This document shows, one piece after another, positions 1-64,000 of a stretch of DNA of 64,000 nucleotides. Position 1 is the first letter of the stretch; every line of letters begins with the position of its first letter. Made by a program: the position numbers and the translations under genes. Source of the stretch: Nitzschia sp. pyKryTriq1. Its lineage: Eukaryota; Bacillariophyta; Bacillariophyceae; Bacillariales; Bacillariaceae. The notes beneath the pieces were generated by a model. That model did no database searches. It worked only from the letters and a program-made list of their open reading frames with translations, and was not told the DNA's origin. Where the stretch lies: positions 1,056,501-1,120,500 of the forward strand of contig OY101125.1 of NCBI GenBank assembly GCA_956465555.1, in the 5' to 3' direction.

Positions 1-362
1 ATCCACTTGGTTGCTACGATAGTCTATTGCGATCTGATATTTCCATGCAAATCGGATTATTAAAATTTAATGACAATCCGATACGTTTCATTGTTCGCAC
101 TTTTCAATTCATCCACAAGTAATGGTTGGCTGTCACACACAAGATATCGTTCCGACATATGATGTCTAACACCACCATACTTCATACATACGCATACCAG
201 CTGTCATACCTTCGTATGTTCAGCCTCCTTCATTTTTACTCAACAACGCATCGCACATCGCACACCCCAAACTTTCGCCCATTTCTTGTTGTGAAAAGCG
301 GCATTATCACTTTCATCTTCTTTCTTGGAATGGATCAGCAAAGTGTGGAATCATAAGAGATC

Positions 363-1121
363 ATGAGCAATGGAATCGTAGAAGGCCAAGCCAATTGCGC
401 TATCTTGTCGACAGGTTTGAAAGAGGTGGAATCCAAGGAGCTCTGGTTAGCAGTTGACGCCAATGACAAAGAAGGAATCCATGGAATTCTGCTTTCAGAT
501 GCAGAGAAGAAAGAAGGTTGTGTCGATGGGTTGTTTCCAAATGGTTGCAATACCAAGAAAGTCTCATCGTTGTTGGAGCTACGAGATGCTTTGAACGCCA
601 TGATGCCACCAGAACAGATGAACCCAACACCAGCTCTCCCAGCAAGTCTGGACGAAGTCAAGCGCTTTGAGCTGTTTCGAAGTGTGATTGAACACGAAGA
701 TGAACTTTTAAATCAACGAGTATCTTGGATCATTCTAGCTCAGTCCTTTCTGATGGCGGCGTTTATTACTTCCGACGCACCCGGCAGCATGAGGTACGTC
801 TGCGCTTCCGTCGGGCTTGCCACGGTCATCGTGACAATGCCTGCTATTGTGGCCGCTGGAAGAAATATCGAGCTTCAACAACATATTTACTTTCAGCGGC
901 TGGAATCCGATACTAGATGCGAGGAACTACATGGGCATCGGCGCGACTTGTCAATCAAGCACACAAATGAAATGCGCAACAGGTTTGCCAACGGCCACAT
1001 TTTCCCAAACATGGCGTTTCGAAGTGTCCACTCGGTGCCAATTCTTTACACCGTGGTCGGCCTGGCCTTTGTACAATTCGCTGGCTGGATCTTTCTGTTG
1101 ATGACATTAATGATGGATTGA
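363..1121 (+). CDS. Hypothetical three-helix membrane protein
   Basis: Single-exon frame of 252 residues starting at an ATG. The first ~110 residues are hydrophilic. Hydrophobic segments follow at about 120-138, 143-165 and 226-250. Before the first helix is a charged stretch, IEHEDELLNQRVSWIILAQS. An acidic/polar run leading into a W-x-x-x-x-Q-S-F-L helix resembles a family of small uncharacterised bacterial membrane proteins; this is from memory and not tested. No catalytic motif is visible. Membrane location is well supported and the function is unknown. It converges with the minus-strand split-barrel gene that ends at 1486, leaving 364 bp of shared 3' region in which I see no gene. Confidence 0.7.
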   Translation: MSNGIVEGQANCAILSTGLKEVESKELWLAVDANDKEGIHGILLSDAEKKEGCVDGLFPNGCNTKKVSSLLELRDALNAMMPPEQMNPTPALPASLDEVKRFELFRSVIEHEDELLNQRVSWIILAQSFLMAAFITSDAPGSMRYVCASVGLATVIVTMPAIVAAGRNIELQQHIYFQRLESDTRCEELHGHRRDLSIKHTNEMRNRFANGHIFPNMAFRSVHSVPILYTVVGLAFVQFAGWIFLLMTLMMD

Positions 1122-1485
1122 TCGAGACTACTCCTAGACTATAGGAAGTGAACGACAGCAATCGAAGCAGACTATGGTACCTAACGAACCCACTCTTGGT
1201 CTTCAAACGAGAAGGCAACAAGGGACGTGGACGATTCTCCAAATCGTTGGACAATATCATCATTCCCTGGCGCGAAATAATGCTTGGCGCTTCACTGGTC
1301 ACAGGTCCTTCGATATACACTCTTGCAATCTTGTGGATGATTTGGTTAATTAAATTTACATTGCGCAGTCCGCTATGGACGTTAATAATGGTGTATTTGA
1401 GTGTGTTGGGTGCGTGCGTTCTTCGTGTGTTGAACATTCTTTCTTTGTCTTCTCCTTTCCTAATCTGATTCGTAGTGATATCCAT

Positions 1486-2681
1486 TTATTCCAAACTATC
1501 TGCAGCAATCTTCAGAATGGGAACCGTGGATCCTGGTTCTTCTTCATCTCCCCAGTTAATTTCATTGCCCTTCTCCCAGGCCTCTTGGAAGACCTTGAGG
1601 ATTTCTGATTTGGCATCTTCCACTGAAATAACAGGGATTCGGAAACCAATTCGGAACTCGTCCGTCGATAGCTTGTTTCGCCTTGTCCCTTGCTTACAAG
1701 TGACACGAACATCCATTCCCAATCGATCCACATTTGTCACTCGGATATCTTCAATTTCGCTAGTGACTCCCAACAAGTGTCTTGCAGTCAAAACCAAATC
1801 GTTGGTGTATTCCCGATTGAGTTTGGTGACAATCTCATTAGCCTCCTTGGCCAGAATATCGGGCGCAGCCACTTTGTAGTCCTCAACGTCGACCCATTTA
1901 GCCATGACACCGAAACCACCCACGTAGTAAATCTTTTCTGGGATTAATCGATAAAAGGCAAACTTGGGACTGTCCATGACTTGATCAGCATAAGCATGGG
2001 TGAGACTGTATCGCATTCGAAGAATATCCATATCGGGAGCCGTGGGAGCGATCTTTTCCACCCGGCAAGTGAGCGAACAACGACCGACATCTTGCCCCTT
2101 TTTATCCGCCGAGGAGCCGTTGGCGAGTTGCGTAAAGAGCGTCACCAAGTCACTGACTTTTTCTCCGTCTCCATTCAAAGCATTTTCTACAATATTGATT
2201 GTATGCATGGACATTTCATTCATGAGCAATACTGGATTTCCTTCATCGTCCAGTACATAATCGACAAACGATCCAAAAGGAGCTCCTTCAATGCCCCCGT
2301 GGTTGGAGACGGTACACAAGGTCCCGGAGGTACAAACGCTCGCTACAGTTCTTGCCTTTTCAAAGACATTGAGACGAATTTGCCAAAGATAGTCTTCCGA
2401 TTCGGCAGTTTTGGCGTTGGAATCCCCATTGACTTGAACAACGGCTAGTGTTGCCCGTCGGGCAGGGTGGTTGCTTGCTGTTGTATATAAAGTAGTATCG
2501 ATCGATCGACGAGAATATTCATGAGTAAAGATACAGAAGGAGGCACAGATTCCGTGCAGTCAAGTCAAAACTACGTACCCAGTGATCTCGATGAAAGTGA
2601 CGGATTGACAAAGCCTTGTACTGACGAAAGCATACCCGTAAGGGCCATTGTGGCTCCGATAAACGTCGAAATAGTCTTCAT
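1486..2681 (-). CDS. Plastid-targeted FMN-binding split-barrel protein with DUF2470-like C-terminus
   Basis: Two exons, complement(join(1486..2477,2579..2681)), 364 residues. Exon 1 starts at the ATG at 2681 and encodes a signal peptide ending VQGFVNP, a diatom plastid-type cleavage site with F at +1. A 101-bp GT-AG intron (2478-2578) joins it in phase to exon 2. The body has the pyridoxamine 5'-phosphate oxidase-like split barrel (VCTSGTLCTVSNHGG, then GAPFGSFVDYVLDDEG and a late MHTINI). The C-terminal half (HLLGVTSEIEDIRVTNVDRL) resembles DUF2470, as in plant glutamyl-tRNA-reductase-binding protein and HugZ-like haem/FMN proteins. Family knowledge suggests a plastid role linked to tetrapyrrole or flavin chemistry; the exact activity is inference. 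Without exon 1 the open frame would appear to start at a TTG. Confidence 0.82.
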
Positions 2682-3568
2682 CGTGTATATAATATGGCGT
2701 GGACGGGGAATCTATGATATCTATAGAGCAGAAGCAAGCACAAGATAGAAACGTTGTTGTTTTGGTGGATGGGAGGAAATGTTTCTCTTTGTCAACCAAC
2801 TCCGAACAAACACGGCATGGTGATGACCATGGAGGCAAGCGGATCGATCGCAAGAGCAAGAGGGATACGAGTATTCGTAGAGACGAGAGATGGACGAAGT
2901 GGCGGCAAAAGGGATGATGATCGTATGTCAACTTCAACTAAACCGTCTGACCATCGTTCTGAAGATCTGAAGACTTCAGGAAGCAGGACCTTCCACGTGT
3001 GTTTTTTTTAAAAGACGACGACCCCTTCGAATGAATAAACCATGCCATGAGCATCGATGCGGGAATGCGACGTCATCATCAGTCCCGAGAGGCGAGCGAA
3101 TCTTCGACTACTTCGACCTGTTGGGCACAGCCCGCAGCCCGCGAGCCCGCTTTCCTTCGTTCGTGCTTGGTTCGTGATCCCGCAATGATGAAACTCTTTC
3201 AGCTCTTTTGGGGGACTTGCTCAATTCTACGCGATTCAGTACCGAAGGCTACGGGGGCCACAACCCACAACCCACAACCACTGTGGTCATTTGCCGGTCG
3301 AGCGATGGCACCGCTACCAGGTACCGGTATCTCGCATCTCGCATCTCGCCATTCACCATCGCTCTCATCGGCCCTCGGCCCTCCATGACCATCATACTTG
3401 TGTGTAGAGGGGCAGTCAGTCCAACCACAAGGACACGTTGACGCTGGAAACAAATATACCAACAAGGGGTAGAGAGAGGACGGTCTACCGTAGCCAAGAA
3501 TCAGAAGAGACGCTCTCAATCAAAGGCTCACTTTGCAAGAGTCTCTGCCGTAATAGGACCCAGCCAAA
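2682..3568. other. Divergent intergenic region, no gene seen
   Basis: 887 bp between the start of the split-barrel gene (minus) and the start of the Sec7 gene (plus), so it should hold both promoters. Short overlapping frames occur on both strands but have biased, low-complexity composition and no recognisable domain. I see no RNA gene. Confidence 0.5.
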
Positions 3569-6500
3569 ATGTCTTCCGATCTATTTGCGGGTCTCTCGTT
3601 GAATCCTTCAGTGTCGCCGACGAAAGCAGGAGCAGAGACACCGTCCAAAACACCCATAGCTGTGAATGGTTCCTCCGCCCAGGCTCCCGCATCACCTCGG
3701 GCGGAGCATGACGGTGCGGCGGCACCAGCAGCCACTCCCTCCCCTTCCACCGGCGACCAGCAGCGACTTACTAGTGCCCCCGCCACCGATAAACTGCTAG
3801 GCTTGCTAGGAACGCCTCCTTCCTCTCCCTCTCGACCGGCGGCAGCTTTGCCCACGACAGCAAAACCCGTAGCACCGACGACGACGACGGCAAGCCAGGC
3901 TTCAAATAATGCAGCTACCGAGGAAGTCTTGACCGCGTTTTCCATGGATTCGCATGGTACCGCACCCGATAGTATGTCACTATCTAGATCAAGTACTCCC
4001 AAAGGAGCTACCTCTCCTGCAAAGAAGAGTGCCTCGACGTCGACCACTCCTTCTCGCCCCAAACCCACCCTTCGGGGCCTTGGCACAGTCACCACTCCGA
4101 TTCCTAACGCGGAGGTTGCAATGCGTCTTTTCCGGAAATTTGCTCAAAAGACGCAACCGAAGATTCCATCCAGCCACGGGGGAACACAACGACCCGGCAT
4201 TTTGGGCTACCTCTTTGGTTCAAGCACGATCTATGATAGTAAATTTGATGCCTACAAAACGTTAATGGAAGCAGTGTTTGATCAAGAAAACGCCCAGGAC
4301 GCCATGGCCCGCTTTTGTCATTTGCTTGGAGTCTGGGGTCATGCCAGTGGACACATGGCCGAAGTGGAATCCAAAACGAGTGCCTCTTATCAAACCTTTT
4401 GCGATATGCTATCAGTGGCTTTGGATACAGCGACCGCCTTGGTAACTCATGGTTGTCTGGATGGTGTGCTCGTTGCGACAAGAGAAGAAGAAGCGCCAGA
4501 CTGTCCCCCGAGAGGAGCCGTCTGCGTCCTGGCGGAAAGTGTCTTTGCCAGCGACTTGTCGCAAGAACGAGTCGAACTCGCTGCCATGAAGTTCTTGCTG
4601 AGTACTGGTTGCCGCGTATATCCTTCGGTGGACGGACAGCAACAGCAAGCCATGTTGCGGGGAAGCCATTTGCTACAGACGATTCGGGTGTTGTATCATG
4701 TGTATTTGACGACCGTTTCCAATGCGAACAAAACAACTGCACGAGCAAGTCTTCAACAATTAGTGACGTCTGTCTTTATACGAATGATTGCGGCGTCAGT
4801 GTCGCCATTGGACGAAGAAGAAGAAGAGCCAAGGAAGTCTAGTACCGACGAGGACGAGGACGAGAAACTGGATGACTTTCCCACTGAGAATCATCGGGAC
4901 GCCTTTTTGGTCCTTAGAAGTTTGTGCAAATTAAGTATGCGGAATCCACCCAGCAACATGCACAGCCATATTGGATTGCAAGCTGGGAACAGTAACACAA
5001 CCTGGGATGCGCAAAACAATACGCACACCAAGGGTTCTTCGGACGCAATGCCTTTGGGAGGACCCGCCGGTGAGCCCCCAAAGATGGAAACGCCACACTT
5101 GGTGTTCACACAAGCGATTCACCCGGCCTTGGAGTCCAAGATCTTGGCACTGGATCTGTTGTTGTACGTCTTGCAAAACACCGACATGAAAGGAGACTTC
5201 TTTGTGAAACATGCGGGAGTGCAATTCCATTACGCGATTCGAAACTATCTCTGTGTCAGTTTGCTCAAGAATTGTACCAGCGACGATACTCGCGTCGTTA
5301 GTTTGTCCCTTCGCGTCTTTGTTCCTCTTATTCGCAACTTTCGGGCCCTTCTCAAGACCGAAATTGAAGCCTTTGTGACCAATGTCTTTTTTGTCATTTT
5401 GGATTCCAAAAACTCTCCCATGGAGCACAAAAATTTGGTGGTCACCTTGTTTGAAGAAATATGTAGTGATCCGCAAACACTGGCGGAAATCTTTTTGAAT
5501 TACGATTGCGACTTGAGTGCTGTGGATCTCTTTCATCGGATTGTCAATACTTTGGCCAAAGTGGCGCGGAGTATGGAAATGGTCGATCCCAATAGTAGTA
5601 CCAGTACTATGGCACTGGTTTCGGGGTCAGGAGCGGCCAGGATGGAGAAAGCCCGGAGTGCCCATCGGCAATTGCGATTGGAAGCCATGCGAGCCTTGCG
5701 ACAAGTCCTGGCCAGTTTGCATGGGAGTATTGTTAAACCGATGGATGTTAACAAGTACATGGAAAACAAGGAGGAGTCCAGAGAAGAAATGGTCGAAGCG
5801 GCAAAGACCAATGGCACGACTCATGATGCAGATCTGGACACGAAGCAGAATCCGGTGCAGGTTTATGGCTCGAAGAAGAAACGACGCGAGGAAGAAGCCG
5901 AGGTCACATTACGATTCAATCAAAAGCCGTCCGCAGGACTTGCCTACGCCGCCAAATGTGGCCACGTGGATGGATCGGATCCCGTGGCTGTAGCACGATA
6001 TCTCTTGGCCAACAAGGACAAATTCGACAAAACACAGATTGGAGAATTACTAGGACGCGAAACAGACTACCAAAATGGGTTCGCCGTCAAAGTCCTACAT
6101 GGCTACGTCAATTCTATGGACTTTGAGGGACTTCCGTTTGATGACGCGATTCGCTATTATCTGAGTGGCTTTCGATTGCCAGGAGAAGCACAAAAGGTAC
6201 GATGAGGTTTGCATATAAGTCCAATGGCCACGATTGCTCTCGTCCTAACTCACTATGAAATTGCTTCCCCACAGATTGATCGCATCATGGAAAAATTTGC
6301 AGAACGCTTTACAGCACAGAATCCAGACGTATTTCCCACGGCTGATGTTGCATTCATTCTTGCATTTTCGATCATTATGTTAAATACTGACCTGCACAAC
6401 CCAGCCATCAAGGAGGAACGGCGAATGACCAAAGATGGGTTCATCCGAAACAATCGCGGGATTTGCGACGGGCAAGATCTACCACCTGAATTTCTGATGG

Positions 6501-9500
6501 AAATCTTTGATCGTATCAAAGCGAATCCGATCAGTCTCAAGGAGGACGACGAAGCTAGAGAGCGAGCAGCCGGCGATGGCTCGGTGGCGACAAGTCTACC
6601 TTCTGCTATTAGTCCAGCAGCTTTCTTCACCAGTCCCTACGAGGAGGCAGATCGAACGAAGGAGACAAATTTCAATAAGGAACGAGACCAAATCGTTCGG
6701 ACGACGGAGTCTCTTCTACGGCGCCGAAGGCACTCGACAATGGAGACTAGCAAATCGAATCGGAGGGCAAAATTGAACAGTCAGACATCGAAGCAGCATG
6801 AAGTGAAATATGTGAGGACTCAAGATAGTGGCCTTCGGGATGAGTACGTTTCCCCAATGTTCGAAGTTACGTGGGGCCCCGCACTCGCTGCATTTTCGAC
6901 CGCAATGGAATCGGCTAACGGCACGGTCGGGGCGCTCCTGTCGATTGCTTCTGATGAGGAGCTCGAAGCCGCGGCCATGAACGCTGCCGAGACGATTGAA
7001 GTTTGCTTGACCGGATTTCGATTCGCTATTTGCACCGCAGGTCTTTGTGGTAATGAAGTGGCACGCGATGCTTACATGCTGGCTCTATCTCGCTTTTCCC
7101 AACTTGGGACTGGAATTTTGCTCGAGCCTAGGCATGTGAGATGTATTCAAACCATCCTGACTGTGGCCAGAATGGATGGAGAGCTTTTGGACAGCAGCTG
7201 GGAGCACGTGTTTAAAGCTCTCAGTGAAATCAATCGCTTCCACCAGCTTTTCCAGCTGCTGGCCAGAAACAACAAAGCGATCGCCATCGCCGCAGATAGA
7301 CGAAGGGCGAAGTTGCAGGAACGAGAAAGGCGACTACAAGCCAGGGAAGAGAGGAAGGCGGCAAAAGAGAATAGTGATGCCTTGGATGATGGATCGATGG
7401 CTAGTCTTGGAGCTAGTGACGGGGATCTTTCCTATGCAGATTCGGACTTGTTCTCAGATTCATCCGATTTTGATTACCGTGACGATATGGACAAGAAAGA
7501 GATTGACGAGGCAAATGCTCGGATCGTGTATGAAGCTGTTTCCGAAGGCATCATCGAAGCCATATACGAGCGGTCCTCGTCTTTGAGTACTGCGGCAGTC
7601 AAAGAATTCGTCTTTCAACTTTGTCGGGTGTCCCGTATGGAAATCTCGCACTACGGTGGCCAAGTCGGGAGTGATGCCAACCAAGTCGATCTGACCCAAG
7701 TTCAGTACAGACAGCATCATTCCCTTCTTGGGGACGCCGAAGGATTTCATCATCACCAACCTAATATCTACAACCTCCAGAAGCTTGTCGAGGTCACGCA
7801 TTACAACATGGACAGTCGACCTCGTCTTGTCTTTGCCGATATCTGGACACCAGTCTCTGCGCATTTGACGAGTACTGCTCTTCACAACAACCCGGCCGTG
7901 GCGATGTACGCTGTCGACTCCTTCCGTCAGTTGAGCATCCAGTATTTGCAACGAGAAGAACTTGGTGTGTTTGAGTTCCAACGCCGCTTTTTGAAGCCTT
8001 TGGAAACTATGATGGCGAGGAGTGAAGGGCATACAACCAAAGAGCTGCTACTCAAATGTGTGGAGAGATTAATTCTGATGTTTGGAACACCGAGGGAAGG
8101 TGGGCGGGGATTATTGCGTAGCGGTTGGCGACCCATTCTTACTGTCCTTGGGCTGGCCGGTCGTGATCGAGATGAAGAGATAGCCAAGCTTGGTTTTGGC
8201 ATGCTAAACGCGCAGCTAGAACCCATCTTGAGCCAAGATAAAGAAGGTGCAAGCTCTCAGGGGAACTCTTTGCCTGGGGTCCTTTTGGATGAGCGATTTG
8301 TCGATCTTGTCGATGCCCTACTGATATACGTCGAAGGCCCTCATGAAGAGATGAGCTTGAAATGCATCGACCACTTGCTGGCGCTATCTTCATTCTTGGC
8401 TGACGAATCTTTCGCTCTTCCTCTTGTAAGGAAACGTGGTATCAAGAGCTCCTCGTTGGACGAGATTGATGGCGAGGCCAAAGAGGGGCCTGGCAATGAA
8501 GAGCTGGAACTCTGGTGGCCCGTCCTACTAGGAATTTCGAAGGCGATTGGAGACGACCGAAAGACAGTTCGTCTAAGGAGTTTGGAAGTCTTGTCGATTA
8601 TCATTACCACCCACTTCTTTCCTACTGCAGAATCTGCTAAAGATGAACAAAAGCGAGAACGTCAAATTCAACTACTTCAGCTTATATTCCGGGGCATTCT
8701 GACTCCTGTTTTAGAATGTGCCGAAGGGGAGTCAGTTGATGCAAGACCGCCACAGCTCCCAGATGATTTCGAACGATTCTTAACAGGAGCCAAGGTTGGA
8801 GATACAAATGCAGCTAAGGCGACACCCAAAGCGCAGTCGTATTGGCTCGACACTACCTTTGAGCAATTCATGGATATGTGTGTGAGCATTTGTCTGCGAT
8901 CCGGCGAGGCCTTTGGGGAGGATGTACTTCTCGAGGAAATCTTCGCCATGTTGAACAACTGCCTGTTATCCGACTCGGGCGCTTTGGCAGTTCGTGGGCT
9001 CCGAAGGCTAGAACAACTATTGACTGGAGACATGAAGTCAAGCCGCATCAACGATGACACGTGGGCTACCGTGAGCCACATGCTCCGTAGGTGTCTGACA
9101 GTGCGCTCTCTCCCTCGAACACCTCCTTCGAGTCCAGCTTTGAACGGCGATGCAGCTTCAGCACCAGATAAGGCGGAGGGCACAGCGGAGGACTCCATCA
9201 ATCCTGATTTAGAATACAAGGAGGCCATCCGTGAGTTTGTCATGGAGGACAATATGCTCGCTGATCGACGATTCATTGGGAGCAATGCAGTGATGGTTAT
9301 TGGATCCTTTCTCGGCGGAGAACGATTCGTCGAGTCTCTTGGATTGCGATGGCGTGTCTTTTTGGTGGCAGGTCTGGGGAAAGCCATTGGTGATTGGGAG
9401 TATGCCGCCACGCTTGTCGCCGAAAACAAACCCAAGACGAAGCCTAGGGCAGTCAATCCGTAAGTTCCTCGCTCCACTTTTATGCTGAGAGTCAAACCCC

Positions 9501-9963
9501 TGCGTCGTCCTCACGATCCATCTTGTCCCGCCGCAGGCCCAGCTATATCGAAACAGCTGTTTATGGCAGAAAATACATGAATCGATTTCTACTGCAAATC
9601 GCTTCCAGGAAAGATATCGCCCAAATCGCTGCAGAAGGCAGCCGTCAATCTTCCGCACAATCTCTTGTCAAAGAGCAGACCCAGAGTCTTCTATCGGCTT
9701 TCCTGGAAAAGGAGACAGCCCTGGCGAACGAAAGCAAGCCATCGTCAACCGATGTGAAGACGTTTGAACGTCTGACAAGCTTGGTAAAGGATATGCTAGC
9801 AGGATATGACAAAATCCCCGAAGAACATCTGGCATTGATGGCATGGCTCAATCCTGTATTACTGAGCTCATGCATAAATACCAGAAACGAGTCAATACGA
9901 ATTGCCGTCCAGAAGGTCGTAACGCGGCTGAACGAGTCGGCGCAAGAAGTGACAACAGAATAA
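3569..9963 (+). CDS. BIG/Sec7-type ARF guanine-nucleotide exchange factor
   Basis: Three exons, join(3569..6196,6275..9459,9537..9963), 2,079 residues; introns of 78 and 77 bp are in phase. It activates ARF GTPases at trans-Golgi or endosomal membranes by exchanging GDP for GTP. After a Ser/Thr/Pro/Ala-rich leader (1-190) come a DCB-like helical region, the HUS box NYDCD (from residue 644), and the Sec7 domain (~780-975). The glutamic finger is E873 in LPGEAQK and the second Sec7 motif is MLNTDLHNP. Intron 1 falls immediately after LPGEAQK, so the catalytic domain is split between exons 1 and 2. Long helical HDS-like regions follow, with an acidic low-complexity stretch near 7400-7500. Length and domain order match the large BIG/Sec7 subfamily rather than GBF1 or cytohesin. 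An acidic insert (DEEEEEPRKSSTDEDEDEK) interrupts the DCB-HUS region. Confidence 0.95.
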
Positions 9964-10588
9964 TATACTAGCTAGTAGTGTCATAGCTCTCTCCCTCCCT
10001 CCCTCCCTCTCTCCACGAAAGGTGATCTCATTTTGGTAGTACGTAGAGGTAGTAGACAACCACTTCCGTACTCGGCCTATTGTACCAGTGCTCATAACGG
10101 TACTTGTACGGTACAAGTACCAGTATTATTTCACACCACTCGTAACTACAGACAGACACACAGACTGAAGTCAGAGGATAGGAAAGAATGAATAATTATC
10201 GGCTGGAGAAAGAGATCGGTGCAGGACCCACGAGCTCTCCGTTGAGAGATGAGTCCCGGATTCAATCTCTCTAAATGAAAGCAAATTCAGTCCCGGACAT
10301 ATCCGTTGGAACGCGTGGCGGGAAATGACTTTTACCGCACAGTAGCTCGATAGATCGGTAGGTGCGTGACGCATAATATGCATGTGGAAAGCGTTGAGGC
10401 GTGCAGCTCTGTTGAAAAGTACAGTACACATAACGCACAATGTATTTTTGTTGCCACCGACTTAGTATCTTCGCGATGTGTGTACCTCGCTCTTCCATTA
10501 TTATTTCTCGTTCCGACGACGACTCTTTACATCCAGTGATCGATTCGTCTCTAAAGCTAAAGTCTTGCTCTGAAAACCTGATACCAAG
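9964..10588. other. Intergenic region with CT-rich tract and GTAC cluster
   Basis: 625 bp between two plus-strand genes. It contains a pyrimidine tract with four CTCC units (about 9985-10015) just after the Sec7 stop, then a cluster of GTAC/GGTAC/GTACCAGTA motifs at 10083-10128. Open frames here lack domain or composition support. The right part should hold the promoter of the DUF4116 gene. Confidence 0.5.
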
Positions 10589-12766
10589 ATGGATGACTTC
10601 AAGGGATTTGGAGGATTCCTTGCAGAGACCACTCCAGCCGAAGAGATCCACCAAACGAAAGAACGCTGCGGCCTCATTTTGGAATGCAAGCATCAGATTG
10701 AATATTGGCGCTCTAAGCTCGAAGTGCTGGAAGACGAGCAGGCTAATTGTATCAAGCTAGCGCGGTTGCGGATCGATGCTCCAACCACTTGGAGAAGTCT
10801 TACTCGAAGGGAAAGAAATGAAAAGTCATTCATTCTCGCCGCCTTGGAGTCACCAGAGTTGCCGAGTGCCTTGGCAGAATTCCCAAGTTCTGGCTTCCCA
10901 GCTCATATAAGACTCGACCGTGATATCCTATTGGCAAGAGTGAGGCGCTCCGACTTTGCCAAGGACCGTTCCCTCTTCCACCAGTCTGAAGGATCGGAGG
11001 AAGGAGATGCGATGGATCGCTACTTTTTTGTTCCGCCACGACTGAGGTCCGACAAGGAAGTTATCCTTGCGATTATACCTAAGTATCCACAAGTTATCGA
11101 ATGCATGGGCAGCCAGTTGAGGGACGACGAGGACATTTTGAACGAACTGTTGTCCAAACATCCAGGATCCACACTTCCAATTAATTTCTTTCAGCACTTT
11201 TCAGATCGGATGAGATCTTCGTCTTCGATCCTACTAGAAGCTGTCCTGCAACACCCCTTCGGGCTGTCCGCTCTTTCTCTTTGTGGACACGAGCTACGAA
11301 ATGACAAGGAGTTTATGCTCCAAGCCATTGCCAAATCTCACCATTCCTCGGAGAGTGAAAACCAAATCCTCCGATATGCGTCACATCGACTGCGTGCCGA
11401 CCACGATGTTGTCGCTCAAGCGGTTACGCAGTCAGGTCTGAATCTCAAACACGCTTCCTACGAATTGAGGCGCGACAAAGAAATTGTTCTCAAAGCCTCG
11501 ATGCAGAATGGCACTGCCTTTCGTTACTGCTTGCCGGGAAGCACAAAGGACGACTTATTCCGCGATCGCGAGCTTCTTCTTCATGTCGTTTCCTACGCGC
11601 CCAACTATGTTCTAAAGAACTGTGAACTGTGCTATCGAAATGACCGAGAACTGCTCTTGAAGGCCACAATTAGTGGACTTGACTGGGATCTCTTGCCTGT
11701 CGGTCTTCAAGAGGACACGAATTTCATTGTCGATTTGATCCGACAAGCTCCCCATCGATACTTGGAATTGCCAGAATCTACCAAGGGAATTTTCGAGGTT
11801 GCCTTTGCCGTGTTCGAAGCAGAAAATGCTGACGATGACGAAATGCTCGAAGCTACTGAACAATGCCCTAAACTTTTGTCAAACCGAGAAGCCATGTGGG
11901 TCATCGCCAACAAGGCTGATACCGATATAATATCCGAAACGCTTCAGTTTTCTTCTCTGGAAATTCGCGGCGACAAGGAGTTAATGTTGAATGCTGTGGA
12001 AAAAGCCGATTCCGTGGCTTTCGAGTACTGTACCGAGGACTTGCAGCTCGATATTGACATCGTGATGGCAGCTCTGCCTTTTTCCTTGTCTTTGGTGTCG
12101 GACACCTATCAATTTGAAAACCCGGAGGTCGTCAAAGTGGCGATTGAAAAATCAGATAAATCAGATCTGTGGATGACTCACGATGACATCTTCGAGGGAA
12201 TGTGGACTAATCGTGAAGTTGTTTTAGCTTGGCTGAGAAAAGGTGGTGACTGGTTGCACGAGGAATTTCCCGAGGAGTTTGAGAATGACGAGGAGATTTG
12301 GCTGACAGTAGCCGCAAACAACTGGTCAGAATTTGAATTTTCTTCTGATGAATTGAAGAACAACAAGGCCTTCATGCTTAAGCTTTTGGACATTGACGGC
12401 AGGATAATACAGGAAGCTAAAGATCTCCGCCATGATTACGATATTGTGTTGGCTGCCTTCAGCAAAGATGTTCGGGCGGTTCAATTTTTTTCCGGAGGCG
12501 AAGATTTTGAATTCATTTGTGGCTTTGCAAAATGGGTAAGACAGCAAATCGACGAATGCAATACCTTTAAGGGGGAAATCGTGAGCACCATTTCCAACCC
12601 ATCATCAAGCCGGGATGGCGCGTGTCCTCTGGGTATGCTAAATCAAGGACCTGAACTGCTGAATTTCTACAGCGAAGAAATCGCGTCATTCCTTGGGCTT
12701 CCCGATCCAGACCGCCTCCTGATGTTAAAAACCGTATCAAATAATTTACTGTCATGGGGCCTCTAA
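10589..12766 (+). CDS. DUF4116-type repeat protein
   Basis: Single exon, 725 residues from an ATG; soluble, acidic, with no signal peptide. From about residue 90 to 640 it consists of degenerate ~24-50-residue repeats with the consensus 'S..LR.DKE.[IV][ML].A...' (for example ELRNDKEFMLQAI, ELRRDKEIVLKA, IRGDKELMLNAV). This is the DUF4116 signature, abundant in diatoms, other protists and some giant viruses. The molecular role of DUF4116 is not known; a solenoid protein-interaction surface is plausible. The flanks resemble host genes, so I treat it as an ordinary diatom gene. Confidence 0.85.
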   Translation: MDDFKGFGGFLAETTPAEEIHQTKERCGLILECKHQIEYWRSKLEVLEDEQANCIKLARLRIDAPTTWRSLTRRERNEKSFILAALESPELPSALAEFPSSGFPAHIRLDRDILLARVRRSDFAKDRSLFHQSEGSEEGDAMDRYFFVPPRLRSDKEVILAIIPKYPQVIECMGSQLRDDEDILNELLSKHPGSTLPINFFQHFSDRMRSSSSILLEAVLQHPFGLSALSLCGHELRNDKEFMLQAIAKSHHSSESENQILRYASHRLRADHDVVAQAVTQSGLNLKHASYELRRDKEIVLKASMQNGTAFRYCLPGSTKDDLFRDRELLLHVVSYAPNYVLKNCELCYRNDRELLLKATISGLDWDLLPVGLQEDTNFIVDLIRQAPHRYLELPESTKGIFEVAFAVFEAENADDDEMLEATEQCPKLLSNREAMWVIANKADTDIISETLQFSSLEIRGDKELMLNAVEKADSVAFEYCTEDLQLDIDIVMAALPFSLSLVSDTYQFENPEVVKVAIEKSDKSDLWMTHDDIFEGMWTNREVVLAWLRKGGDWLHEEFPEEFENDEEIWLTVAANNWSEFEFSSDELKNNKAFMLKLLDIDGRIIQEAKDLRHDYDIVLAAFSKDVRAVQFFSGGEDFEFICGFAKWVRQQIDECNTFKGEIVSTISNPSSSRDGACPLGMLNQGPELLNFYSEEIASFLGLPDPDRLLMLKTVSNNLLSWGL

Positions 12767-13193
12767 AGACAGGAAATACATATCGGTACTAGAGATATTT
12801 ATATACTTGGGGTGAACTATCTAGTACCTGGGTGCTTTTAGTTTCATTCCTTGTTGTAGTAGGATTGGATAGAGATCGTAGATACTGATGATGAAGTGGT
12901 TCATACGATAGGGCTTTTTCTTAGCACTTTCGCATGACATAATCGGATCGCGAGAAGATGTACAGTAATTTTTTTATAAAAAAAACGCACTACATATGGC
13001 AGCGAGGGGGCACATCGGACCAATGTGCCCCCTAAAATAGCGACCGATGTGCCCCTCGTTCTCCATGTACAGTTCACTATCGCGCGCAAGGTGTTTTTTC
13101 CACCATAAGTGCGCCCACTATCCCAAAACACAAGTCCCATCGCATTCACGCACCGGTACGGGTATCAAAGTGAACGCTACTGTTTTAAAATGT
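12767..13193. other. Convergent 3' intergenic region
   Basis: 427 bp between the stop of the DUF4116 gene (plus) and the stop of cyclase-phosphodiesterase A (minus). It holds an A/T-rich stretch (12968-12985) and the inverted repeat listed separately at 13003-13058. No coding frame is supported. Confidence 0.5.
13003..13058. repeat. Inverted repeat able to form a hairpin
   Basis: The left arm CGAGGGGGCACATCGG (13003-13018) and the right arm CCGATGTGCCCCTCG (13044-13058) are complementary over 15 bp apart from one extra G. The 25-nt spacer itself contains another AATGTGCCCC copy. It lies between two convergent genes, just beyond an A/T-rich stretch. It could be a bidirectional transcript-end element or the remnant of a small inverted-repeat transposon; neither is proven. 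Confidence 0.7.
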
Positions 13194-16100
13194 TTATCTT
13201 CTCTTGAGTTTGCGAACCATTTCCGCGACGATGTCTTCCCCCTTCAGCTCCCATTCACGCCGATTTTCAAGAGCATAATTCAAGTATTCGTCCGAGCTTA
13301 CTCCAAAGACGCCACAATCGTCTAACTTCTTTGCCAGGGGCACAATGTAAAAGTCAAAAAATCCAAGCTCTCCCTTGTACCAGAATTCAGCTGGGTCTTT
13401 CTCGCTTCTGCCAGCCTCAAAGGCTTGGACCATTTCTTCGAACAGACACTCGTTCCAACGGCGGTATACATGCCAGTGCTGCATTGTGTGAGCTACGTCA
13501 GAGGCTTGGATCAAGTGCTCAATGACGATGGTCTTCTTTCGATTGATATCAAGGTCGGACTGACTGCTGTTACTCTCGATCGCAAAGGCCTCCTCCCATC
13601 GCGTTTTGCGCAATTGACCGAGTTCCTTGTCCATAATATCTGTAGCCATCACGGCACCGACAACTAGCTCACGAAATCGAAGGCGGTCCTCTTCGGAATC
13701 ACAGATGGCGCTGCGAAGTTCCGTGTAGGCGTCACCCATCAGCATCGTCCACGCGACATCGATCGAATGTTGTTCCGCCACGGAACGATTGCGATACTTG
13801 GCGGCAAGGATGGGGTCTTCTTTTGCGAGTTGAGGGTTGGGAACACCCGGGTGATCCACGTCATGGATGAGCGCGGCGAAGGCACAAGAAAACAGTGTCA
13901 ACGGATCCGATGCAATGCCGAAGGTACGACGATGTTTGAAAGACTCCAAGCTTTCGTCGCTTTCCTCTTGTTCAAAATAATCATCGGAGGCGACGATACG
14001 AGACATCAATTTGGCAACACTCATCATCACATGTGAGGCACTGGAAAGTTAACGAATAGTGGCAATCAAGCAGGTGTGAGAACGGATATTGTGGTGAGAA
14101 GACAAAGCCTTCTTTTCGGGGTTCCGGTCAGATAGGGTAACTCACTGTTCGAAATTGTGGAATGGGTTCGATTGACGGTATGTTTCGGCGATGGCGGCAA
14201 CAAAACCACGAAGCTGAGACATGACCATAGGATCCAAAATGATTTCGTCCTGCTCAACTACTTGCTGAGTATGACCCCGTCGAGCAACAATTCCCCGCAG
14301 CAAGCCAGCCAGGATATCTGTGTTCCAATCGATCAAACGATCTCCTCGGCTTTGGTCTCCAACAACCTGATGCTCAGTCCTCATGGACGCTGTCATCTCG
14401 TAGGCATCGATGCCATCCTCACTCTCCGCAGTGGCAGGTTGCTCTCCAGCGAAACCGTTGAGGTCCACCCAGAAAGTCTTCATTGTTCCCTTTCCTTTTG
14501 CCTCGACCGGGTCCTTACGGGCACGAAGCCAGTGACCTTTTTCATGCTTGATAATCTCTTTTGCCGTTGATTCGCTCACATGAATACAGTTTCTAAGACC
14601 TGTTGACTCCATTCGAGATGCAGTGTTGACGGTGTCTCCGAACAATTGGAAACGACTCTTTTGACCACGCAATACTCCAGCAGTGACAGGGCTGCAAGGT
14701 CAACAGACAAGAGCGACGCACAAGAAAATGAGCTTCAGACGACGATGATACAGCCAACCCAAGGACCATCTTAAACATACCCAGAGTTTATACCGAACCG
14801 CATTGCTAGATCTTCGGTGTCTGGCCCCAAGGTCTTCGCGAGTTCGGCTAGAAGGTCCACTAGAGACCTTGCCGCTTCGGATGCAAATTTGCACATGGTA
14901 ACCGCGTGTTGTGGATCCGGCTCAGGCAAACCAGTGACAGCCATATAGCAGTCTCCAATCGTCTCAACCTTGAAGACTCCTCTTTTCAATGCGATCCTAT
15001 CAAACAAAGCATACAATGACTCCAATAAGATGAACACCTGGCTGGGCTCACGCATAGAGCTCCAAGAAGTGAAGCCTGCAATATCAGAGAACAAGACAGA
15101 TGCGCTTGGGAAGAGGTCGGCGATCGGCCTTCCAGTTGAAACAAGGTTGCCGGCGTTAGAGGCCCTACGCCCCTCTCCCTTGTCGTTTACGAACGTCTTA
15201 AGTTGCTTCCTCTTGGAGGATCCAGCATGCGAAGAGTCATCTTGCTGATCATCTGCACCATAAAGTCGTGCTCGAACGTTTGAAGGGAAAAGGGAAGACA
15301 CGATGGCCGAAGACCTGACGGCTGTGATAGACCAGAAATAAGTTGGTTTGAGTTGAGCTGGCAGTAAATCTGTGCACTCGCACGTATCATCATCGGCCGG
15401 GCGTCGTTCTTCACTTACCTGCCATCATGACCTTTCTCTGGCGCCGCTCGACGATGAAATCGTAGAATAAGAAGACCATCGTGGTGAAGACGAAAATCGA
15501 TATAGCTACGCCCATTGCGATTGCCGCATCTGACCCAACGTATTGATCCTCAAAGGTTTGCGACGGGTACACACAAACAACGTAGGGGCAGGTTTCGTCG
15601 GAAAGAGGTAACCCAGTATACACCTGGTTGCCGCTAGAAGTATACTGTTTGAGGTCAATGAGTTCTGCCTTGACTCCGAAATCATCATATTTCTTCTCGT
15701 GGGCGTCGCGATATCCTAGAAAGACAACATCTGGGCCATTGATCTGATATGAGAAAGTTTGATTGCAACCATTTTCGAAGACGGCAACGATACCATTGCT
15801 ACCAGTTGGGAGAATATCCGTCATCAGATCACGCCAGTAGAACCAGCTTCCGATAACAGACACCATTTCCCCTTGAGAGCCCATGGCATCGCCACCAGCC
15901 ACTCTGTTAGCCGCATCTTCGAAAATTGGATAGTACATTTCACTAAGGGGCTCTTCCGTCTCTTGGTCGTCTCCTGTATAGTACTTGACCAGCTCGTTGG
16001 TGGTATTGTACAACGGTACGGTCACGGGGTCGTTCGAAACCCCTCCAATAACTGCTTTACGCTCGTTCAATGAAGGCAACGCCATATTTAGGCCCGCCGT

Positions 16101-16868
16101 GACCGCGAGATCCAGATTGAAGGGCGAATAGCCCAAAATCGGAACTGTGGGATAGTTCTGCCACATCGGCCTGTGCAGCTCGGTGTCAGACTGGTTGCCC
16201 CAAAGGCCGGAAGGGACATACTGATCGACTTCCAATCCATTGAAGGTAGGATCTTCGTTTTGGATCTTGATGTTTTCATCGACCCAGGCAGGACCATATT
16301 TCAGCGAATATTCGTTCCACCTTGAAACGTCAGCATTTGGAACAGCTTGGATTTGCGTTATCAGGACCGACTTGGTCAGAGATCGAACCTTGGATGCCCG
16401 TGTACCATAGTCTGGTAATGTGACAAAGGGCCACGTCATGTTGGCGTATTGCACAAATGATACAATGGAAACGGCAAAGCCATCAAGTGCCATCAAGGAG
16501 GTTTCGATGCTACTTCCAAGCGAGTCGAACACCTTGACAGCCAAGTCATCGAACTCGGCCTCAAATGCTTTCGTTTCGCTGTTTCTTGTCACGAAGTACA
16601 CCAGGCAGGCAGCTCCAACAGTGCAGACTGCTAAGAAAACAACAATCATCAGCCTGATACGGAAAACGGCTTTGTTCTCAGCCTTGGCAATGGGGGCCTC
16701 GCTATGTTTGCTGCTGCGATACTTTGGTGAAGCTGTGCTCGAATTATCACCGGTCGAGCTGTTAACGCTTCCAGACGCAGAGCTCGAGCAAAAGGAGGCG
16801 TCTTCATCAGTTGAATGCCTGACCATCTTGAATTCTCTGCCGTCGAATGTTATTTCTCCACTTTGCAC
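13194..16868 (-). CDS. Transmembrane nucleotide cyclase fused to cyclic-nucleotide phosphodiesterase (CP-A)
   Basis: Four exons, complement(join(13194..14040,14146..14691,14781..15321,15419..16868)), 1,127 residues; introns of 105, 89 and 97 bp, all in phase. Order: cytoplasmic leader (1-72), TM1 (~75-97), extracellular sensor of ~350 residues that looks CHASE-like, TM2 (~455-475), class III cyclase, linker, class I phosphodiesterase HD domain. The cyclase has both metal aspartates (VLFSDIAGFT and ETIGDCYMAV) and NTASRMES. The purine-selecting positions read E (KVETIGD) and Q (RFQLFGD), so ATP versus GTP preference is uncertain. The phosphodiesterase has FHNFEH, HDVDHPGVPN and SDVAH, but the usual purine-binding Gln position reads Glu (GELGFFD). 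The protein should make and destroy cNMP at one site under an outside signal. Paralogue: CP-B at 50155-53942. Confidence 0.92.
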
Positions 16869-17376
16869 TCAATTTATGGAGAAGAATGAAAAAAAGCAGA
16901 TACTCTGATGGTTGATGGTGTGTCCAATCTCGATCGGACGGAGTAATGGACTAATCCTGCCAGACATTTTGTGAACATCAGAATATGGCGAAGGAACCGA
17001 AAGACAATTATGTAGAATTTAGACGTTCTTTCGGATTCGGGCGACGAATGTTGGCTCTAGGGGGCTATAATAAAACAAACGGAAATGACCAGAGGGCAAT
17101 TATTGGACGAATTTCAACGTGCATTACGATCCAATTATTTTTTCTTTTTACTTAACGGCTTTTGGTCATAACCCCGGATTTTAAAAAACTTCCTGCCGCC
17201 CTTCCGTCCGTGCATCCGTCCACGTTCTAGCAACGACGACGCCGCACGCAGGATAGGGGTGATGGATCCGCGTACGAGTACAGTAATATCTAGAGCTTGC
17301 ACTTTTGATATTGATGATGTTGATGCGGTAGTCTACCAGGTGCACACCGGTACCGTACTGTCAATGAGAAGTGACG
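16869..17376. other. Divergent promoter region of CP-A and the dimethylformamidase-like gene
   Basis: 508 bp separating two head-to-head genes, so it should drive both. It has T-rich tracts near 17138-17150 and a CACCGGTACCGTAC palindrome-rich motif at 17344-17360, just before the plus-strand start. No coding frame is supported. Confidence 0.5.
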
Positions 17377-19764
17377 ATGATGAGTGAGCACCACGACTAC
17401 AAAGAAGTATTTTTGTGTGGTTACACCGATCGTCTTTCGGGGAGACCCGGGCGAGATCGCATTCGATTTCATGTTTCGTGCACTCGACCAGGCAACGTCG
17501 TTGCGGCACATTTGACTCGATCCATCTGTGCCGATCCCAACCCCCAAGGTCCCGGCATCCAGGAAAGAGATGCTTCTAGATGGTTCTCGCCCTTGGAGTT
17601 TTCAGCAGCTCGACAGTCCATCCAGCGAGGCTCCTTTGCCGTTTCACAAGATCCAGTTCTGTATCCTCGTTCCACGAAAAGATTATGTGTGCACATTTGG
17701 ATGTATTCGACGTCACGAACGACCTTCCAGTCGAAACGCCAATGCATTTGGAGCTGGGGCGACAAAGAAAATTCAGTTGGTATATACTTGAATCCACAAA
17801 GACAATTACTCGTTGCTACTTCCCAGTCGGTTTTGCTTACCACCGAACAAACTCTGTCACTGCGGAAATGGTATCGCTGTTCGGTTGTCCTAGACAGCGA
17901 CGGCAACTTTTGTCAATTGGATGTCTACAACAAAAAAGGAAAACTGCAACATAAGACCGAAATGAAAGATGCGACAAGTGGGCACTTTTCACTTCAAGGG
18001 CTCAAAGGACATTTCTATCTCGCCAAGGGCGGATCCTTCAACGGCAAGCTGGAGTCACCTCGGATTGCCACTTTGAACGAGGACGAAACGCTGATTGCCT
18101 GGGACACCTCACAAAATATGACCCAATGGAGCATTCCTGCCACCACTACGACTGAATCGTCGATCTTACCAGCGACACCGTTGCTACTGCAAAACCACCC
18201 CACTCGCGGAGTCAAGGGATACGCCTGGGATGGGTCGGAATTTTGTTGGAAACACAAACCCAGTCACTACGGAGCCATTTACTTTCATGATGACGACATT
18301 TTTGACTTTGGCTGGGATCCCAGTTTTGCCTGGAATATTCCGAAGAATATGCCTTCGGGAATCTACATTATGCATCTATGCACTAAGGACGAGGACGCCG
18401 ACCAAGAGCATATAGAATCCTTGCCGCTCTTCATTTGTGCACCCGCAATTGATCAGAACGACAGCTCTCACACTGCGGGGGCTAGCCAAGCAAAGAAAGA
18501 CCGACCCTGCGTCCTGATTTCTACCTTTACCTATGTCATGTATGGAAATCATGCACGTTCCGACTTTGACGAAGCAGCCTGGAACCAACGCGTGCTAGAA
18601 TGGAAGGGGGCTTATCGTCACAATCCCATGCAACACCCCAGCTATGGATGGTCGACTTACAATTTTCATTCGGATGGATCTGGAATTCATTTCGCTTCCC
18701 ATCGACGCCCTCTCTTCAATCTTCGTCCAGGCTTTCTGACGTTTGGACATACTTCTTGTTCCGGATTGCGACACTTTCCAGCCGATAGTCATTTGATTGC
18801 ATTTTTGCATCACAACGACATTGACTACGATGTCGTCACCGACCACGAATTGCACCAAGAAGGAGTATCAGCTATTTCTTCCTATTCCACTCTCATCACA
18901 GGCAGTCATCCTGAATATCATTCATCAGAGACTCTGTATGCACTCCAGAGTTTTCGAGACGATCTGGGTGGTAATCTAATGTACTTGGGAGGAGATGGCT
19001 TCTATTGGCGCATCACCGCCACCGCCGCCGTCCGTACGGCAGGAACAACAACGGCAATCTCTTCACGTACTGCTGTTAGTAGCAAAGAAACGGATACAAT
19101 CTCCTTGCTGGAAATACGACGTGCGGAAGATGGGGTTCGTACATGGGCGGCCGAGCCAGGAGAGTATCATCACGTTCTCGGTGACAATCCCATTGCTGGA
19201 TATGGCGGGCTATGGCGACGTTTGGATCGCCCCCCTCAGCAGCTCGTGGGAGTTGGATTTACGGCGCAAGGGAGCTTTACTGACAGTATGCCCTACGAAC
19301 GAAGCTGTTTTGATCCGGAAATGAGCTGGGTCTTTGAGGGACTTTCTTCAGCAAGGATAGATGATGATGGTGGTGAGAACAATCGATTGTTGCTGGGAGA
19401 CTTTGGATTCAGTGGAGGGGGCGCCGCTGGCTTTGAATTAGATCGAGTGGACCGCCGTTTGGACGGGGAAGATCATAAGATCTGGATTTTGGCGCAAGCC
19501 TTTGACAGGGATCATCGATTCATGTTTGTTCCCGAAGAAGTCTTGACGACCTACTCCAACTTGTCAGGTTTGACGGAAGACGAGGCTCGACGGGCCGATA
19601 TGATATATTTTCGAACCGAGTCTGGCTCTCAAGTCTTTTCTGTCGGGTCCATCACTTTTTGCGGGAGTTTGCCGTGGAACCATTTCGACAATCCCATTGC
19701 GATACTAGTGCTAAATGTCATTCGACGGTTCATGGAGACATCAGAGGACGAGTACTGTAGTTGA
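17377..19764 (+). CDS. N,N-dimethylformamidase-like large-subunit protein
   Basis: Single exon, 795 residues from the first in-frame ATG (17377; the frame is open from a GTG six bases upstream). The N-terminal third looks like a concanavalin/LamG-type beta-sandwich (WSWGDKENSVGIYLNPQ). The C-terminal part matches the dimethylformamidase beta-subunit fold: LISTFTYVMYGNHAR, YGWSTYNFHSDGSGIHF, RHFPADSHLIAFL, TGSHPEYHS, GGNLMYLGGDGFYW. In the bacterial enzyme a mononuclear iron held by two Tyr and one Glu hydrolyses formamides. The Glu of SHPEYH and nearby tyrosines are candidate ligands, but I assign them only by memory of the family. No signal peptide is evident. Substrate unknown; transfer from bacteria is possible, although codon use looks like that of neighbouring genes. 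Confidence 0.82.
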   Translation: MMSEHHDYKEVFLCGYTDRLSGRPGRDRIRFHVSCTRPGNVVAAHLTRSICADPNPQGPGIQERDASRWFSPLEFSAARQSIQRGSFAVSQDPVLYPRSTKRLCVHIWMYSTSRTTFQSKRQCIWSWGDKENSVGIYLNPQRQLLVATSQSVLLTTEQTLSLRKWYRCSVVLDSDGNFCQLDVYNKKGKLQHKTEMKDATSGHFSLQGLKGHFYLAKGGSFNGKLESPRIATLNEDETLIAWDTSQNMTQWSIPATTTTESSILPATPLLLQNHPTRGVKGYAWDGSEFCWKHKPSHYGAIYFHDDDIFDFGWDPSFAWNIPKNMPSGIYIMHLCTKDEDADQEHIESLPLFICAPAIDQNDSSHTAGASQAKKDRPCVLISTFTYVMYGNHARSDFDEAAWNQRVLEWKGAYRHNPMQHPSYGWSTYNFHSDGSGIHFASHRRPLFNLRPGFLTFGHTSCSGLRHFPADSHLIAFLHHNDIDYDVVTDHELHQEGVSAISSYSTLITGSHPEYHSSETLYALQSFRDDLGGNLMYLGGDGFYWRITATAAVRTAGTTTAISSRTAVSSKETDTISLLEIRRAEDGVRTWAAEPGEYHHVLGDNPIAGYGGLWRRLDRPPQQLVGVGFTAQGSFTDSMPYERSCFDPEMSWVFEGLSSARIDDDGGENNRLLLGDFGFSGGGAAGFELDRVDRRLDGEDHKIWILAQAFDRDHRFMFVPEEVLTTYSNLSGLTEDEARRADMIYFRTESGSQVFSVGSITFCGSLPWNHFDNPIAILVLNVIRRFMETSEDEYCS

Positions 19765-19898
19765 CAGCTAATAAAACAAACTACCATGTCCATAGCGTGT
19801 TTGGGAAGATTGATGATGATGATGATGATGATTCGTCGAGGCTTAGCCTAGCAACCAGGACGACGAGTAGCACGCCAAACCACAGCCTATATCCACTA

Positions 19899-20873
19899 TT
19901 ATCGAAGGGCCGTTGTATTTTCCGTCAGCAACACATATTCTCGTTTGGAAGCACCAAAGGTCAACACATCTCCCTTTTTCATTTGATAGTACCGGGCCGC
20001 ATCGATTTTGACACCATTCAAAAAGGTGCCATTGGTCGATTCTAAATCCATAATATACGGCTGACAAGAAAGTCGTCCCGTCTCTTTGTGTGGCAGTGCC
20101 CGGTACTGCAAGACGGCATGCTGGCCGCTCAAGGACGGATGGGCCATGTAAATATCGCAAATGTCTTTGTTCCGACCACACAAATACGCGGACTGTTTCG
20201 AAATGTGCAAGGTCTCTATCATTTCCTTCCCTTTAAAGACATAAAATCGCCACAGCGTGTTGGGAGATCTGGCTTCAGGAGGTTCCTGAAATTTCAATAC
20301 AACCCCCTTGTACACATTTCCGCCCCCTCCTGTATCCTTGGCAAGGGCTCCTGATAATCCAAAATTCGGCTTGTGGGTGGGCGGCGGCTTTTTGGCTTCT
20401 CCGTCGTCAGCGGGCTTGTTGTTGGATCCACTACCGCCTTCCTCCTCGGGTTCGACAACCCTGGCAGGTCGTCCACGCCCTGCTTCGTCTTCCCTTCCTC
20501 GTTGTCGTTGTCTGTTATTGCCATCCCCACCACCACCACCACCACCACGAGGACCATAATAGGAATCATTGTCCGCCAACCGTTGTTCCTGCCCTCTCCC
20601 TACAGGTGGTGGTGGTGGTGGTCCTCCGCGGCGTCGATCATCACCATCACCGGGTCTTCCCCGTTTTCGGTTGTTGCTGCTAGCAGTAGCTGTTCGGGCC
20701 TGCTCTCGTTCCGTGGCCGATGTCAAGAGCGCCCGCAAGGCTTCGTCATCTGAGACACCCATAGTGTTGTTGTTGCTGCTGCTGTTGTTGGCGTTGGCTG
20801 TTGCCGCCGCCGTCGTGCGATCGCCCCATCGGTTGCCTCGACGACGGTTGCTACTACTAGAAGTATTACTCAT
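19899..20873 (-). CDS. SNIP1/Dawdle-like FHA-domain nuclear protein
   Basis: Single exon, 324 residues from an ATG at 20873. The first ~165 residues are low-complexity Arg/Gly/Asn/Pro-rich (poly-Pro, poly-Gly, RGR), as in RNA-processing proteins. The C-terminal ~150 residues form an FHA phosphothreonine-binding domain: CGRNKDICDIYMAHPSLSGQ, then HAVLQYR, then DLESTNGTFLNG, with the conserved G-R, S-x-x-H and N-G residues. The lead-in KPNFGLSGALAKDT is typical of the SNIP1, plant DAWDLE and yeast Pml1 group, which acts in pre-mRNA retention and splicing and in small-RNA biogenesis. Its stop faces the dimethylformamidase-like gene across 134 bp that include a (GAT)n run at about 19812-19830. 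Confidence 0.9.
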   Translation of the reverse strand: MSNTSSSSNRRRGNRWGDRTTAAATANANNSSSNNNTMGVSDDEALRALLTSATEREQARTATASSNNRKRGRPGDGDDRRRGGPPPPPPVGRGQEQRLADNDSYYGPRGGGGGGGDGNNRQRQRGREDEAGRGRPARVVEPEEEGGSGSNNKPADDGEAKKPPPTHKPNFGLSGALAKDTGGGGNVYKGVVLKFQEPPEARSPNTLWRFYVFKGKEMIETLHISKQSAYLCGRNKDICDIYMAHPSLSGQHAVLQYRALPHKETGRLSCQPYIMDLESTNGTFLNGVKIDAARYYQMKKGDVLTFGASKREYVLLTENTTALR

Positions 20874-21540
20874 GGGAAATCGATCTCTTGGTTGTTTCTC
20901 TAGTTACTACCGGTAGCACTGTAGAGTAGCCTGAGGGAGTAGGTCGGAAAGTAGACTACTATTACTCTCTACTCGATACTGTACTACAACTAGTAGAGTA
21001 GAGACTAATATCACTGCGACTGCATGTGTTTTGTGCTCGGGTTCTTATTGTTGAGAATGCGCAACAAGTAACACCACCAGCGGTACCTTGTACCTGGTAC
21101 ATACGGTACCGGTATACCGTGGCGGTACTGCGTACTTGCACCGGTACGTGTATGCGATGGTACCACAGGTAATGTACAGACGCGTGCAATGCGCGGAAGG
21201 AGCACAAGCGCCGATATACAAAACACAATCTGACGAATGACGAAGAAGAAGAAGAAGAACATCATCGCATCATCGACCGATTTTTCCAAAATGGCCGAAC
21301 CGCGAACTGTGATCCGTTTCGAACTCAAAAGCATCTCAAAAGCATCGGTTTCTTCCTTGACACACATTGAACATGATGCAGTAGCAGTAAAAGTGCTACA
21401 TACACCCTCTCACCGTTGCATTGAATCATGTGTGAGATGTCCAAATTAGAAGAAAAACGACCGGCGACACCGTTCACTTTCTACGTCCGCCCGTACACTC
21501 GGCCGCCCGAACACCGTTGCCGCGGTCGTTTGCAATTTCG
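20874..21540. other. Intergenic region with dense GTAC cluster
   Basis: 667 bp upstream of the FHA gene. Between about 21079 and 21164 at least eight GTAC cores occur, several inside GGTACC or ACCGGTA palindromes. A (GAA)n run lies at 21243-21258. No convincing gene is seen. Confidence 0.5.
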
Positions 21541-22170
21541 ATGAGAAACGATCACCACCTTCGTTCAATCCTACACTCCGCAGTAGACAAAATACTGTTA
21601 CAGTTGATCTTGGATCGATCCGAACTCGACAGAAAGCCCTTGCATCATCGTCACTTTTCCGCTCATTTTGCGATCATTATTTTGACTTCGGTCATTTTCG
21701 TCACCCCTGTTGGAATTGAGGTTGCCGCGCCGCTGGACCAGCCCACCCGCGTGTTGATCGCGTCTCTGAGTGTGAGCCTCCCTTCCGTGCTGTGTATAGT
21801 AGAAATTGTGGTAAAGTTGAAAGATTCCCGTAAGCGTCGAGCGACTTTGTCAGGTCGTTTGATGTGGGAGGAGCCGGTTTGGGGTTCCGGAGAAAGCGCG
21901 TTGAGAGCCGGACAGTTTTGGGTTGCCCACAGCCCCGTCCGAACAGCTCGTATGACATGCTACTTTACGTCCCCCCATGGACCCGCATCAGAAATGGTGC
22001 GGTTCCGTGCAGCCACAATTAAAAAATCTACTGACAAACACTTGCGATGGAAGAGGCGCTTGACCATGGACTTGATCATCACGCGGGTAAGTTGGTTTGG
22101 CAGTGTGCCACTTTCTATACTAGCGGGAGTGTCGGAAGTGTTCGACGCTGGAACAATGATAGAAATATAG
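21541..22170 (+). CDS. Hypothetical membrane protein
   Basis: Frame of 209 residues from the first in-frame ATG (21541; the frame is open from a TTG at 21517). It has two adjacent hydrophobic segments, SAHFAIIILTSVIFVTPVG and RVLIASLSVSLPSVLCIVEI, then a basic region and a weaker hydrophobic stretch near the C-terminus. I recognise no family. It ends just before the tandem duplication at 22243. It could be chance, since the flanking DNA also carries long random frames; the two clear helices are the main support. Confidence 0.4.
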   Translation: MRNDHHLRSILHSAVDKILLQLILDRSELDRKPLHHRHFSAHFAIIILTSVIFVTPVGIEVAAPLDQPTRVLIASLSVSLPSVLCIVEIVVKLKDSRKRRATLSGRLMWEEPVWGSGESALRAGQFWVAHSPVRTARMTCYFTSPHGPASEMVRFRAATIKKSTDKHLRWKRRLTMDLIITRVSWFGSVPLSILAGVSEVFDAGTMIEI

Positions 22171-22242
22171 CTCTATTCTTCTAATAGTAGTATTTGATTG
22201 CTACCGGAGTATGATGTTTCACTGTCTTCCATGAACGATGTG

Positions 22243-22634
22243 GTCGCTTGTTACTATCGTATCCTCGTTCTTCGTTTTTGTTCGTCTCGTCGTCGGCGGT
22301 GCGTTTGCTATCGTATCCTCCTTTGTCAAGTACAGTACAGTACTCTAGTATTAGTTTTGCTGGTCTTTGTCGCTATAGAAATAGTCCCGCTGTTCTTGGA
22401 TGCGATGCACGTCACTCCGAACCAACTGCACACATACGGTTTTGAGGTCGTTTGTTGCTATCGTATCCTCGTTCGTTTTCGTTCGTTTCGTCGTCGGCGC
22501 TGCGGTTGCCATCGTATCCTCCTTTGTCAAGTCTTGTACAGTACAGTACAAGTATTAGTTTTGCTGGTCTTTGTCGCAATAGTCCCGTTGTTCTTGGATG
22601 CGATGCACGTGACTCCGAACCAACTGCACACATA
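22243..22634. repeat. Two-copy tandem duplication (~190 bp units)
   Basis: Copy 1 (22243-22436) and copy 2 (22447-22634) share an almost identical order. Both start GTCG(C/T)TTGTT(A/G)CTATCGT, continue through TATTAGTTTTGCTGGTCTTT, and end CCAACTGCACACATA. Differences are point changes, a small indel (CTATAGAAATAG versus CAATAG) and the GTACAGTACAGTAC centre, which is rearranged between copies. Each unit also has an internal duplication of TATCGTATCCTC. Translated frames run through both copies, but without conserved constraint, so I read it as non-coding. Confidence 0.85.
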
Positions 22635-23393
22635 AGATTCTGAAAGCCAGTTGACCGACTGAGCCCATGACTCGCCCTCTGTGCCGAAATGAAAGGCTCG
22701 CAAGTGCGTATCGCTCCCTTACAGCGGACTCGCTGAAGTCATAGTCGTTCACAGTAGACAGCCAAACAAGTTGCCAAGGAGCTCTGCGAGGATCCCAAAA
22801 TGGTCACCTTTGGATCCTGGTCGATGTTGTTGCTACTTGGAAAGGAGACTCGAAGATATTGTTGTATGGCGATGGGAATCGCTTGTTGGAGTAAGATTCC
22901 CGCTCTTTGCGCCTCCCACTCTGTTTCTTCTTCTTCCTCCTCCTCATGGTTATTCTTGTTGTTGTTGTTGTTTGGTAGTGGTCGATAGTAGTAAGAAAAT
23001 TGTAGCGCCAGCGAATGTGGTTTGCTGTCGGAGAGGTCGGCAAGGTTGGCTTGGAGGGAACATTATCGGCCAGCTTGCGGTCGCGGTCATTTGTTTCAGT
23101 ACTTGTACCGCTTGTATCTCAATGTGTTGACACTCGTCGCTACAGTCTCATGAGTCTTGGGTAGGATGGATCCAGTACTAGTACTTGTAGCTTGTATCGC
23201 TTGTCTTCTCAATAGAACCATTAGTCTTGTGCTCCAGAAGTCATGGTGGACAACGACAACATTATCGATTCGTCGACTACCGTCTGGAATACACTACGAA
23301 TACCGACATAAGTCGCGCGACCCATGCTTTGCACTCCGTACCGTTAGGAATGTGGCCAGCGCGATGACTTTTTGTCGGAAAGGTGGGTTGCTC
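22635..23393. other. Intergenic region, no gene seen
   Basis: 759 bp between the tandem duplication and the stop of the SufE-MnmA gene. It has a CTT/CTC-rich stretch followed by GTT repeats around 22925-22970. No coding, RNA or mobile feature is supported. Confidence 0.45.
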
Positions 23394-25337
23394 TCAAGAG
23401 GCAGCGGCTTCCAGAGTACTGTTTCGACTTTGAGTATCCAAAAGAAACCTGGCCCAGTGACGTTCACTGATAATACCCCCTCCCAAACATTCTGCATACT
23501 CCGTATAAAATACCGCATACTGACCAGGAGCTAGACCTCCATCCTTGGCCTCCAAGGTAACGATTCCTTCATCATCTTCCAAAATTTGAAGGGTTCCTTG
23601 GACTAAGTTGGGCCCATGCCGAATCTTGAGAAAGACATGGATCTTGTGGAATGCCCCACCATCTTCTGTTGGGGGGACACCGGCAATCCAGTGAATGTTT
23701 TCGACATGAAATTCCGATCGAGCCTGTGTAAAGACGTCTTCGTCGTATTGATTGCTGGCAAAGACAGCATTTTGGGCGGGATCCTTCGCCACCACATACC
23801 AGGGACCTCGACTCGTAGCCAGTGGGAACAAGGACTGCCCAATTCCCTTACGTTGTCCGACGGTATGATACCAAACCCCGTCGTGACGACCAATAATCTC
23901 ACCCGAGACCGCATCCACAATATCCCCTTGTTGTTTTCCCAAGTGACTCTCAAGAAAATCTCGAAACTTGATTTTCCCCAAAAAGCACAATCCTTGGGAA
24001 TCTGGACGTTGCCGATTTGGCAATTCAAAGTGATCTGCGAGTTCTCGGACCTGCGACTTTTGCAAATGACCAATAGGAAATAACATTCGTTTCAACTGCG
24101 ATTGATCCAAGGCGCACAAAAAGTACGATTGATCCTTGACCGGATCGGGCGCCCGGACCAAAGCCACGGGATGCCCCGGATCCTCCCGCTTCAATTGCGC
24201 ATAATGACCACTGGCCACATACTCGTATTCCTCTGGATTAATACTATCCAAGAAGCAACCGAATTTGACCCGTGAATTACACAAGATATCTGGATTGGGC
24301 GTTCGTCCGGCCGCTGCCTCTTGAAGAGTGTGTTGCATGACTTTTTGATGATATTCTTCTTGTAGGGACATGATTTTCAATGGAACTCCAGCTTGATCAC
24401 ACACTTGCTGGCAAATCGCAACATCGTCTTCCCAAGGACATTCTCCCAGATGAGCCAATTCGTCTTCGAGCCAAATTTTTAAATAGAATGCCGTGACATC
24501 GTAGCCATCTTGTTGCAATAGTCGAAGAGCCACCGAGGAATCCACACCGCCCGACAATAACAAAGCGACTGTTGGCTTGGTCTTGGGAGTTGTCGTGGAC
24601 TGTTCTGTAGCAACTATCTCCCGCTCCTCTTCTTCTATTATTTCTCCCATCAATTGTTGTTGCACTACCTGTAACATGTTGGCCAGTCCATCATTTCGGC
24701 CCGGCGATAAGGCGGATTGGACACCCAATTTCTGAGCAATGGTGGTAGGATCCAAAGCGAGTGTTTCTGAGAGTCTTTTGGTTCGCAAATATTCGGCTAG
24801 GAGCGCCAAAAGTCCCCGACTGACAATGGCATCCGAGTTTCCAATCAAACGGATAGTACTTGGTGTGCCTTGCTTCTCGTCCTCCTCCTCATTTTTGTTG
24901 TCGACCACCACTGATGCCGATACGTAGACGGTTGCCACACATCCAGAAACGCGCGTCAATGGTGGATTGCTCTCACTACTGCTTGGACTCGCTTGTTCCC
25001 ACGCCAGTCCGTATCGTACCAATTTTTGTTGGATGGACTCGACGGAAGAATCATCCTCTTTGGCGTCGTGGGCAAAACATACTACTCGAGGTTGACCACG
25101 AGAACGTCTGGATCGTCGCGGCTGCTGGTGGCAGTTCTGGATAAAAGGCAAAAACGAAAAGCTTCTTGCTTGATGCTGCTGCTGCTGCTGATGCTGATGC
25201 TGATGCTGATAATAATAATAATTCTTGTGGTTGTTCGTCGGTAGAAGAAAGGCCTCCACGACACCCGAGAAATCGCTGTTTCGAGTCGTCACACACCATG
25301 CCACCAAGAGAAGAATAAACATCCCAAACGACAGCAT
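23394..25337 (-). CDS. mnmA: Plastid tRNA 2-thiouridylase with fused SufE-like domain (SufE-MnmA)
   Basis: Single exon, 647 residues from an ATG at 25337. The N-terminus is a signal peptide ending VVEAFLLP, the plastid-type cleavage motif, then a His/Gln-rich transit stretch. Residues ~95-205 form a SufE-like sulfur-acceptor domain: LTRVSGCVATVYVS carries the expected reactive Cys, then IRLIGNSDAIVSRGLLALL. From ~255 the MnmA domain begins: LLLSGGVDSSVALRLL (PP-loop), NPDILCNSRVKFGCF (first catalytic Cys) and SQGLCFLGKIKF (second Cys). MnmA puts sulfur on U34 of Lys, Glu and Gln tRNAs. In bacteria sulfur reaches it from IscS through a Tus relay or directly from a desulfurase. Here the SufE domain plausibly takes persulfide from a plastid SufS desulfurase and passes it within the same chain. 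All core motifs are intact. Confidence 0.93.
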   Translation of the reverse strand: MLSFGMFILLLVAWCVTTRNSDFSGVVEAFLLPTNNHKNYYYYQHQHQHQQQQQHQARSFSFLPFIQNCHQQPRRSRRSRGQPRVVCFAHDAKEDDSSVESIQQKLVRYGLAWEQASPSSSESNPPLTRVSGCVATVYVSASVVVDNKNEEEDEKQGTPSTIRLIGNSDAIVSRGLLALLAEYLRTKRLSETLALDPTTIAQKLGVQSALSPGRNDGLANMLQVVQQQLMGEIIEEEEREIVATEQSTTTPKTKPTVALLLSGGVDSSVALRLLQQDGYDVTAFYLKIWLEDELAHLGECPWEDDVAICQQVCDQAGVPLKIMSLQEEYHQKVMQHTLQEAAAGRTPNPDILCNSRVKFGCFLDSINPEEYEYVASGHYAQLKREDPGHPVALVRAPDPVKDQSYFLCALDQSQLKRMLFPIGHLQKSQVRELADHFELPNRQRPDSQGLCFLGKIKFRDFLESHLGKQQGDIVDAVSGEIIGRHDGVWYHTVGQRKGIGQSLFPLATSRGPWYVVAKDPAQNAVFASNQYDEDVFTQARSEFHVENIHWIAGVPPTEDGGAFHKIHVFLKIRHGPNLVQGTLQILEDDEGIVTLEAKDGGLAPGQYAVFYTEYAECLGGGIISERHWARFLLDTQSRNSTLEAAAS

Positions 25338-26175
25338 GCCGACGTAATACAGAGAGCCTTCACGGGTCCGAAGATGACTTCTTCAAATTAAAACTTGGAT
25401 GATTCAATCACAAGAGGAAGGCTGATGGTGGCGATGATGATTCATGTCATGGCGAATGGCGAAACATGAAAGATGAAAGATGATGTAACATACTGTAGGA
25501 TGGCATGGGTGGCGGCAGGAGGGTTGCAAGCGGTTGGCACTTGGCACTTTTTCGACTTTTTTGGATGGGTGCGATCGTGAAGTGCATACTCGTACGGATG
25601 GACGGTCGGTCGATACTGTACCAGTACTGTACCGCGGTACGTTACCAGTACTGCAGTACCAGTACTGTAGTCTGCTGTACAGCGGTAGTCTCCCCCATCC
25701 CGACCGGACCACGGAGTGACGATGCAGTACCAGAGTACTCGAACCTACGTCACCGTACAAGTCTGGTACTCCAGGTACGTACGACTAAGTATCATCCCTG
25801 CGATACACCCAGTAAAAAGAACGCTACGTAGGTACTCGTAATAATCAGAGATTGAAAACACATATATCTCCACATAGACCCTGTCCTAAGTAACCGTGCG
25901 ACCGGCGATTCTGTCATCTAAATGTCTGTGTAATAATATGAGTAGGGTACTTAGGAGGAATTGCGTTGGAACGGCCTTCCCGCCGGGAGGATTGACACTT
26001 CCTGGGAAATACAGCTGGATTTTAGCTGTGTGGAACATACAACATCATGTTGTACTACAGGGTTTGTTTGCGTCGACCAGAACAGAATGTGCAATCATCG
26101 ATCCTCATTTCTTTTTCTACCTCGTTTGGTTGCTGCTAAAAGTAACTCAAGAGATACTACTGTACAGACTCAATC
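25338..26175. other. Divergent intergenic region with GTAC cluster
   Basis: 838 bp between the starts of SufE-MnmA (minus) and PP2C (plus). A dense cluster of GTAC cores lies at 25614-25690 (repeated CCAGTACTG and CTGTACCAG units) and again at 25715-25780. Frames of about 110 residues are present but have no domain and overlap the cluster, so I reject them as genes. Confidence 0.5.
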
Positions 26176-27378
26176 ATGTTTTCATCATGGGCAAACGCTA
26201 TCTTCGGCGGCGAAGGAGGGAACAGCAATGAACCCATCACTACCAAAACGACGGAACGAGGTCGGATCGAAAAGGGCGGAATGGGCGGTTATGCCTTTAG
26301 TGGAATGCAAGGATGGCGTGTTACCATGGAAGATTCTCACATGGTCTCCACCAACATTCCCGTCCAGGGTGGTAACAAGACCTTGTCCCAAGGACATGCC
26401 ATTTTTGGAGTCTTTGATGGACACGGCGGTGATTTTACCGCGAACTACACGTCCGCAAGTTTTCTCGAAATCTTTTCCAAGAGCGCTGCTTTGAAGAAGT
26501 ATGCCAACATGAAACCTAGTGAACAGGCCAATGTTCCAGGGATTAATTTGTTGAAACAGGCACTCACAGACACATTTTGTCAGCTGGATGTGGCGATTCG
26601 AAAAATGCAAAACAAGCGAAACGAAACCATCATGGCGTGGGCGGAAAGCGACCCCGAAAAGGTGGCCGCATCGCGTATGCGAATGGAACGATCTGGTTCA
26701 ACCATTGTGGTGGTCATGGTGACCCCCTCGCACATCCTCTGTGCCAACGCAGGAGATTCTAGAGCTGTCCTGCGAAGAGATGGACGAGTCTTGCCGTTGA
26801 GCTTTGATCACAAGCCACAAAATGCCGCTGAATTTGAACGAATCAATGCTGCCGGCGGATTTGTTAAGAGCAAGCGCGTCGACGGAGACTTGGCAGTGAG
26901 TCGGGGTCTAGGAGACTTTTCCTACAAGAGCATTGAAGGTCTACCTGTTCGGGAGCAAAAGGTCATCCCAAATCCGGAATTTTGCGTGTATCCTCGGGAT
27001 TCGAAACGAGATGAATTTGTGATTTTGGCCTGCGATGGTATCTGGGATGTCGCTACGAATGAAGAGTGTGCAGACTTCGTACAAGGTTTACTCGAAGAGG
27101 GTGAAAATGATCTGGGCTTGATTTGCGAAGAAGCTTTGGATACGTGTTTGGAGAAGAACAGCCGGGATAATATGACGATGGCTATGATCACATTTGATGG
27201 AGCAAAGACAGCCAAAGGATTGGGTGGAAACAACGCTGTATGGAAACGACGCACAGCGAGACACGCACGACACTTTGAGCGATCTGCTAAAATGGTGGCA
27301 ACCAAAGCCGCCGCCGGCGTGGGTCTGTCGTTTGGGGGCGATGGCGCAGCCCAAGCGGTCGGCGCTGGTTCCAGATAG
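26176..27378 (+). CDS. PP2C-family Ser/Thr protein phosphatase
   Basis: Single exon, 400 residues from an ATG. It is a metal-dependent (PPM) phosphatase that removes phosphate from Ser/Thr. Motifs run in canonical order: GWRVTMEDSHM, FGVFDGHGGDF, LCANAGDSRAVL, FDHKPQ, GDLAVSRGLGDFSYK, LACDGIWDV and RDNMTMAMI. All metal-binding aspartates (MED, DGHGG, CDG, DN) are present, so it should be active. A ~20-residue insert (AALKKYANMKPSEQANVPGI) follows the DGHGG motif. The C-terminal ~50 residues are basic and Ala/Gly-rich and may guide location. No signal peptide is seen, so a cytosolic or nuclear place is likely. Confidence 0.95.
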   Translation: MFSSWANAIFGGEGGNSNEPITTKTTERGRIEKGGMGGYAFSGMQGWRVTMEDSHMVSTNIPVQGGNKTLSQGHAIFGVFDGHGGDFTANYTSASFLEIFSKSAALKKYANMKPSEQANVPGINLLKQALTDTFCQLDVAIRKMQNKRNETIMAWAESDPEKVAASRMRMERSGSTIVVVMVTPSHILCANAGDSRAVLRRDGRVLPLSFDHKPQNAAEFERINAAGGFVKSKRVDGDLAVSRGLGDFSYKSIEGLPVREQKVIPNPEFCVYPRDSKRDEFVILACDGIWDVATNEECADFVQGLLEEGENDLGLICEEALDTCLEKNSRDNMTMAMITFDGAKTAKGLGGNNAVWKRRTARHARHFERSAKMVATKAAAGVGLSFGGDGAAQAVGAGSR

Positions 27379-27968
27379 AGGAACCCAGCCGCCGTTGTTC
27401 GCTCAAAGGAATCATTCCATGCACTCATTCCTTTGAAACGCAGTTTGCGAGGATGGGGCCGCCACGCGTCCTGTTCGGGCAGTATTGAAACCTCGCGCTA
27501 TACCAGTAGCGGTTGAGTATATTAGTTGTTCATAAAGGGGTAATCCTCGTCAATGAGCTTCGGAGGACGAAGAAACAACCTACGAGTACATATAATGGTA
27601 ACATAGATTTAACATAGAAAGCTGGCAAGGACTCCAAGAAAAAGAAATGGCACCAAAGCTGCGTCTGGTCATACTAGTTTCTGCTTTTATTGGTGCCAAT
27701 ACCGGTACCAAAAGTACGTGTACTGTCACATTACAAGCTACTCCGTAGTACTGCACAATACGATGTAAGTAATATCGTGCGGTTGTACTCATAGTCTTTG
27801 AACTTATCCTGTTCTACGATTGAGAACTTGGGAGTATGTTGTCGTCTTTCTCCTAGCTAGTAGAGAAATGGAAACAGTATCGATTTGCATGAGTCCCTTT
27901 GTTTTGGGCTTGGTAGTCCTGGTCTTCGTCATTCCAAGTCTATAGAGTAGTTCAACTCCTTGGCATGT
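27379..27968. other. Convergent intergenic region
   Basis: 590 bp between the PP2C stop and the histidine-phosphatase stop. It contains a palindrome-rich ACCGGTACC motif near 27699-27709 and several GTAC cores to about 27780. No gene is supported. Confidence 0.45.
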
Positions 27969-28925
27969 TCATAGCTCATTATTTGGTTCAAATGTCTCGT
28001 CAATCTGTGTAAGGATAATTGGGCGTCGACAATCCTCCCCTCCTGCTGTATCTTTGTCCCCCCAGCTTAATCGATACCGCCGCATTTCACAATTATCGAA
28101 CCTCGACTCCACTGGCTTCTTGTTGCCACTACGTGTACTACCGGCAGTATGAGGCGACGACGAGCGTCCATCACGAAGTACCACCAGAGGATGGTCGTTC
28201 ATCGCGTAGCGGAGAATACCACCGTGGCTCACCAAAAGGATGTTATCTTCGGGGCGTTCCATCAACCATTTGAAACCTAGATATCCTCGTTCGGCAGCCG
28301 CACCCAAATCTTCCATCACGGTTGTCCACAAGGCATCTTCCTCGTGATCCAACTCTCCAAAATCCCAGTGCGGAAACAATTCTGCCAGTTCCGATTTCGT
28401 TCGTCGTTTGGCATTTAACATGTCTCCATTGACTTCGCGAAAATGCTCGTAACATACTCGAAGAACATTCCCACCATCAGAGGCCGTTAGCGGAGGATGC
28501 ACGTGATCGGCAGTTTCCAAGGCTCTCGACAAGGAACTGCTCACCACCAACCGAACGGAACTACCGAATTCCAATAATGACAACCGTGCTGCTTGCGCTT
28601 GCCTTCTCCCCTCCTCCGTCAAAGCCGCATCCAAAACATCATCCTCTCGCATCAAGGCGATAAATTCTTCCATACTGCAACCATTGGCCTTGGCTACTTC
28701 TGCACGAGGATTATGCTGAGCCTGACCATGTCGGACAATGATCAACTCTTTCATGGCGGTGGCGCCCGTCGTCGTCGTCGTCGAAAGACCTCGTGGTGAT
28801 GTCGACGAGAGAATCAACAAAAAGGAGGGAAGCGCCCACTTATTCGTCTTCTTACTATTTGTGGATAGAAAAGTACGCGTACTCGCCCCGGCGAACGAAA
28901 TAAATCTTCGAACAAACGCTCTCAT
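27969..28925 (-). CDS. Histidine-phosphatase (phosphoglycerate-mutase-like) protein
   Basis: Single exon, 318 residues from the first in-frame ATG (28925; the frame continues nine codons upstream to a TTG). The N-terminus (MRAFVRRFISFAGASTRTF) is basic and amphipathic, suggesting mitochondrial import. The catalytic core starts with LIIVRHGQAQHN (RHG motif; the His is phosphorylated) and includes LVVSSSLSRALETADHV and the second catalytic His in LLVSHGGILRYAMN. The family covers phosphoglycerate mutases, broad phosphatases and regulators such as TIGAR; the exact substrate cannot be told. The spacing before the second His and the C-terminal extension resemble plant and algal PGM-like phosphatases rather than glycolytic enzymes. 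Confidence 0.88.
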   Translation of the reverse strand: MRAFVRRFISFAGASTRTFLSTNSKKTNKWALPSFLLILSSTSPRGLSTTTTTGATAMKELIIVRHGQAQHNPRAEVAKANGCSMEEFIALMREDDVLDAALTEEGRRQAQAARLSLLEFGSSVRLVVSSSLSRALETADHVHPPLTASDGGNVLRVCYEHFREVNGDMLNAKRRTKSELAELFPHWDFGELDHEEDALWTTVMEDLGAAAERGYLGFKWLMERPEDNILLVSHGGILRYAMNDHPLVVLRDGRSSSPHTAGSTRSGNKKPVESRFDNCEMRRYRLSWGDKDTAGGEDCRRPIILTQIDETFEPNNEL

Positions 28926-29206
28926 GCAGTTTGTTTGCACCAAGACCAACAATCAAAGGAATGGGTACTAGCCTGTCTACACTGTCGGTGTTGAAATGCA
29001 CTTTCTGGGCCCTCTACTAGAGACATCGGTCCGTGCGCTTCCGTGAGGAATAACACAGCGGGAAGGTTACGGAATAGGCAGGTGTAACACTACGGTGCCT
29101 TCAAATACCGACTCCGTGTACCACAATTCTTCGTAGACTTGCACGTAGAGCGTTGGAGTCGGTTTTGACTGGCACGAATAGTTTCTCACAAAACCCAGCT
29201 AGCCGC

Positions 29207-30503
29207 TGGCGCAGGCGCCAACAAACCCTCAACTCTCTCGGACACTGTAGACCGATGGTATAGTACTGTTAGTGAAATAATTCGTTGGCCTATGCCCCTG
29301 ATCGATTCCGATTTGCGTAGCAGGATCGTCCTCTCTCGGGGATACCCTTGGGTACATCTCCTTGCCTCGTCCTTGTCAAGGTGTGAAGGGATGGCGGGCG
29401 GGTTTTTAAAGCTAATTAATCTAGAATTCCGAAGTTGGGATTTGCGATACCGAGGTTGACTCGATGATCTTATGAGGTTCATTGGTCGTCTCTCTTGGTA
29501 TCGGTTTCGGGTTTGGGTGTTCGTTCGACTTCTTGTCTGTCCTTCGTTCGTTGGGGGAAGCCATGGCGCAGGCGCCAACAAACCCTCAACTCTCTCGGAC
29601 ACTGTAGACCGATGGTATAGTACTGTTAGTGAAATAATTCGTTGGCCTATGCCCCTGATCGATTCCGATTTGCGTAGCAGGATCGTCCTCTCTCGGGGAT
29701 ACCCTTGGGTACATCTCCTTGCCTCGTCCTTGTCAAGGTGTGAAGGGATGGCGGGCGGCTATTGAACTAGAAATCCAGCCTCATCTCGTCGCCTTGGTTG
29801 TTCGCGTCGGTTCCTGAAAGGTCGACCATGTCCTCAGCGAGGTTGCTTGTGAGTTCGATGATCTGGGGTCTGATGTACGCCATGAATGCGTTGGATCTCC
29901 ACCGCCCCAAAATCATGATCTTCATTTCTGAGTAGTTCCGTTGGCTAAGTGCTAGGGCCATGGCGGCGCCTGACCGTAGTGATTTCCAGGCCGCTGGGTT
30001 CGGGGACCCCGATCGCGTCGTCGGTGATGGTGAGAAAAGTCCCGAGGTGACCCAACCCAGTAACACCTACCAAGACGAAGCCCTCTTGGGTCTTCGCCAA
30101 GGTAATGTTGTGGACGAATTTGACTTCTCCTTCGTTCAAGGCTACCAACATTGTGGCGTCTCCACCTGAGGCTGCTACCTCGAGCTTCATCGTTTCGGTT
30201 GTTGTGTTGTTCGTCGGTTCGAGATTGTCGAGTGGTACCTCCGATTTCGCCTTCGCCCATGATCGGTCCTGTTGGATCCGCTCCTGGAGGAAATCCTTCC
30301 ACTTCGGGTTACTAGGTTGCGCCATTGAATGGTTTGAAAGTTGCTTTTAAAGCTAATTAATCTAGAATTCCGAAGTTGGGATTTGCGATACCGAGGTTGA
30401 CTCGATGATCTTATGAGGTTCATCGGTCGTCTCTCTTGGTATCGGTTTCGGGTTTGGGTGTTCGTTCGACTTCTTGTCTGTCCTTCGTTCGTTGGGGGTA
30501 GCC
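29207..30503. repeat. Tandem repeat unit, one copy internally deleted (R1-R2-R1-U-R2)
   Basis: Block R1 (~194 bp) occurs at 29207-29401 and 29565-29758. Block R2 (~161 bp) occurs at 29402-29564 and 30344-30503. The copies are almost identical; R2 differs at only a few sites (for example GTTCATTGG versus GTTCATCGG). The order R1-R2-R1-U-R2 is best read as two head-to-tail copies of a ~940-bp unit in which the first has lost the central part U (29759-30343). The U part carries the recombinase-like fossil listed next. R1 begins TGGCGCAGGCGCCA, itself a palindrome. High identity implies a recent duplication. Confidence 0.8.
29767..30066 (-). mobile_element. Tyrosine-recombinase-like fossil fragment
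   Basis: A ~100-residue minus-strand frame contains MILGRWRSNAFMAYIRPQII. This resembles the C-terminal active-site region of tyrosine recombinases found in DIRS/Ngaro-type retroelements and Cryptons (pattern GRW.S.AF..YIR). Only the end of the recombinase is present, no other element protein is recognisable, and it sits inside a recently duplicated unit, so it is a broken relic. The family assignment between DIRS-like and Crypton is open. The low divergence of the surrounding repeats suggests that the duplication, though not necessarily the insertion, is young. Confidence 0.5.
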
Positions 30504-30688
30504 ACGCCGATGGACTTGGGACTTTTTGTCTGATGAATAATTGTCTGAAAACATTGTGATGGGGGATCATCCAATTCCAAACTGAGCTTTCCACCTCTAT
30601 TATAAGCTTTGGCATTTGTTTCAACAGCAAAACACTCTGTTTACAATCGCATAGCAACTGACGGCCTTTTCGTCTGCTTGCCATCAAA

Positions 30689-32221
30689 ATGAAGGCCTCC
30701 ACTTCCACTGCTACGAAGAGAAGCCGACCATTCGACCGATGTAATTGTACAGCGAGGAGTTTCAAAGAAACCTTCTCCGTCGCGGTTGCGGTGTTCTTTA
30801 TGCTCGCAGTACCCACCGCGTTGTCCAAGAAACTCGTATTATTTGCGGGACCCCACAAGGCAGCATCCCAGAGCGTGGAGAGCTTCTTCTACAATCACGC
30901 ATCAGGATACGAAGGAACGACAATGGCGGAAGGATTGGAGGGCTGGCTGTGGCCCAAGGTGAACGAGGATTTGTGGGTAGACCAACACACTCCCATGGAA
31001 AAGTCTAGTATTTTCAATGCCTTGGTCACACAGGCAGATAATGCGACGGCTCAGATCATTTTGAAACGAGCGATTACAGACGCATGGGTTGCCTCCGAGC
31101 ACGGGATTATCATCGGTACATCCGAATTCGATCGCATCGGAAAAACTGGCTACACCCATCGCAATGGACTCTTAGCTATGCGGGGGATTTTGCAGCAACT
31201 AGGACTGGATCCTAAAGATGTGACGGTCGTTTTGAATTATCGGACTCCCCGTCGGGATCAATGGATTTCCATTTGGAAACACGCCGACGCGGATGTGCAT
31301 TACTATAAGTTCTTGTGTCATGGCAACGAAAAGGAACTACTCGAGCTCGTGGACACCTCCATGAATCCTTTGAAGCTGGCGCAGCTGTATCGAAAAGAAA
31401 AGTGGAATGTAGTCTTGATGGATATGAGTGGAGTGGATGCTATGGGAAAGGACATTTCCCATGCCATTGCGTGCGATGTTCTGGAACAAACGAAGTGTCA
31501 AGACGGTTTTGTGGTTCCAGTCATGCAAACCTACACGGAAAACTATGGTGACAAAGATTTTGGTTCCTTGGGCGACAAAGAGCAGCAAGATTTGGATCAG
31601 ATCTTCCTGGAACGAGATTGCTATTATGAACCATCGCTCCGAGACGACGGGGGATTTCAAATTCTCTACCGAGATACGATTTGGCAAGGATGTCTGCGAC
31701 CAGAAGAAAGCGAAGAAGAGGAGAAAACGCAACAAGAGCTCTATCAACATCTCTCCGATCCGGCGACTCTTTTGGATGCCATAAAGGCCCAAAAAGGGTG
31801 TGCCAAGAATGGCTTCAAGATGAATAATGTCTTAGTGGGCAAGAACTATACTTCAATGGTTGTTTCAACGATAGGTACAAAAAAAGATGAGGATGGGTCC
31901 ACCAGCGAAGTTGATGAGGAGGACGTTTTGGAAGGACTGCTCGGGGGAGAAGAGCCTTTGCTGGCAAAAAAGTCCAAGAATCGAGATTCTCCTTGGTTGA
32001 CGGCTTTCTTGGTACTGGTGGCCGGTTTCTTTGGAGTGTATCAGTTGCATCTCATCCAGCGGAATGGGAGGCGCCTTCATCATGGTCAACACAATGATCA
32101 GGGAGGGCAAGAACTGGTGGGTTTCTCGGAAAATAGCAATCCCGGCCTGTCAATTGCCTATCGGCCCGATGATTTGTCGCTAGATCCCCCGCCGGACAGT
32201 AGTGATGGGGATATTATCTAG
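30689..32221 (+). CDS. Sulfotransferase-like single-pass membrane protein, paralogue ST-A
   Basis: Single exon, 510 residues from an ATG. A signal/anchor segment (~24-45) precedes a luminal domain; a second hydrophobic helix lies near 431-450 (WLTAFLVLVAGFFGVYQLHL), followed by an acidic cytosolic tail. The luminal part opens with KLVLFAGPHKAASQSVESFF, which looks like the PAPS 5'-phosphosulfate-binding loop of sulfotransferases (G-x-x-K-x-x-S). Further on is NYRTPRRDQWISIWKH, similar to the R...S 3'-phosphate-binding motif. Shared with ST-B and ST-C: MNP..LA..Y...WNV...DM.G, the D-C-x-Y motif and a late W..C, so disulfide bonds are likely. The membership is clear; sulfotransferase activity is inference. 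A TATTATAAG motif lies ~90 bp upstream. Confidence 0.85.
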   Translation: MKASTSTATKRSRPFDRCNCTARSFKETFSVAVAVFFMLAVPTALSKKLVLFAGPHKAASQSVESFFYNHASGYEGTTMAEGLEGWLWPKVNEDLWVDQHTPMEKSSIFNALVTQADNATAQIILKRAITDAWVASEHGIIIGTSEFDRIGKTGYTHRNGLLAMRGILQQLGLDPKDVTVVLNYRTPRRDQWISIWKHADADVHYYKFLCHGNEKELLELVDTSMNPLKLAQLYRKEKWNVVLMDMSGVDAMGKDISHAIACDVLEQTKCQDGFVVPVMQTYTENYGDKDFGSLGDKEQQDLDQIFLERDCYYEPSLRDDGGFQILYRDTIWQGCLRPEESEEEEKTQQELYQHLSDPATLLDAIKAQKGCAKNGFKMNNVLVGKNYTSMVVSTIGTKKDEDGSTSEVDEEDVLEGLLGGEEPLLAKKSKNRDSPWLTAFLVLVAGFFGVYQLHLIQRNGRRLHHGQHNDQGGQELVGFSENSNPGLSIAYRPDDLSLDPPPDSSDGDII

Positions 32222-32379
32222 TGTCCGGTGCCAGACAAGATATTGCAGGTGAATCTTTGTTGGGTAGAGTACGAAGTAAACTAGATATTTCCTGTACGAA
32301 TACTGTGAGTTCTCTAAAAAAATAAAAAGAATTGGCATCGTCATTGTGAATCTGCTGGCATGGTGAGACGCTTTCAAGC

Positions 32380-33777
32380 TCATGATGACGCCGAGAAGGA
32401 TTCTTCTTCTTCTTCTTCCATATCATTCTCTTCATTGGCTTCAATGACTTCCTCTTGTTCGTGTCGTGAGATGGTTGGAACTGCGGCTTGAAATCGCCGT
32501 TGCCAATACAGCTCTTCATGATCCAACCCAATCACTTGATCCAAGGAATGATACCCGTTGTCTTTGAGGATTTGCGCCAAGTCATGTCGTAACGTAGAGA
32601 CAAGCCCTGGCCCTTGGACGATCATCCCCGAATATACTTGCACCACACTAGCTCCAGCTTTGATCTTTTCAAAGGCATCGTGAGCGGAAAAGATTCCCCC
32701 GACTCCAATGATGGGGAGTTGTCCTTTGGTTGCGGCGTACAAGAGTCGAATGCATTCCGTCGATCGTCGACACAAGGGTCTTCCAGACAAGCCACCCACC
32801 TCGTGTCGATGCGGAGATTGTAGTCCATTGGGACGTGCGGTAGTTGTATTGGTGACAATAATGCCATCTACCTTGCCGGCCTCTTTCAACTGCAAAAGAA
32901 TAACTGCAATCTCTTCCAATTGGTCGTTGGTCAAATCGGGAGATAATTTGACCAGCAAGGGGGGTACTTGCTCTAGTTCTAATTGTTGACGTGTTTCATC
33001 GCATCCGGACAAGAGATACTCAAGCGATTCCGTGGATTGCAAATCTCTCAATCCTGGAGTATTGGGACTCGATACATTGACCACCAAATAGTCCGCAAAA
33101 GGGCCCAATTCTCGTATCAAAGTTTGATAATCTTCTAGAGGAGTTTCCGAAGTCTTGTTTTTCCCTAGATTCACACCCAATAATCCCCTCGAGTTATTTT
33201 TGTTGTTGTTGCGATGATTCTTCTGTTTGGCCCGAAAGGCTTGTAGTCGTTCTCTGACCGCTTGCATGCCTTGACTGTTAAAGCCGTAACGGTTGATGAT
33301 CGCGTCGTCTTCCAAAAGTCGAAACATGCGAGGAGATGGATTTCCCGGCTGTGGTTCCAGCGTGACAGAACCAATCTCGACAAATCCAAAGCCCAAGTCC
33401 AACAAGGGCTCTATTCCTTCGGCATCTTTATCAAAGCCCGCCGCCAAGCCAATGGGATTAGGAATCGTCGGCCCACCCGGCCAAATCGTCTGTTCGACAT
33501 TTAAGTGCTGTTCCACGCTCGAAGGTCGATGCGTCGGAGCCCACTGCGGATATTTCCTCAAAAGTTCAATAGCTAAATGGTGGGCTTGTTCGGGATTGGA
33601 AATGTATCGCAACAAGGGAGTGGCGACGCGATCCGCCAGAGCATGATACGTGGCACTGGAACGGCCTTGACTGGGCACGTGCGTCGTCACCTCCAGCGTT
33701 CCCACCACCACTACGCCACCGACTACTGTGCGAAAAGTAGTGCGCCGTAAGGACTGTAAGAGAGATCGAGTCGCCAT
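32380..33777 (-). CDS. Class 2 dihydroorotate dehydrogenase (mitochondrial)
   Basis: Single exon, 465 residues from an ATG at 33777. It oxidises dihydroorotate to orotate with FMN and passes electrons to quinone, the fourth step of pyrimidine synthesis. The basic N-terminus and the helix TVVGGVVVVGTLEV fit a mitochondrial inner-membrane anchor. Core motifs: PIGLAAGFDKDAEGI, VEIGSVTLEPQPGNP, INRYGFNSQG, LVVNVSSPNTPGLRDLQ (the serine of class 2 enzymes), KLSPDLT, IIVTNTT, GGLSGRPL, and IGVGGIFSAHDAFEKIKAGA, then VQVYSG. An Asn/Lys-rich insert (~KNHRNNNKNNSRG) and an acidic Glu/Ser tail are diatom-type additions outside the barrel. All expected sites are present. Confidence 0.96.
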   Translation of the reverse strand: MATRSLLQSLRRTTFRTVVGGVVVVGTLEVTTHVPSQGRSSATYHALADRVATPLLRYISNPEQAHHLAIELLRKYPQWAPTHRPSSVEQHLNVEQTIWPGGPTIPNPIGLAAGFDKDAEGIEPLLDLGFGFVEIGSVTLEPQPGNPSPRMFRLLEDDAIINRYGFNSQGMQAVRERLQAFRAKQKNHRNNNKNNSRGLLGVNLGKNKTSETPLEDYQTLIRELGPFADYLVVNVSSPNTPGLRDLQSTESLEYLLSGCDETRQQLELEQVPPLLVKLSPDLTNDQLEEIAVILLQLKEAGKVDGIIVTNTTTARPNGLQSPHRHEVGGLSGRPLCRRSTECIRLLYAATKGQLPIIGVGGIFSAHDAFEKIKAGASVVQVYSGMIVQGPGLVSTLRHDLAQILKDNGYHSLDQVIGLDHEELYWQRRFQAAVPTISRHEQEEVIEANEENDMEEEEEESFSASS

Positions 33778-34914
33778 GGTTGCAATTAAAAATTGGAAGC
33801 TTGTTGAGATGTTATGATGCTGTACAATGGACGTTGGTTACAGGGTAGAGACATCACTTCCGATGACGATGTGCATGTTGTGCGTTGCTCGTGGGTGGGA
33901 TTTGACATCAAACCGATGACGATGTGCATGGTGCATGTTGGGTGTGATTGTGATGGGCGCGGTGACGCGACGATCGCGGCGAGATGCTGACGATGAGGGA
34001 AGATATTTCTTTTCTTCGCCTCCCATGATGATGATACGATCCATGATCAAGCAAGTATAAGATGGCGAGCCAGCGCGCATATGATAAGGCCGTTACCATG
34101 TGGCTTGCGCCAGCCGGCCATTAGCGAGTTGGCGATAGCAAATCATCCTGATTGAAGCTGGTACCTGAAAACCCGAATGTGAGGATGTAAACCGATACCC
34201 TCTATACCAAGACCAAGTCCTTGCATGGCCACATCGGCGCCCAACTATTCACACACAAGTGCGGGTTCGCTGCACCATACGACCTCCAAAGGGCGAATGG
34301 CGAGGAAATAGGCCAAAGCCTAAGGGATTTTGCCGCTGAGTTCGGGAAGCCAGAGCACCTCACCTTTGACGGCGCATTAGCCCAAAAGGGACCATGTACG
34401 AATTCGAAGTAGTATACTTCTAGCAAGAACCAGGTACATCAGTACATACACGCACCATTCGACGACGACTCCTCAACAGACTTGGAGGATCACGGACAGC
34501 CAATCAAAATACTCCTATATATTTTGAACGGTGAAGATTCCAAATTCCATCCTTCGGTTCCGATAACACGTGGATCGATTTGCCGGCTGATTGTATCGAA
34601 TCATCATCAGCAGCATCGCATGAGATGCACTGGCGTCATCGCATCGTGTAAAAGAAAAGGTTGAAGGAAGAAAACATTCTAAGAGCCCAAAGCAAGGAAG
34701 AACTTGCCGTGTTATATTATAGACGAATCATCCACTATTTTACGAGTACAGTATCTATTAGCTGCTTGTAATAGAACTGTATCATACTGTAGCGAGCGCA
34801 CTCGTCATTGATCCAGAAGAGCAGAACGACAGCATATCTGTATTCATTACAAATCAGAAGAAGAATCATCAAAAAGTGTCATCACTCTCCGGACTCTGAT
34901 CTTTCTTAAAAATC
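33778..34914. other. Intergenic region with direct repeats and an LTR-element fossil
   Basis: 1,137 bp upstream of both flanking genes (divergent). A short direct repeat (CCGATGACGATGTGCATG) occurs near 33857 and 33912. The retrotransposon fragment at 34191-34409 is listed separately. The remaining DNA up to the AlgH-like start shows no supported gene. Confidence 0.5.
34191..34409 (+). mobile_element. LTR-retrotransposon integrase fossil (Copia-like, diatom CoDi type)
   Basis: A ~73-residue stretch reads like part of an integrase core (TDTLYTKTKSL, HIGAQLFTHKCGFAAPYDLQ, GKPEHLTFDGA), as in Copia-type elements common in diatoms. No LTRs, reverse transcriptase or capsid part is seen nearby, so only a small broken relic remains. 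Age cannot be measured here; loss of everything but one fragment points to an old insertion. Confidence 0.65.
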
Positions 34915-36590
34915 ATGATTCCGCCTCCATTCTCTTCAGGCTCGACAGTCGTGGTGGTAGCCTTATTGTGGACACTCCAGTCGTCCACATCATTTACCTT
35001 GGTGCCGGCTGCCCCTGCATGTCCATCAGGTGGAGCAGCCACGATGATGAAACCGTTGGGACGATCCTCACAATTAGAAGAGCGACGGAAAAACAAATCA
35101 TCACGTCTTTACAATGCTCTCCGCGATGATGACGAAGGTGACGACGATGAGGACGACGACGAATACATTGATACCGCCAGTTTGGGAGATTGGAGAAGCT
35201 TTCGCCGGTCTCTTGCCATGACTGCGTCATCATCCGAAGAGGACGAATCATCATCAGCATCGTCATCGCCGGCGAATACTGCTGCCGCGAAGAAAAAGAA
35301 GAAGAGTGTCACTCGCACCACTACGTCCACCACTGCCGTTGTTTCGGTTTCCAAAGAAAATGAAGAGCTTCTGGCAAGTCAAAATGAAGAATTGCACGAA
35401 GAATACAAATCGGGAGTCTGGGCCCATTTAACATCCACGGTACGTTCACAATGATCTCTTGTTGTGCTCCTTTTCCATTCCATGTTAGCTCACGATAAAA
35501 ACATGTTCGTTGTTGCCGTTGCTGTTGTTAGCCCGAAGCCGGAGGCTTGGTAGTCCGCATGCCTCTGGAGATGGAATTGTATCGCAATCATAAACATTCG
35601 ATCATGGGACGACGATTGCAAAAGAGTCTCGAAGACGGTGCCGAAATGGGAGTCTGGTACGCCCGCGCCAAACGAATGATTGAGGAAGAAATGAAAAGTA
35701 TTGCCGGCAAAGCGGACGAACAAGGTCAGATCGATGCGACACGACTAGGTGACGACTCGTCGGAGCTCTTGAGTTTATACTTGGACAATCAAGAGACGTG
35801 GCAAGAAGTGTGTCTAGTGTTGGATCACAATGGTGGGAAAGCGAAGACTTTGGTCTTGAACCGGCCCATGGCTTTTAAATTGACCGAGAATTTGGGAAAG
35901 TTGGTGCTCAATGGAGCCTTTTCGAGAAAGGGCAATGATATGAAACTAGTTGAGAGACGGGATACAATGCGATTCATGATGGCCTTTTCGAGTGAATGTG
36001 CTGTGTACGTCGGTGGACCCGACGATCAAGGCGAGCCAGCCATTATGATTCATGGTATCAAAGATTTGCCGGGGGCAGAAGAAATCAGTCCGGGAAGCAA
36101 TATTTATCGGGGAGGCATTGACGCTGCTGTCGATGGCGTATTGGAGGGCAAGTACAGTGCATTGGAATTTCGGTTCTTTGTGGGATGTCACAAGTATGAA
36201 GAGTCGGCCTTGGATGTGGCGGTTCATTTGGGCAAATATCAACCCATTGCCTGTGCGAGATCAGTGGCATTGAAACAATGTATATCACTTCCCAAGCCAC
36301 TCTGGCATGAAGGTACGTTTTCTCGAAATATTTTATTATTGGGGATTGGACAATGAATGCACTCAGACTTTCTTGTCGTGTTTCCTTTTCTCAATTTTGT
36401 AGTATTGGAATTATGTGGTGGGTCCATGACCGATCTGTCCACACTGGAATTGATGAAGCGCGGCGACGTTCAAATTGAAGTAGTCGACGAAAGCGAGTAC
36501 GATGAAGATGACGATGAAGAAGGGGAGATCATCGATGAGTTGGGCGAGCTGGACAATTTTGATGACGAGGACGACGACATTTATCTCTAG
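34915..36590 (+). CDS. Plastid-targeted AlgH/UPF0301 (DUF179) family protein
   Basis: Three exons, join(34915..35439,35532..36312,36403..36590), 497 residues; introns of 92 and 90 bp are in phase. The signal peptide ends SSTSFTLVP, a plastid cleavage motif. Residues ~55-160 are acidic and Ser-rich, likely disordered. The folded part starts GGLVVRMPLEMELY and shows the DUF179 pattern: VCLVLDHNGGKAKTLVLNRP, AVYVGGPDDQGEPAIMIHG, GSNIYRGGID, FRFFVGCHKYEESALD. UPF0301 proteins are widespread in bacteria and plastids, with no firm function. The last exon adds a very acidic tail (DEDDDEEGE). The charged segment after the first DUF179 strand is an insertion compared with bacterial members. Confidence 0.87.
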
Positions 36591-36812
36591 AGGACAACAC
36601 AGAATCATCCCTACTTTTCATTCGTTCGTAGACTCTAGCAGGAAGACTAATGTTTACGAGTATAACCTCTCTAGAACTTTATTTTCGAAAGTTGATCAGC
36701 TTGCATTTCAGCCCGGTTAGATGTCCCACTATGAGGGGATCAGATCATGGTTTTATCCTTTTCATTTTCCATCACTTCAACGCGTCGCTTCTTGGAGGGG
36801 GAAAGGCCATGG

Positions 36813-37043
36813 ATGTCGACAATATGTCAAGTGCAGCGCGCTAGTTTGAGGACTTGTGTATGTCTGATACTGTTCAGTGCTGTGGCTGGTGCAGCAGAAA
36901 ACAATGACAGGATCTTCTGCTCGGAAGATACTTTTGTCTGTTCCACCGCCGGCAGAAGCAGATACTTCCACTTGGTCTTTTCAGCAGACTTCTGGCAAAA
37001 TCAAGAGGCGGGGCAACTCACAACCAAAACAGGAGGACAATGA
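36813..37043 (+). CDS. Possible small secreted protein
   Basis: Open frame of 76 residues from an ATG. A hydrophobic segment, LRTCVCLILFSAVAGAAE, looks like a signal peptide with an AGA-type cleavage site, followed by a short Cys-containing mature part. It sits in a 525-bp gap between the AlgH-like gene and a minus-strand membrane gene. No homologue is recognised, and frames of this size are common by chance, so this is only a candidate. Confidence 0.25.
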   Translation: MSTICQVQRASLRTCVCLILFSAVAGAAENNDRIFCSEDTFVCSTAGRSRYFHLVFSADFWQNQEAGQLTTKTGGQ

Positions 37044-37115
37044 ATCCAAGGAGGTCGTTCTGAACAATACTAATTGGGTCATAAACTTTGTCACTTTCCC
37101 GAAAAAAGTGTGGCG

Positions 37116-37670
37116 CTAGGTTTGCTTGTCAATTTGTGGCTTGCCAGTGGCTTGTCGTACGTAGTCGGTGTGCCAATTGCCCCTCCAGACGATGACAAAT
37201 GCAAAAATGAGGAAGGACATGAGTACAATATAAAACTCAGACATGCCTAAATCTTGCACACCCTTTCGTGCAGCATACTCGAAAGCAATAAAGACAAGCG
37301 TATAGGGAAGAACGGTCGCGGTCTGCAAAGCTTTGTTGCTAAGAAGCGACGGTTTTGCCCTGGTTCGGCGAAGGGAAGCAGCCGGCCGAACTAAAAGGAG
37401 AAACCAGACAGCACAGAAGACGTAAGAGTACACAGCGATCACCCCCAAAACACCCCAATAGTAAGGCGAACGCAGAAACCAATGGTTCACAAGAAAGGCC
37501 GACGCACCAGATAGATGGATCAACAGATAGCGCCATTCTTCAAGGCGCGCTTCATCGCGGAGAAGTACTTTTTCCCACATCAACACTAGATAGATGTAGG
37601 AGAGGCTCGCACCGAAGAGCAACTCATGGTAGTCGACGTTTCCCTGCCAGTCTGGATCAATCCTGATCAT
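37116..37670 (-). CDS. Hypothetical five-helix membrane protein
   Basis: Single exon, 184 residues from the first in-frame ATG (37670). Hydrophobic segments lie at about 16-36, 49-66, 70-95, 115-136 and 143-163, separated by short charged loops (RDEARLEEWRY, RRTRAKPS). I do not recognise the family. It is head-to-head with the eight-helix protein at 37941, with 270 bp between the starts, so the two may share a promoter. Confidence 0.7.
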   Translation of the reverse strand: MIRIDPDWQGNVDYHELLFGASLSYIYLVLMWEKVLLRDEARLEEWRYLLIHLSGASAFLVNHWFLRSPYYWGVLGVIAVYSYVFCAVWFLLLVRPAASLRRTRAKPSLLSNKALQTATVLPYTLVFIAFEYAARKGVQDLGMSEFYIVLMSFLIFAFVIVWRGNWHTDYVRQATGKPQIDKQT

Positions 37671-37940
37671 GGTTAGAGTATTTTTGGTTTTGTTTTCTTG
37701 TGACCCCTTTGCCAAGGAGCATCATAATACTGGTCGTGGGTTTGCACAGCTGCCTTGGAACCGGGGTATGGGAAAATAAAAAGCGAACTCTCTCTCTCTG
37801 CATGACACGCGTACTTATTGTACGCTGCCGCCACAAAAAGAACCCGAAACCCGAACAGAACAAAAAAACAATTCTCAAAATGGCAAAAAGAAGATGAACA
37901 TCTAAGCTGCAGACCCGCCTCAGTTTACCAAATTAAGACC

Positions 37941-38849
37941 ATGAAGACAATTAGATCTGTATCCTTAACCTCGTCCCTGTGGATGATAGTTATAGCCGCC
38001 TCTGTCCTAGGCCTGGCAACAACATACGCAGTATGGAAAATGCAAGCCATGGACTGCGATGAGTGCATTTCACGAGTGCCCTCCTCCTCCTCCTCGGACC
38101 CTCCTCCATGCCTCAAGGCCCCCGAGTGCGAACTTTTTCTCCGTGAATGGGGTTGGTCCTTCCTGCTCATTCTTACCCACCTGTTACCCTTCGCCTTGAT
38201 CCCTGCCACCATGAATATCATATGGCAACGATTGGAGCATCTTCACAGTACCAATCCAAACAAGGATATGAGCGGGTTTAGCCTTCTCTTAGGCATCGCT
38301 AGCCTCGGTATTGCCTGCAGCTTTGAGTTTGGCTATCACGTGGATCAATACTGGTACTATAGGGATAGCTTCCACACTGGCAACTTCTTCTTCTACTTCT
38401 TTCTCATCTCATCCTTTTGCCTCTGGGCGGACGGCTTTGGGAGGAGTCGTGCGGTGGATGCCCTCTTTGTTGTTTGTTTGGTATCCTTTGTCCTTCTCTA
38501 CCCCATTGGTGCTTCCTTGCATGCAACAATCTTCAAAGTTCCCATCTACGTGGCTCTTACAGTAACCTTTGTCTTTGTGACATCGCGGGGCGCGGCCATG
38601 CTTCATGACCGGCGCATGCTGTGGGTGCCCTTCTTTTCTGTGGGCGTCAATTTGTTTTTCATCGCTTTACTCAAGCAAGTGAATGAAAATGAGGCAGTCA
38701 TGGGTAAGGACTGGGAGCTCTCCAAGTGGAACTACATCTATCACGTAGCGCACGACCTTTTGGGGACAGAGATGGGGGTTGGTGTATTTGCCTATCTTAT
38801 GTACAACAATCCTCGTCATTGTGACACAACGCATCACAAACAGATCTAG
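37941..38849 (+). CDS. Hypothetical multi-pass (about eight-helix) membrane protein
   Basis: Single exon, 302 residues from the first in-frame ATG (37941). A first helix, WMIVIAASVLGLATTYAVW, is followed by a short Cys- and Ser-rich luminal loop and about seven further helices. Polar residues in the membrane include SFEFGYHVDQYWYYRD and YHVAHDLLGTEMG. The H-x-x-H-D near the last helix loosely recalls the CREST hydrolases (alkaline ceramidase, PAQR), but the rest does not clearly match, so I leave the function open. Divergent neighbour: the five-helix protein ending at 37116. Confidence 0.75.
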   Translation: MKTIRSVSLTSSLWMIVIAASVLGLATTYAVWKMQAMDCDECISRVPSSSSSDPPPCLKAPECELFLREWGWSFLLILTHLLPFALIPATMNIIWQRLEHLHSTNPNKDMSGFSLLLGIASLGIACSFEFGYHVDQYWYYRDSFHTGNFFFYFFLISSFCLWADGFGRSRAVDALFVVCLVSFVLLYPIGASLHATIFKVPIYVALTVTFVFVTSRGAAMLHDRRMLWVPFFSVGVNLFFIALLKQVNENEAVMGKDWELSKWNYIYHVAHDLLGTEMGVGVFAYLMYNNPRHCDTTHHKQI

Positions 38850-39113
38850 CCTTGATCCCACATCAACTTTACACCAGACATTGATTGATGAAGACTGCGA
38901 AAGGAGCGGTCCAAGATGAATATATAAATCACGTTGGGTCTCGCGGCACCGAAATCTCCACTGGAATCGGTTTTGCGCTTGCGCGCAATCTCCTGTATTA
39001 AACTCTTGTCTACAGGTCATGTCACCTCTTCCCCTCCTTTCTGAAGGTGTTGGAGAAGAACATCCACATGAAAATCCATCAATGGAATACGTCCCAGTCC
39101 AGCCTTCTTTCGA

Positions 39114-39281
39114 TTAGGTCAAAGAATACATATGCATTTTACTTTCAAATTCATGTTGCCCAGTGTAGGTGCCATAGGGATTGCCTTCGGGGTCAAACTC
39201 GGAGCAACAATCTGACTCAGCAGTTGTTGCGAGAGCAATCAGCAAAGCAAGAGCTGCAAGGAACCTGAAGAGGGTGTTCAT
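39114..39281 (-). CDS. Very small secreted peptide
   Basis: Frame of 55 residues from an ATG at 39281. The first 22 residues (MNTLFRFLAALALLIALATT) form a textbook signal peptide with an A-E-S cleavage zone. The mature part is ~33 residues, begins with SDCC, and is acidic (SEFDPEGNPYGTYTGQHEFE). A GTAAAA motif after HEFE could be a splice donor, so a longer spliced product is possible. It lies 86 bp from the stop of the GT61-like gene on the same strand. No family recognised. Confidence 0.5.
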   Translation of the reverse strand: MNTLFRFLAALALLIALATTAESDCCSEFDPEGNPYGTYTGQHEFESKMHMYSLT

Positions 39282-39367
39282 TTCAAGGTAGTCCGGACTC
39301 TATTACAACAATCGGCCTACCTCTTAACGACTTTTTTCTTATCTTTCCCGGCGGGCATGTCGTCGAC

Positions 39368-40837
39368 CTATGAGTCCAAAGCACCTTCCATGGAGCTCAA
39401 AAAGTTCATTGTTTCCTGTTCCCGATGAACCATCTCATCACAACAACGCCTCCATCGTTCCACCAAAAGAGTAACCCCCTCTTGGATGCGTTCCTTGGAG
39501 GGTTGAAGAAAACCAACATCACGTTGAAGGCTATCGACCGTAGAATCCGACGCATTCTTTGCTAAGTAAATGTAAGCATGTTCCAATCCTCTCGTCGCTG
39601 CAAGAGTACCATAGAAACGAGGGAAAAAGTACTTGTCGGGTAGCAATTCAAGAACACCTCCGCAGCGGGGCATGAACGCAGCTCCTGTCTCTTGGGCACC
39701 ATGAGGAGTAATGAGAATATCAATGCTGGCCATCATTCCAACTTGATTCAGGAAAGGCGCGCTTTCAAAATATATCACTGGGATATTATACGTGAGATTA
39801 TAATGCATCTTCAATTGTTGGGCAACGTCCTTGACATTCTTGATTCTTCGAGAGTGGAGTCGACTGAGAATACCGATTCGAGGAAAGTTGGACGAGTGGT
39901 GACAGAAGGACGATGGAATTACATGACTCAAATTCAAAGATGACAAAACACTGTCGCGAAGTGAAATCATATCCTCAATTGATGTCACCTGATAGTGGTC
40001 ACCATTTGCCTGAAGAATGGGACCTCTGGCAAGTGCGGACACGGATTGCTCATTCTCCGAAGCAATTGGGAGCGAGGCCACACTCGATGCATTCAAAACA
40101 TGAACACCAGCTTGTTGGATGGCACCGATGATTCCACGGTTGAACTCCTTGTCCATGGCCAGTTTCCAGTGATACTCGCCACTGGTGACGAATATGGGTG
40201 TTTTGTGTTCATTCGCTCGCCAAAATGACCAGCAACGAAAAAGTTGCTGAGCCAAATGCGGAAAAAAGAAAGAGTACTGATAGTCCATAAATCGACAAGT
40301 TGCATACCCTTGACCACTCGAAGGAACATTGACTACAGGTACCACCACTTTATCTTCATCCAATACCATAAAATCTGTTAGCGGCACCAGGACACTCTCT
40401 TTGTAGTTTGTCAGAACTGCGCTTTGGCCAGGGAATCTTTGAATGGCGGGTCCTTTACTTGTGGCGTCTCCATCGGTGCCTGACTCCACTGAATCCTCCT
40501 TGATTTCAGCATGGGGCCAAAAGCTCGGGCGGTACAAGTGCTGAGCTCCCAAAACGCCGTTTTTACTTTCGTTTTGCCCCACGGCCAGAAATCGGCGATC
40601 GTTGCTCAGATCGGATGAGGGAACAAATCCCCCTTGACCGGATGCTTGATGGTTCCCATTATTATTCGAAGCCTGCGTTGGCACATTCATTTGAAGTTGC
40701 AATGCAATTTCATCTTTGATGTAAATCGATGGATCATTTAGAATCGTTTGCACTATTAAAATGCTGCCGACAATGAGTGATAGCTTGGGTCCCAGACGGA
40801 TCAAGGAGTTCCAGTCAAATTCACTCTGATTCCTCAT
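39368..40837 (-). CDS. GT61-like (DUF563) type II membrane glycosyltransferase
   Basis: Single exon, 489 residues from an ATG at 40837. A short cytosolic leader and a signal anchor (LIVGSILIVQTIL, ~20-33) indicate a Golgi type II protein. The catalytic part shows the GT61 pattern: RIGILSRLHSRRIKNV, then DILITPHGAQETGAAFMPRC, then GGVLELLPDKYFFPRFY. GT61 enzymes transfer xylose, arabinose or GlcNAc in plants, animals and protists; the acceptor here is unknown. The HGAGLTN motif usual in the family reads HGAQETG. Likely role: decoration of secreted or frustule-associated glycoproteins (inference). Confidence 0.85.
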   Translation of the reverse strand: MRNQSEFDWNSLIRLGPKLSLIVGSILIVQTILNDPSIYIKDEIALQLQMNVPTQASNNNGNHQASGQGGFVPSSDLSNDRRFLAVGQNESKNGVLGAQHLYRPSFWPHAEIKEDSVESGTDGDATSKGPAIQRFPGQSAVLTNYKESVLVPLTDFMVLDEDKVVVPVVNVPSSGQGYATCRFMDYQYSFFFPHLAQQLFRCWSFWRANEHKTPIFVTSGEYHWKLAMDKEFNRGIIGAIQQAGVHVLNASSVASLPIASENEQSVSALARGPILQANGDHYQVTSIEDMISLRDSVLSSLNLSHVIPSSFCHHSSNFPRIGILSRLHSRRIKNVKDVAQQLKMHYNLTYNIPVIYFESAPFLNQVGMMASIDILITPHGAQETGAAFMPRCGGVLELLPDKYFFPRFYGTLAATRGLEHAYIYLAKNASDSTVDSLQRDVGFLQPSKERIQEGVTLLVERWRRCCDEMVHREQETMNFLSSMEGALDS

Positions 40838-42620
40838 GATATATTTCCAGTCTTCAAGTAATAGCTAATGATTAATCTTTTCAGTACTGTAGTATCTGAT
40901 TTTTTGAGCACCACCTTTCTCAGTATCGCCTTTTTCATCAATCCACACAACAATACCAGGTACGGTACTTGTACACAGTAGTCCATCAAATAAAAAATAC
41001 GCACGATAGATGAAGATGGAGCAGTCGCCGTTATTTTTTCATCAACGGTGGGGGCAGGGGCCTTTGAATTCAAATTGAGTGATCGGATTAATCGTTCCTC
41101 ACAAGGCGAAGAATGCTCACCTCGCGTGAGTCCCTTAAGTATTTTCTACATTTTTAACTGTTGCAACATTCATGTTTATTCAGTATTGAATATATCATTC
41201 GGATTCAGAAATTCATGGGCCGCCCGCCGCCGGCCCATCATCGTCTTGTGTCTTGTGTGGCAACGTCAGGGTCCATACCTGGTACGTATGTACGAGTACT
41301 GTACTACCTGGTAGAACTCCCCTAGTTACTAAAAAAAGGGGAACTCCCATTAATGCCATTTCGAAAAAGTAGTGTCGCTATAGCGATATTTTATTTTATT
41401 GTTCTATTTTTTCCAATAGTAAAATGTTTCCTCGCCGAAAACAACACAACAACTGGTCGAAAGAGCATCGAATTTGGTCCGGGTCATCTTGTGTTATTAT
41501 CAGATGTTGCTTGCCCCTTGTCTTAGCAGCTGCGGAAGGTATTTGCTCTGAGCCGGGTCTTTATTGGCAGCTGTATATGTAGATACTGTTGTCTTTGATA
41601 AGGTAGGTATGGGAGAAATGAAACATGGTGATCACTCAAAATCTCCTATCACTCTCATCCGAGGACAGATCTTGATGATTGCTTTTTGCATATTCTATTC
41701 GATAGATGGGCACACAACAGCACAGCTCTCAAAAATCAAATTATGGAAGACCTTTCAATTGTGACAGCTGGCTGGTTATCATTCCTTGATCCATTTGAAC
41801 ACACCTTTTGCTAGTAAAAACAGCCAAATTGCTGGCAATGCATTCGATGAGGGGGCCGCCCTTCTTCATTACATTGGCTGGTGGAACTGCAACGGCCACT
41901 GGTGGTAGCAGCATTACTTGAAGAACGGCTGCTAGACTATACTGCTACAATGTATGTACGAGTACTACCGGTAACAATAGATGCTGCAATTATTCGAATC
42001 TATTAGTACTGGAGCTTTTTACGCGAATGCTTTCCGGTGGATTGATCGTCAGGGTCGTAGTGGTCATCCGGTTGGGTTAGTAAGTAAAGTACAGTACGTG
42101 TACCGGTAGCGGTGTGGAACTCGCTGCGGTGGGTTTTGAGGTAATTCTGGTGAGAGGTGAGAGAGGCCTTACGGAGAGATGTACCGGTAGTTTGTGTGGC
42201 CTAAAAATTTACCGGAAGCAGCACCTCCGGGGTGTTGTGTGTTGTCACCATTTCCGGTGGCGGGAAGACGTTCGTACAAGTACTGTACCAGTATCATACA
42301 GTACCGGAGCCCTCATCTCGAGGCCTCGTCTTAGGCCTCCTTCCAAAGGATATGCATCCGGTATCCGGGTTAACTGTCGTTTCCGGGGCAGGCATCCAGC
42401 GGGGACACACTATCCCGCCGTTTAGGGCAATCACAAAAGGCCATTTGCCATTTCGAAAATTTCCGTCATGCATGCGAACCAAAGAAACAAGGAAGCACAC
42501 AACGAACAACAACATCATTCATGAAACACGGAACGAATCATCGCTGAGACGACGTACAGTAATAACACTTCCATCCCTGCGCTGTGCACATACCTCCATT
42601 AGTTCCCTACACAAACCACC
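40838..42620. other. Long intergenic region with duplicated block and GTAC clusters
   Basis: 1,783 bp. It contains copy 1 of the duplicated block (40893-41268), GTAC-rich stretches at 40964-40985, 41275-41310, 42089-42110 and 42275-42306, and a promoter zone for the SulP gene. Frames such as 42232-42819 run into the SulP start in another frame and are rejected. No gene is supported. Confidence 0.5.
40893..41268. repeat. Duplicated upstream block, copy 1
   Basis: Shares long near-identical stretches with 45250-45664: TTGAGCACCACCTTTCTCAG, AAAAAATACGCACGATAG, TCAAATTGAGTGATCGGATT and ATTCGGATTCAGAAATTCAT. In copy 2 the block is the promoter-side flank of ST-B. Here it has no gene directly downstream, so it may be the remains of a duplicated promoter or a dispersed repeat. 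Confidence 0.85.
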
Positions 42621-44957
42621 ATGGCTGCTTCGCCTTCACCCACAGGTTCACCCACGCGAAAAAGTTCCCACTCCGTTGGATCCACGGGAAAAAGACGTTC
42701 AGCAATCCCCCCGGACTTCGAGGCGGGGAGGGCTCCTGTATCCGAAGGCGACTTCTGGAACAGGTACGAGGTCAAACACTACGACGACTCGATATCGGAG
42801 CAGCTTTTGGGTAAGCTGAAAGATTGCCGTCCCTGTCCGACCTCGAAGAAGGAATGGGCGCGCTGGGGGAGGAAACGGTTCCCCCTGGTCACGTGGTTGC
42901 CAGACTACGACAGACGGTCCTTCCTTGCAGATCTGATAGCGTCCATCACGGTGGCCGTGCTCAACATTCCGCAGGGCATCAGCTACGCTCTTTTGACCGG
43001 CGTCCCGCCACAATATGGCTTGTACACTAGCATATTTCCGGGATTTGCCTATGCCATATTTGGAACGTCACGGCAAATTTCCGTTGGTACTTTCGCACTT
43101 GTCAGCTTGATGACTGCCCAGGCGGCCCAAGGCCTTGTCGGCGAGGGAAGCATCGATGGGTCCGCGACAAATATCAGGCCCGAGTATATAGACGCGACGG
43201 TTGCCATTTGTTTTACAGCGGGAATAGTGGAAATCTTGATGGGATTCCTTCGCCTTAGTGTCGTGACATTGTTCCTGAGCGACGCCCTCTTGTCGGGATT
43301 CACGTGTGGTGCAGCTTTTCACATCGCGACAAGCCAAATTAAGCAAATTTCGGGCATTTCGTCTCCTAGCTACGACAATCCAGGCGGCATTTTTCAGATA
43401 TGGGTCTGGTATCTGAAGGAAATTCCGAATTGGAACCCGGCCGATGCTGTTTGTGGCGTTATATCCATAATTCTGCTTCTCGTGATCCGGCAAATTAATA
43501 TTCGCTACAAGGATAAGTTTGTCATGCCGATACCAGGCGAACTCATTGTGACAGCGTTGGCCATTCTCATTACTTATCTCGCCGACCTCGGCGTAACTGT
43601 TGGGCTTTCACTACTTGGTGAAGTACCCGCTGGACTGCCCAAACCTGCAATTCCCTCTTTCTCAGCCGGTTTTGGAGCGCTGTTCGTCGCTTCCATTCCT
43701 ATTGCGATTGTTTCCTATGTGATATCTATTTCTATTGTCAAAACGTTTTCAAGGAAACACGGATATCATACAAATTCCAGCCAAGAATTGTACGCCCTTG
43801 GTGCAGCGTCGATCTTCGGGTCTTTATTCCTCAGTTTCCCACCATCTGGAAGTTTGAGTCGTAGCGCAGTTGGAAATGAAGCTGGTCAGAAGACACAAAT
43901 TGCTTCACTCTTGCAGGGTGCCATATTGATTTTAGTGGTTCTATTCGCCACGCCGGCATTTGCTTACCTTCCGAAGAGTGTCCTTGGTGCGATCATTTTG
44001 GTGGCGTTGCGAGGACTTCTTCTTCAGGTCTTTGACGCCAAAGAATATGCAAAGATCAAGGCAGCAGATTTTTATGTGTGGGTAATCTCATTTGTGGGAA
44101 CTTTGGTGTTCAATGTTACGATTGGGGTCGTTATCGCGTTGGCGGCCAATCTCGCTGTTATCATTATTCGCACTTCACGGCCTTCAATCCAACTGCTTGG
44201 ATGGATACCAAACACAGAAATATACCGTGACAAGGAAAGGGTGGAGGATGCTGTTGACATCGAGGGAGTCATCGTGATGCGCTTCAATGCCTCCATATAT
44301 TATAGCAATGCACGATACTTGCAAGATCGGGCAATGGCGGCGCTGCGCAATTCCGACCAAGACAACATTCATTCATTCATACTTGACTGCAACCCTATCA
44401 ACGATGTCGATACTGCTGGAGTAAAGATGCTTTTGGAACTTCGAAGGGATTTGAAGAAAGCCAATGTGACTCTGTATTTAGCAATGTGCAAGGGGGCGGT
44501 TCGTGATGTCCTCAAGAGGGGCGGGTTCTACGATGACGAGGGCTCAAAATATCTTTTCGTGTCACTACATGATGCGATAGTTTTTGCTGTCTACGGTGGG
44601 CCGCGGCAACAGTCGTCCGAACAGGCCGACGCTTTGCATCCGGAGATCACCGACCGACCGATTACGACTGGTGAGAATGACACAGATGACAGAGATGCGA
44701 TTGCACTCACGGACGCAGACGTGGCCATCTCTATGATGAATGCAAATCTTGACGATTCCGATGATGAGGAGGATGATGTACGTGATATCCACAGCATACG
44801 TCGTCGCCGCCGTGCGAATGGTCAGCTAACATCTGATGGGACTACGACTGGACGATCTACCGAAGATGGATTGCCATACATTTCTCGACTGCATAGCGCG
44901 CAACTTGAGCTTCCAGTGTTTACAAACATTCCAAATGAAAATGGGGATGATGTATAG
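42621..44957 (+). CDS. SulP/SLC26-family anion transporter with STAS domain
   Basis: Single exon, 778 residues from an ATG in good context (ACCACCATGG). It is a multi-pass carrier or exchanger of sulfate, bicarbonate, chloride or other anions. After a Ser-rich leader (1-60) come LADLIASITVAVLNIPQGIS, YALLTGVPPQYGLYTSIFPG (the SulP signature) and about 12-14 helices to ~520. A cytosolic STAS domain (~540-670: DIEGVIVMRFNASIYYSNAR, LDCNPINDVDTAGVKML) and an acidic, Arg/Asp-rich tail follow. The size and the STAS domain fit eukaryotic SLC26 and plant SULTR. The presence of sulfotransferase-like paralogues nearby makes sulfate supply an attractive idea, but the transported ion cannot be read from sequence. 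Confidence 0.95.
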   Translation: MAASPSPTGSPTRKSSHSVGSTGKRRSAIPPDFEAGRAPVSEGDFWNRYEVKHYDDSISEQLLGKLKDCRPCPTSKKEWARWGRKRFPLVTWLPDYDRRSFLADLIASITVAVLNIPQGISYALLTGVPPQYGLYTSIFPGFAYAIFGTSRQISVGTFALVSLMTAQAAQGLVGEGSIDGSATNIRPEYIDATVAICFTAGIVEILMGFLRLSVVTLFLSDALLSGFTCGAAFHIATSQIKQISGISSPSYDNPGGIFQIWVWYLKEIPNWNPADAVCGVISIILLLVIRQINIRYKDKFVMPIPGELIVTALAILITYLADLGVTVGLSLLGEVPAGLPKPAIPSFSAGFGALFVASIPIAIVSYVISISIVKTFSRKHGYHTNSSQELYALGAASIFGSLFLSFPPSGSLSRSAVGNEAGQKTQIASLLQGAILILVVLFATPAFAYLPKSVLGAIILVALRGLLLQVFDAKEYAKIKAADFYVWVISFVGTLVFNVTIGVVIALAANLAVIIIRTSRPSIQLLGWIPNTEIYRDKERVEDAVDIEGVIVMRFNASIYYSNARYLQDRAMAALRNSDQDNIHSFILDCNPINDVDTAGVKMLLELRRDLKKANVTLYLAMCKGAVRDVLKRGGFYDDEGSKYLFVSLHDAIVFAVYGGPRQQSSEQADALHPEITDRPITTGENDTDDRDAIALTDADVAISMMNANLDDSDDEEDDVRDIHSIRRRRRANGQLTSDGTTTGRSTEDGLPYISRLHSAQLELPVFTNIPNENGDDV

Positions 44958-45756
44958 TATGTTCAACAACAAGTCTTATTACTGAAAGCAAATGTAGTAT
45001 TCAGCCACTCTACTTCTAGTTCTACAAAAATACAAACTTCCAGGACCTAATGCCAAATTTTCTCACCAGTTCTGTCTTCCGATTCACCCGCTCATTTCAA
45101 CGTCGACGATAATATGCCGAACTTTGGCCGTTTAGGAGAGCGTCAACAACAATGCATGTGCATGCCAATGGCGCTAAATCCAAAGACTCCATGATTCGAG
45201 CGGCGTCAATCATCGCAACAACACTAGCAGCTGCAGCAGCAGCAGCAGCATATCTGATTTGAGCACCACCTTTCTCAGTATCGCCTGCTTTTCATCAATC
45301 CACACAACAACACGGTACATACCGGTACAGGTGGTACCAGCGTAGATACCCTCAATAAAAAATACGCACGATAGAGGATATCATACGTGTACCGGTAGCC
45401 CCATGGATACCGGTAGATGAAGCTTGGATGAAGATGGCAGATGGCAGTCGCCGTTATTTTCATCAACGCGGGCTTTGAATTCAAATTGAGTGATCGGATT
45501 AATCGTTCCTCGAAAGAGGAAGAATGCTCACCTCGCGTGCGTGCCTTATGTATTTTCTACAATTTTAACTGTTGCAACATTCATATTTATTCAGTGATGA
45601 ATATAGCATTCGGATTCAGAAATTCATGGGCCCATCGTCTTGTGTGCTGGCAAGTGGCAACGTTCATCACAGCTCGTCCGACTTGCAAATGGACGAAAGG
45701 TTCGATTTTGATTGCCTTTTCTTTACAACTTTTCTAAAATATAACAACAAAGTACC
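44958..45756. other. Intergenic region with CAG run and ST-B promoter
   Basis: 799 bp. It contains a (GCA)n/(CAG)n run at 45227-45250, the duplicated block copy 2 (45250-45664), and GTAC/ACCGGTA clusters at 45312-45345 and 45385-45416. No coding frame is supported. Confidence 0.5.
45250..45664. repeat. Duplicated upstream block, copy 2 (ST-B promoter flank)
   Basis: Homologous to 40893-41268. It is longer mainly because of an extra stretch of ~48 bp (about 45375-45425) with two ACCGGTA motifs inserted between ACGCACGATAG and ATGAAGATGG, and an altered GTACCGGTACAGG stretch near 45312-45340. It ends ~90 bp before the ST-B start codon. Confidence 0.85.
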
Positions 45757-47253
45757 ATGATGAAAGCCCCCCTACTAGCTCTCTTGGCAATGATGGGGTC
45801 TGCTATTGCAGAGAAACATCTGGTTTTTCTGGCAGGCCCGCGCCAATCGGATTCCTCGGAGGTTGATCATTTCTTTCACACTCATGCTTTGGGAACCAAG
45901 GCGAATAACACTGGCTTAAAAGGATGGGTCTGGCCAATCATTAACGCTGAGTTGCCGGGAGAGAAGCATAGATATTTTGAGAACTTTTTCTGGAATGCCC
46001 AAAACGCAACAGTGAAGAACATTTTGATGGAGAGTATTCAAGATGCTTGGAAAAGTGCCGAACATGGTGTTATTATTGGAGCGGAAGGATTTGGTAACAC
46101 CCGTGGTGATCCGCAATCTGTTGGTCTCAAGACTATGGATGAAATTATCTCCAAGCTCAATGTTCCAATGGAGCACGTTCATGTCGTGATGCTCTACAGG
46201 TCCCCCCGCTTGGACCAGTGGGTTAGCTTGTACCACCATAATGCCATCTATGACTACGAATCCTTTGTCTGCGAAGAAGATTACACCGAGCATCTGGCGA
46301 ATATTCCAATGAACCCCTTCATGGTGGCGAGTGTCTACCGAGAGCACGGTTGGAATGTGGCTACCATCGACGTGGCTGGTACTCACAATAAAGAATTGGA
46401 TCTATCTCATACGGTCGCCTGCCGTGTTCTTCCCAAAACCGAGTGCCAAAATGACTGGATCGCTGGTCTCGAAGACCAAACTACCAGGGACGAAAGGGTG
46501 AACTTGGGAGAATTTACTGGCTTGCCTTTGAGCCAACAGAACGAATTGGAAGGAATGTTCCAAGGCCGTGACTGTTACTACAAAGATAAGCTCGAGTCCG
46601 ACAACGGATTTAAGGTTGTCCACGAAGAGGCTGTGTGGGTGAAGTGTGGTACCTCCGACTCCGAGAAGGACCGCTACCATCAGCTCACAGACAATGAGCA
46701 CTTTTTCGATCTCATCAAAACTCAAATCGGATGCGGTAAATCTCGAGGAAAAGCCCCTGTTGTTCCCAGTCTTCCAGCTGTGTTCACTGGGACTACAGCC
46801 CAATCATTCTGGGAAACCCACGAAATTAGCCTACTGGTTCTATCTGTGTTGGTCGCCACCTTTTTGACTTACCAGCTTATTGCAAGGTTCAAGCGTCGAC
46901 AAACCCATTACGTCAAGTCTCCCAGGCGTGGGGAAGACATGTGGATCGACTTTGCTGATGGTGCTTTTAAAATCGAAAATAATTTGAGAAGCCCCAACAA
47001 CGACGACGAGGATGGACCTCTTACTGATGTGGACTTGATGTCTCCGGAATACAAGAACCGAGCCAAGGCCGATGCTTTAGACTCGCCCGAAGCATTGGAC
47101 CCGATGACTGCTGCGGCCAAGGAAGGAAAGTCGGTCCGTGGAATGTACCGCGTCGGTCTCTACCAAGACGTTTCCTCGGTCAAAAACACACCCCAGAAGG
47201 GCGACAGTGACATTGAAATCAAGATCAAGACTCTTGAAAATGAATTCGCCTAG
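45757..47253 (+). CDS. Sulfotransferase-like single-pass membrane protein, paralogue ST-B
   Basis: Single exon, 498 residues from an ATG (tandem ATGATG). It has a signal peptide (MMKAPLLALLAMMGSAIAE), a luminal domain, a C-terminal helix (~350-372: EISLLVLSVLVATFLTYQLI) and an acidic cytosolic tail of ~120 residues. It follows ST-A and ST-C through all common motifs: YRSPRLDQWVSLYHH, MNPFMVASVYREHGWNV and the D-C-Y-Y motif. The loop at the start reads GPRQSDSSEVDHFF, so the lysine seen in ST-A and ST-C (GPHKAAS) is Gln. If that loop binds PAPS, ST-B may be inactive or regulatory. Function is otherwise unproven. Confidence 0.85.
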   Translation: MMKAPLLALLAMMGSAIAEKHLVFLAGPRQSDSSEVDHFFHTHALGTKANNTGLKGWVWPIINAELPGEKHRYFENFFWNAQNATVKNILMESIQDAWKSAEHGVIIGAEGFGNTRGDPQSVGLKTMDEIISKLNVPMEHVHVVMLYRSPRLDQWVSLYHHNAIYDYESFVCEEDYTEHLANIPMNPFMVASVYREHGWNVATIDVAGTHNKELDLSHTVACRVLPKTECQNDWIAGLEDQTTRDERVNLGEFTGLPLSQQNELEGMFQGRDCYYKDKLESDNGFKVVHEEAVWVKCGTSDSEKDRYHQLTDNEHFFDLIKTQIGCGKSRGKAPVVPSLPAVFTGTTAQSFWETHEISLLVLSVLVATFLTYQLIARFKRRQTHYVKSPRRGEDMWIDFADGAFKIENNLRSPNNDDEDGPLTDVDLMSPEYKNRAKADALDSPEALDPMTAAAKEGKSVRGMYRVGLYQDVSSVKNTPQKGDSDIEIKIKTLENEFA

Positions 47254-47398
47254 TAGAGAAAGAAGGACAACACACATACATTGGAGATGCGCGCAGAATC
47301 GCAGCGTCTTAGGTTACATACACACAATCAAAAGTGCAAACACAAGTAAACATCAACTATATCAGTGAGTAATAAACTTATGAGGATCTTACTTTAGA

Positions 47399-48352
47399 CT
47401 ATGCCTTGTAATCGTAAGGGCAGTGAAATGGTACTTCAGTCAGATACTTTTCCAAGTCCACAGGATGGACGAGTTTCCCATCCGAGGTCAAAATATTCGG
47501 GCTGTCCAAGGTTTCTTCTAGCAGTGCGGTTTTGGATTTACCTGCCACCAAAAACGTGCTTTCCTTTAGCGATGCCGCCAAGAAGGGCTTGATGGCATTG
47601 AAGAGTTGCCGAATCAAGAAGGGTGCCTCCAAAATTAGCACCTTGCCCATACGACCCGGAAAGACCGATTGCAGGAGCTTGATGGCGCCGAGTTGCCAGG
47701 AAAGCGTAGGAGCATTGCCACTGTTTTGATTTTGCATATTGAAAATCGCACAGATAGTATCCTGTTCCCCCATGCTGATAAACTCGGTAGCTGCCGCCGA
47801 TCGTTCGGCCACATACAATTGCTGCCGCATATACGCCTTTTCCGTGGTTCCTGGTTTCATGCGAGGAAGTTTGATCAGCACTGCCCGACCAGCTTTGTCT
47901 TGCCCCCGGACAACTTGAAGTTGCTTATCCAAATCGCTATGGACATCCTCCCTGATAGACTTTTCATCGTCCGATGCTGCATCTTTGTCAAAACAAGTTC
48001 GGAAGAGTTCAAGCTTGTGCTCTTCTCGAAGCTTCAGAGCCTCCTGCAGTCGTTTCAAGGAGTTGTTGGCCTGGTTTCCACCCACAAATTTGACGTGCCA
48101 GAGAGCCACTTTCATGGCCAGTTGGTGGGCCACCTCTGGCGAAGCAGCCTCATCGCCCAGCTTTTTCAACGCCCAAAATGCGTACGAAATATCGGCCGTG
48201 GCCTGCAACTGCTCTTCGGAGAGGCCGTCCACGACTTCTCGACACGTTTCCTCTTCCTTTGGAGAATCAAACTTGGCGGGAACCTTGACAATCTCACGAA
48301 ATCGACGGATAGTATCATCGTCGAGATTCTTGAGACTGGATGGAAGTGACAT
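47399..48352 (-). CDS. Sec14-like CRAL-TRIO lipid-binding protein
   Basis: Single exon, 317 residues from an ATG at 48352. An N-terminal helical region matches CRAL-TRIO-N (WALKKLGDEAASPEVAHQLA). The lipid pocket domain follows at about 140-300: GRAVLIKLPRMKPGTTEKAY, LQSVFPGRMGKVLILEAPFL, IRQLFNAIKPFLAASLKEST, FLVAGKSKTALLEETL. The family exchanges phosphatidylinositol, phosphatidylcholine or other hydrophobic ligands between membranes. There is no GOLD or GAP domain and no signal peptide, so it is a small cytosolic transfer protein. The ligand is unknown. It converges with ST-B, 145 bp stop to stop. Confidence 0.88.
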   Translation of the reverse strand: MSLPSSLKNLDDDTIRRFREIVKVPAKFDSPKEEETCREVVDGLSEEQLQATADISYAFWALKKLGDEAASPEVAHQLAMKVALWHVKFVGGNQANNSLKRLQEALKLREEHKLELFRTCFDKDAASDDEKSIREDVHSDLDKQLQVVRGQDKAGRAVLIKLPRMKPGTTEKAYMRQQLYVAERSAAATEFISMGEQDTICAIFNMQNQNSGNAPTLSWQLGAIKLLQSVFPGRMGKVLILEAPFLIRQLFNAIKPFLAASLKESTFLVAGKSKTALLEETLDSPNILTSDGKLVHPVDLEKYLTEVPFHCPYDYKA

Positions 48353-49068
48353 GGTGAATGACTGCTCTTCCGTTCAATTACTGTAGTCTAGCTAACGAGC
48401 TTTTGAGAGAGGAAGGAGTGACAAAAGACAGGATGCAACAAAGGAGAAGAAAAAGGAATCGTGTCGACGAGTGGTGTAGAGTGTCCTTGGTACTACCATA
48501 GGTACCGGTACTCTCCTCATTCCCCTACTGAATACTGGTACTCTACGTGCCGGTAGACAGGTTCGTACGGTATGATACCAGGTACTCGTACAGCGGGGGT
48601 ACCGCCCGGTACGTGTACGGTACCAGTACAGGTGTGATACTGTATGATATTCGTACGGCGAAGCGCGAAAGGCGGTGCCGTTCTTCTCCTGTATTCGTGG
48701 CAGGACTGGAGAAAGTCGATCAGCAAACGACGCCAGACGCCAGCAACCCAGCACGCGGGCGGGTCAACTAAAGATCGCGTCCTTCACTGCACTCACCACG
48801 CAGTTCCGTCGCTACTACCGTACTCTTACAGTGGTAGGCGTTTGCCACAATCTACAGTATCGAGATAAACAAGAGAGAGTTAGATGAGATCGATCGTTCG
48901 ATCCTCATCATCGCGCCGCCACATTCGATTGTTGAGCAGTACTTGTACCCCAAGTCAATACCATGCGGCTCGTCTACCTGTACTCTCTACTTCGTGAATG
49001 GACGTACATCGCTTGAGAACCCGTGGTGTTTTTTCTTAACTTCGTTGGGGGCCACAGCAGTTTCTTCC
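48353..49068. other. Divergent intergenic region with dense GTAC cluster
   Basis: 716 bp between the Sec14-like start and the cyclotransferase-like start. From 48488 to 48662 there are more than ten GTAC cores, many in GTACCGGTAC, GTACCAGTAC or GTACGTGTACGG contexts. Frames crossing the cluster are low-complexity and rejected. Confidence 0.55.
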
Positions 49069-49569
49069 ATGTCGCTTCCGACGCCGCCGTCATCCGAAGC
49101 GGCTGCACCATGCTGGAACGTATTTTGCTATGGAAGTCTTCGGCCTGACGACGACAGTGGAATGCCTTGGACAGAAGAAGCGGTTGCTGGCATGAGAACC
49201 CAACCAGCTACCGTCGCTGGTGCCAAACTCTACGATGATCAATATGCGACTCTGGTATTCGACGACGATGCGGAGAAAAGGAATAACAATGACAGCAAAG
49301 TGGTTGGTTGGGTCTTAGCGACCCACTCACCAAGATTGCTCGCGCAAAAACTGAAGCAATTTGACTTTATTGAGGGATACAACGAAGGTGATCCCGATTC
49401 TTCCTTCTATCAGCGAAGAATCGTTGACGTTCGCCTCGGAAATCCAAATCAAGCACGTGGTGGGGAAGCCATCGGTGAAGAAGGGTCCATGGTCAAGGCC
49501 TTTGTCTACCACAAGGAGGACTGCAACAAGGAGAAGTGGATCCAACGTGGTGATTGGCTAACGCGATAA
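49069..49569 (+). CDS. Gamma-glutamylcyclotransferase-like protein
   Basis: Single exon, 166 residues from the first in-frame ATG (49069); the frame is open further upstream but without an ATG. VFCYGSLRPDD has the nucleotide- or glutamyl-binding YGSL motif. LKQFDFIEGYNEGD carries the general-base Glu, and FYQRRIVDV completes the 'Y.R' strand. The GGCT/AIG2 fold releases 5-oxoproline from gamma-glutamyl peptides or amines, as in glutathione turnover. The family also includes proteins of unknown substrate, so the fold call is firmer than the reaction. No targeting signal is seen with this start. Confidence 0.82.
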   Translation: MSLPTPPSSEAAAPCWNVFCYGSLRPDDDSGMPWTEEAVAGMRTQPATVAGAKLYDDQYATLVFDDDAEKRNNNDSKVVGWVLATHSPRLLAQKLKQFDFIEGYNEGDPDSSFYQRRIVDVRLGNPNQARGGEAIGEEGSMVKAFVYHKEDCNKEKWIQRGDWLTR

Positions 49570-50154
49570 CAAAAAGAGAAAGAGAGAGTACTAGCTATTA
49601 CAGTAGTAGGATGACCGGCTCGGGCGTAGCGGTGGTACTGTATCCAGCAGTACAGTACTCCGCACGGGTAGACGAAAGACGATCATTTGCGCGTACTCAC
49701 TATACTGCCGAATGGACAGTCCGTGTGAACGACAATGTCATTAGGAGATGTTACTGTTCCCAATACACATTTGTCAACTTCGTGTCGACATTTTTGTGAC
49801 CACCTTTCACAATTATTGGAAATGATAGGTTTTAGCTTTGGGGGACGAACAACGCTACCGCTATCAGAAACAACAACACAAACAACAAACAACAACTGGA
49901 TTTTAAGACCCGAACCAATGAATAGTCGCAGCAACATCGGACGTCGAGGATTCGTGGTAGGCGGAGGCGCGAAGTAGAGCAAACACAGGTACTAAAAACT
50001 ACGCGCAGTGAAATCATCTCTAATATATAGCTAGAGGGGAGATGCAAACCATGACAGCATCCACTATCAACATACCCCCACCAGAGATATCACTTTTCTT
50101 CAGAGCAGGGCCAAATTATGGCTCCCCGTCAAGCTCCAGCACGGGCAGTTCTGG
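49570..50154. other. Convergent intergenic region
   Basis: 585 bp between the cyclotransferase-like stop and the CP-B stop. It has a small GTAC group at 49634-49672 and an ACAACA-rich stretch at 49867-49892. No gene is supported. Confidence 0.45.
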
Positions 50155-53100
50155 CTAACGGCCAAAATATTGCTCCACCATCGCCTGGACGATGGAGACC
50201 CCCTTTCGTTCCCATTCCTTGCGATTCTCCAGAGCATAGGAAAGATATTCGTCACTCGAGACCCCAAAGACTCCGCAGTCCTTCAATTTCTTGGACAACG
50301 GAATGACGTAGTTATCAAAGAACCACAATTCGCCCTTGTACCAGCCCAAGGAGGGGTCGGTCTCGCTTCTTCCGTCTTGAAAGGCTTGGTACATTTCATT
50401 GAAAAGACGTTGGTTCCATCGCTGGTAGATATGCCAATGCTGCATTGTGTGAGCGACATCTGAAGCTTGAATCACATGCTCAATGACAATGGTCGCCTTG
50501 CGATTGATATCAAATTCGGACTGGCTGCTGCTATTCTCGACCGCAAAGGCCTTCTCCCATCGCGATTTGCGCAATTGACCGAGGTCCTTGTCAAAGATAT
50601 CTGTCGCGATGACACAATTGACTACCAACTTGCGGAACAAGTCCATGTCGGCCTTGGTTGCAAAGATGCACTTGCGAAGATTTTGATACTCAGGCCCCAT
50701 GAGGAAATCCCACGCAATATCCACGGACTGCTGTTCGGCGAGACTCTGGTTTCGGTACTTTTCAGCGATCTCAGGGCTTTCCTTTGCGAGTATTGCGTTG
50801 GGGACACCGCTGTGACCAGCGTCGTGAATCATTGCGGCAAAGACGCAAGCAAATTGTGTCATGGGATCCGACGTAATGCCATAGGTTTGATCATAAATGG
50901 AGCGGGCGACCTGTTCCCTCTGCTCCGCCACCGAACCGTTCAAGGTACCAACCGTAACATCGGGAGATACAATGCGACCAAGAAGCTTTGTGACAGACAT
51001 GGTCACGTGGGAACAGTGCTCGAAATTATGGAACGAGTTGGGTAGGTAGCAAGAAGCAATGGTGATTACAAAGTCTCGAAGCTCACCCATGACGACCGGG
51101 TCCAACTCGATGGACTCAGGATCAACTGTGTTTCTATGTGCCGATGGGTCAAACGCTGGAAGTTCGATCACTTCCCGAACCTCATCCATCACAATCATAC
51201 CAGTACCAGAACTAGAGAGCTGGGAGTTATCGGTATCGGTAAACGACTTGTTTTTCTTCTTGTTGCTGGTCGCTTGGCGTCTGGCGACAATCTGACGAAT
51301 CAAGCGGGCAAGAATGTCAGTATTCCACTGGATAAGTCGCTCGGTGCGCTCGTCCAAGTAATCGACGCCAGCTGCTCCCTCGGATGCCTCGCCACCAGAC
51401 GAAGCAGAAAACCCGCTGGCTACAGACCCAGCGTTGCGAAGTCGAGGTTCAATCCAGTAGGTTTGCATCTCGCCCTTGCCCTTGGCTGTCACTTTTTCCT
51501 TGCGAGCTCGGACCCAACTATTCTTTCCAGCCGTGAGCAGATAGTCCACTGTTGATTGCGATGCTTGGATACGACCAGGTATTCCCGTTGACTCCATGCG
51601 ACTGGCGGTGTTAACGGTGTCTCCAAACAATTGGAATCGGCTCTTCTGTCCTCTGAGCACTCCAGCGGTCACTGGACCCGAGTTGAGACCAAAACGGAGC
51701 ATCAGATCGGCAGTGTCGGGGCCCAACTCTTTTTCGAGTTCTCGAGTCAACAGGTCGAACTTCTCACGACAATCCCTTGCAAATTTGCACATTACAGTTG
51801 CATGGTTCGGTCTGGGTTCGGGCAAGCCGCAGGCGGCGACATAGGAATCACCGATGGTCTCGACTTTGAAGACCTTGCGCTTATCCGCAAGGGCATCGAA
51901 CGCTCCGTAGACACTCTCCAAGAGACAAAAAACTTGTTGAGGATCTCTCGTGGACGACCAGGCAGTGAAACCTGCAATATCGGCAAACATGACCGTCTAG
52001 GACGCAAGGAGCAAGCGCGAACGAAGGTTGGTGGAGGGTGATTAGTGTTGTTCAACTGGATCGAATATGTGACAAGCCAGAACCCCAACATAAACTTACT
52101 GCCTCGGGGAATAAATCTGCAATGGCCGGCCCCTTGTTTTTGATCACGCCCGAAGAAGGTGTTATTGTGCCATCCTCCCCATATTTCTCCATGGCCGAAG
52201 GAACCTGTTTGGTGAGGAAAGCCCCTTTCTTTGAAACCTTTGCTTGCTTTTCATCATCAAACAAACGATCGCGCACGTTTGAGGGGAAGAGAGAACTGAC
52301 GATGGCTGTAGATTTCTGGGCCGCGCCGTATACTTTTTTCTGCCGACGCTCCACGATGCAATCGTAAAACAAAAAGACAACTGCCGTAAACACAAAGATC
52401 ATGACAGTTACAACAGTAAATATGATCGGGTCATTGCTGATGTAGTTATCTTCCATCGTGACCGAAGGGTAGACTCGAATGTGGAAGGGGCAATACTCCT
52501 CGTCGAGCGGAACTCCTGTATACGTCTGAATCTCACCCTGGTATTCGCTCAACTCATTGAGCCAGGCCGAGATCTCGAGGTAGTCGAAGCTCGGGTCATG
52601 CCTATCTCCTCGACCAAGGTAGATTACATCGGGACCATTGATCTGAAAGGTGAAAGTAGGATTGCACTCGTTTTCAAAGACCAAGACAATGCCATCCGAA
52701 CCAGGAGGCAAAATCTGAATAGGTTCAATCGCGCGATGAAAAATTTGGGTGAGAACGCGATATCGTTTCTGTCTACATTTGCAAAGTGGCCCATTCAAAA
52801 TCAGGAACACTCACGTCTTCAATGAGGTCTCGCCAGTAGATTGACATGGCCATGACAGCGACGAGCTTTCCCACTTCTTCCGTCATATTACCGTCGCTAC
52901 CATAGAGCTCCACATTTTCAGCGGCATTATCAAATACGGGGTAATACATGTCAGAGATCGGCTCAGAAGGATCTTGACCGGCGTCGACATACTGAGAATA
53001 CCATTCGATCAACCATTCCGTTTGCTGCACCATCTCGGGATCGTTCTCGTCTGGCAAGAGATAAGCTTCAGTGAAGATTACTTTACCCGTGTCCAAAAGC

Positions 53101-53942
53101 TTCTCGAGAGACCAGTTGTCCGCAATCGAGAAAATGTCCCAACTATATATAGGGCATCCGTAGCTGCAGGGGATAACGGGGTATGATTGCCACTGTGGCA
53201 AAAGAATGCTTCGATTGTACGGCACATCACCGAAGTCGTCAGTGATGACGTCATAAGGTACCCAAGTATAGTTCACTTCGCCAAGATATGTGGAGTCTCT
53301 CTCTTGCACTGCGATTGTCTCGTTCACCCAGTAGTTGTTCGGGCCAGTGTATGCCTCCCAGTCGAGCCTAGTCTCGTCGGTGACCACCGTGTAAATGTTA
53401 ACGAAGACTGCATCGGAAAGACTTTTGGTCTTCTTGGCTTTAACCCCAAAATCTGGGAGGGTCACAAGAGGCCAGGTTGAGTTTGATGCTTTGGCGTAGC
53501 TTGCCAGTCCGACCACAAAGGAGTCCAAAGCTCCCATGGTGAGATCCAACTTGGAACCCAGCGTGACGAGGATCTTGTTGGCATCTGCAAGGAAATCTTC
53601 TTCGAACTGGGTGTTTTCCTCGTTATCAACGTAGAAAAATACAATTAGGGCTACGCTGATAGTCGAGGCGACCAAAACCAGAATTACCAGGAGACGGATT
53701 CCAAGAACTTGTCGATTCAATTCGTTGCCAAGAATCTTGTCCTCTTGCGCTTGTTCTTTTTGATTTGCGCGATTCGATCGAGAGAGACTCGTGCCGGTCC
53801 CAGTACTTGACTTCGACGCCTTGTCATCGTCGTCGTCGTCGTCGTCGTCTGGTGGATCAGAATCGACTCCATCGTGGGTCTCGTCGATGGCCCGACCGTG
53901 TTCCTTCTCCAGTCGTTCTTGAGTCAGCTTCATGCTTTGCAC
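50155..53942 (-). CDS. Transmembrane nucleotide cyclase fused to cyclic-nucleotide phosphodiesterase (CP-B)
   Basis: Three exons, complement(join(50155..51996,52100..52714,52815..53942)), 1,194 residues; introns of 103 and 100 bp, both phase 0. Same plan as CP-A: cytosolic leader with an Asp run, TM1, extracellular sensor (~350 residues), TM2 (VVTVMIFVFTAVVFLFYDCI), class III cyclase (VMFADIAGFTAWSS, VETIGDSYVAA, SRFQLFGDTVNTASRMES) and phosphodiesterase (FHNFEHCSHV, HDAGHSGVPN, SDVAHTMQHW). Metal aspartates are present in the cyclase. The usual phosphodiesterase purine Gln position again reads Glu (GELWFFD). The linker between the two enzymes is longer than in CP-A and Ser/Lys-rich. The gene retains none of the CP-A intron positions. 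Confidence 0.92.
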
Positions 53943-54525
53943 ACTTTTTCTTCAATTTCTAAAAACTATGAGACATTATGTTTCGTGTTTCGTGTCGATT
54001 ATTCTAGATGGAAGGTCGCCGGAAGGAGGAAGGAGGAGTCCCAGTGATAATTTCTCACGCCTGTGTAATGCACGAGTAATACTCGTAGGTGTACCAGAGT
54101 AATGTTTTTTCATAAGTAATGTTTCTCCGACAGGTCATTATCATAATATATTATGTGATCTCAAACAGTCTAGTTTCTTTATGTACTCGCTGCTCGTAGT
54201 GAAAAGACCGATGCGGAGAAATATAAATATTAAATATTGATATTATTGGAGCACGACATGCTCGCTGTCGACGTAACCAACCACCGCGAACGAAATATTA
54301 AGCCCGTAAATCACAACTCCGCGCGCCACACGGACAACGAAACGGACACCGACGCTATCTGAAGCTCCGACCTCCGTTTGGCTCGTTCAATAGATGATAC
54401 ACTTTGAATTTTTTTAAAATAGTAAAACGACATACGACATGGGAGCGAAAGGGAACAATTGATGATATTGTTGTTGTCATGTCGACATCTCCATACACCG
54501 GTAGGCTATCCCTAGTAGTACACCT
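53943..54525. other. Divergent intergenic region (CP-B and LigB-like gene)
   Basis: 583 bp between head-to-head genes. It is A/T-rich near 54225-54245 and 54405-54425, with an ACACCGGTAGG motif at 54496-54506 shortly before the plus-strand ATG. No coding frame is supported. Confidence 0.5.
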
Positions 54526-55968
54526 ATGATCGTCTATGCGCGGTGGAGTACCACTTCCATGTATTACCGCAACTGTTTTCTGGTCGTCGGGGTGCTGTCG
54601 ATAATTACTAGTATTTTGACCCTACTCCCGCTGTCGTTTCATGGAGCGCTCGAGCCGGACACGACGAAGAAAGCCAGCAGCAGCACACGTACCGGTACGA
54701 GTACACGAAGTGCTGTACCTGTATCTCAAACAACAATCCCGGGGCTCTTGTTGCCCCATGGAGATTTTGCCTGGGATCCCACCTTGGTGGATCAAGATGA
54801 CTTCGAAACTCGGCAGGCGGCTAACGAGGTAGCTCTTGGATCCAGGCAGGCTGCCGCCTCCTTTTGGCACTCGACCATCGCGACGTCGACGTCGCCCCGT
54901 CATACTTTTTTGTTAGTGACACCTCATGGCATTCAATTGGATCATGATTTTGGATTGTACATGGCTCATTCGGGCAGTGGTACTGCAACGATTGGAAACG
55001 ATATCGTTGACAACAAGAGTAGAACCCAACCCAAAAAGTACAATATCACCATTTCCGACTTGCCCTTGAATCTCGAGGCATCCCAAAACTTGCTTGAATT
55101 TTTGCAAGAGAATCCAAACTCCAACGTTTCGGGAATTTATCCTTACAATGACGCTTTTCCGATACCCTTGAACTGGGGAGAAATCATACCGTTGAAACTG
55201 CTACAAATGCAAAAAGAAGAGCAGCAACCACCAAAGAACACGTCTAGTACTACTACTAGGAGGAGGAGCCAAAAAGAGCAAACCACCGTCCAATATATGA
55301 TTCTATCCATGCCACATCGTCGATACGACCATGCTGCCGAGATGGTTCCAGAATTGTTAAAATTGGGAGAGCGGGTGGGACAATGGATACTACTAAAGAA
55401 TGCGACCACACTTCCTGCTGCAAATACTCACAGATATCATCCTCCGCCCCAACAAGAATCATTTTCCTTGGTGATATCGGGAGACTTATCACATACACAT
55501 CAAGCATCAGGACCATATGGATATTCCAATACAAGCGAGGCGATGGATAGGGCACTGGGAGCTTGGGCCTCGGATCCCTGTCGCTTCCAAGATTCTCTCT
55601 TGGAAACTGCACGGCAACTCCAACCAGAAGCGCTTTCGTGTGGGTTCACGGGATATGTTTTTTGGCAAGGAATCCTACGGAGTCAGTGGAAAGAGAAGAA
55701 GCATCAACGAACGAGATTGTGCAGTGGCATCTCCGATGGTGTACCAACGAGGGAAGAGGAGGAGGAGGACCAAAATAGCGATCATGCTTCCTCTTTCTTT
55801 TCTGTTTCAGCCAGCAGGAGTACTACTACTACTACTACTATGGGTACACGAGCACAACTACGAGGCCTGGAAGTTCATCAGCGATCCGAAATATCCAAAG
55901 TCTACGTCAATCGAAATGTGACGTACTACGGCATGATGGCAGCTACATTTTTGTGGGATAGTGAATAG
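54526..55968 (+). CDS. Membrane-anchored LigB-like (class III extradiol dioxygenase fold) protein
   Basis: Single exon, 480 residues from an ATG. A signal anchor (CFLVVGVLSIITSILTLLPL, ~17-37) places the rest in the lumen or outside. The body follows the LigB order: LLLPHGDFAWDP, then TFLLVTPHGIQLDHDFGLYM, IPLNWGEIIPLKLL, and late SLVISGDLSHTHQASGPYGY. The His of LLPHGD, the TPHG His and the SGDLSH His are candidates for the metal site, as in extradiol dioxygenases and related MEMO proteins. Low-complexity Ser/Thr and Gln/Arg inserts are present. The fold call is moderately firm; the substrate is unknown, and a secreted or membrane LigB protein would be unusual. Confidence 0.72.
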   Translation: MIVYARWSTTSMYYRNCFLVVGVLSIITSILTLLPLSFHGALEPDTTKKASSSTRTGTSTRSAVPVSQTTIPGLLLPHGDFAWDPTLVDQDDFETRQAANEVALGSRQAAASFWHSTIATSTSPRHTFLLVTPHGIQLDHDFGLYMAHSGSGTATIGNDIVDNKSRTQPKKYNITISDLPLNLEASQNLLEFLQENPNSNVSGIYPYNDAFPIPLNWGEIIPLKLLQMQKEEQQPPKNTSSTTTRRRSQKEQTTVQYMILSMPHRRYDHAAEMVPELLKLGERVGQWILLKNATTLPAANTHRYHPPPQQESFSLVISGDLSHTHQASGPYGYSNTSEAMDRALGAWASDPCRFQDSLLETARQLQPEALSCGFTGYVFWQGILRSQWKEKKHQRTRLCSGISDGVPTREEEEEDQNSDHASSFFSVSASRSTTTTTTMGTRAQLRGLEVHQRSEISKVYVNRNVTYYGMMAATFLWDSE

Positions 55969-56119
55969 ATTACAATGCTACCCCTGAGTACCAGGTACTA
56001 TAGAACGTAAACGAATTAAAAGCATACACATGTGCATCACTAGATTTTACTAGTCATATGTAAACAACGAATATAGTACGTAGTCACTTCCTCCTTTCCC
56101 TATCCCGACGACTGGGCAT

Positions 56120-57550
56120 TCAATCTTTGTAGGAAGAGCCAATTTCGTCTTCAAACTCCTCATCCGCGTCCCCATACTCGGCATCCACGTTGGCGTCATT
56201 GTTGAATTGACCCTCCTCAAATCTCGGTCCGGTAGCAGCGGTCTCAATACGATGTGCCCCCGCGGGCAATTCCCTCGTATTTGTCATGCGATGGTATTGA
56301 TAGCCCATTGCCCCGACTACAATAAAAACGAACAGGACAAATTCCATGAAGATGCTTCCCATCGAACGTTTAGCCCTTGTGGCGCTCCCGCCGGTTATGG
56401 CGGCATGCATGTCGACCATTCCCTTCTTGCCCAAGGGGTTTCCTTTGGGGCATTTGATTTGACTCAAAAGAGCCGCATACATGGTACTGGGTTCTTCTCG
56501 CAATCTGGTATAAGCTTTCGACATTTTTGGATCACAGTCGTGCCACACCGAATGATTGTAGACAATACCAAATTTCACGTTTACGCGCAAGGCAAGTTCA
56601 TACGAACAATCCAAGGATCGGAAGAGTTGTTCCGCCTCTTCCTGCTGCGTCTGTGTGAGGGCGGAAAACTCAGTCTCGACCACGTTCTTGTGGGGCTTGT
56701 TGCCTTGATGATTAAGTACAACACCTTCTTCGCATCGGGCCGCTACCACATCACATGCCACTACATGAGAGATATCACGACCCTCTGCTTCCACACCCTC
56801 CATATCAATCAACCGGACATTCCACCCTTCATTCACAAAGGCTTGGGCGGCATTCAATGGATTCATTTGCGTTGCCAAGACTTCGGTGTGTTTTGACGCG
56901 AGATCGGCATCGCACATCCATTCGTTATATTCTGCCGTGTAATCTTCATTGTTCGTATCATGGCTCCACATGGAGGCCCACTGTTCGAGACGAGGAGTCC
57001 GGTAATTCAAGGCCACCGTGACATCATTCGGATGCACATTCAAGTACGTGACAACCTTTCGCAAGGCCTTCATGGCATCATAGGACGTGTGCTCCCCAAT
57101 TTGATCAAACATTTCCGATCCAATAACGACTCCTTCGATCCCTTGGGTCTCCCAAGCTTCCCGAATGCCTTCCAGGATTTCCTTTTCCAACACCTCGTTG
57201 CCCGCGTCTGTCACCAGATGCCCAAAGATCTTGTAGGGTTCGTCCGGTTCAGTCACATCTGCTACTTTCCCAGAGACCTGAGGCCACAACCAGAAACGCA
57301 ATCCAAAGGTCTTTTTGCGCTCTTCGTTGTCCTTCTTATTTCCATTCCCGTCATAACGCGAATGTCCTGACGCGTATTCGTAAAAGAAGGATTCGACGGA
57401 GGTCGACGCCGCCTTGTGAGGTCCAGCGAAAATCACGAGTTTGGTATTCCCCGCGACGATGGGGGAAAGAGAGAACCACAAGAGGAACGATAAGAAAGAC
57501 GCCCAACTGAGCGATGAGGGGAAACGGGAATAATGCGCGAATTCTGTCAT
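56120..57550 (-). CDS. Sulfotransferase-like single-pass membrane protein, paralogue ST-C
   Basis: Single exon, 476 residues from the first in-frame ATG (57550; the frame is open to a TTG at 57601). Signal peptide (LSWASFLSFLLWFSLSPIVA), then the loop KLVIFAGPHKAASTSVESFF, the best match in the family to a PAPS-binding loop, then NYRTPRLEQWASMWSH, MNPLNAAQAFVNEGWNV, DISHVVACDVV, a D-C-x-Y motif and W-H-D-C. A C-terminal helix (IFMEFVLFVFIVVGAMGYQY) and an acidic tail complete the plan. It is about as similar by eye to ST-A as to ST-B, and lies in the opposite orientation to both. Confidence 0.86.
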   Translation of the reverse strand: MTEFAHYSRFPSSLSWASFLSFLLWFSLSPIVAGNTKLVIFAGPHKAASTSVESFFYEYASGHSRYDGNGNKKDNEERKKTFGLRFWLWPQVSGKVADVTEPDEPYKIFGHLVTDAGNEVLEKEILEGIREAWETQGIEGVVIGSEMFDQIGEHTSYDAMKALRKVVTYLNVHPNDVTVALNYRTPRLEQWASMWSHDTNNEDYTAEYNEWMCDADLASKHTEVLATQMNPLNAAQAFVNEGWNVRLIDMEGVEAEGRDISHVVACDVVAARCEEGVVLNHQGNKPHKNVVETEFSALTQTQQEEAEQLFRSLDCSYELALRVNVKFGIVYNHSVWHDCDPKMSKAYTRLREEPSTMYAALLSQIKCPKGNPLGKKGMVDMHAAITGGSATRAKRSMGSIFMEFVLFVFIVVGAMGYQYHRMTNTRELPAGAHRIETAATGPRFEEGQFNNDANVDAEYGDADEEFEDEIGSSYKD

Positions 57551-58333
57551 CCTGGCTTTGCTTCTTTTTCTTTTTCGATAATCAGAAAGCGTTCTCGACA
57601 AGATGGAATATGGAACACAGCTGCTGGTGGAGCGGATTGATTGCTGTTATCAGTACTTGTATCGTATCGCACAAGGGAAAGCGATGGTTCTTGATCGTGC
57701 TACTGGCTAGTTACAGATTGCTACAAATAACAATAGGGATTGTGATATTGTATGGTGTTGCGGTCTCTGGTCACGCCTTCTCGTTTCCGTTTCTTTGCCG
57801 CCGTAAGGCTTTGGTGGCGTGTTGTTGCGTGTTAGATGTTGTGTCGCCCAATTTCACCAAACCAGAAGCGAAGATCGAGGAGGATGACTGACAGGATGAC
57901 CCGCCCCGCGGGCACAACGTACAAAAAGCTGCCACCATGGGTCATTATTATTTGATTCCGGTTGATCGAATGGAAACTTGAAGGTCCCGTCTGTTTTAAT
58001 CGTACACGTACACGTACGTGTACACGTACGTGACGGTGACGATACGGCCACGACTCATTCGATCCACCGCAAAAGATCTCCACTGGGGTAGAGACTCAGC
58101 GTGTACAGTATGCTGTACTGTACCGGTACTGGTACGTAGTAGACTCCGCCGTCATTGTAATGCGGAGATATGGAGGAGAAGATGATCTCTGCTTTCAGAT
58201 TGATTTTTCGATCATGGACCATGGTGAATGACGATGTCAAGTCTTTCTACATTGGGGTGTTCGTTTGCCGGCCAGCGTCACAACCCAGGTGCTATTTCCA
58301 ACTGAAAATGCTCACCAGAGATCAGCTAACACC
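57551..58333. promoter_or_regulatory. Divergent promoter region of ST-C and the NTF2-like gene, with perfect palindrome
   Basis: 783 bp between head-to-head genes. It contains a 22-bp perfect palindrome at 58011-58032 (CACGTACGTG followed by its mirror complement), flanked by more ACGTAC units, and a second GTAC cluster at 58104-58136. CACGTACGTG contains half-sites like those of bZIP/bHLH factors; binding is not shown. No coding frame is supported. Confidence 0.5.
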
Positions 58334-60667
58334 ATGAGACATTATCATGATTACTTTTTCCACCCGCACGTATCGCTACCGTCGGTACGAATACTTTCAG
58401 TTTTAGTTTTGGTTGCGACGCTTATTCGCCTGACATCGACCCATCATCGTGTCGATGCTTTCATTCTTCCGCCTTTTACTGCTGGCGTTTTGCGTCCACG
58501 GATTAGCCAGAAATACACTGCGAACGTTTTGTCAGCCGCGGCCGCCTCCGCCGAATTTATTCCATCAGAGGGGGAGCTTTTGTCCTCGGACGAATTTGAA
58601 CGATACTCTCAGGTGGATGCTACCATCGAAGCCTTGCGAATGCAGTTGCCGTTGACCCTCACCAAGCCATTAACAACTGTCTTGGCGCAACCAATATTTG
58701 AACCGAATGTGAAATTGACAGTCTTGGTGGCCGACAAGGATGAAATCGAATTGTTGCAGTCTCGCGACGAACTCATCGCCTTGTCGGATGTGCTCGTCCT
58801 GGGGACAACGACGGCCCAGCAGGCCAATGCGGTCTTTGGTGGGGGGCGTAATCAAAAGAATAATACGACTTCCATTGAATGTCAAATTATTTTGGATCCC
58901 TCTTGTCAAAGCCTTTTGGTTCCGTGGACGGCCAAAGTACCCAACTTCTTTCCTGGAACGTCGCCCTCTTCAAATTTGAACAGACCAACTGCTGGCTTGG
59001 ATACATTTGAAGGACTGTCAGAATTCCGAATCGACGAGCAGGGGAAAATAGAGCGACACTGTATCCGCAAAGTGTTCTGGAATGGTCAGTCTGTCAATGG
59101 ACCCAATATTGGTCAAGCGCTGAGGGCATTGCAAACGACCATGACCAATATTCAGAATTCTCCCCTCTTTCGAGGATTGGTAGGAAGCAGCAGTGGTGGT
59201 TCCAACAACAATGACATTTGGGCAGGTATGCGGGATGGACTCCTGGAACAAGCTGCGAACGTTGCCTCGTCCCGGAGCAATGCTGATAGCAATGCTTCCA
59301 GTAGACCCAAGCCTGCAGTCATTCCGGTGGCATCTACTAGAAACATTACTGGCTGGATCCAACCACAAGATCCTGATGACGACGAGGCATCCAACCAGAC
59401 GGCTCCTCTTCGGCTATCGTCAAATCTACCCTTACCAGGAACTGAGGAATGGAAGAAGTACGCCCACACGCATGAAACAATAGTCGACTTTTGTGAACAA
59501 GTCATTCCGTTGTTGTCCACCACTGAGAAGGTTGTGTCACGCTACTTCGCCAAGAATGTTACTCTACTAAGTACCCAAGGATCCAAGCTCCTGCAAGGTC
59601 AGGAAGCGCTCGCCAAATTCTTTCAAGGACTGTCTCTGGCACGGAGAAGCACGGGCGGGAGCTGGAGTATGCAGCGCTCGGTAGTGTTGGACTGGAAGAC
59701 ACGAACGATCGCCATTGATTATACCGCTACGAACAATCCTTGGACGATATCGGGACAAGACATTTACACACTAGCAATCGATTCAGATTCTCCACTGATT
59801 GAAGAAATTCGGCAAATCGAACTCTCGGTGACGACACCTGATGGCAGTGTGTCCTTGGATGGTCCCTGGCTCATGAGGAATCTAGCATCGGCTGTCGAGC
59901 GATCAAGCACTCCTACCGCGATTGGACCCAACGTACGAGATCTCTTTACCGACATTCTCCTACAACAGCAACCGCAAGGAATACTCGAAGGGCAACGCTC
60001 TACTAGTGCCAGTATGTCTACCAAGAAACGAAAAGTTTCTCAATCCGCTGCCGCGAATACCTTCTACTTCATGTCCGAGCTTCATACAAGCATCCCGGGT
60101 TTGTGGAATGTCACAAATTCACGAAATACTTTACCTCCTGCTGCGGAATACTTGGCCGAGTCTGTGGAATTCCGAGGCTACTTGGGAGAGACCTTACTGC
60201 GCGGATCAAATGTCTATAATCGGGCGATGGGGTCCTTGCTAGCAACTACCCGGCAATCCTTGGCCCAGAAGCTGCTCGTGCTGGACGCTGCATCGACTCC
60301 TCCCCCTCGTGTCGAACTGACGCCCAAGGGCAACGTCCGCTTGTCTATGGTCTTGGCCTTTCGGGTCCCCCCTCCTGGTCCGCTCTTTCCGGATGCCGCG
60401 TCCGTTCCATTGACCTTGGAAATTGTGTCCGACTATGTGCTGGATCCTGAGACTGGGCTAGTCGCCCAGCACAAAGTGGTGGAAACACGAGTTAACGGAC
60501 AATTGACCCCGGGGGACGTCCTTTCGCGCAGCTTACAGCGTTTTTGGAAGCTCGAATCCTCCTCCGAAATGACAGCCTCGCGACGAAACAATGACGATAT
60601 ATTACAAAGTGTATCCGAGGCCATGTCATGGCTCCGGAGTTTTTCTTCGAATACGGGGTCGAAGTAG
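58334..60667 (+). CDS. Plastid-targeted protein with two NTF2/SnoaL-like domains
   Basis: Single exon, 777 residues from the first in-frame ATG (58334). The signal peptide (ILSVLVLVATLIRLTS) ends with HRVDAFILPP, the plastid-type motif. Residues ~60-230 form an alpha/beta region (LTVLVADKDEIELLQSRDEL). Two regions look NTF2/SnoaL-like: ~400-545 (YFAKNVTLLSTQGSKLLQGQ, EALAKFFQGL) and ~590-740 (YLAESVEFRGYLGETLLRGS, then a VSDYVLDPETGLVAQHKVVE strand pair). This fold often binds small hydrophobic molecules or acts as an isomerase; no catalytic residues can be assigned. I know of no named homologue. A Ser/Gly/Asn linker lies at ~290-350. Confidence 0.72.
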   Translation: MRHYHDYFFHPHVSLPSVRILSVLVLVATLIRLTSTHHRVDAFILPPFTAGVLRPRISQKYTANVLSAAAASAEFIPSEGELLSSDEFERYSQVDATIEALRMQLPLTLTKPLTTVLAQPIFEPNVKLTVLVADKDEIELLQSRDELIALSDVLVLGTTTAQQANAVFGGGRNQKNNTTSIECQIILDPSCQSLLVPWTAKVPNFFPGTSPSSNLNRPTAGLDTFEGLSEFRIDEQGKIERHCIRKVFWNGQSVNGPNIGQALRALQTTMTNIQNSPLFRGLVGSSSGGSNNNDIWAGMRDGLLEQAANVASSRSNADSNASSRPKPAVIPVASTRNITGWIQPQDPDDDEASNQTAPLRLSSNLPLPGTEEWKKYAHTHETIVDFCEQVIPLLSTTEKVVSRYFAKNVTLLSTQGSKLLQGQEALAKFFQGLSLARRSTGGSWSMQRSVVLDWKTRTIAIDYTATNNPWTISGQDIYTLAIDSDSPLIEEIRQIELSVTTPDGSVSLDGPWLMRNLASAVERSSTPTAIGPNVRDLFTDILLQQQPQGILEGQRSTSASMSTKKRKVSQSAAANTFYFMSELHTSIPGLWNVTNSRNTLPPAAEYLAESVEFRGYLGETLLRGSNVYNRAMGSLLATTRQSLAQKLLVLDAASTPPPRVELTPKGNVRLSMVLAFRVPPPGPLFPDAASVPLTLEIVSDYVLDPETGLVAQHKVVETRVNGQLTPGDVLSRSLQRFWKLESSSEMTASRRNNDDILQSVSEAMSWLRSFSSNTGSK

Positions 60668-60768
60668 TAGTGGTCCTACTCATTCTGAATGCTGTAGTCT
60701 ACCTTTATTCTAATAGTCTAGCTATTTTCTTTGCGTCAAACGCCGCCGTAATCCATGGAATTCCTTCC

Positions 60769-62562
60769 TCAGGAGAGGCGTTCTCCTCCATGCTCATGCA
60801 ATTCATCACGAATCTTTTCTAGCAGCGCCAAGGATCCAGGGTGGTCGGATCGAAATTTCCGTGCAAACAACACCCCATGATCGCGCTTGGCCCGGACCAA
60901 TTCCGGCCATGTTTCGTTGCCCCATACATAGAGATCGTCCCGAGAAGGATCTTCCGTGCGAAAACAGCGACCTTCTTCCAAATCCAGAATTGCATTCGAC
61001 ATGCTTCCTCGACACTGCCCTGGTGGATCGCCACCCCACAATTGAAACATGCTTCGCCGTTGTTTGGCTTCGTCCAAATATCCCAACACATCCATCGCCC
61101 CGATCCAGGATCGTTCTTCCACACAGCAACAACATCCATATTTGGCCAAGGCATGTAAGTGTTGGACGCGAGGATTTTGTAGCAACGCCTGTACCACCGC
61201 ATACGAGTATACGGCTTGGTTTCCCGACGTTGCCTTGTGTTGTAGCGCTTGATCGATCCATTCTGGAATTTGGCTCTGATTCGATCCCATGATAAAGCCA
61301 GCCTTGACACTCAATTTCTCAGCACCTAATGATGACGATGACGATGACGACGATGATGATGAAGTCATGAATCGTTTCTTCCAAAAGACACCCCATTGGG
61401 GATGATGAACACGCATACCCTTGTGCGTCAATTCCCCCATCCACACATGACCACCACTTTCGTACAAATGTCGAGCGAGTTCCGAAGCTCCCCATAAGGG
61501 ATACACAGCCCCACCCAATGTGACATGATAATCATATTTCAATTCCAAATCATTCACAATCCAATCCATCAATTGTAAATTGATTTGTGATATGGAATCT
61601 GTCTTGTACAAGATACTTCCGAAACAACGAACGACCACATTGTCGTCGAAGGAGGGAGAAGCAATCATCGCATGGACCTGTTTCTCAAATTCCGAGCCAC
61701 GCGCCGACTCTTCCAAATGAATCACCACCAAATGATGCGGCATGTGTATGGCTCGAATCAAGCGTTGCAAATGAGTCACATCTTGATAGGCCACAATGAC
61801 AAAGACAATCCTGGCGTGACCGGGAGGCGTGGGCACCGTTTGAACGACACGTTGGAGTGGCGACATTGCTGGACCTAATACTGCCCTGTTTTGAGTACTG
61901 GTAGCATCTTGCTGGTGCTTCTTCGTCTTGTTCTTCTTTTCAAAATCACACAAACCCGAGTGGACTGCGTACATTTCCAAGAGTTCCAACGTCCATTCAT
62001 TCCTCCAACGTTGTTGTTGTTGGGTAGCAGCAGCAGCAGCAGCAGCAGCAGCAGTGGTAGTATTTGTATTTGTGGTAGTACTACTAGTAGACGACGCGAC
62101 GGCCCGCAGTAAGGCTCGATCCAAAATAGGGGTCGCCCATGTCATGAAATTGTGGAAAAACAAGTCGCCATCATCACCGCCATCCTCCTCCTCCTCCTCC
62201 AAGAAGGAATGAAAATGACAATGATCAAGCTCGACAAAATGACTGGATTGCAAGACATCTTGAAACCACGGCCAATGTCGAGTGAAAAAGAAAGCGTCGT
62301 TGTTCGTGCTCGTACGAGTAGTGCTTATTGTACTACCGGTACCGGTAGTGGGACGAGTAGTAGTAGTAGTAGTAGTAGTAGTAGAGATTGCAGTCAAAGG
62401 ATCATCGTGGTGCTCTGCCACATTCTCTGGAAAAATGGACGGCGGCGACAGAACGAGCAAAGCACGTTTGACCTGCCAACACGACAAAACCACTCCGACC
62501 AAAAAGACGAGAGGTATGAATAGGATAGTTCTGTTGTACTTGTACCTGCGAGAGTAGGTCAT
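60769..62562 (-). CDS. GT14-like (core-2/I-branching, xylosyltransferase type) glycosyltransferase
   Basis: Single exon, 597 residues from the ATG at 62562. The frame is open further to 62955, but that part is GTAC-rich and of promoter character, while the chosen start is followed at once by a type II anchor (TILFIPLVFLVGVVLSCWQV). The stem has poly-Thr and poly-Ala runs encoded by microsatellites (GCA repeats near 62030-62055). The catalytic region shows RIVFVIVAYQDVTHLQRLIR, HHLVVIHLEESARG and YDYHVTLGGAVYPLWGASEL, the pattern of GT14 enzymes that add GlcNAc, GlcA or xylose. The usual 'sG.dyPL' reads GGAVYPL. Golgi location is likely; the acceptor is unknown. Confidence 0.82.
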   Translation of the reverse strand: MTYSRRYKYNRTILFIPLVFLVGVVLSCWQVKRALLVLSPPSIFPENVAEHHDDPLTAISTTTTTTTTTRPTTGTGSTISTTRTSTNNDAFFFTRHWPWFQDVLQSSHFVELDHCHFHSFLEEEEEDGGDDGDLFFHNFMTWATPILDRALLRAVASSTSSTTTNTNTTTAAAAAAAAATQQQQRWRNEWTLELLEMYAVHSGLCDFEKKNKTKKHQQDATSTQNRAVLGPAMSPLQRVVQTVPTPPGHARIVFVIVAYQDVTHLQRLIRAIHMPHHLVVIHLEESARGSEFEKQVHAMIASPSFDDNVVVRCFGSILYKTDSISQINLQLMDWIVNDLELKYDYHVTLGGAVYPLWGASELARHLYESGGHVWMGELTHKGMRVHHPQWGVFWKKRFMTSSSSSSSSSSSLGAEKLSVKAGFIMGSNQSQIPEWIDQALQHKATSGNQAVYSYAVVQALLQNPRVQHLHALAKYGCCCCVEERSWIGAMDVLGYLDEAKQRRSMFQLWGGDPPGQCRGSMSNAILDLEEGRCFRTEDPSRDDLYVWGNETWPELVRAKRDHGVLFARKFRSDHPGSLALLEKIRDELHEHGGERLS

Positions 62563-63413
62563 TGCATTTTTTTCAGCTTTTGTGGCTCCGACCAACGCAC
62601 AAACAAACGCAAGAATCCGTAGAACTTGGGCTTCAATTACGATACAATAGAGAGAATACAGTACGAGTACTGTACAAGTACTGTACTGTACTGGTACCTG
62701 GACTCGGAAGTATGTTGCGGTGAATAATAGGGATGAAGGAAAAGCGAAACGACAGCACACAGCACCCCGCCGCCCCAGCACGCCATGGTCATTTTTTGTG
62801 TACCAGGGTACCGGTACGTATTTCGGCGCGTGAAATAAAGGAGATGTATTATCAGTCCCGTTTCGCGGACCACGCGGGAGTGGAAACGCCAGGGATACTA
62901 CAGTACTACTAATATAGCAAAGAAGATCAAAGCAAGTACTGGTACGAGTACTCATAGTCTATCAGCAGCCAGCGGAAGACGCTCTCTCTACTGTATTAGC
63001 GCAAGGCCGGGGACGAATTCATGCCAATCAAATCGCGCTGAATACTCTCTTGAACGACACGGTGGTTAGGGTGGGATCGTCATCGTCATCGTCATCGTCA
63101 TCGTCCTCATCGTCATGTTGGTGTGATTGATTGGTGGAAGGTGGTGACCGATGCAGTGCCAACACTGGCGTGGCTAGACCAAAACGAATTGGAAGCAGAT
63201 GGGCGACACAATTTGTCGTGTTTCAGCTTGGCCTTTGTCAATACCTGCTTGCTGATTGGCTTTCTTCTTCATGGAGTACAGTAGTCGAAGTACAGTGCGT
63301 AGTGCGTACTAACGTTGTGATGATGGAGTGCTTGTATAAAATAGACGAAACATGGAATTTTATAAATTTGATGGGAGCAGGTTCACGACCCATCGCCTTC
63401 CCTTACCATTTTT
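62563..63413. other. Intergenic region with GTAC cluster and ATCGTC repeat
   Basis: 851 bp between two minus-strand genes. It holds GTAC clusters at 62658-62698, 62802-62820 and 62933-62953 and a (TCGTCA)n hexamer run at 63078-63117. The plus-strand frame at 63131-63457 has no domain support and overlaps the next gene. Confidence 0.5.
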
Positions 63414-64000
63414 CTAGCGTGATGACGGCACAGCCGTGTAAGCCTTTCGCTTTTTGAAATTTTTGTAGGCAGTCGCCGCAAATAGAAGAACGGCCGCTCC
63501 GAGAAAAATAGCAAATACGTCAATGGGCCACGAGGTTGGAGGCTCCTTCTCGGGCGGCAAGACACTATGTGTCGCATTGACGTGATCGTCATCTAAGAAT
63601 TGTGCAATATCATCAACCACTGGATTCAATGGTGAGTTGTCCAACGTGGGGAAGTTGTCATCATCTTTATAGTTGTAAGATGGTGGCAGGGGCTTTTTGA
63701 AAGTCGAGGAGTGGTGCTCACCTGGATCGCTCACTTTTGTGGGAGGCTGTGTGGCTGTTTTGGTGGCGTTGGCTGGAAGAGACGCTGAGGTATTTTTGGA
63801 TGGCGTGGGCATGGTAGCGTCCCCGGAAGGGATTTTTTGCGCAGAGGTAGCACTAGAGTAGGTGCTGTTGCTGGATGATTTCGGAGACGAACTTGAGGCA
63901 GAAGTAGAGCTAGAGCTAGAGCTAGAGCTAGAGGCAGAGGTCGGAGACGGCGAAGTGTCATCTTGTTTGGCAGACGTCGACGACGACGACGACGAAGATG
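63414..64000 (-). CDS. Ser/Thr-rich single-pass surface protein, 5' end outside the window
   Basis: The frame is open from the window edge (64000) to a stop at 63414, giving at least 194 residues of the C-terminus. The visible part is a low-complexity Ser/Thr/Ala/Pro region (poly-Ser encoded by TCG and AGCTCT repeats), then an acidic stretch with Asn-x-Thr sites, one hydrophobic helix (VFAIFLGAAVLLFAATAY) and a short basic tail (KNFKKRKAY). This is the plan of a heavily glycosylated type I cell-surface protein. Its extracellular domain lies outside the window, so no family can be assigned. Confidence 0.7.
   Translation of the reverse strand, partial: SSSSSSSTSAKQDDTSPSPTSASSSSSSSSSTSASSSSPKSSSNSTYSSATSAQKIPSGDATMPTPSKNTSASLPANATKTATQPPTKVSDPGEHHSSTFKKPLPPSYNYKDDDNFPTLDNSPLNPVVDDIAQFLDDDHVNATHSVLPPEKEPPTSWPIDVFAIFLGAAVLLFAATAYKNFKKRKAYTAVPSSR

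Follow-up and report, generated by a model that had tools for sequence, protein, structure and literature searches.

The clustered genes ST-A, ST-B, and ST-C likely belong to a strongly diverged, eight-member diatom branch of the PAPS sulfotransferases, in which ST-A and ST-C would be active lumenal enzymes and ST-B a pseudoenzyme. Their placement in the sulfotransferase superfamily draws on profile links, on motif residues found in order, and on predicted folds that are P-loop-like. The window analyzed here is a 64,000-nucleotide stretch of Nitzschia sp. pyKryTriq1 (C11:1056501-1120500, contig OY101125.1; genome of 40.65 Mb in 20 contigs). A preliminary description of it had proposed PAPS-dependent sulfation by all three proteins. 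Superfamily membership is supported, but activity of all three cannot be assumed, and three equally active enzymes are rejected because ST-B lacks the loop Lys. The same description had put the genes forward as a candidate for an undescribed system, a term that is too strong for what looks like a divergent enzyme family.

Long open reading frames are present at all three positions where paralogues had been reported, in both orientations and with other genes between them:

30689..32221, + strand: ST-A, 510 aa, single open frame; predicted active
45757..47253, + strand: ST-B, 498 aa, single open frame, architecture as ST-A; predicted pseudoenzyme
56120..57550, - strand: ST-C, 476 aa, single open frame, architecture as ST-A; predicted active

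Pairwise identity among the three proteins is ~30-41%. They are linked to each other at blastp E values of 5e-42 to 1e-70 in an all-against-all comparison of the window ORFs, and tblastn with ST-A as the query recovered the other two at E values of 3e-59 and 1e-63.

Genome searches with members A, E, C, and H as queries found eight family loci, here called A to H (A, B, and C being the ST genes). This number is to be read as at least eight, since these searches score best candidates only. A remote relative, I, was found as well. The loci are distributed as follows:

C11: family members A, B, and C
C9: family members D and E
C6: family members F and G
C12: family member H
C3: remote relative I

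A family confined to the C11 cluster is thus ruled out. Three of the eight loci nonetheless fall inside 26.9 kb, which occurred in 21 of 400,000 random placements (made without regard to contig borders) and points to a local, old cluster. Identity among members is ~19-41%. F is split over two overlapping frames, which may come from an intron, a break, or a misassembly, and was kept as two pieces throughout. H gave a weak tblastn match (E 0.008), but profile comparison shows it to be homologous to the other members (98.8% by hhalign, with E 4e-17; 2.0% for the reversed control). The full family profile matched I at 89.4% (E 2e-6), a value that fell to 64.3% without H and to 42.8% without F and H; reversed controls gave 0.4-0.7%. 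A genome-wide DNA search for a GPHKx(A/G)(S/T)-like codon pattern returned nine places, versus one for the backwards control. Six of these were A, C, D, E, F, and H, and one was I; the ORFs around the other two, 31 and 128 aa long, showed no further resemblance.

In sulfotransferases, a loop binds the 5'-phosphosulfate of PAPS, and an Arg/Ser pair binds the 3'-phosphate. Candidates for both elements were located in the three proteins:

30848..30868, + strand: ST-A, candidate PAPS loop (5'-phosphosulfate) GPHKAAS, with Lys57
45835..45855, + strand: ST-B, degenerate loop GPRQSDS, with Gln30 replacing Lys
57404..57424, - strand: ST-C, candidate PAPS loop GPHKAAS, with Lys46
31238..31264, + strand: ST-A, candidate 3'-phosphate motif YRTPRRDQW, with Arg185 and, just downstream, Ser194
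46195..46221, + strand: ST-B, candidate 3'-phosphate motif YRSPRLDQW, retained, with Arg148 and, just downstream, Ser157
56978..57004, - strand: ST-C, candidate 3'-phosphate motif YRTPRLEQW, with Arg184 and, just downstream, Ser193

The GPHKAAS-type loop that had been ascribed to all three proteins is therefore found in ST-A and ST-C but not in ST-B. The second element noted at the outset, YR(T/S)PRx(D/E)QW, was found three times when searched as DNA, against 0.04 expected in shuffles, and the D-C-x-Y and W..C motifs are indeed invariant in ST-A, ST-B, and ST-C. Across the family, six of eight members have the loop Lys, seven have the Arg of the 3'-motif, and seven have its Ser; all three occur together in A, C, D, E, F, and H (6/8). 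The loops of H and I read PHKTGTTSV and GPHKPATTSI. In a wider alignment of ten rows (A, C, D, E, H, I, and four bacterial proteins described below, with B, F, and G excluded), G-P-H-K and the 3'-motif Arg and Ser are present in every row. The Glu of an SExF motif is present in nine, the exception being ST-A, which reads GTSEFD and has its Glu off by one from the conserved column. Between Arg and Ser, A to F and H carry one residue more than the bacterial proteins and I. Judged from these residues, ST-A and ST-C are probably active enzymes.

ST-B and G form a clade (support, 97/94). In G, the loop reads GPQQSYS, with Gln in place of Lys, and the Arg and Ser of the 3'-motif are also lost. Because the loop Lys is absent from both ST-B and its closest relative, the pair resembles a pseudoenzyme branch of long standing. 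The simplest history would be a single loss of this Lys before the B/G split followed by long retention, and such retention suggests a noncatalytic role. On the basis of its sequence, then, ST-B is most likely a pseudoenzyme, and, if the branch is active, the B/G pair would offer a test case for pseudoenzyme evolution.

Hydrophobic segments and transmembrane (TM)-like helices were called by hydropathy only. By this measure, ST-A, ST-B, and ST-C each have an N-terminal hydrophobic stretch where a signal peptide had been proposed and, likewise as proposed, a C-terminal TM-like helix:

ST-A residues 28-46: N-terminal hydrophobic stretch (hydropathy)
32000..32056, + strand: ST-A, C-terminal TM-like helix, residues 438-456 (hydropathy)
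46825..46881, + strand: ST-B, C-terminal TM-like helix (hydropathy)
56306..56362, - strand: ST-C, C-terminal TM-like helix (hydropathy)

From hydropathy, the three proteins thus look like type I membrane proteins. The acidic tail attributed to all of them is present in ST-A (54 aa; 9 D/E and 4 K/R) and ST-C (15 and 5), but that of ST-B is near neutral (23 and 20). Elsewhere in the family, the tail of G is mildly acidic (22 D/E and 13 K/R), and those of D and E are short and basic (0 D/E each, with 5 and 8 K/R). D, E, and G have the C-terminal TM-like helix only, their ORFs lacking the N-terminal hydrophobic segment; in F, the second piece shows no TM-like helix at the threshold used; and H has an N-terminal helix only, which is type II-like. 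Six ectodomain Cys residues are kept in all seven members A to G. PAPS use, a lumenal site, and disulfides are inferred for ST-A and ST-C.

The proteins had been said not to resemble a named sulfotransferase family. No Pfam model covers ST-A, ST-B, or ST-C, or scores above its curated cutoff for any of A to H or I. Searches of NCBIfam and PHROGs with A, C, H, and I gave no match. PDB sequence searches, in which A, H, and a four-row alignment (A, C, D, E) served as queries, gave nothing significant. No relatives of the family were found in viral contigs, or in prokaryote genomes searched with the family's own patterns. A scan of a prokaryote genome collection with H and I yielded four relatives among 30 pattern matches, all bacterial (L078-L081) and with HIGPHKTGTTSIQ-like loops. 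In three of the four, the best Pfam match was a sulfotransferase model (Sulfotransfer_4, E 0.0035; Sulfotransfer_1, E 0.0058; Sulfotransfer_4, E 0.24), in each case below the cutoff, and the remaining one had no Pfam match.

The profile of all members (F in two pieces, plus H) matched the four bacterial proteins at 85.8% by hhalign (E 5e-6; 141 columns), and the bacterial set plus I at 91.0% (E 1e-6), with reversed controls of family against bacterial profiles at 0.1-0.2%. The match to the four was 70.0% over 65 columns with F included, and it dropped to 39.4%, spanning 24 columns, when F and H were both omitted. Because the match is this sensitive to F and H, our confidence in the favored explanation is slightly reduced. 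Among the 29 window ORFs of at least 250 aa, the bacterial profile ranked ST-C first (16.4%), ST-A second (12.7%), and ST-B third (0.7%); the other 26 scored at most 0.6%, so that ST-B is barely separated from them. The low absolute percentages reflect the use of single sequences. One unrelated window ORF matched the family profile at 11.5%, over seven tail columns.

The genome itself has 19, 30, and 15 places matching Sulfotransfer_1, Sulfotransfer_2, and Sulfotransfer_3, and A to H are not among them. Profiles built from 7, 8, and 6 of these places, respectively (21 rows, with L016 and L057 being the same sequence counted twice), gave no significant match to the family, in a comparison in which two of three control pairs also failed. 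When the rows were compared singly, the best alignment placed the family loop at the known PAPS loop of L056, L057/L016, and L018 at 0.4-4.2%, to which we give no weight; the loop position was located in part of the 21 rows. The highest single row, L053, reached 21.9%, but via tail columns.

AlphaFold models of the proteins are weak and P-loop-like in look. For the ST-A model, all 50 rows listed by VIA-align are P-loop folds as judged by their titles. Fourteen of these are sulfotransferases that align over 184-206 residues, and the other 36 align over at most 175. For the ST-C model, non-P-loop chains such as tubulin are listed as well. With both models, the longest alignments are to sulfotransferases, although these are not the highest scoring, and by Z the structural matches do not exceed background. 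Foldseek gave no match at an E value of ≤0.001, and nothing at that threshold against a viral library, where a Hokovirus sulfotransferase appeared only at rank 36. The comparison with sulfotransferase folds suggested in the preliminary description thus gives P-loop-like models and no match above background.

An alternative is that the proteins are P-loop proteins of another kind, similar to nucleotide kinases, with a sulfotransferase likeness limited to the first loop. Kinase-like and GTPase chains are level with or above sulfotransferases by Z with both models, 2vli and adenylate kinases among them, and the bacterial match made without F and H covers only the columns around the loop. We nevertheless regard this as the least probable of the alternatives considered. 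The loop is GPHKxAS, with no Walker A sequence (GxxxxGK[ST]) there; the all-member bacterial match spans 141-143 columns, including the later Arg/Ser motif; and sulfotransferases are the longest-aligned rows with either model.

Another concern is catalysis itself. The whole family, and not just ST-B, could have lost it and now function in binding or adhesion at the membrane, with an old sulfotransferase fold as the scaffold. The losses in B and G, the absence of Glu from the conserved column in ST-A, and the strong divergence between members (19-40% identity) would all fit such a history. Lys, Arg, and Ser are retained in six of eight members despite this divergence, and their retention counts against a noncatalytic family, because a scaffold under relaxed constraint should lose just these residues first, as happened in B and G. 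We consider this explanation unlikely, if the strongest of the alternatives. It is also conceivable, with a probability we put only slightly above that of the kinase-like one, that the proteins are tail-anchored sulfotransferases that face the cytosol and act on small molecules such as sterols, similar to cytosolic diatom SULTs. The helix arrangement of D, E, and G would suit this topology, and sterol sulfates and SULT genes are reported for Skeletonema (PMC5670183). The N-terminal segment of A, B, and C argues against it, the six conserved Cys of A to G fit an oxidizing lumen, and D to G may have an upstream signal-peptide exon.

If ST-A and ST-C are active lumenal sulfotransferases, as we favor, their N-terminal hydrophobic segment would insert them in the membrane of the secretory pathway, and the C-terminal helix would anchor them there as type I proteins. 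A disulfide-bonded ectodomain would bind PAPS, with the GPHKAAS loop holding the 5'-phosphosulfate and the Arg...Ser motif holding the 3'-phosphate, and sulfate would be transferred to a lumenal protein or glycan. ST-B, whose sister G lies elsewhere in the genome, might partner with the active paralogues or regulate them.

The neighborhood of the cluster contains the following genes:

39371-40864, - strand: Glyco_transf_61 gene
42618..44954, + strand: SLC26/SulP anion (sulfate-type) transporter with STAS domain, between ST-A and ST-B
C11:1125358-1126621: second SLC26, outside the window, ~11 kb past ST-C

The first transporter ends ~0.8 kb upstream of ST-B on the same strand and is a possible functional neighbor. 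The genome has 13 SLC26 places, and two of them lie within a 39.4-kb interval bounded by ST-A and the second SLC26; the chance of at least two is 8e-5 and that of at least one is 1.3%, by a statistic chosen post hoc, after the data had been seen. The SLC26 pieces are 27-37% identical, versus 31% to the copy on C7, and the pair may be an old local duplication. The proximity of these transporters is suggestive of sulfate handling, and we treat it as a lead only. APS kinase, which is required for PAPS synthesis, has two places in the genome; silicon transporters have eight, which marks the genome as that of a diatom. A broader proposal would be a module for sulfation in the lumen: A and C, as active type I sulfotransferases, would work with the old, dedicated pseudoenzyme lineage B/G, and the SLC26-enriched neighborhood would co-encode sulfate supply and surface sulfation. 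We think it improbable that all of these parts belong together in this way.

No description of the A-H family was found in literature outside subscription journals and preprints, including PMC4659905, PMC4199319, PMC4082320, PMC8329260, and PMC5670183. If the branch is active, annotation would miss it, as no Pfam model flags A to H. Diatom sulfotransferases have been suggested to help produce sulfated polymer exudates, which in turn support the motility of raphid cells (PMC8329260).

Among known systems, the bacterial proteins L078-L081 have, in the order seen in the family, the GPHK loop, the SExF motif, and the Arg and Ser of the 3'-motif. They differ in ORF length (278-525 aa, with L080 stopping soon after the Ser) and in an Arg-to-Ser spacing of 8 rather than 9, and the diatom rows are only 13-18% identical to L079. 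The Sulfotransfer_1/2/3 proteins of the same genome belong to the same superfamily by motif logic and have no profile match to A to H. Animal TPSTs (e.g., 3ap3 and 5wrj) gave no sequence match in the PDB search and a Z not above background. They are type II proteins (PMC4082320), unlike ST-A, ST-B, and ST-C, in which hydropathy indicates a C-terminal TM-like helix in addition to the N-terminal stretch. Plant TPST is described as having type I membrane topology and a C-terminal TM segment (PMC4082320), and the Arabidopsis enzyme as a 500-aa Golgi protein without the standard SULT regions (PMC4199319). By hydropathy, ST-A, ST-B, and ST-C look similar to it in layout. If active, the branch would add a type I membrane lineage that resembles plant TPST in its layout.

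Other genes accompany the cluster of sulfotransferase-like paralogues (ST-A, ST-B, and ST-C), and further relatives lie elsewhere in the genome (window coordinates unless a contig or locus is named):

13194-16868, minus strand: receptor-like nucleotide cyclase gene, copy 1, upstream of the cluster
50158-53951, minus strand: receptor-like nucleotide cyclase gene, copy 2, between ST-B and ST-C
42618-44954, plus strand: SLC26 transporter
C11:1125358-1126621: SLC26 transporter, beyond the window
29207 and 29564: 203-bp direct repeat, two copies, 99%
29404 and 30345: 165-bp direct repeat, two copies, 98%
L011:1989-2390 and 2366-3220, both plus strand: overlapping frames of family member F
L069:483-1796 (C3:2462k), minus strand: 438-aa ORF of remote relative I

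The cyclase genes are paralogues whose PDE parts share 62% identity over 282 aa; the domain search, which covered only the copy at 50158-53951, matched Guanylate_cyc and PDEase_I. The 39.4 kb starting at ST-A holds 2 of the 13 SLC26 places counted genome-wide. Direct repeats occupy 29207-30509, immediately upstream of ST-A.

The genome search placed three Sulfotransfer_1 matches on C1:4295457-4471461 and three on C3:3156119-3334126. The two sets agree in score, match by match, and in order, which suggests a duplicated segment or a haplotig. The frame overlap in F may reflect an intron, a frame break, or an assembly error.

Protein I carries a GPHKPATTSIQ loop, YRRFFEWLPS, and, judged by eye, an N-terminal hydrophobic stretch. 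A Pfam search with it returned no match, and it is a further sulfotransferase-like protein, as yet unclassified.
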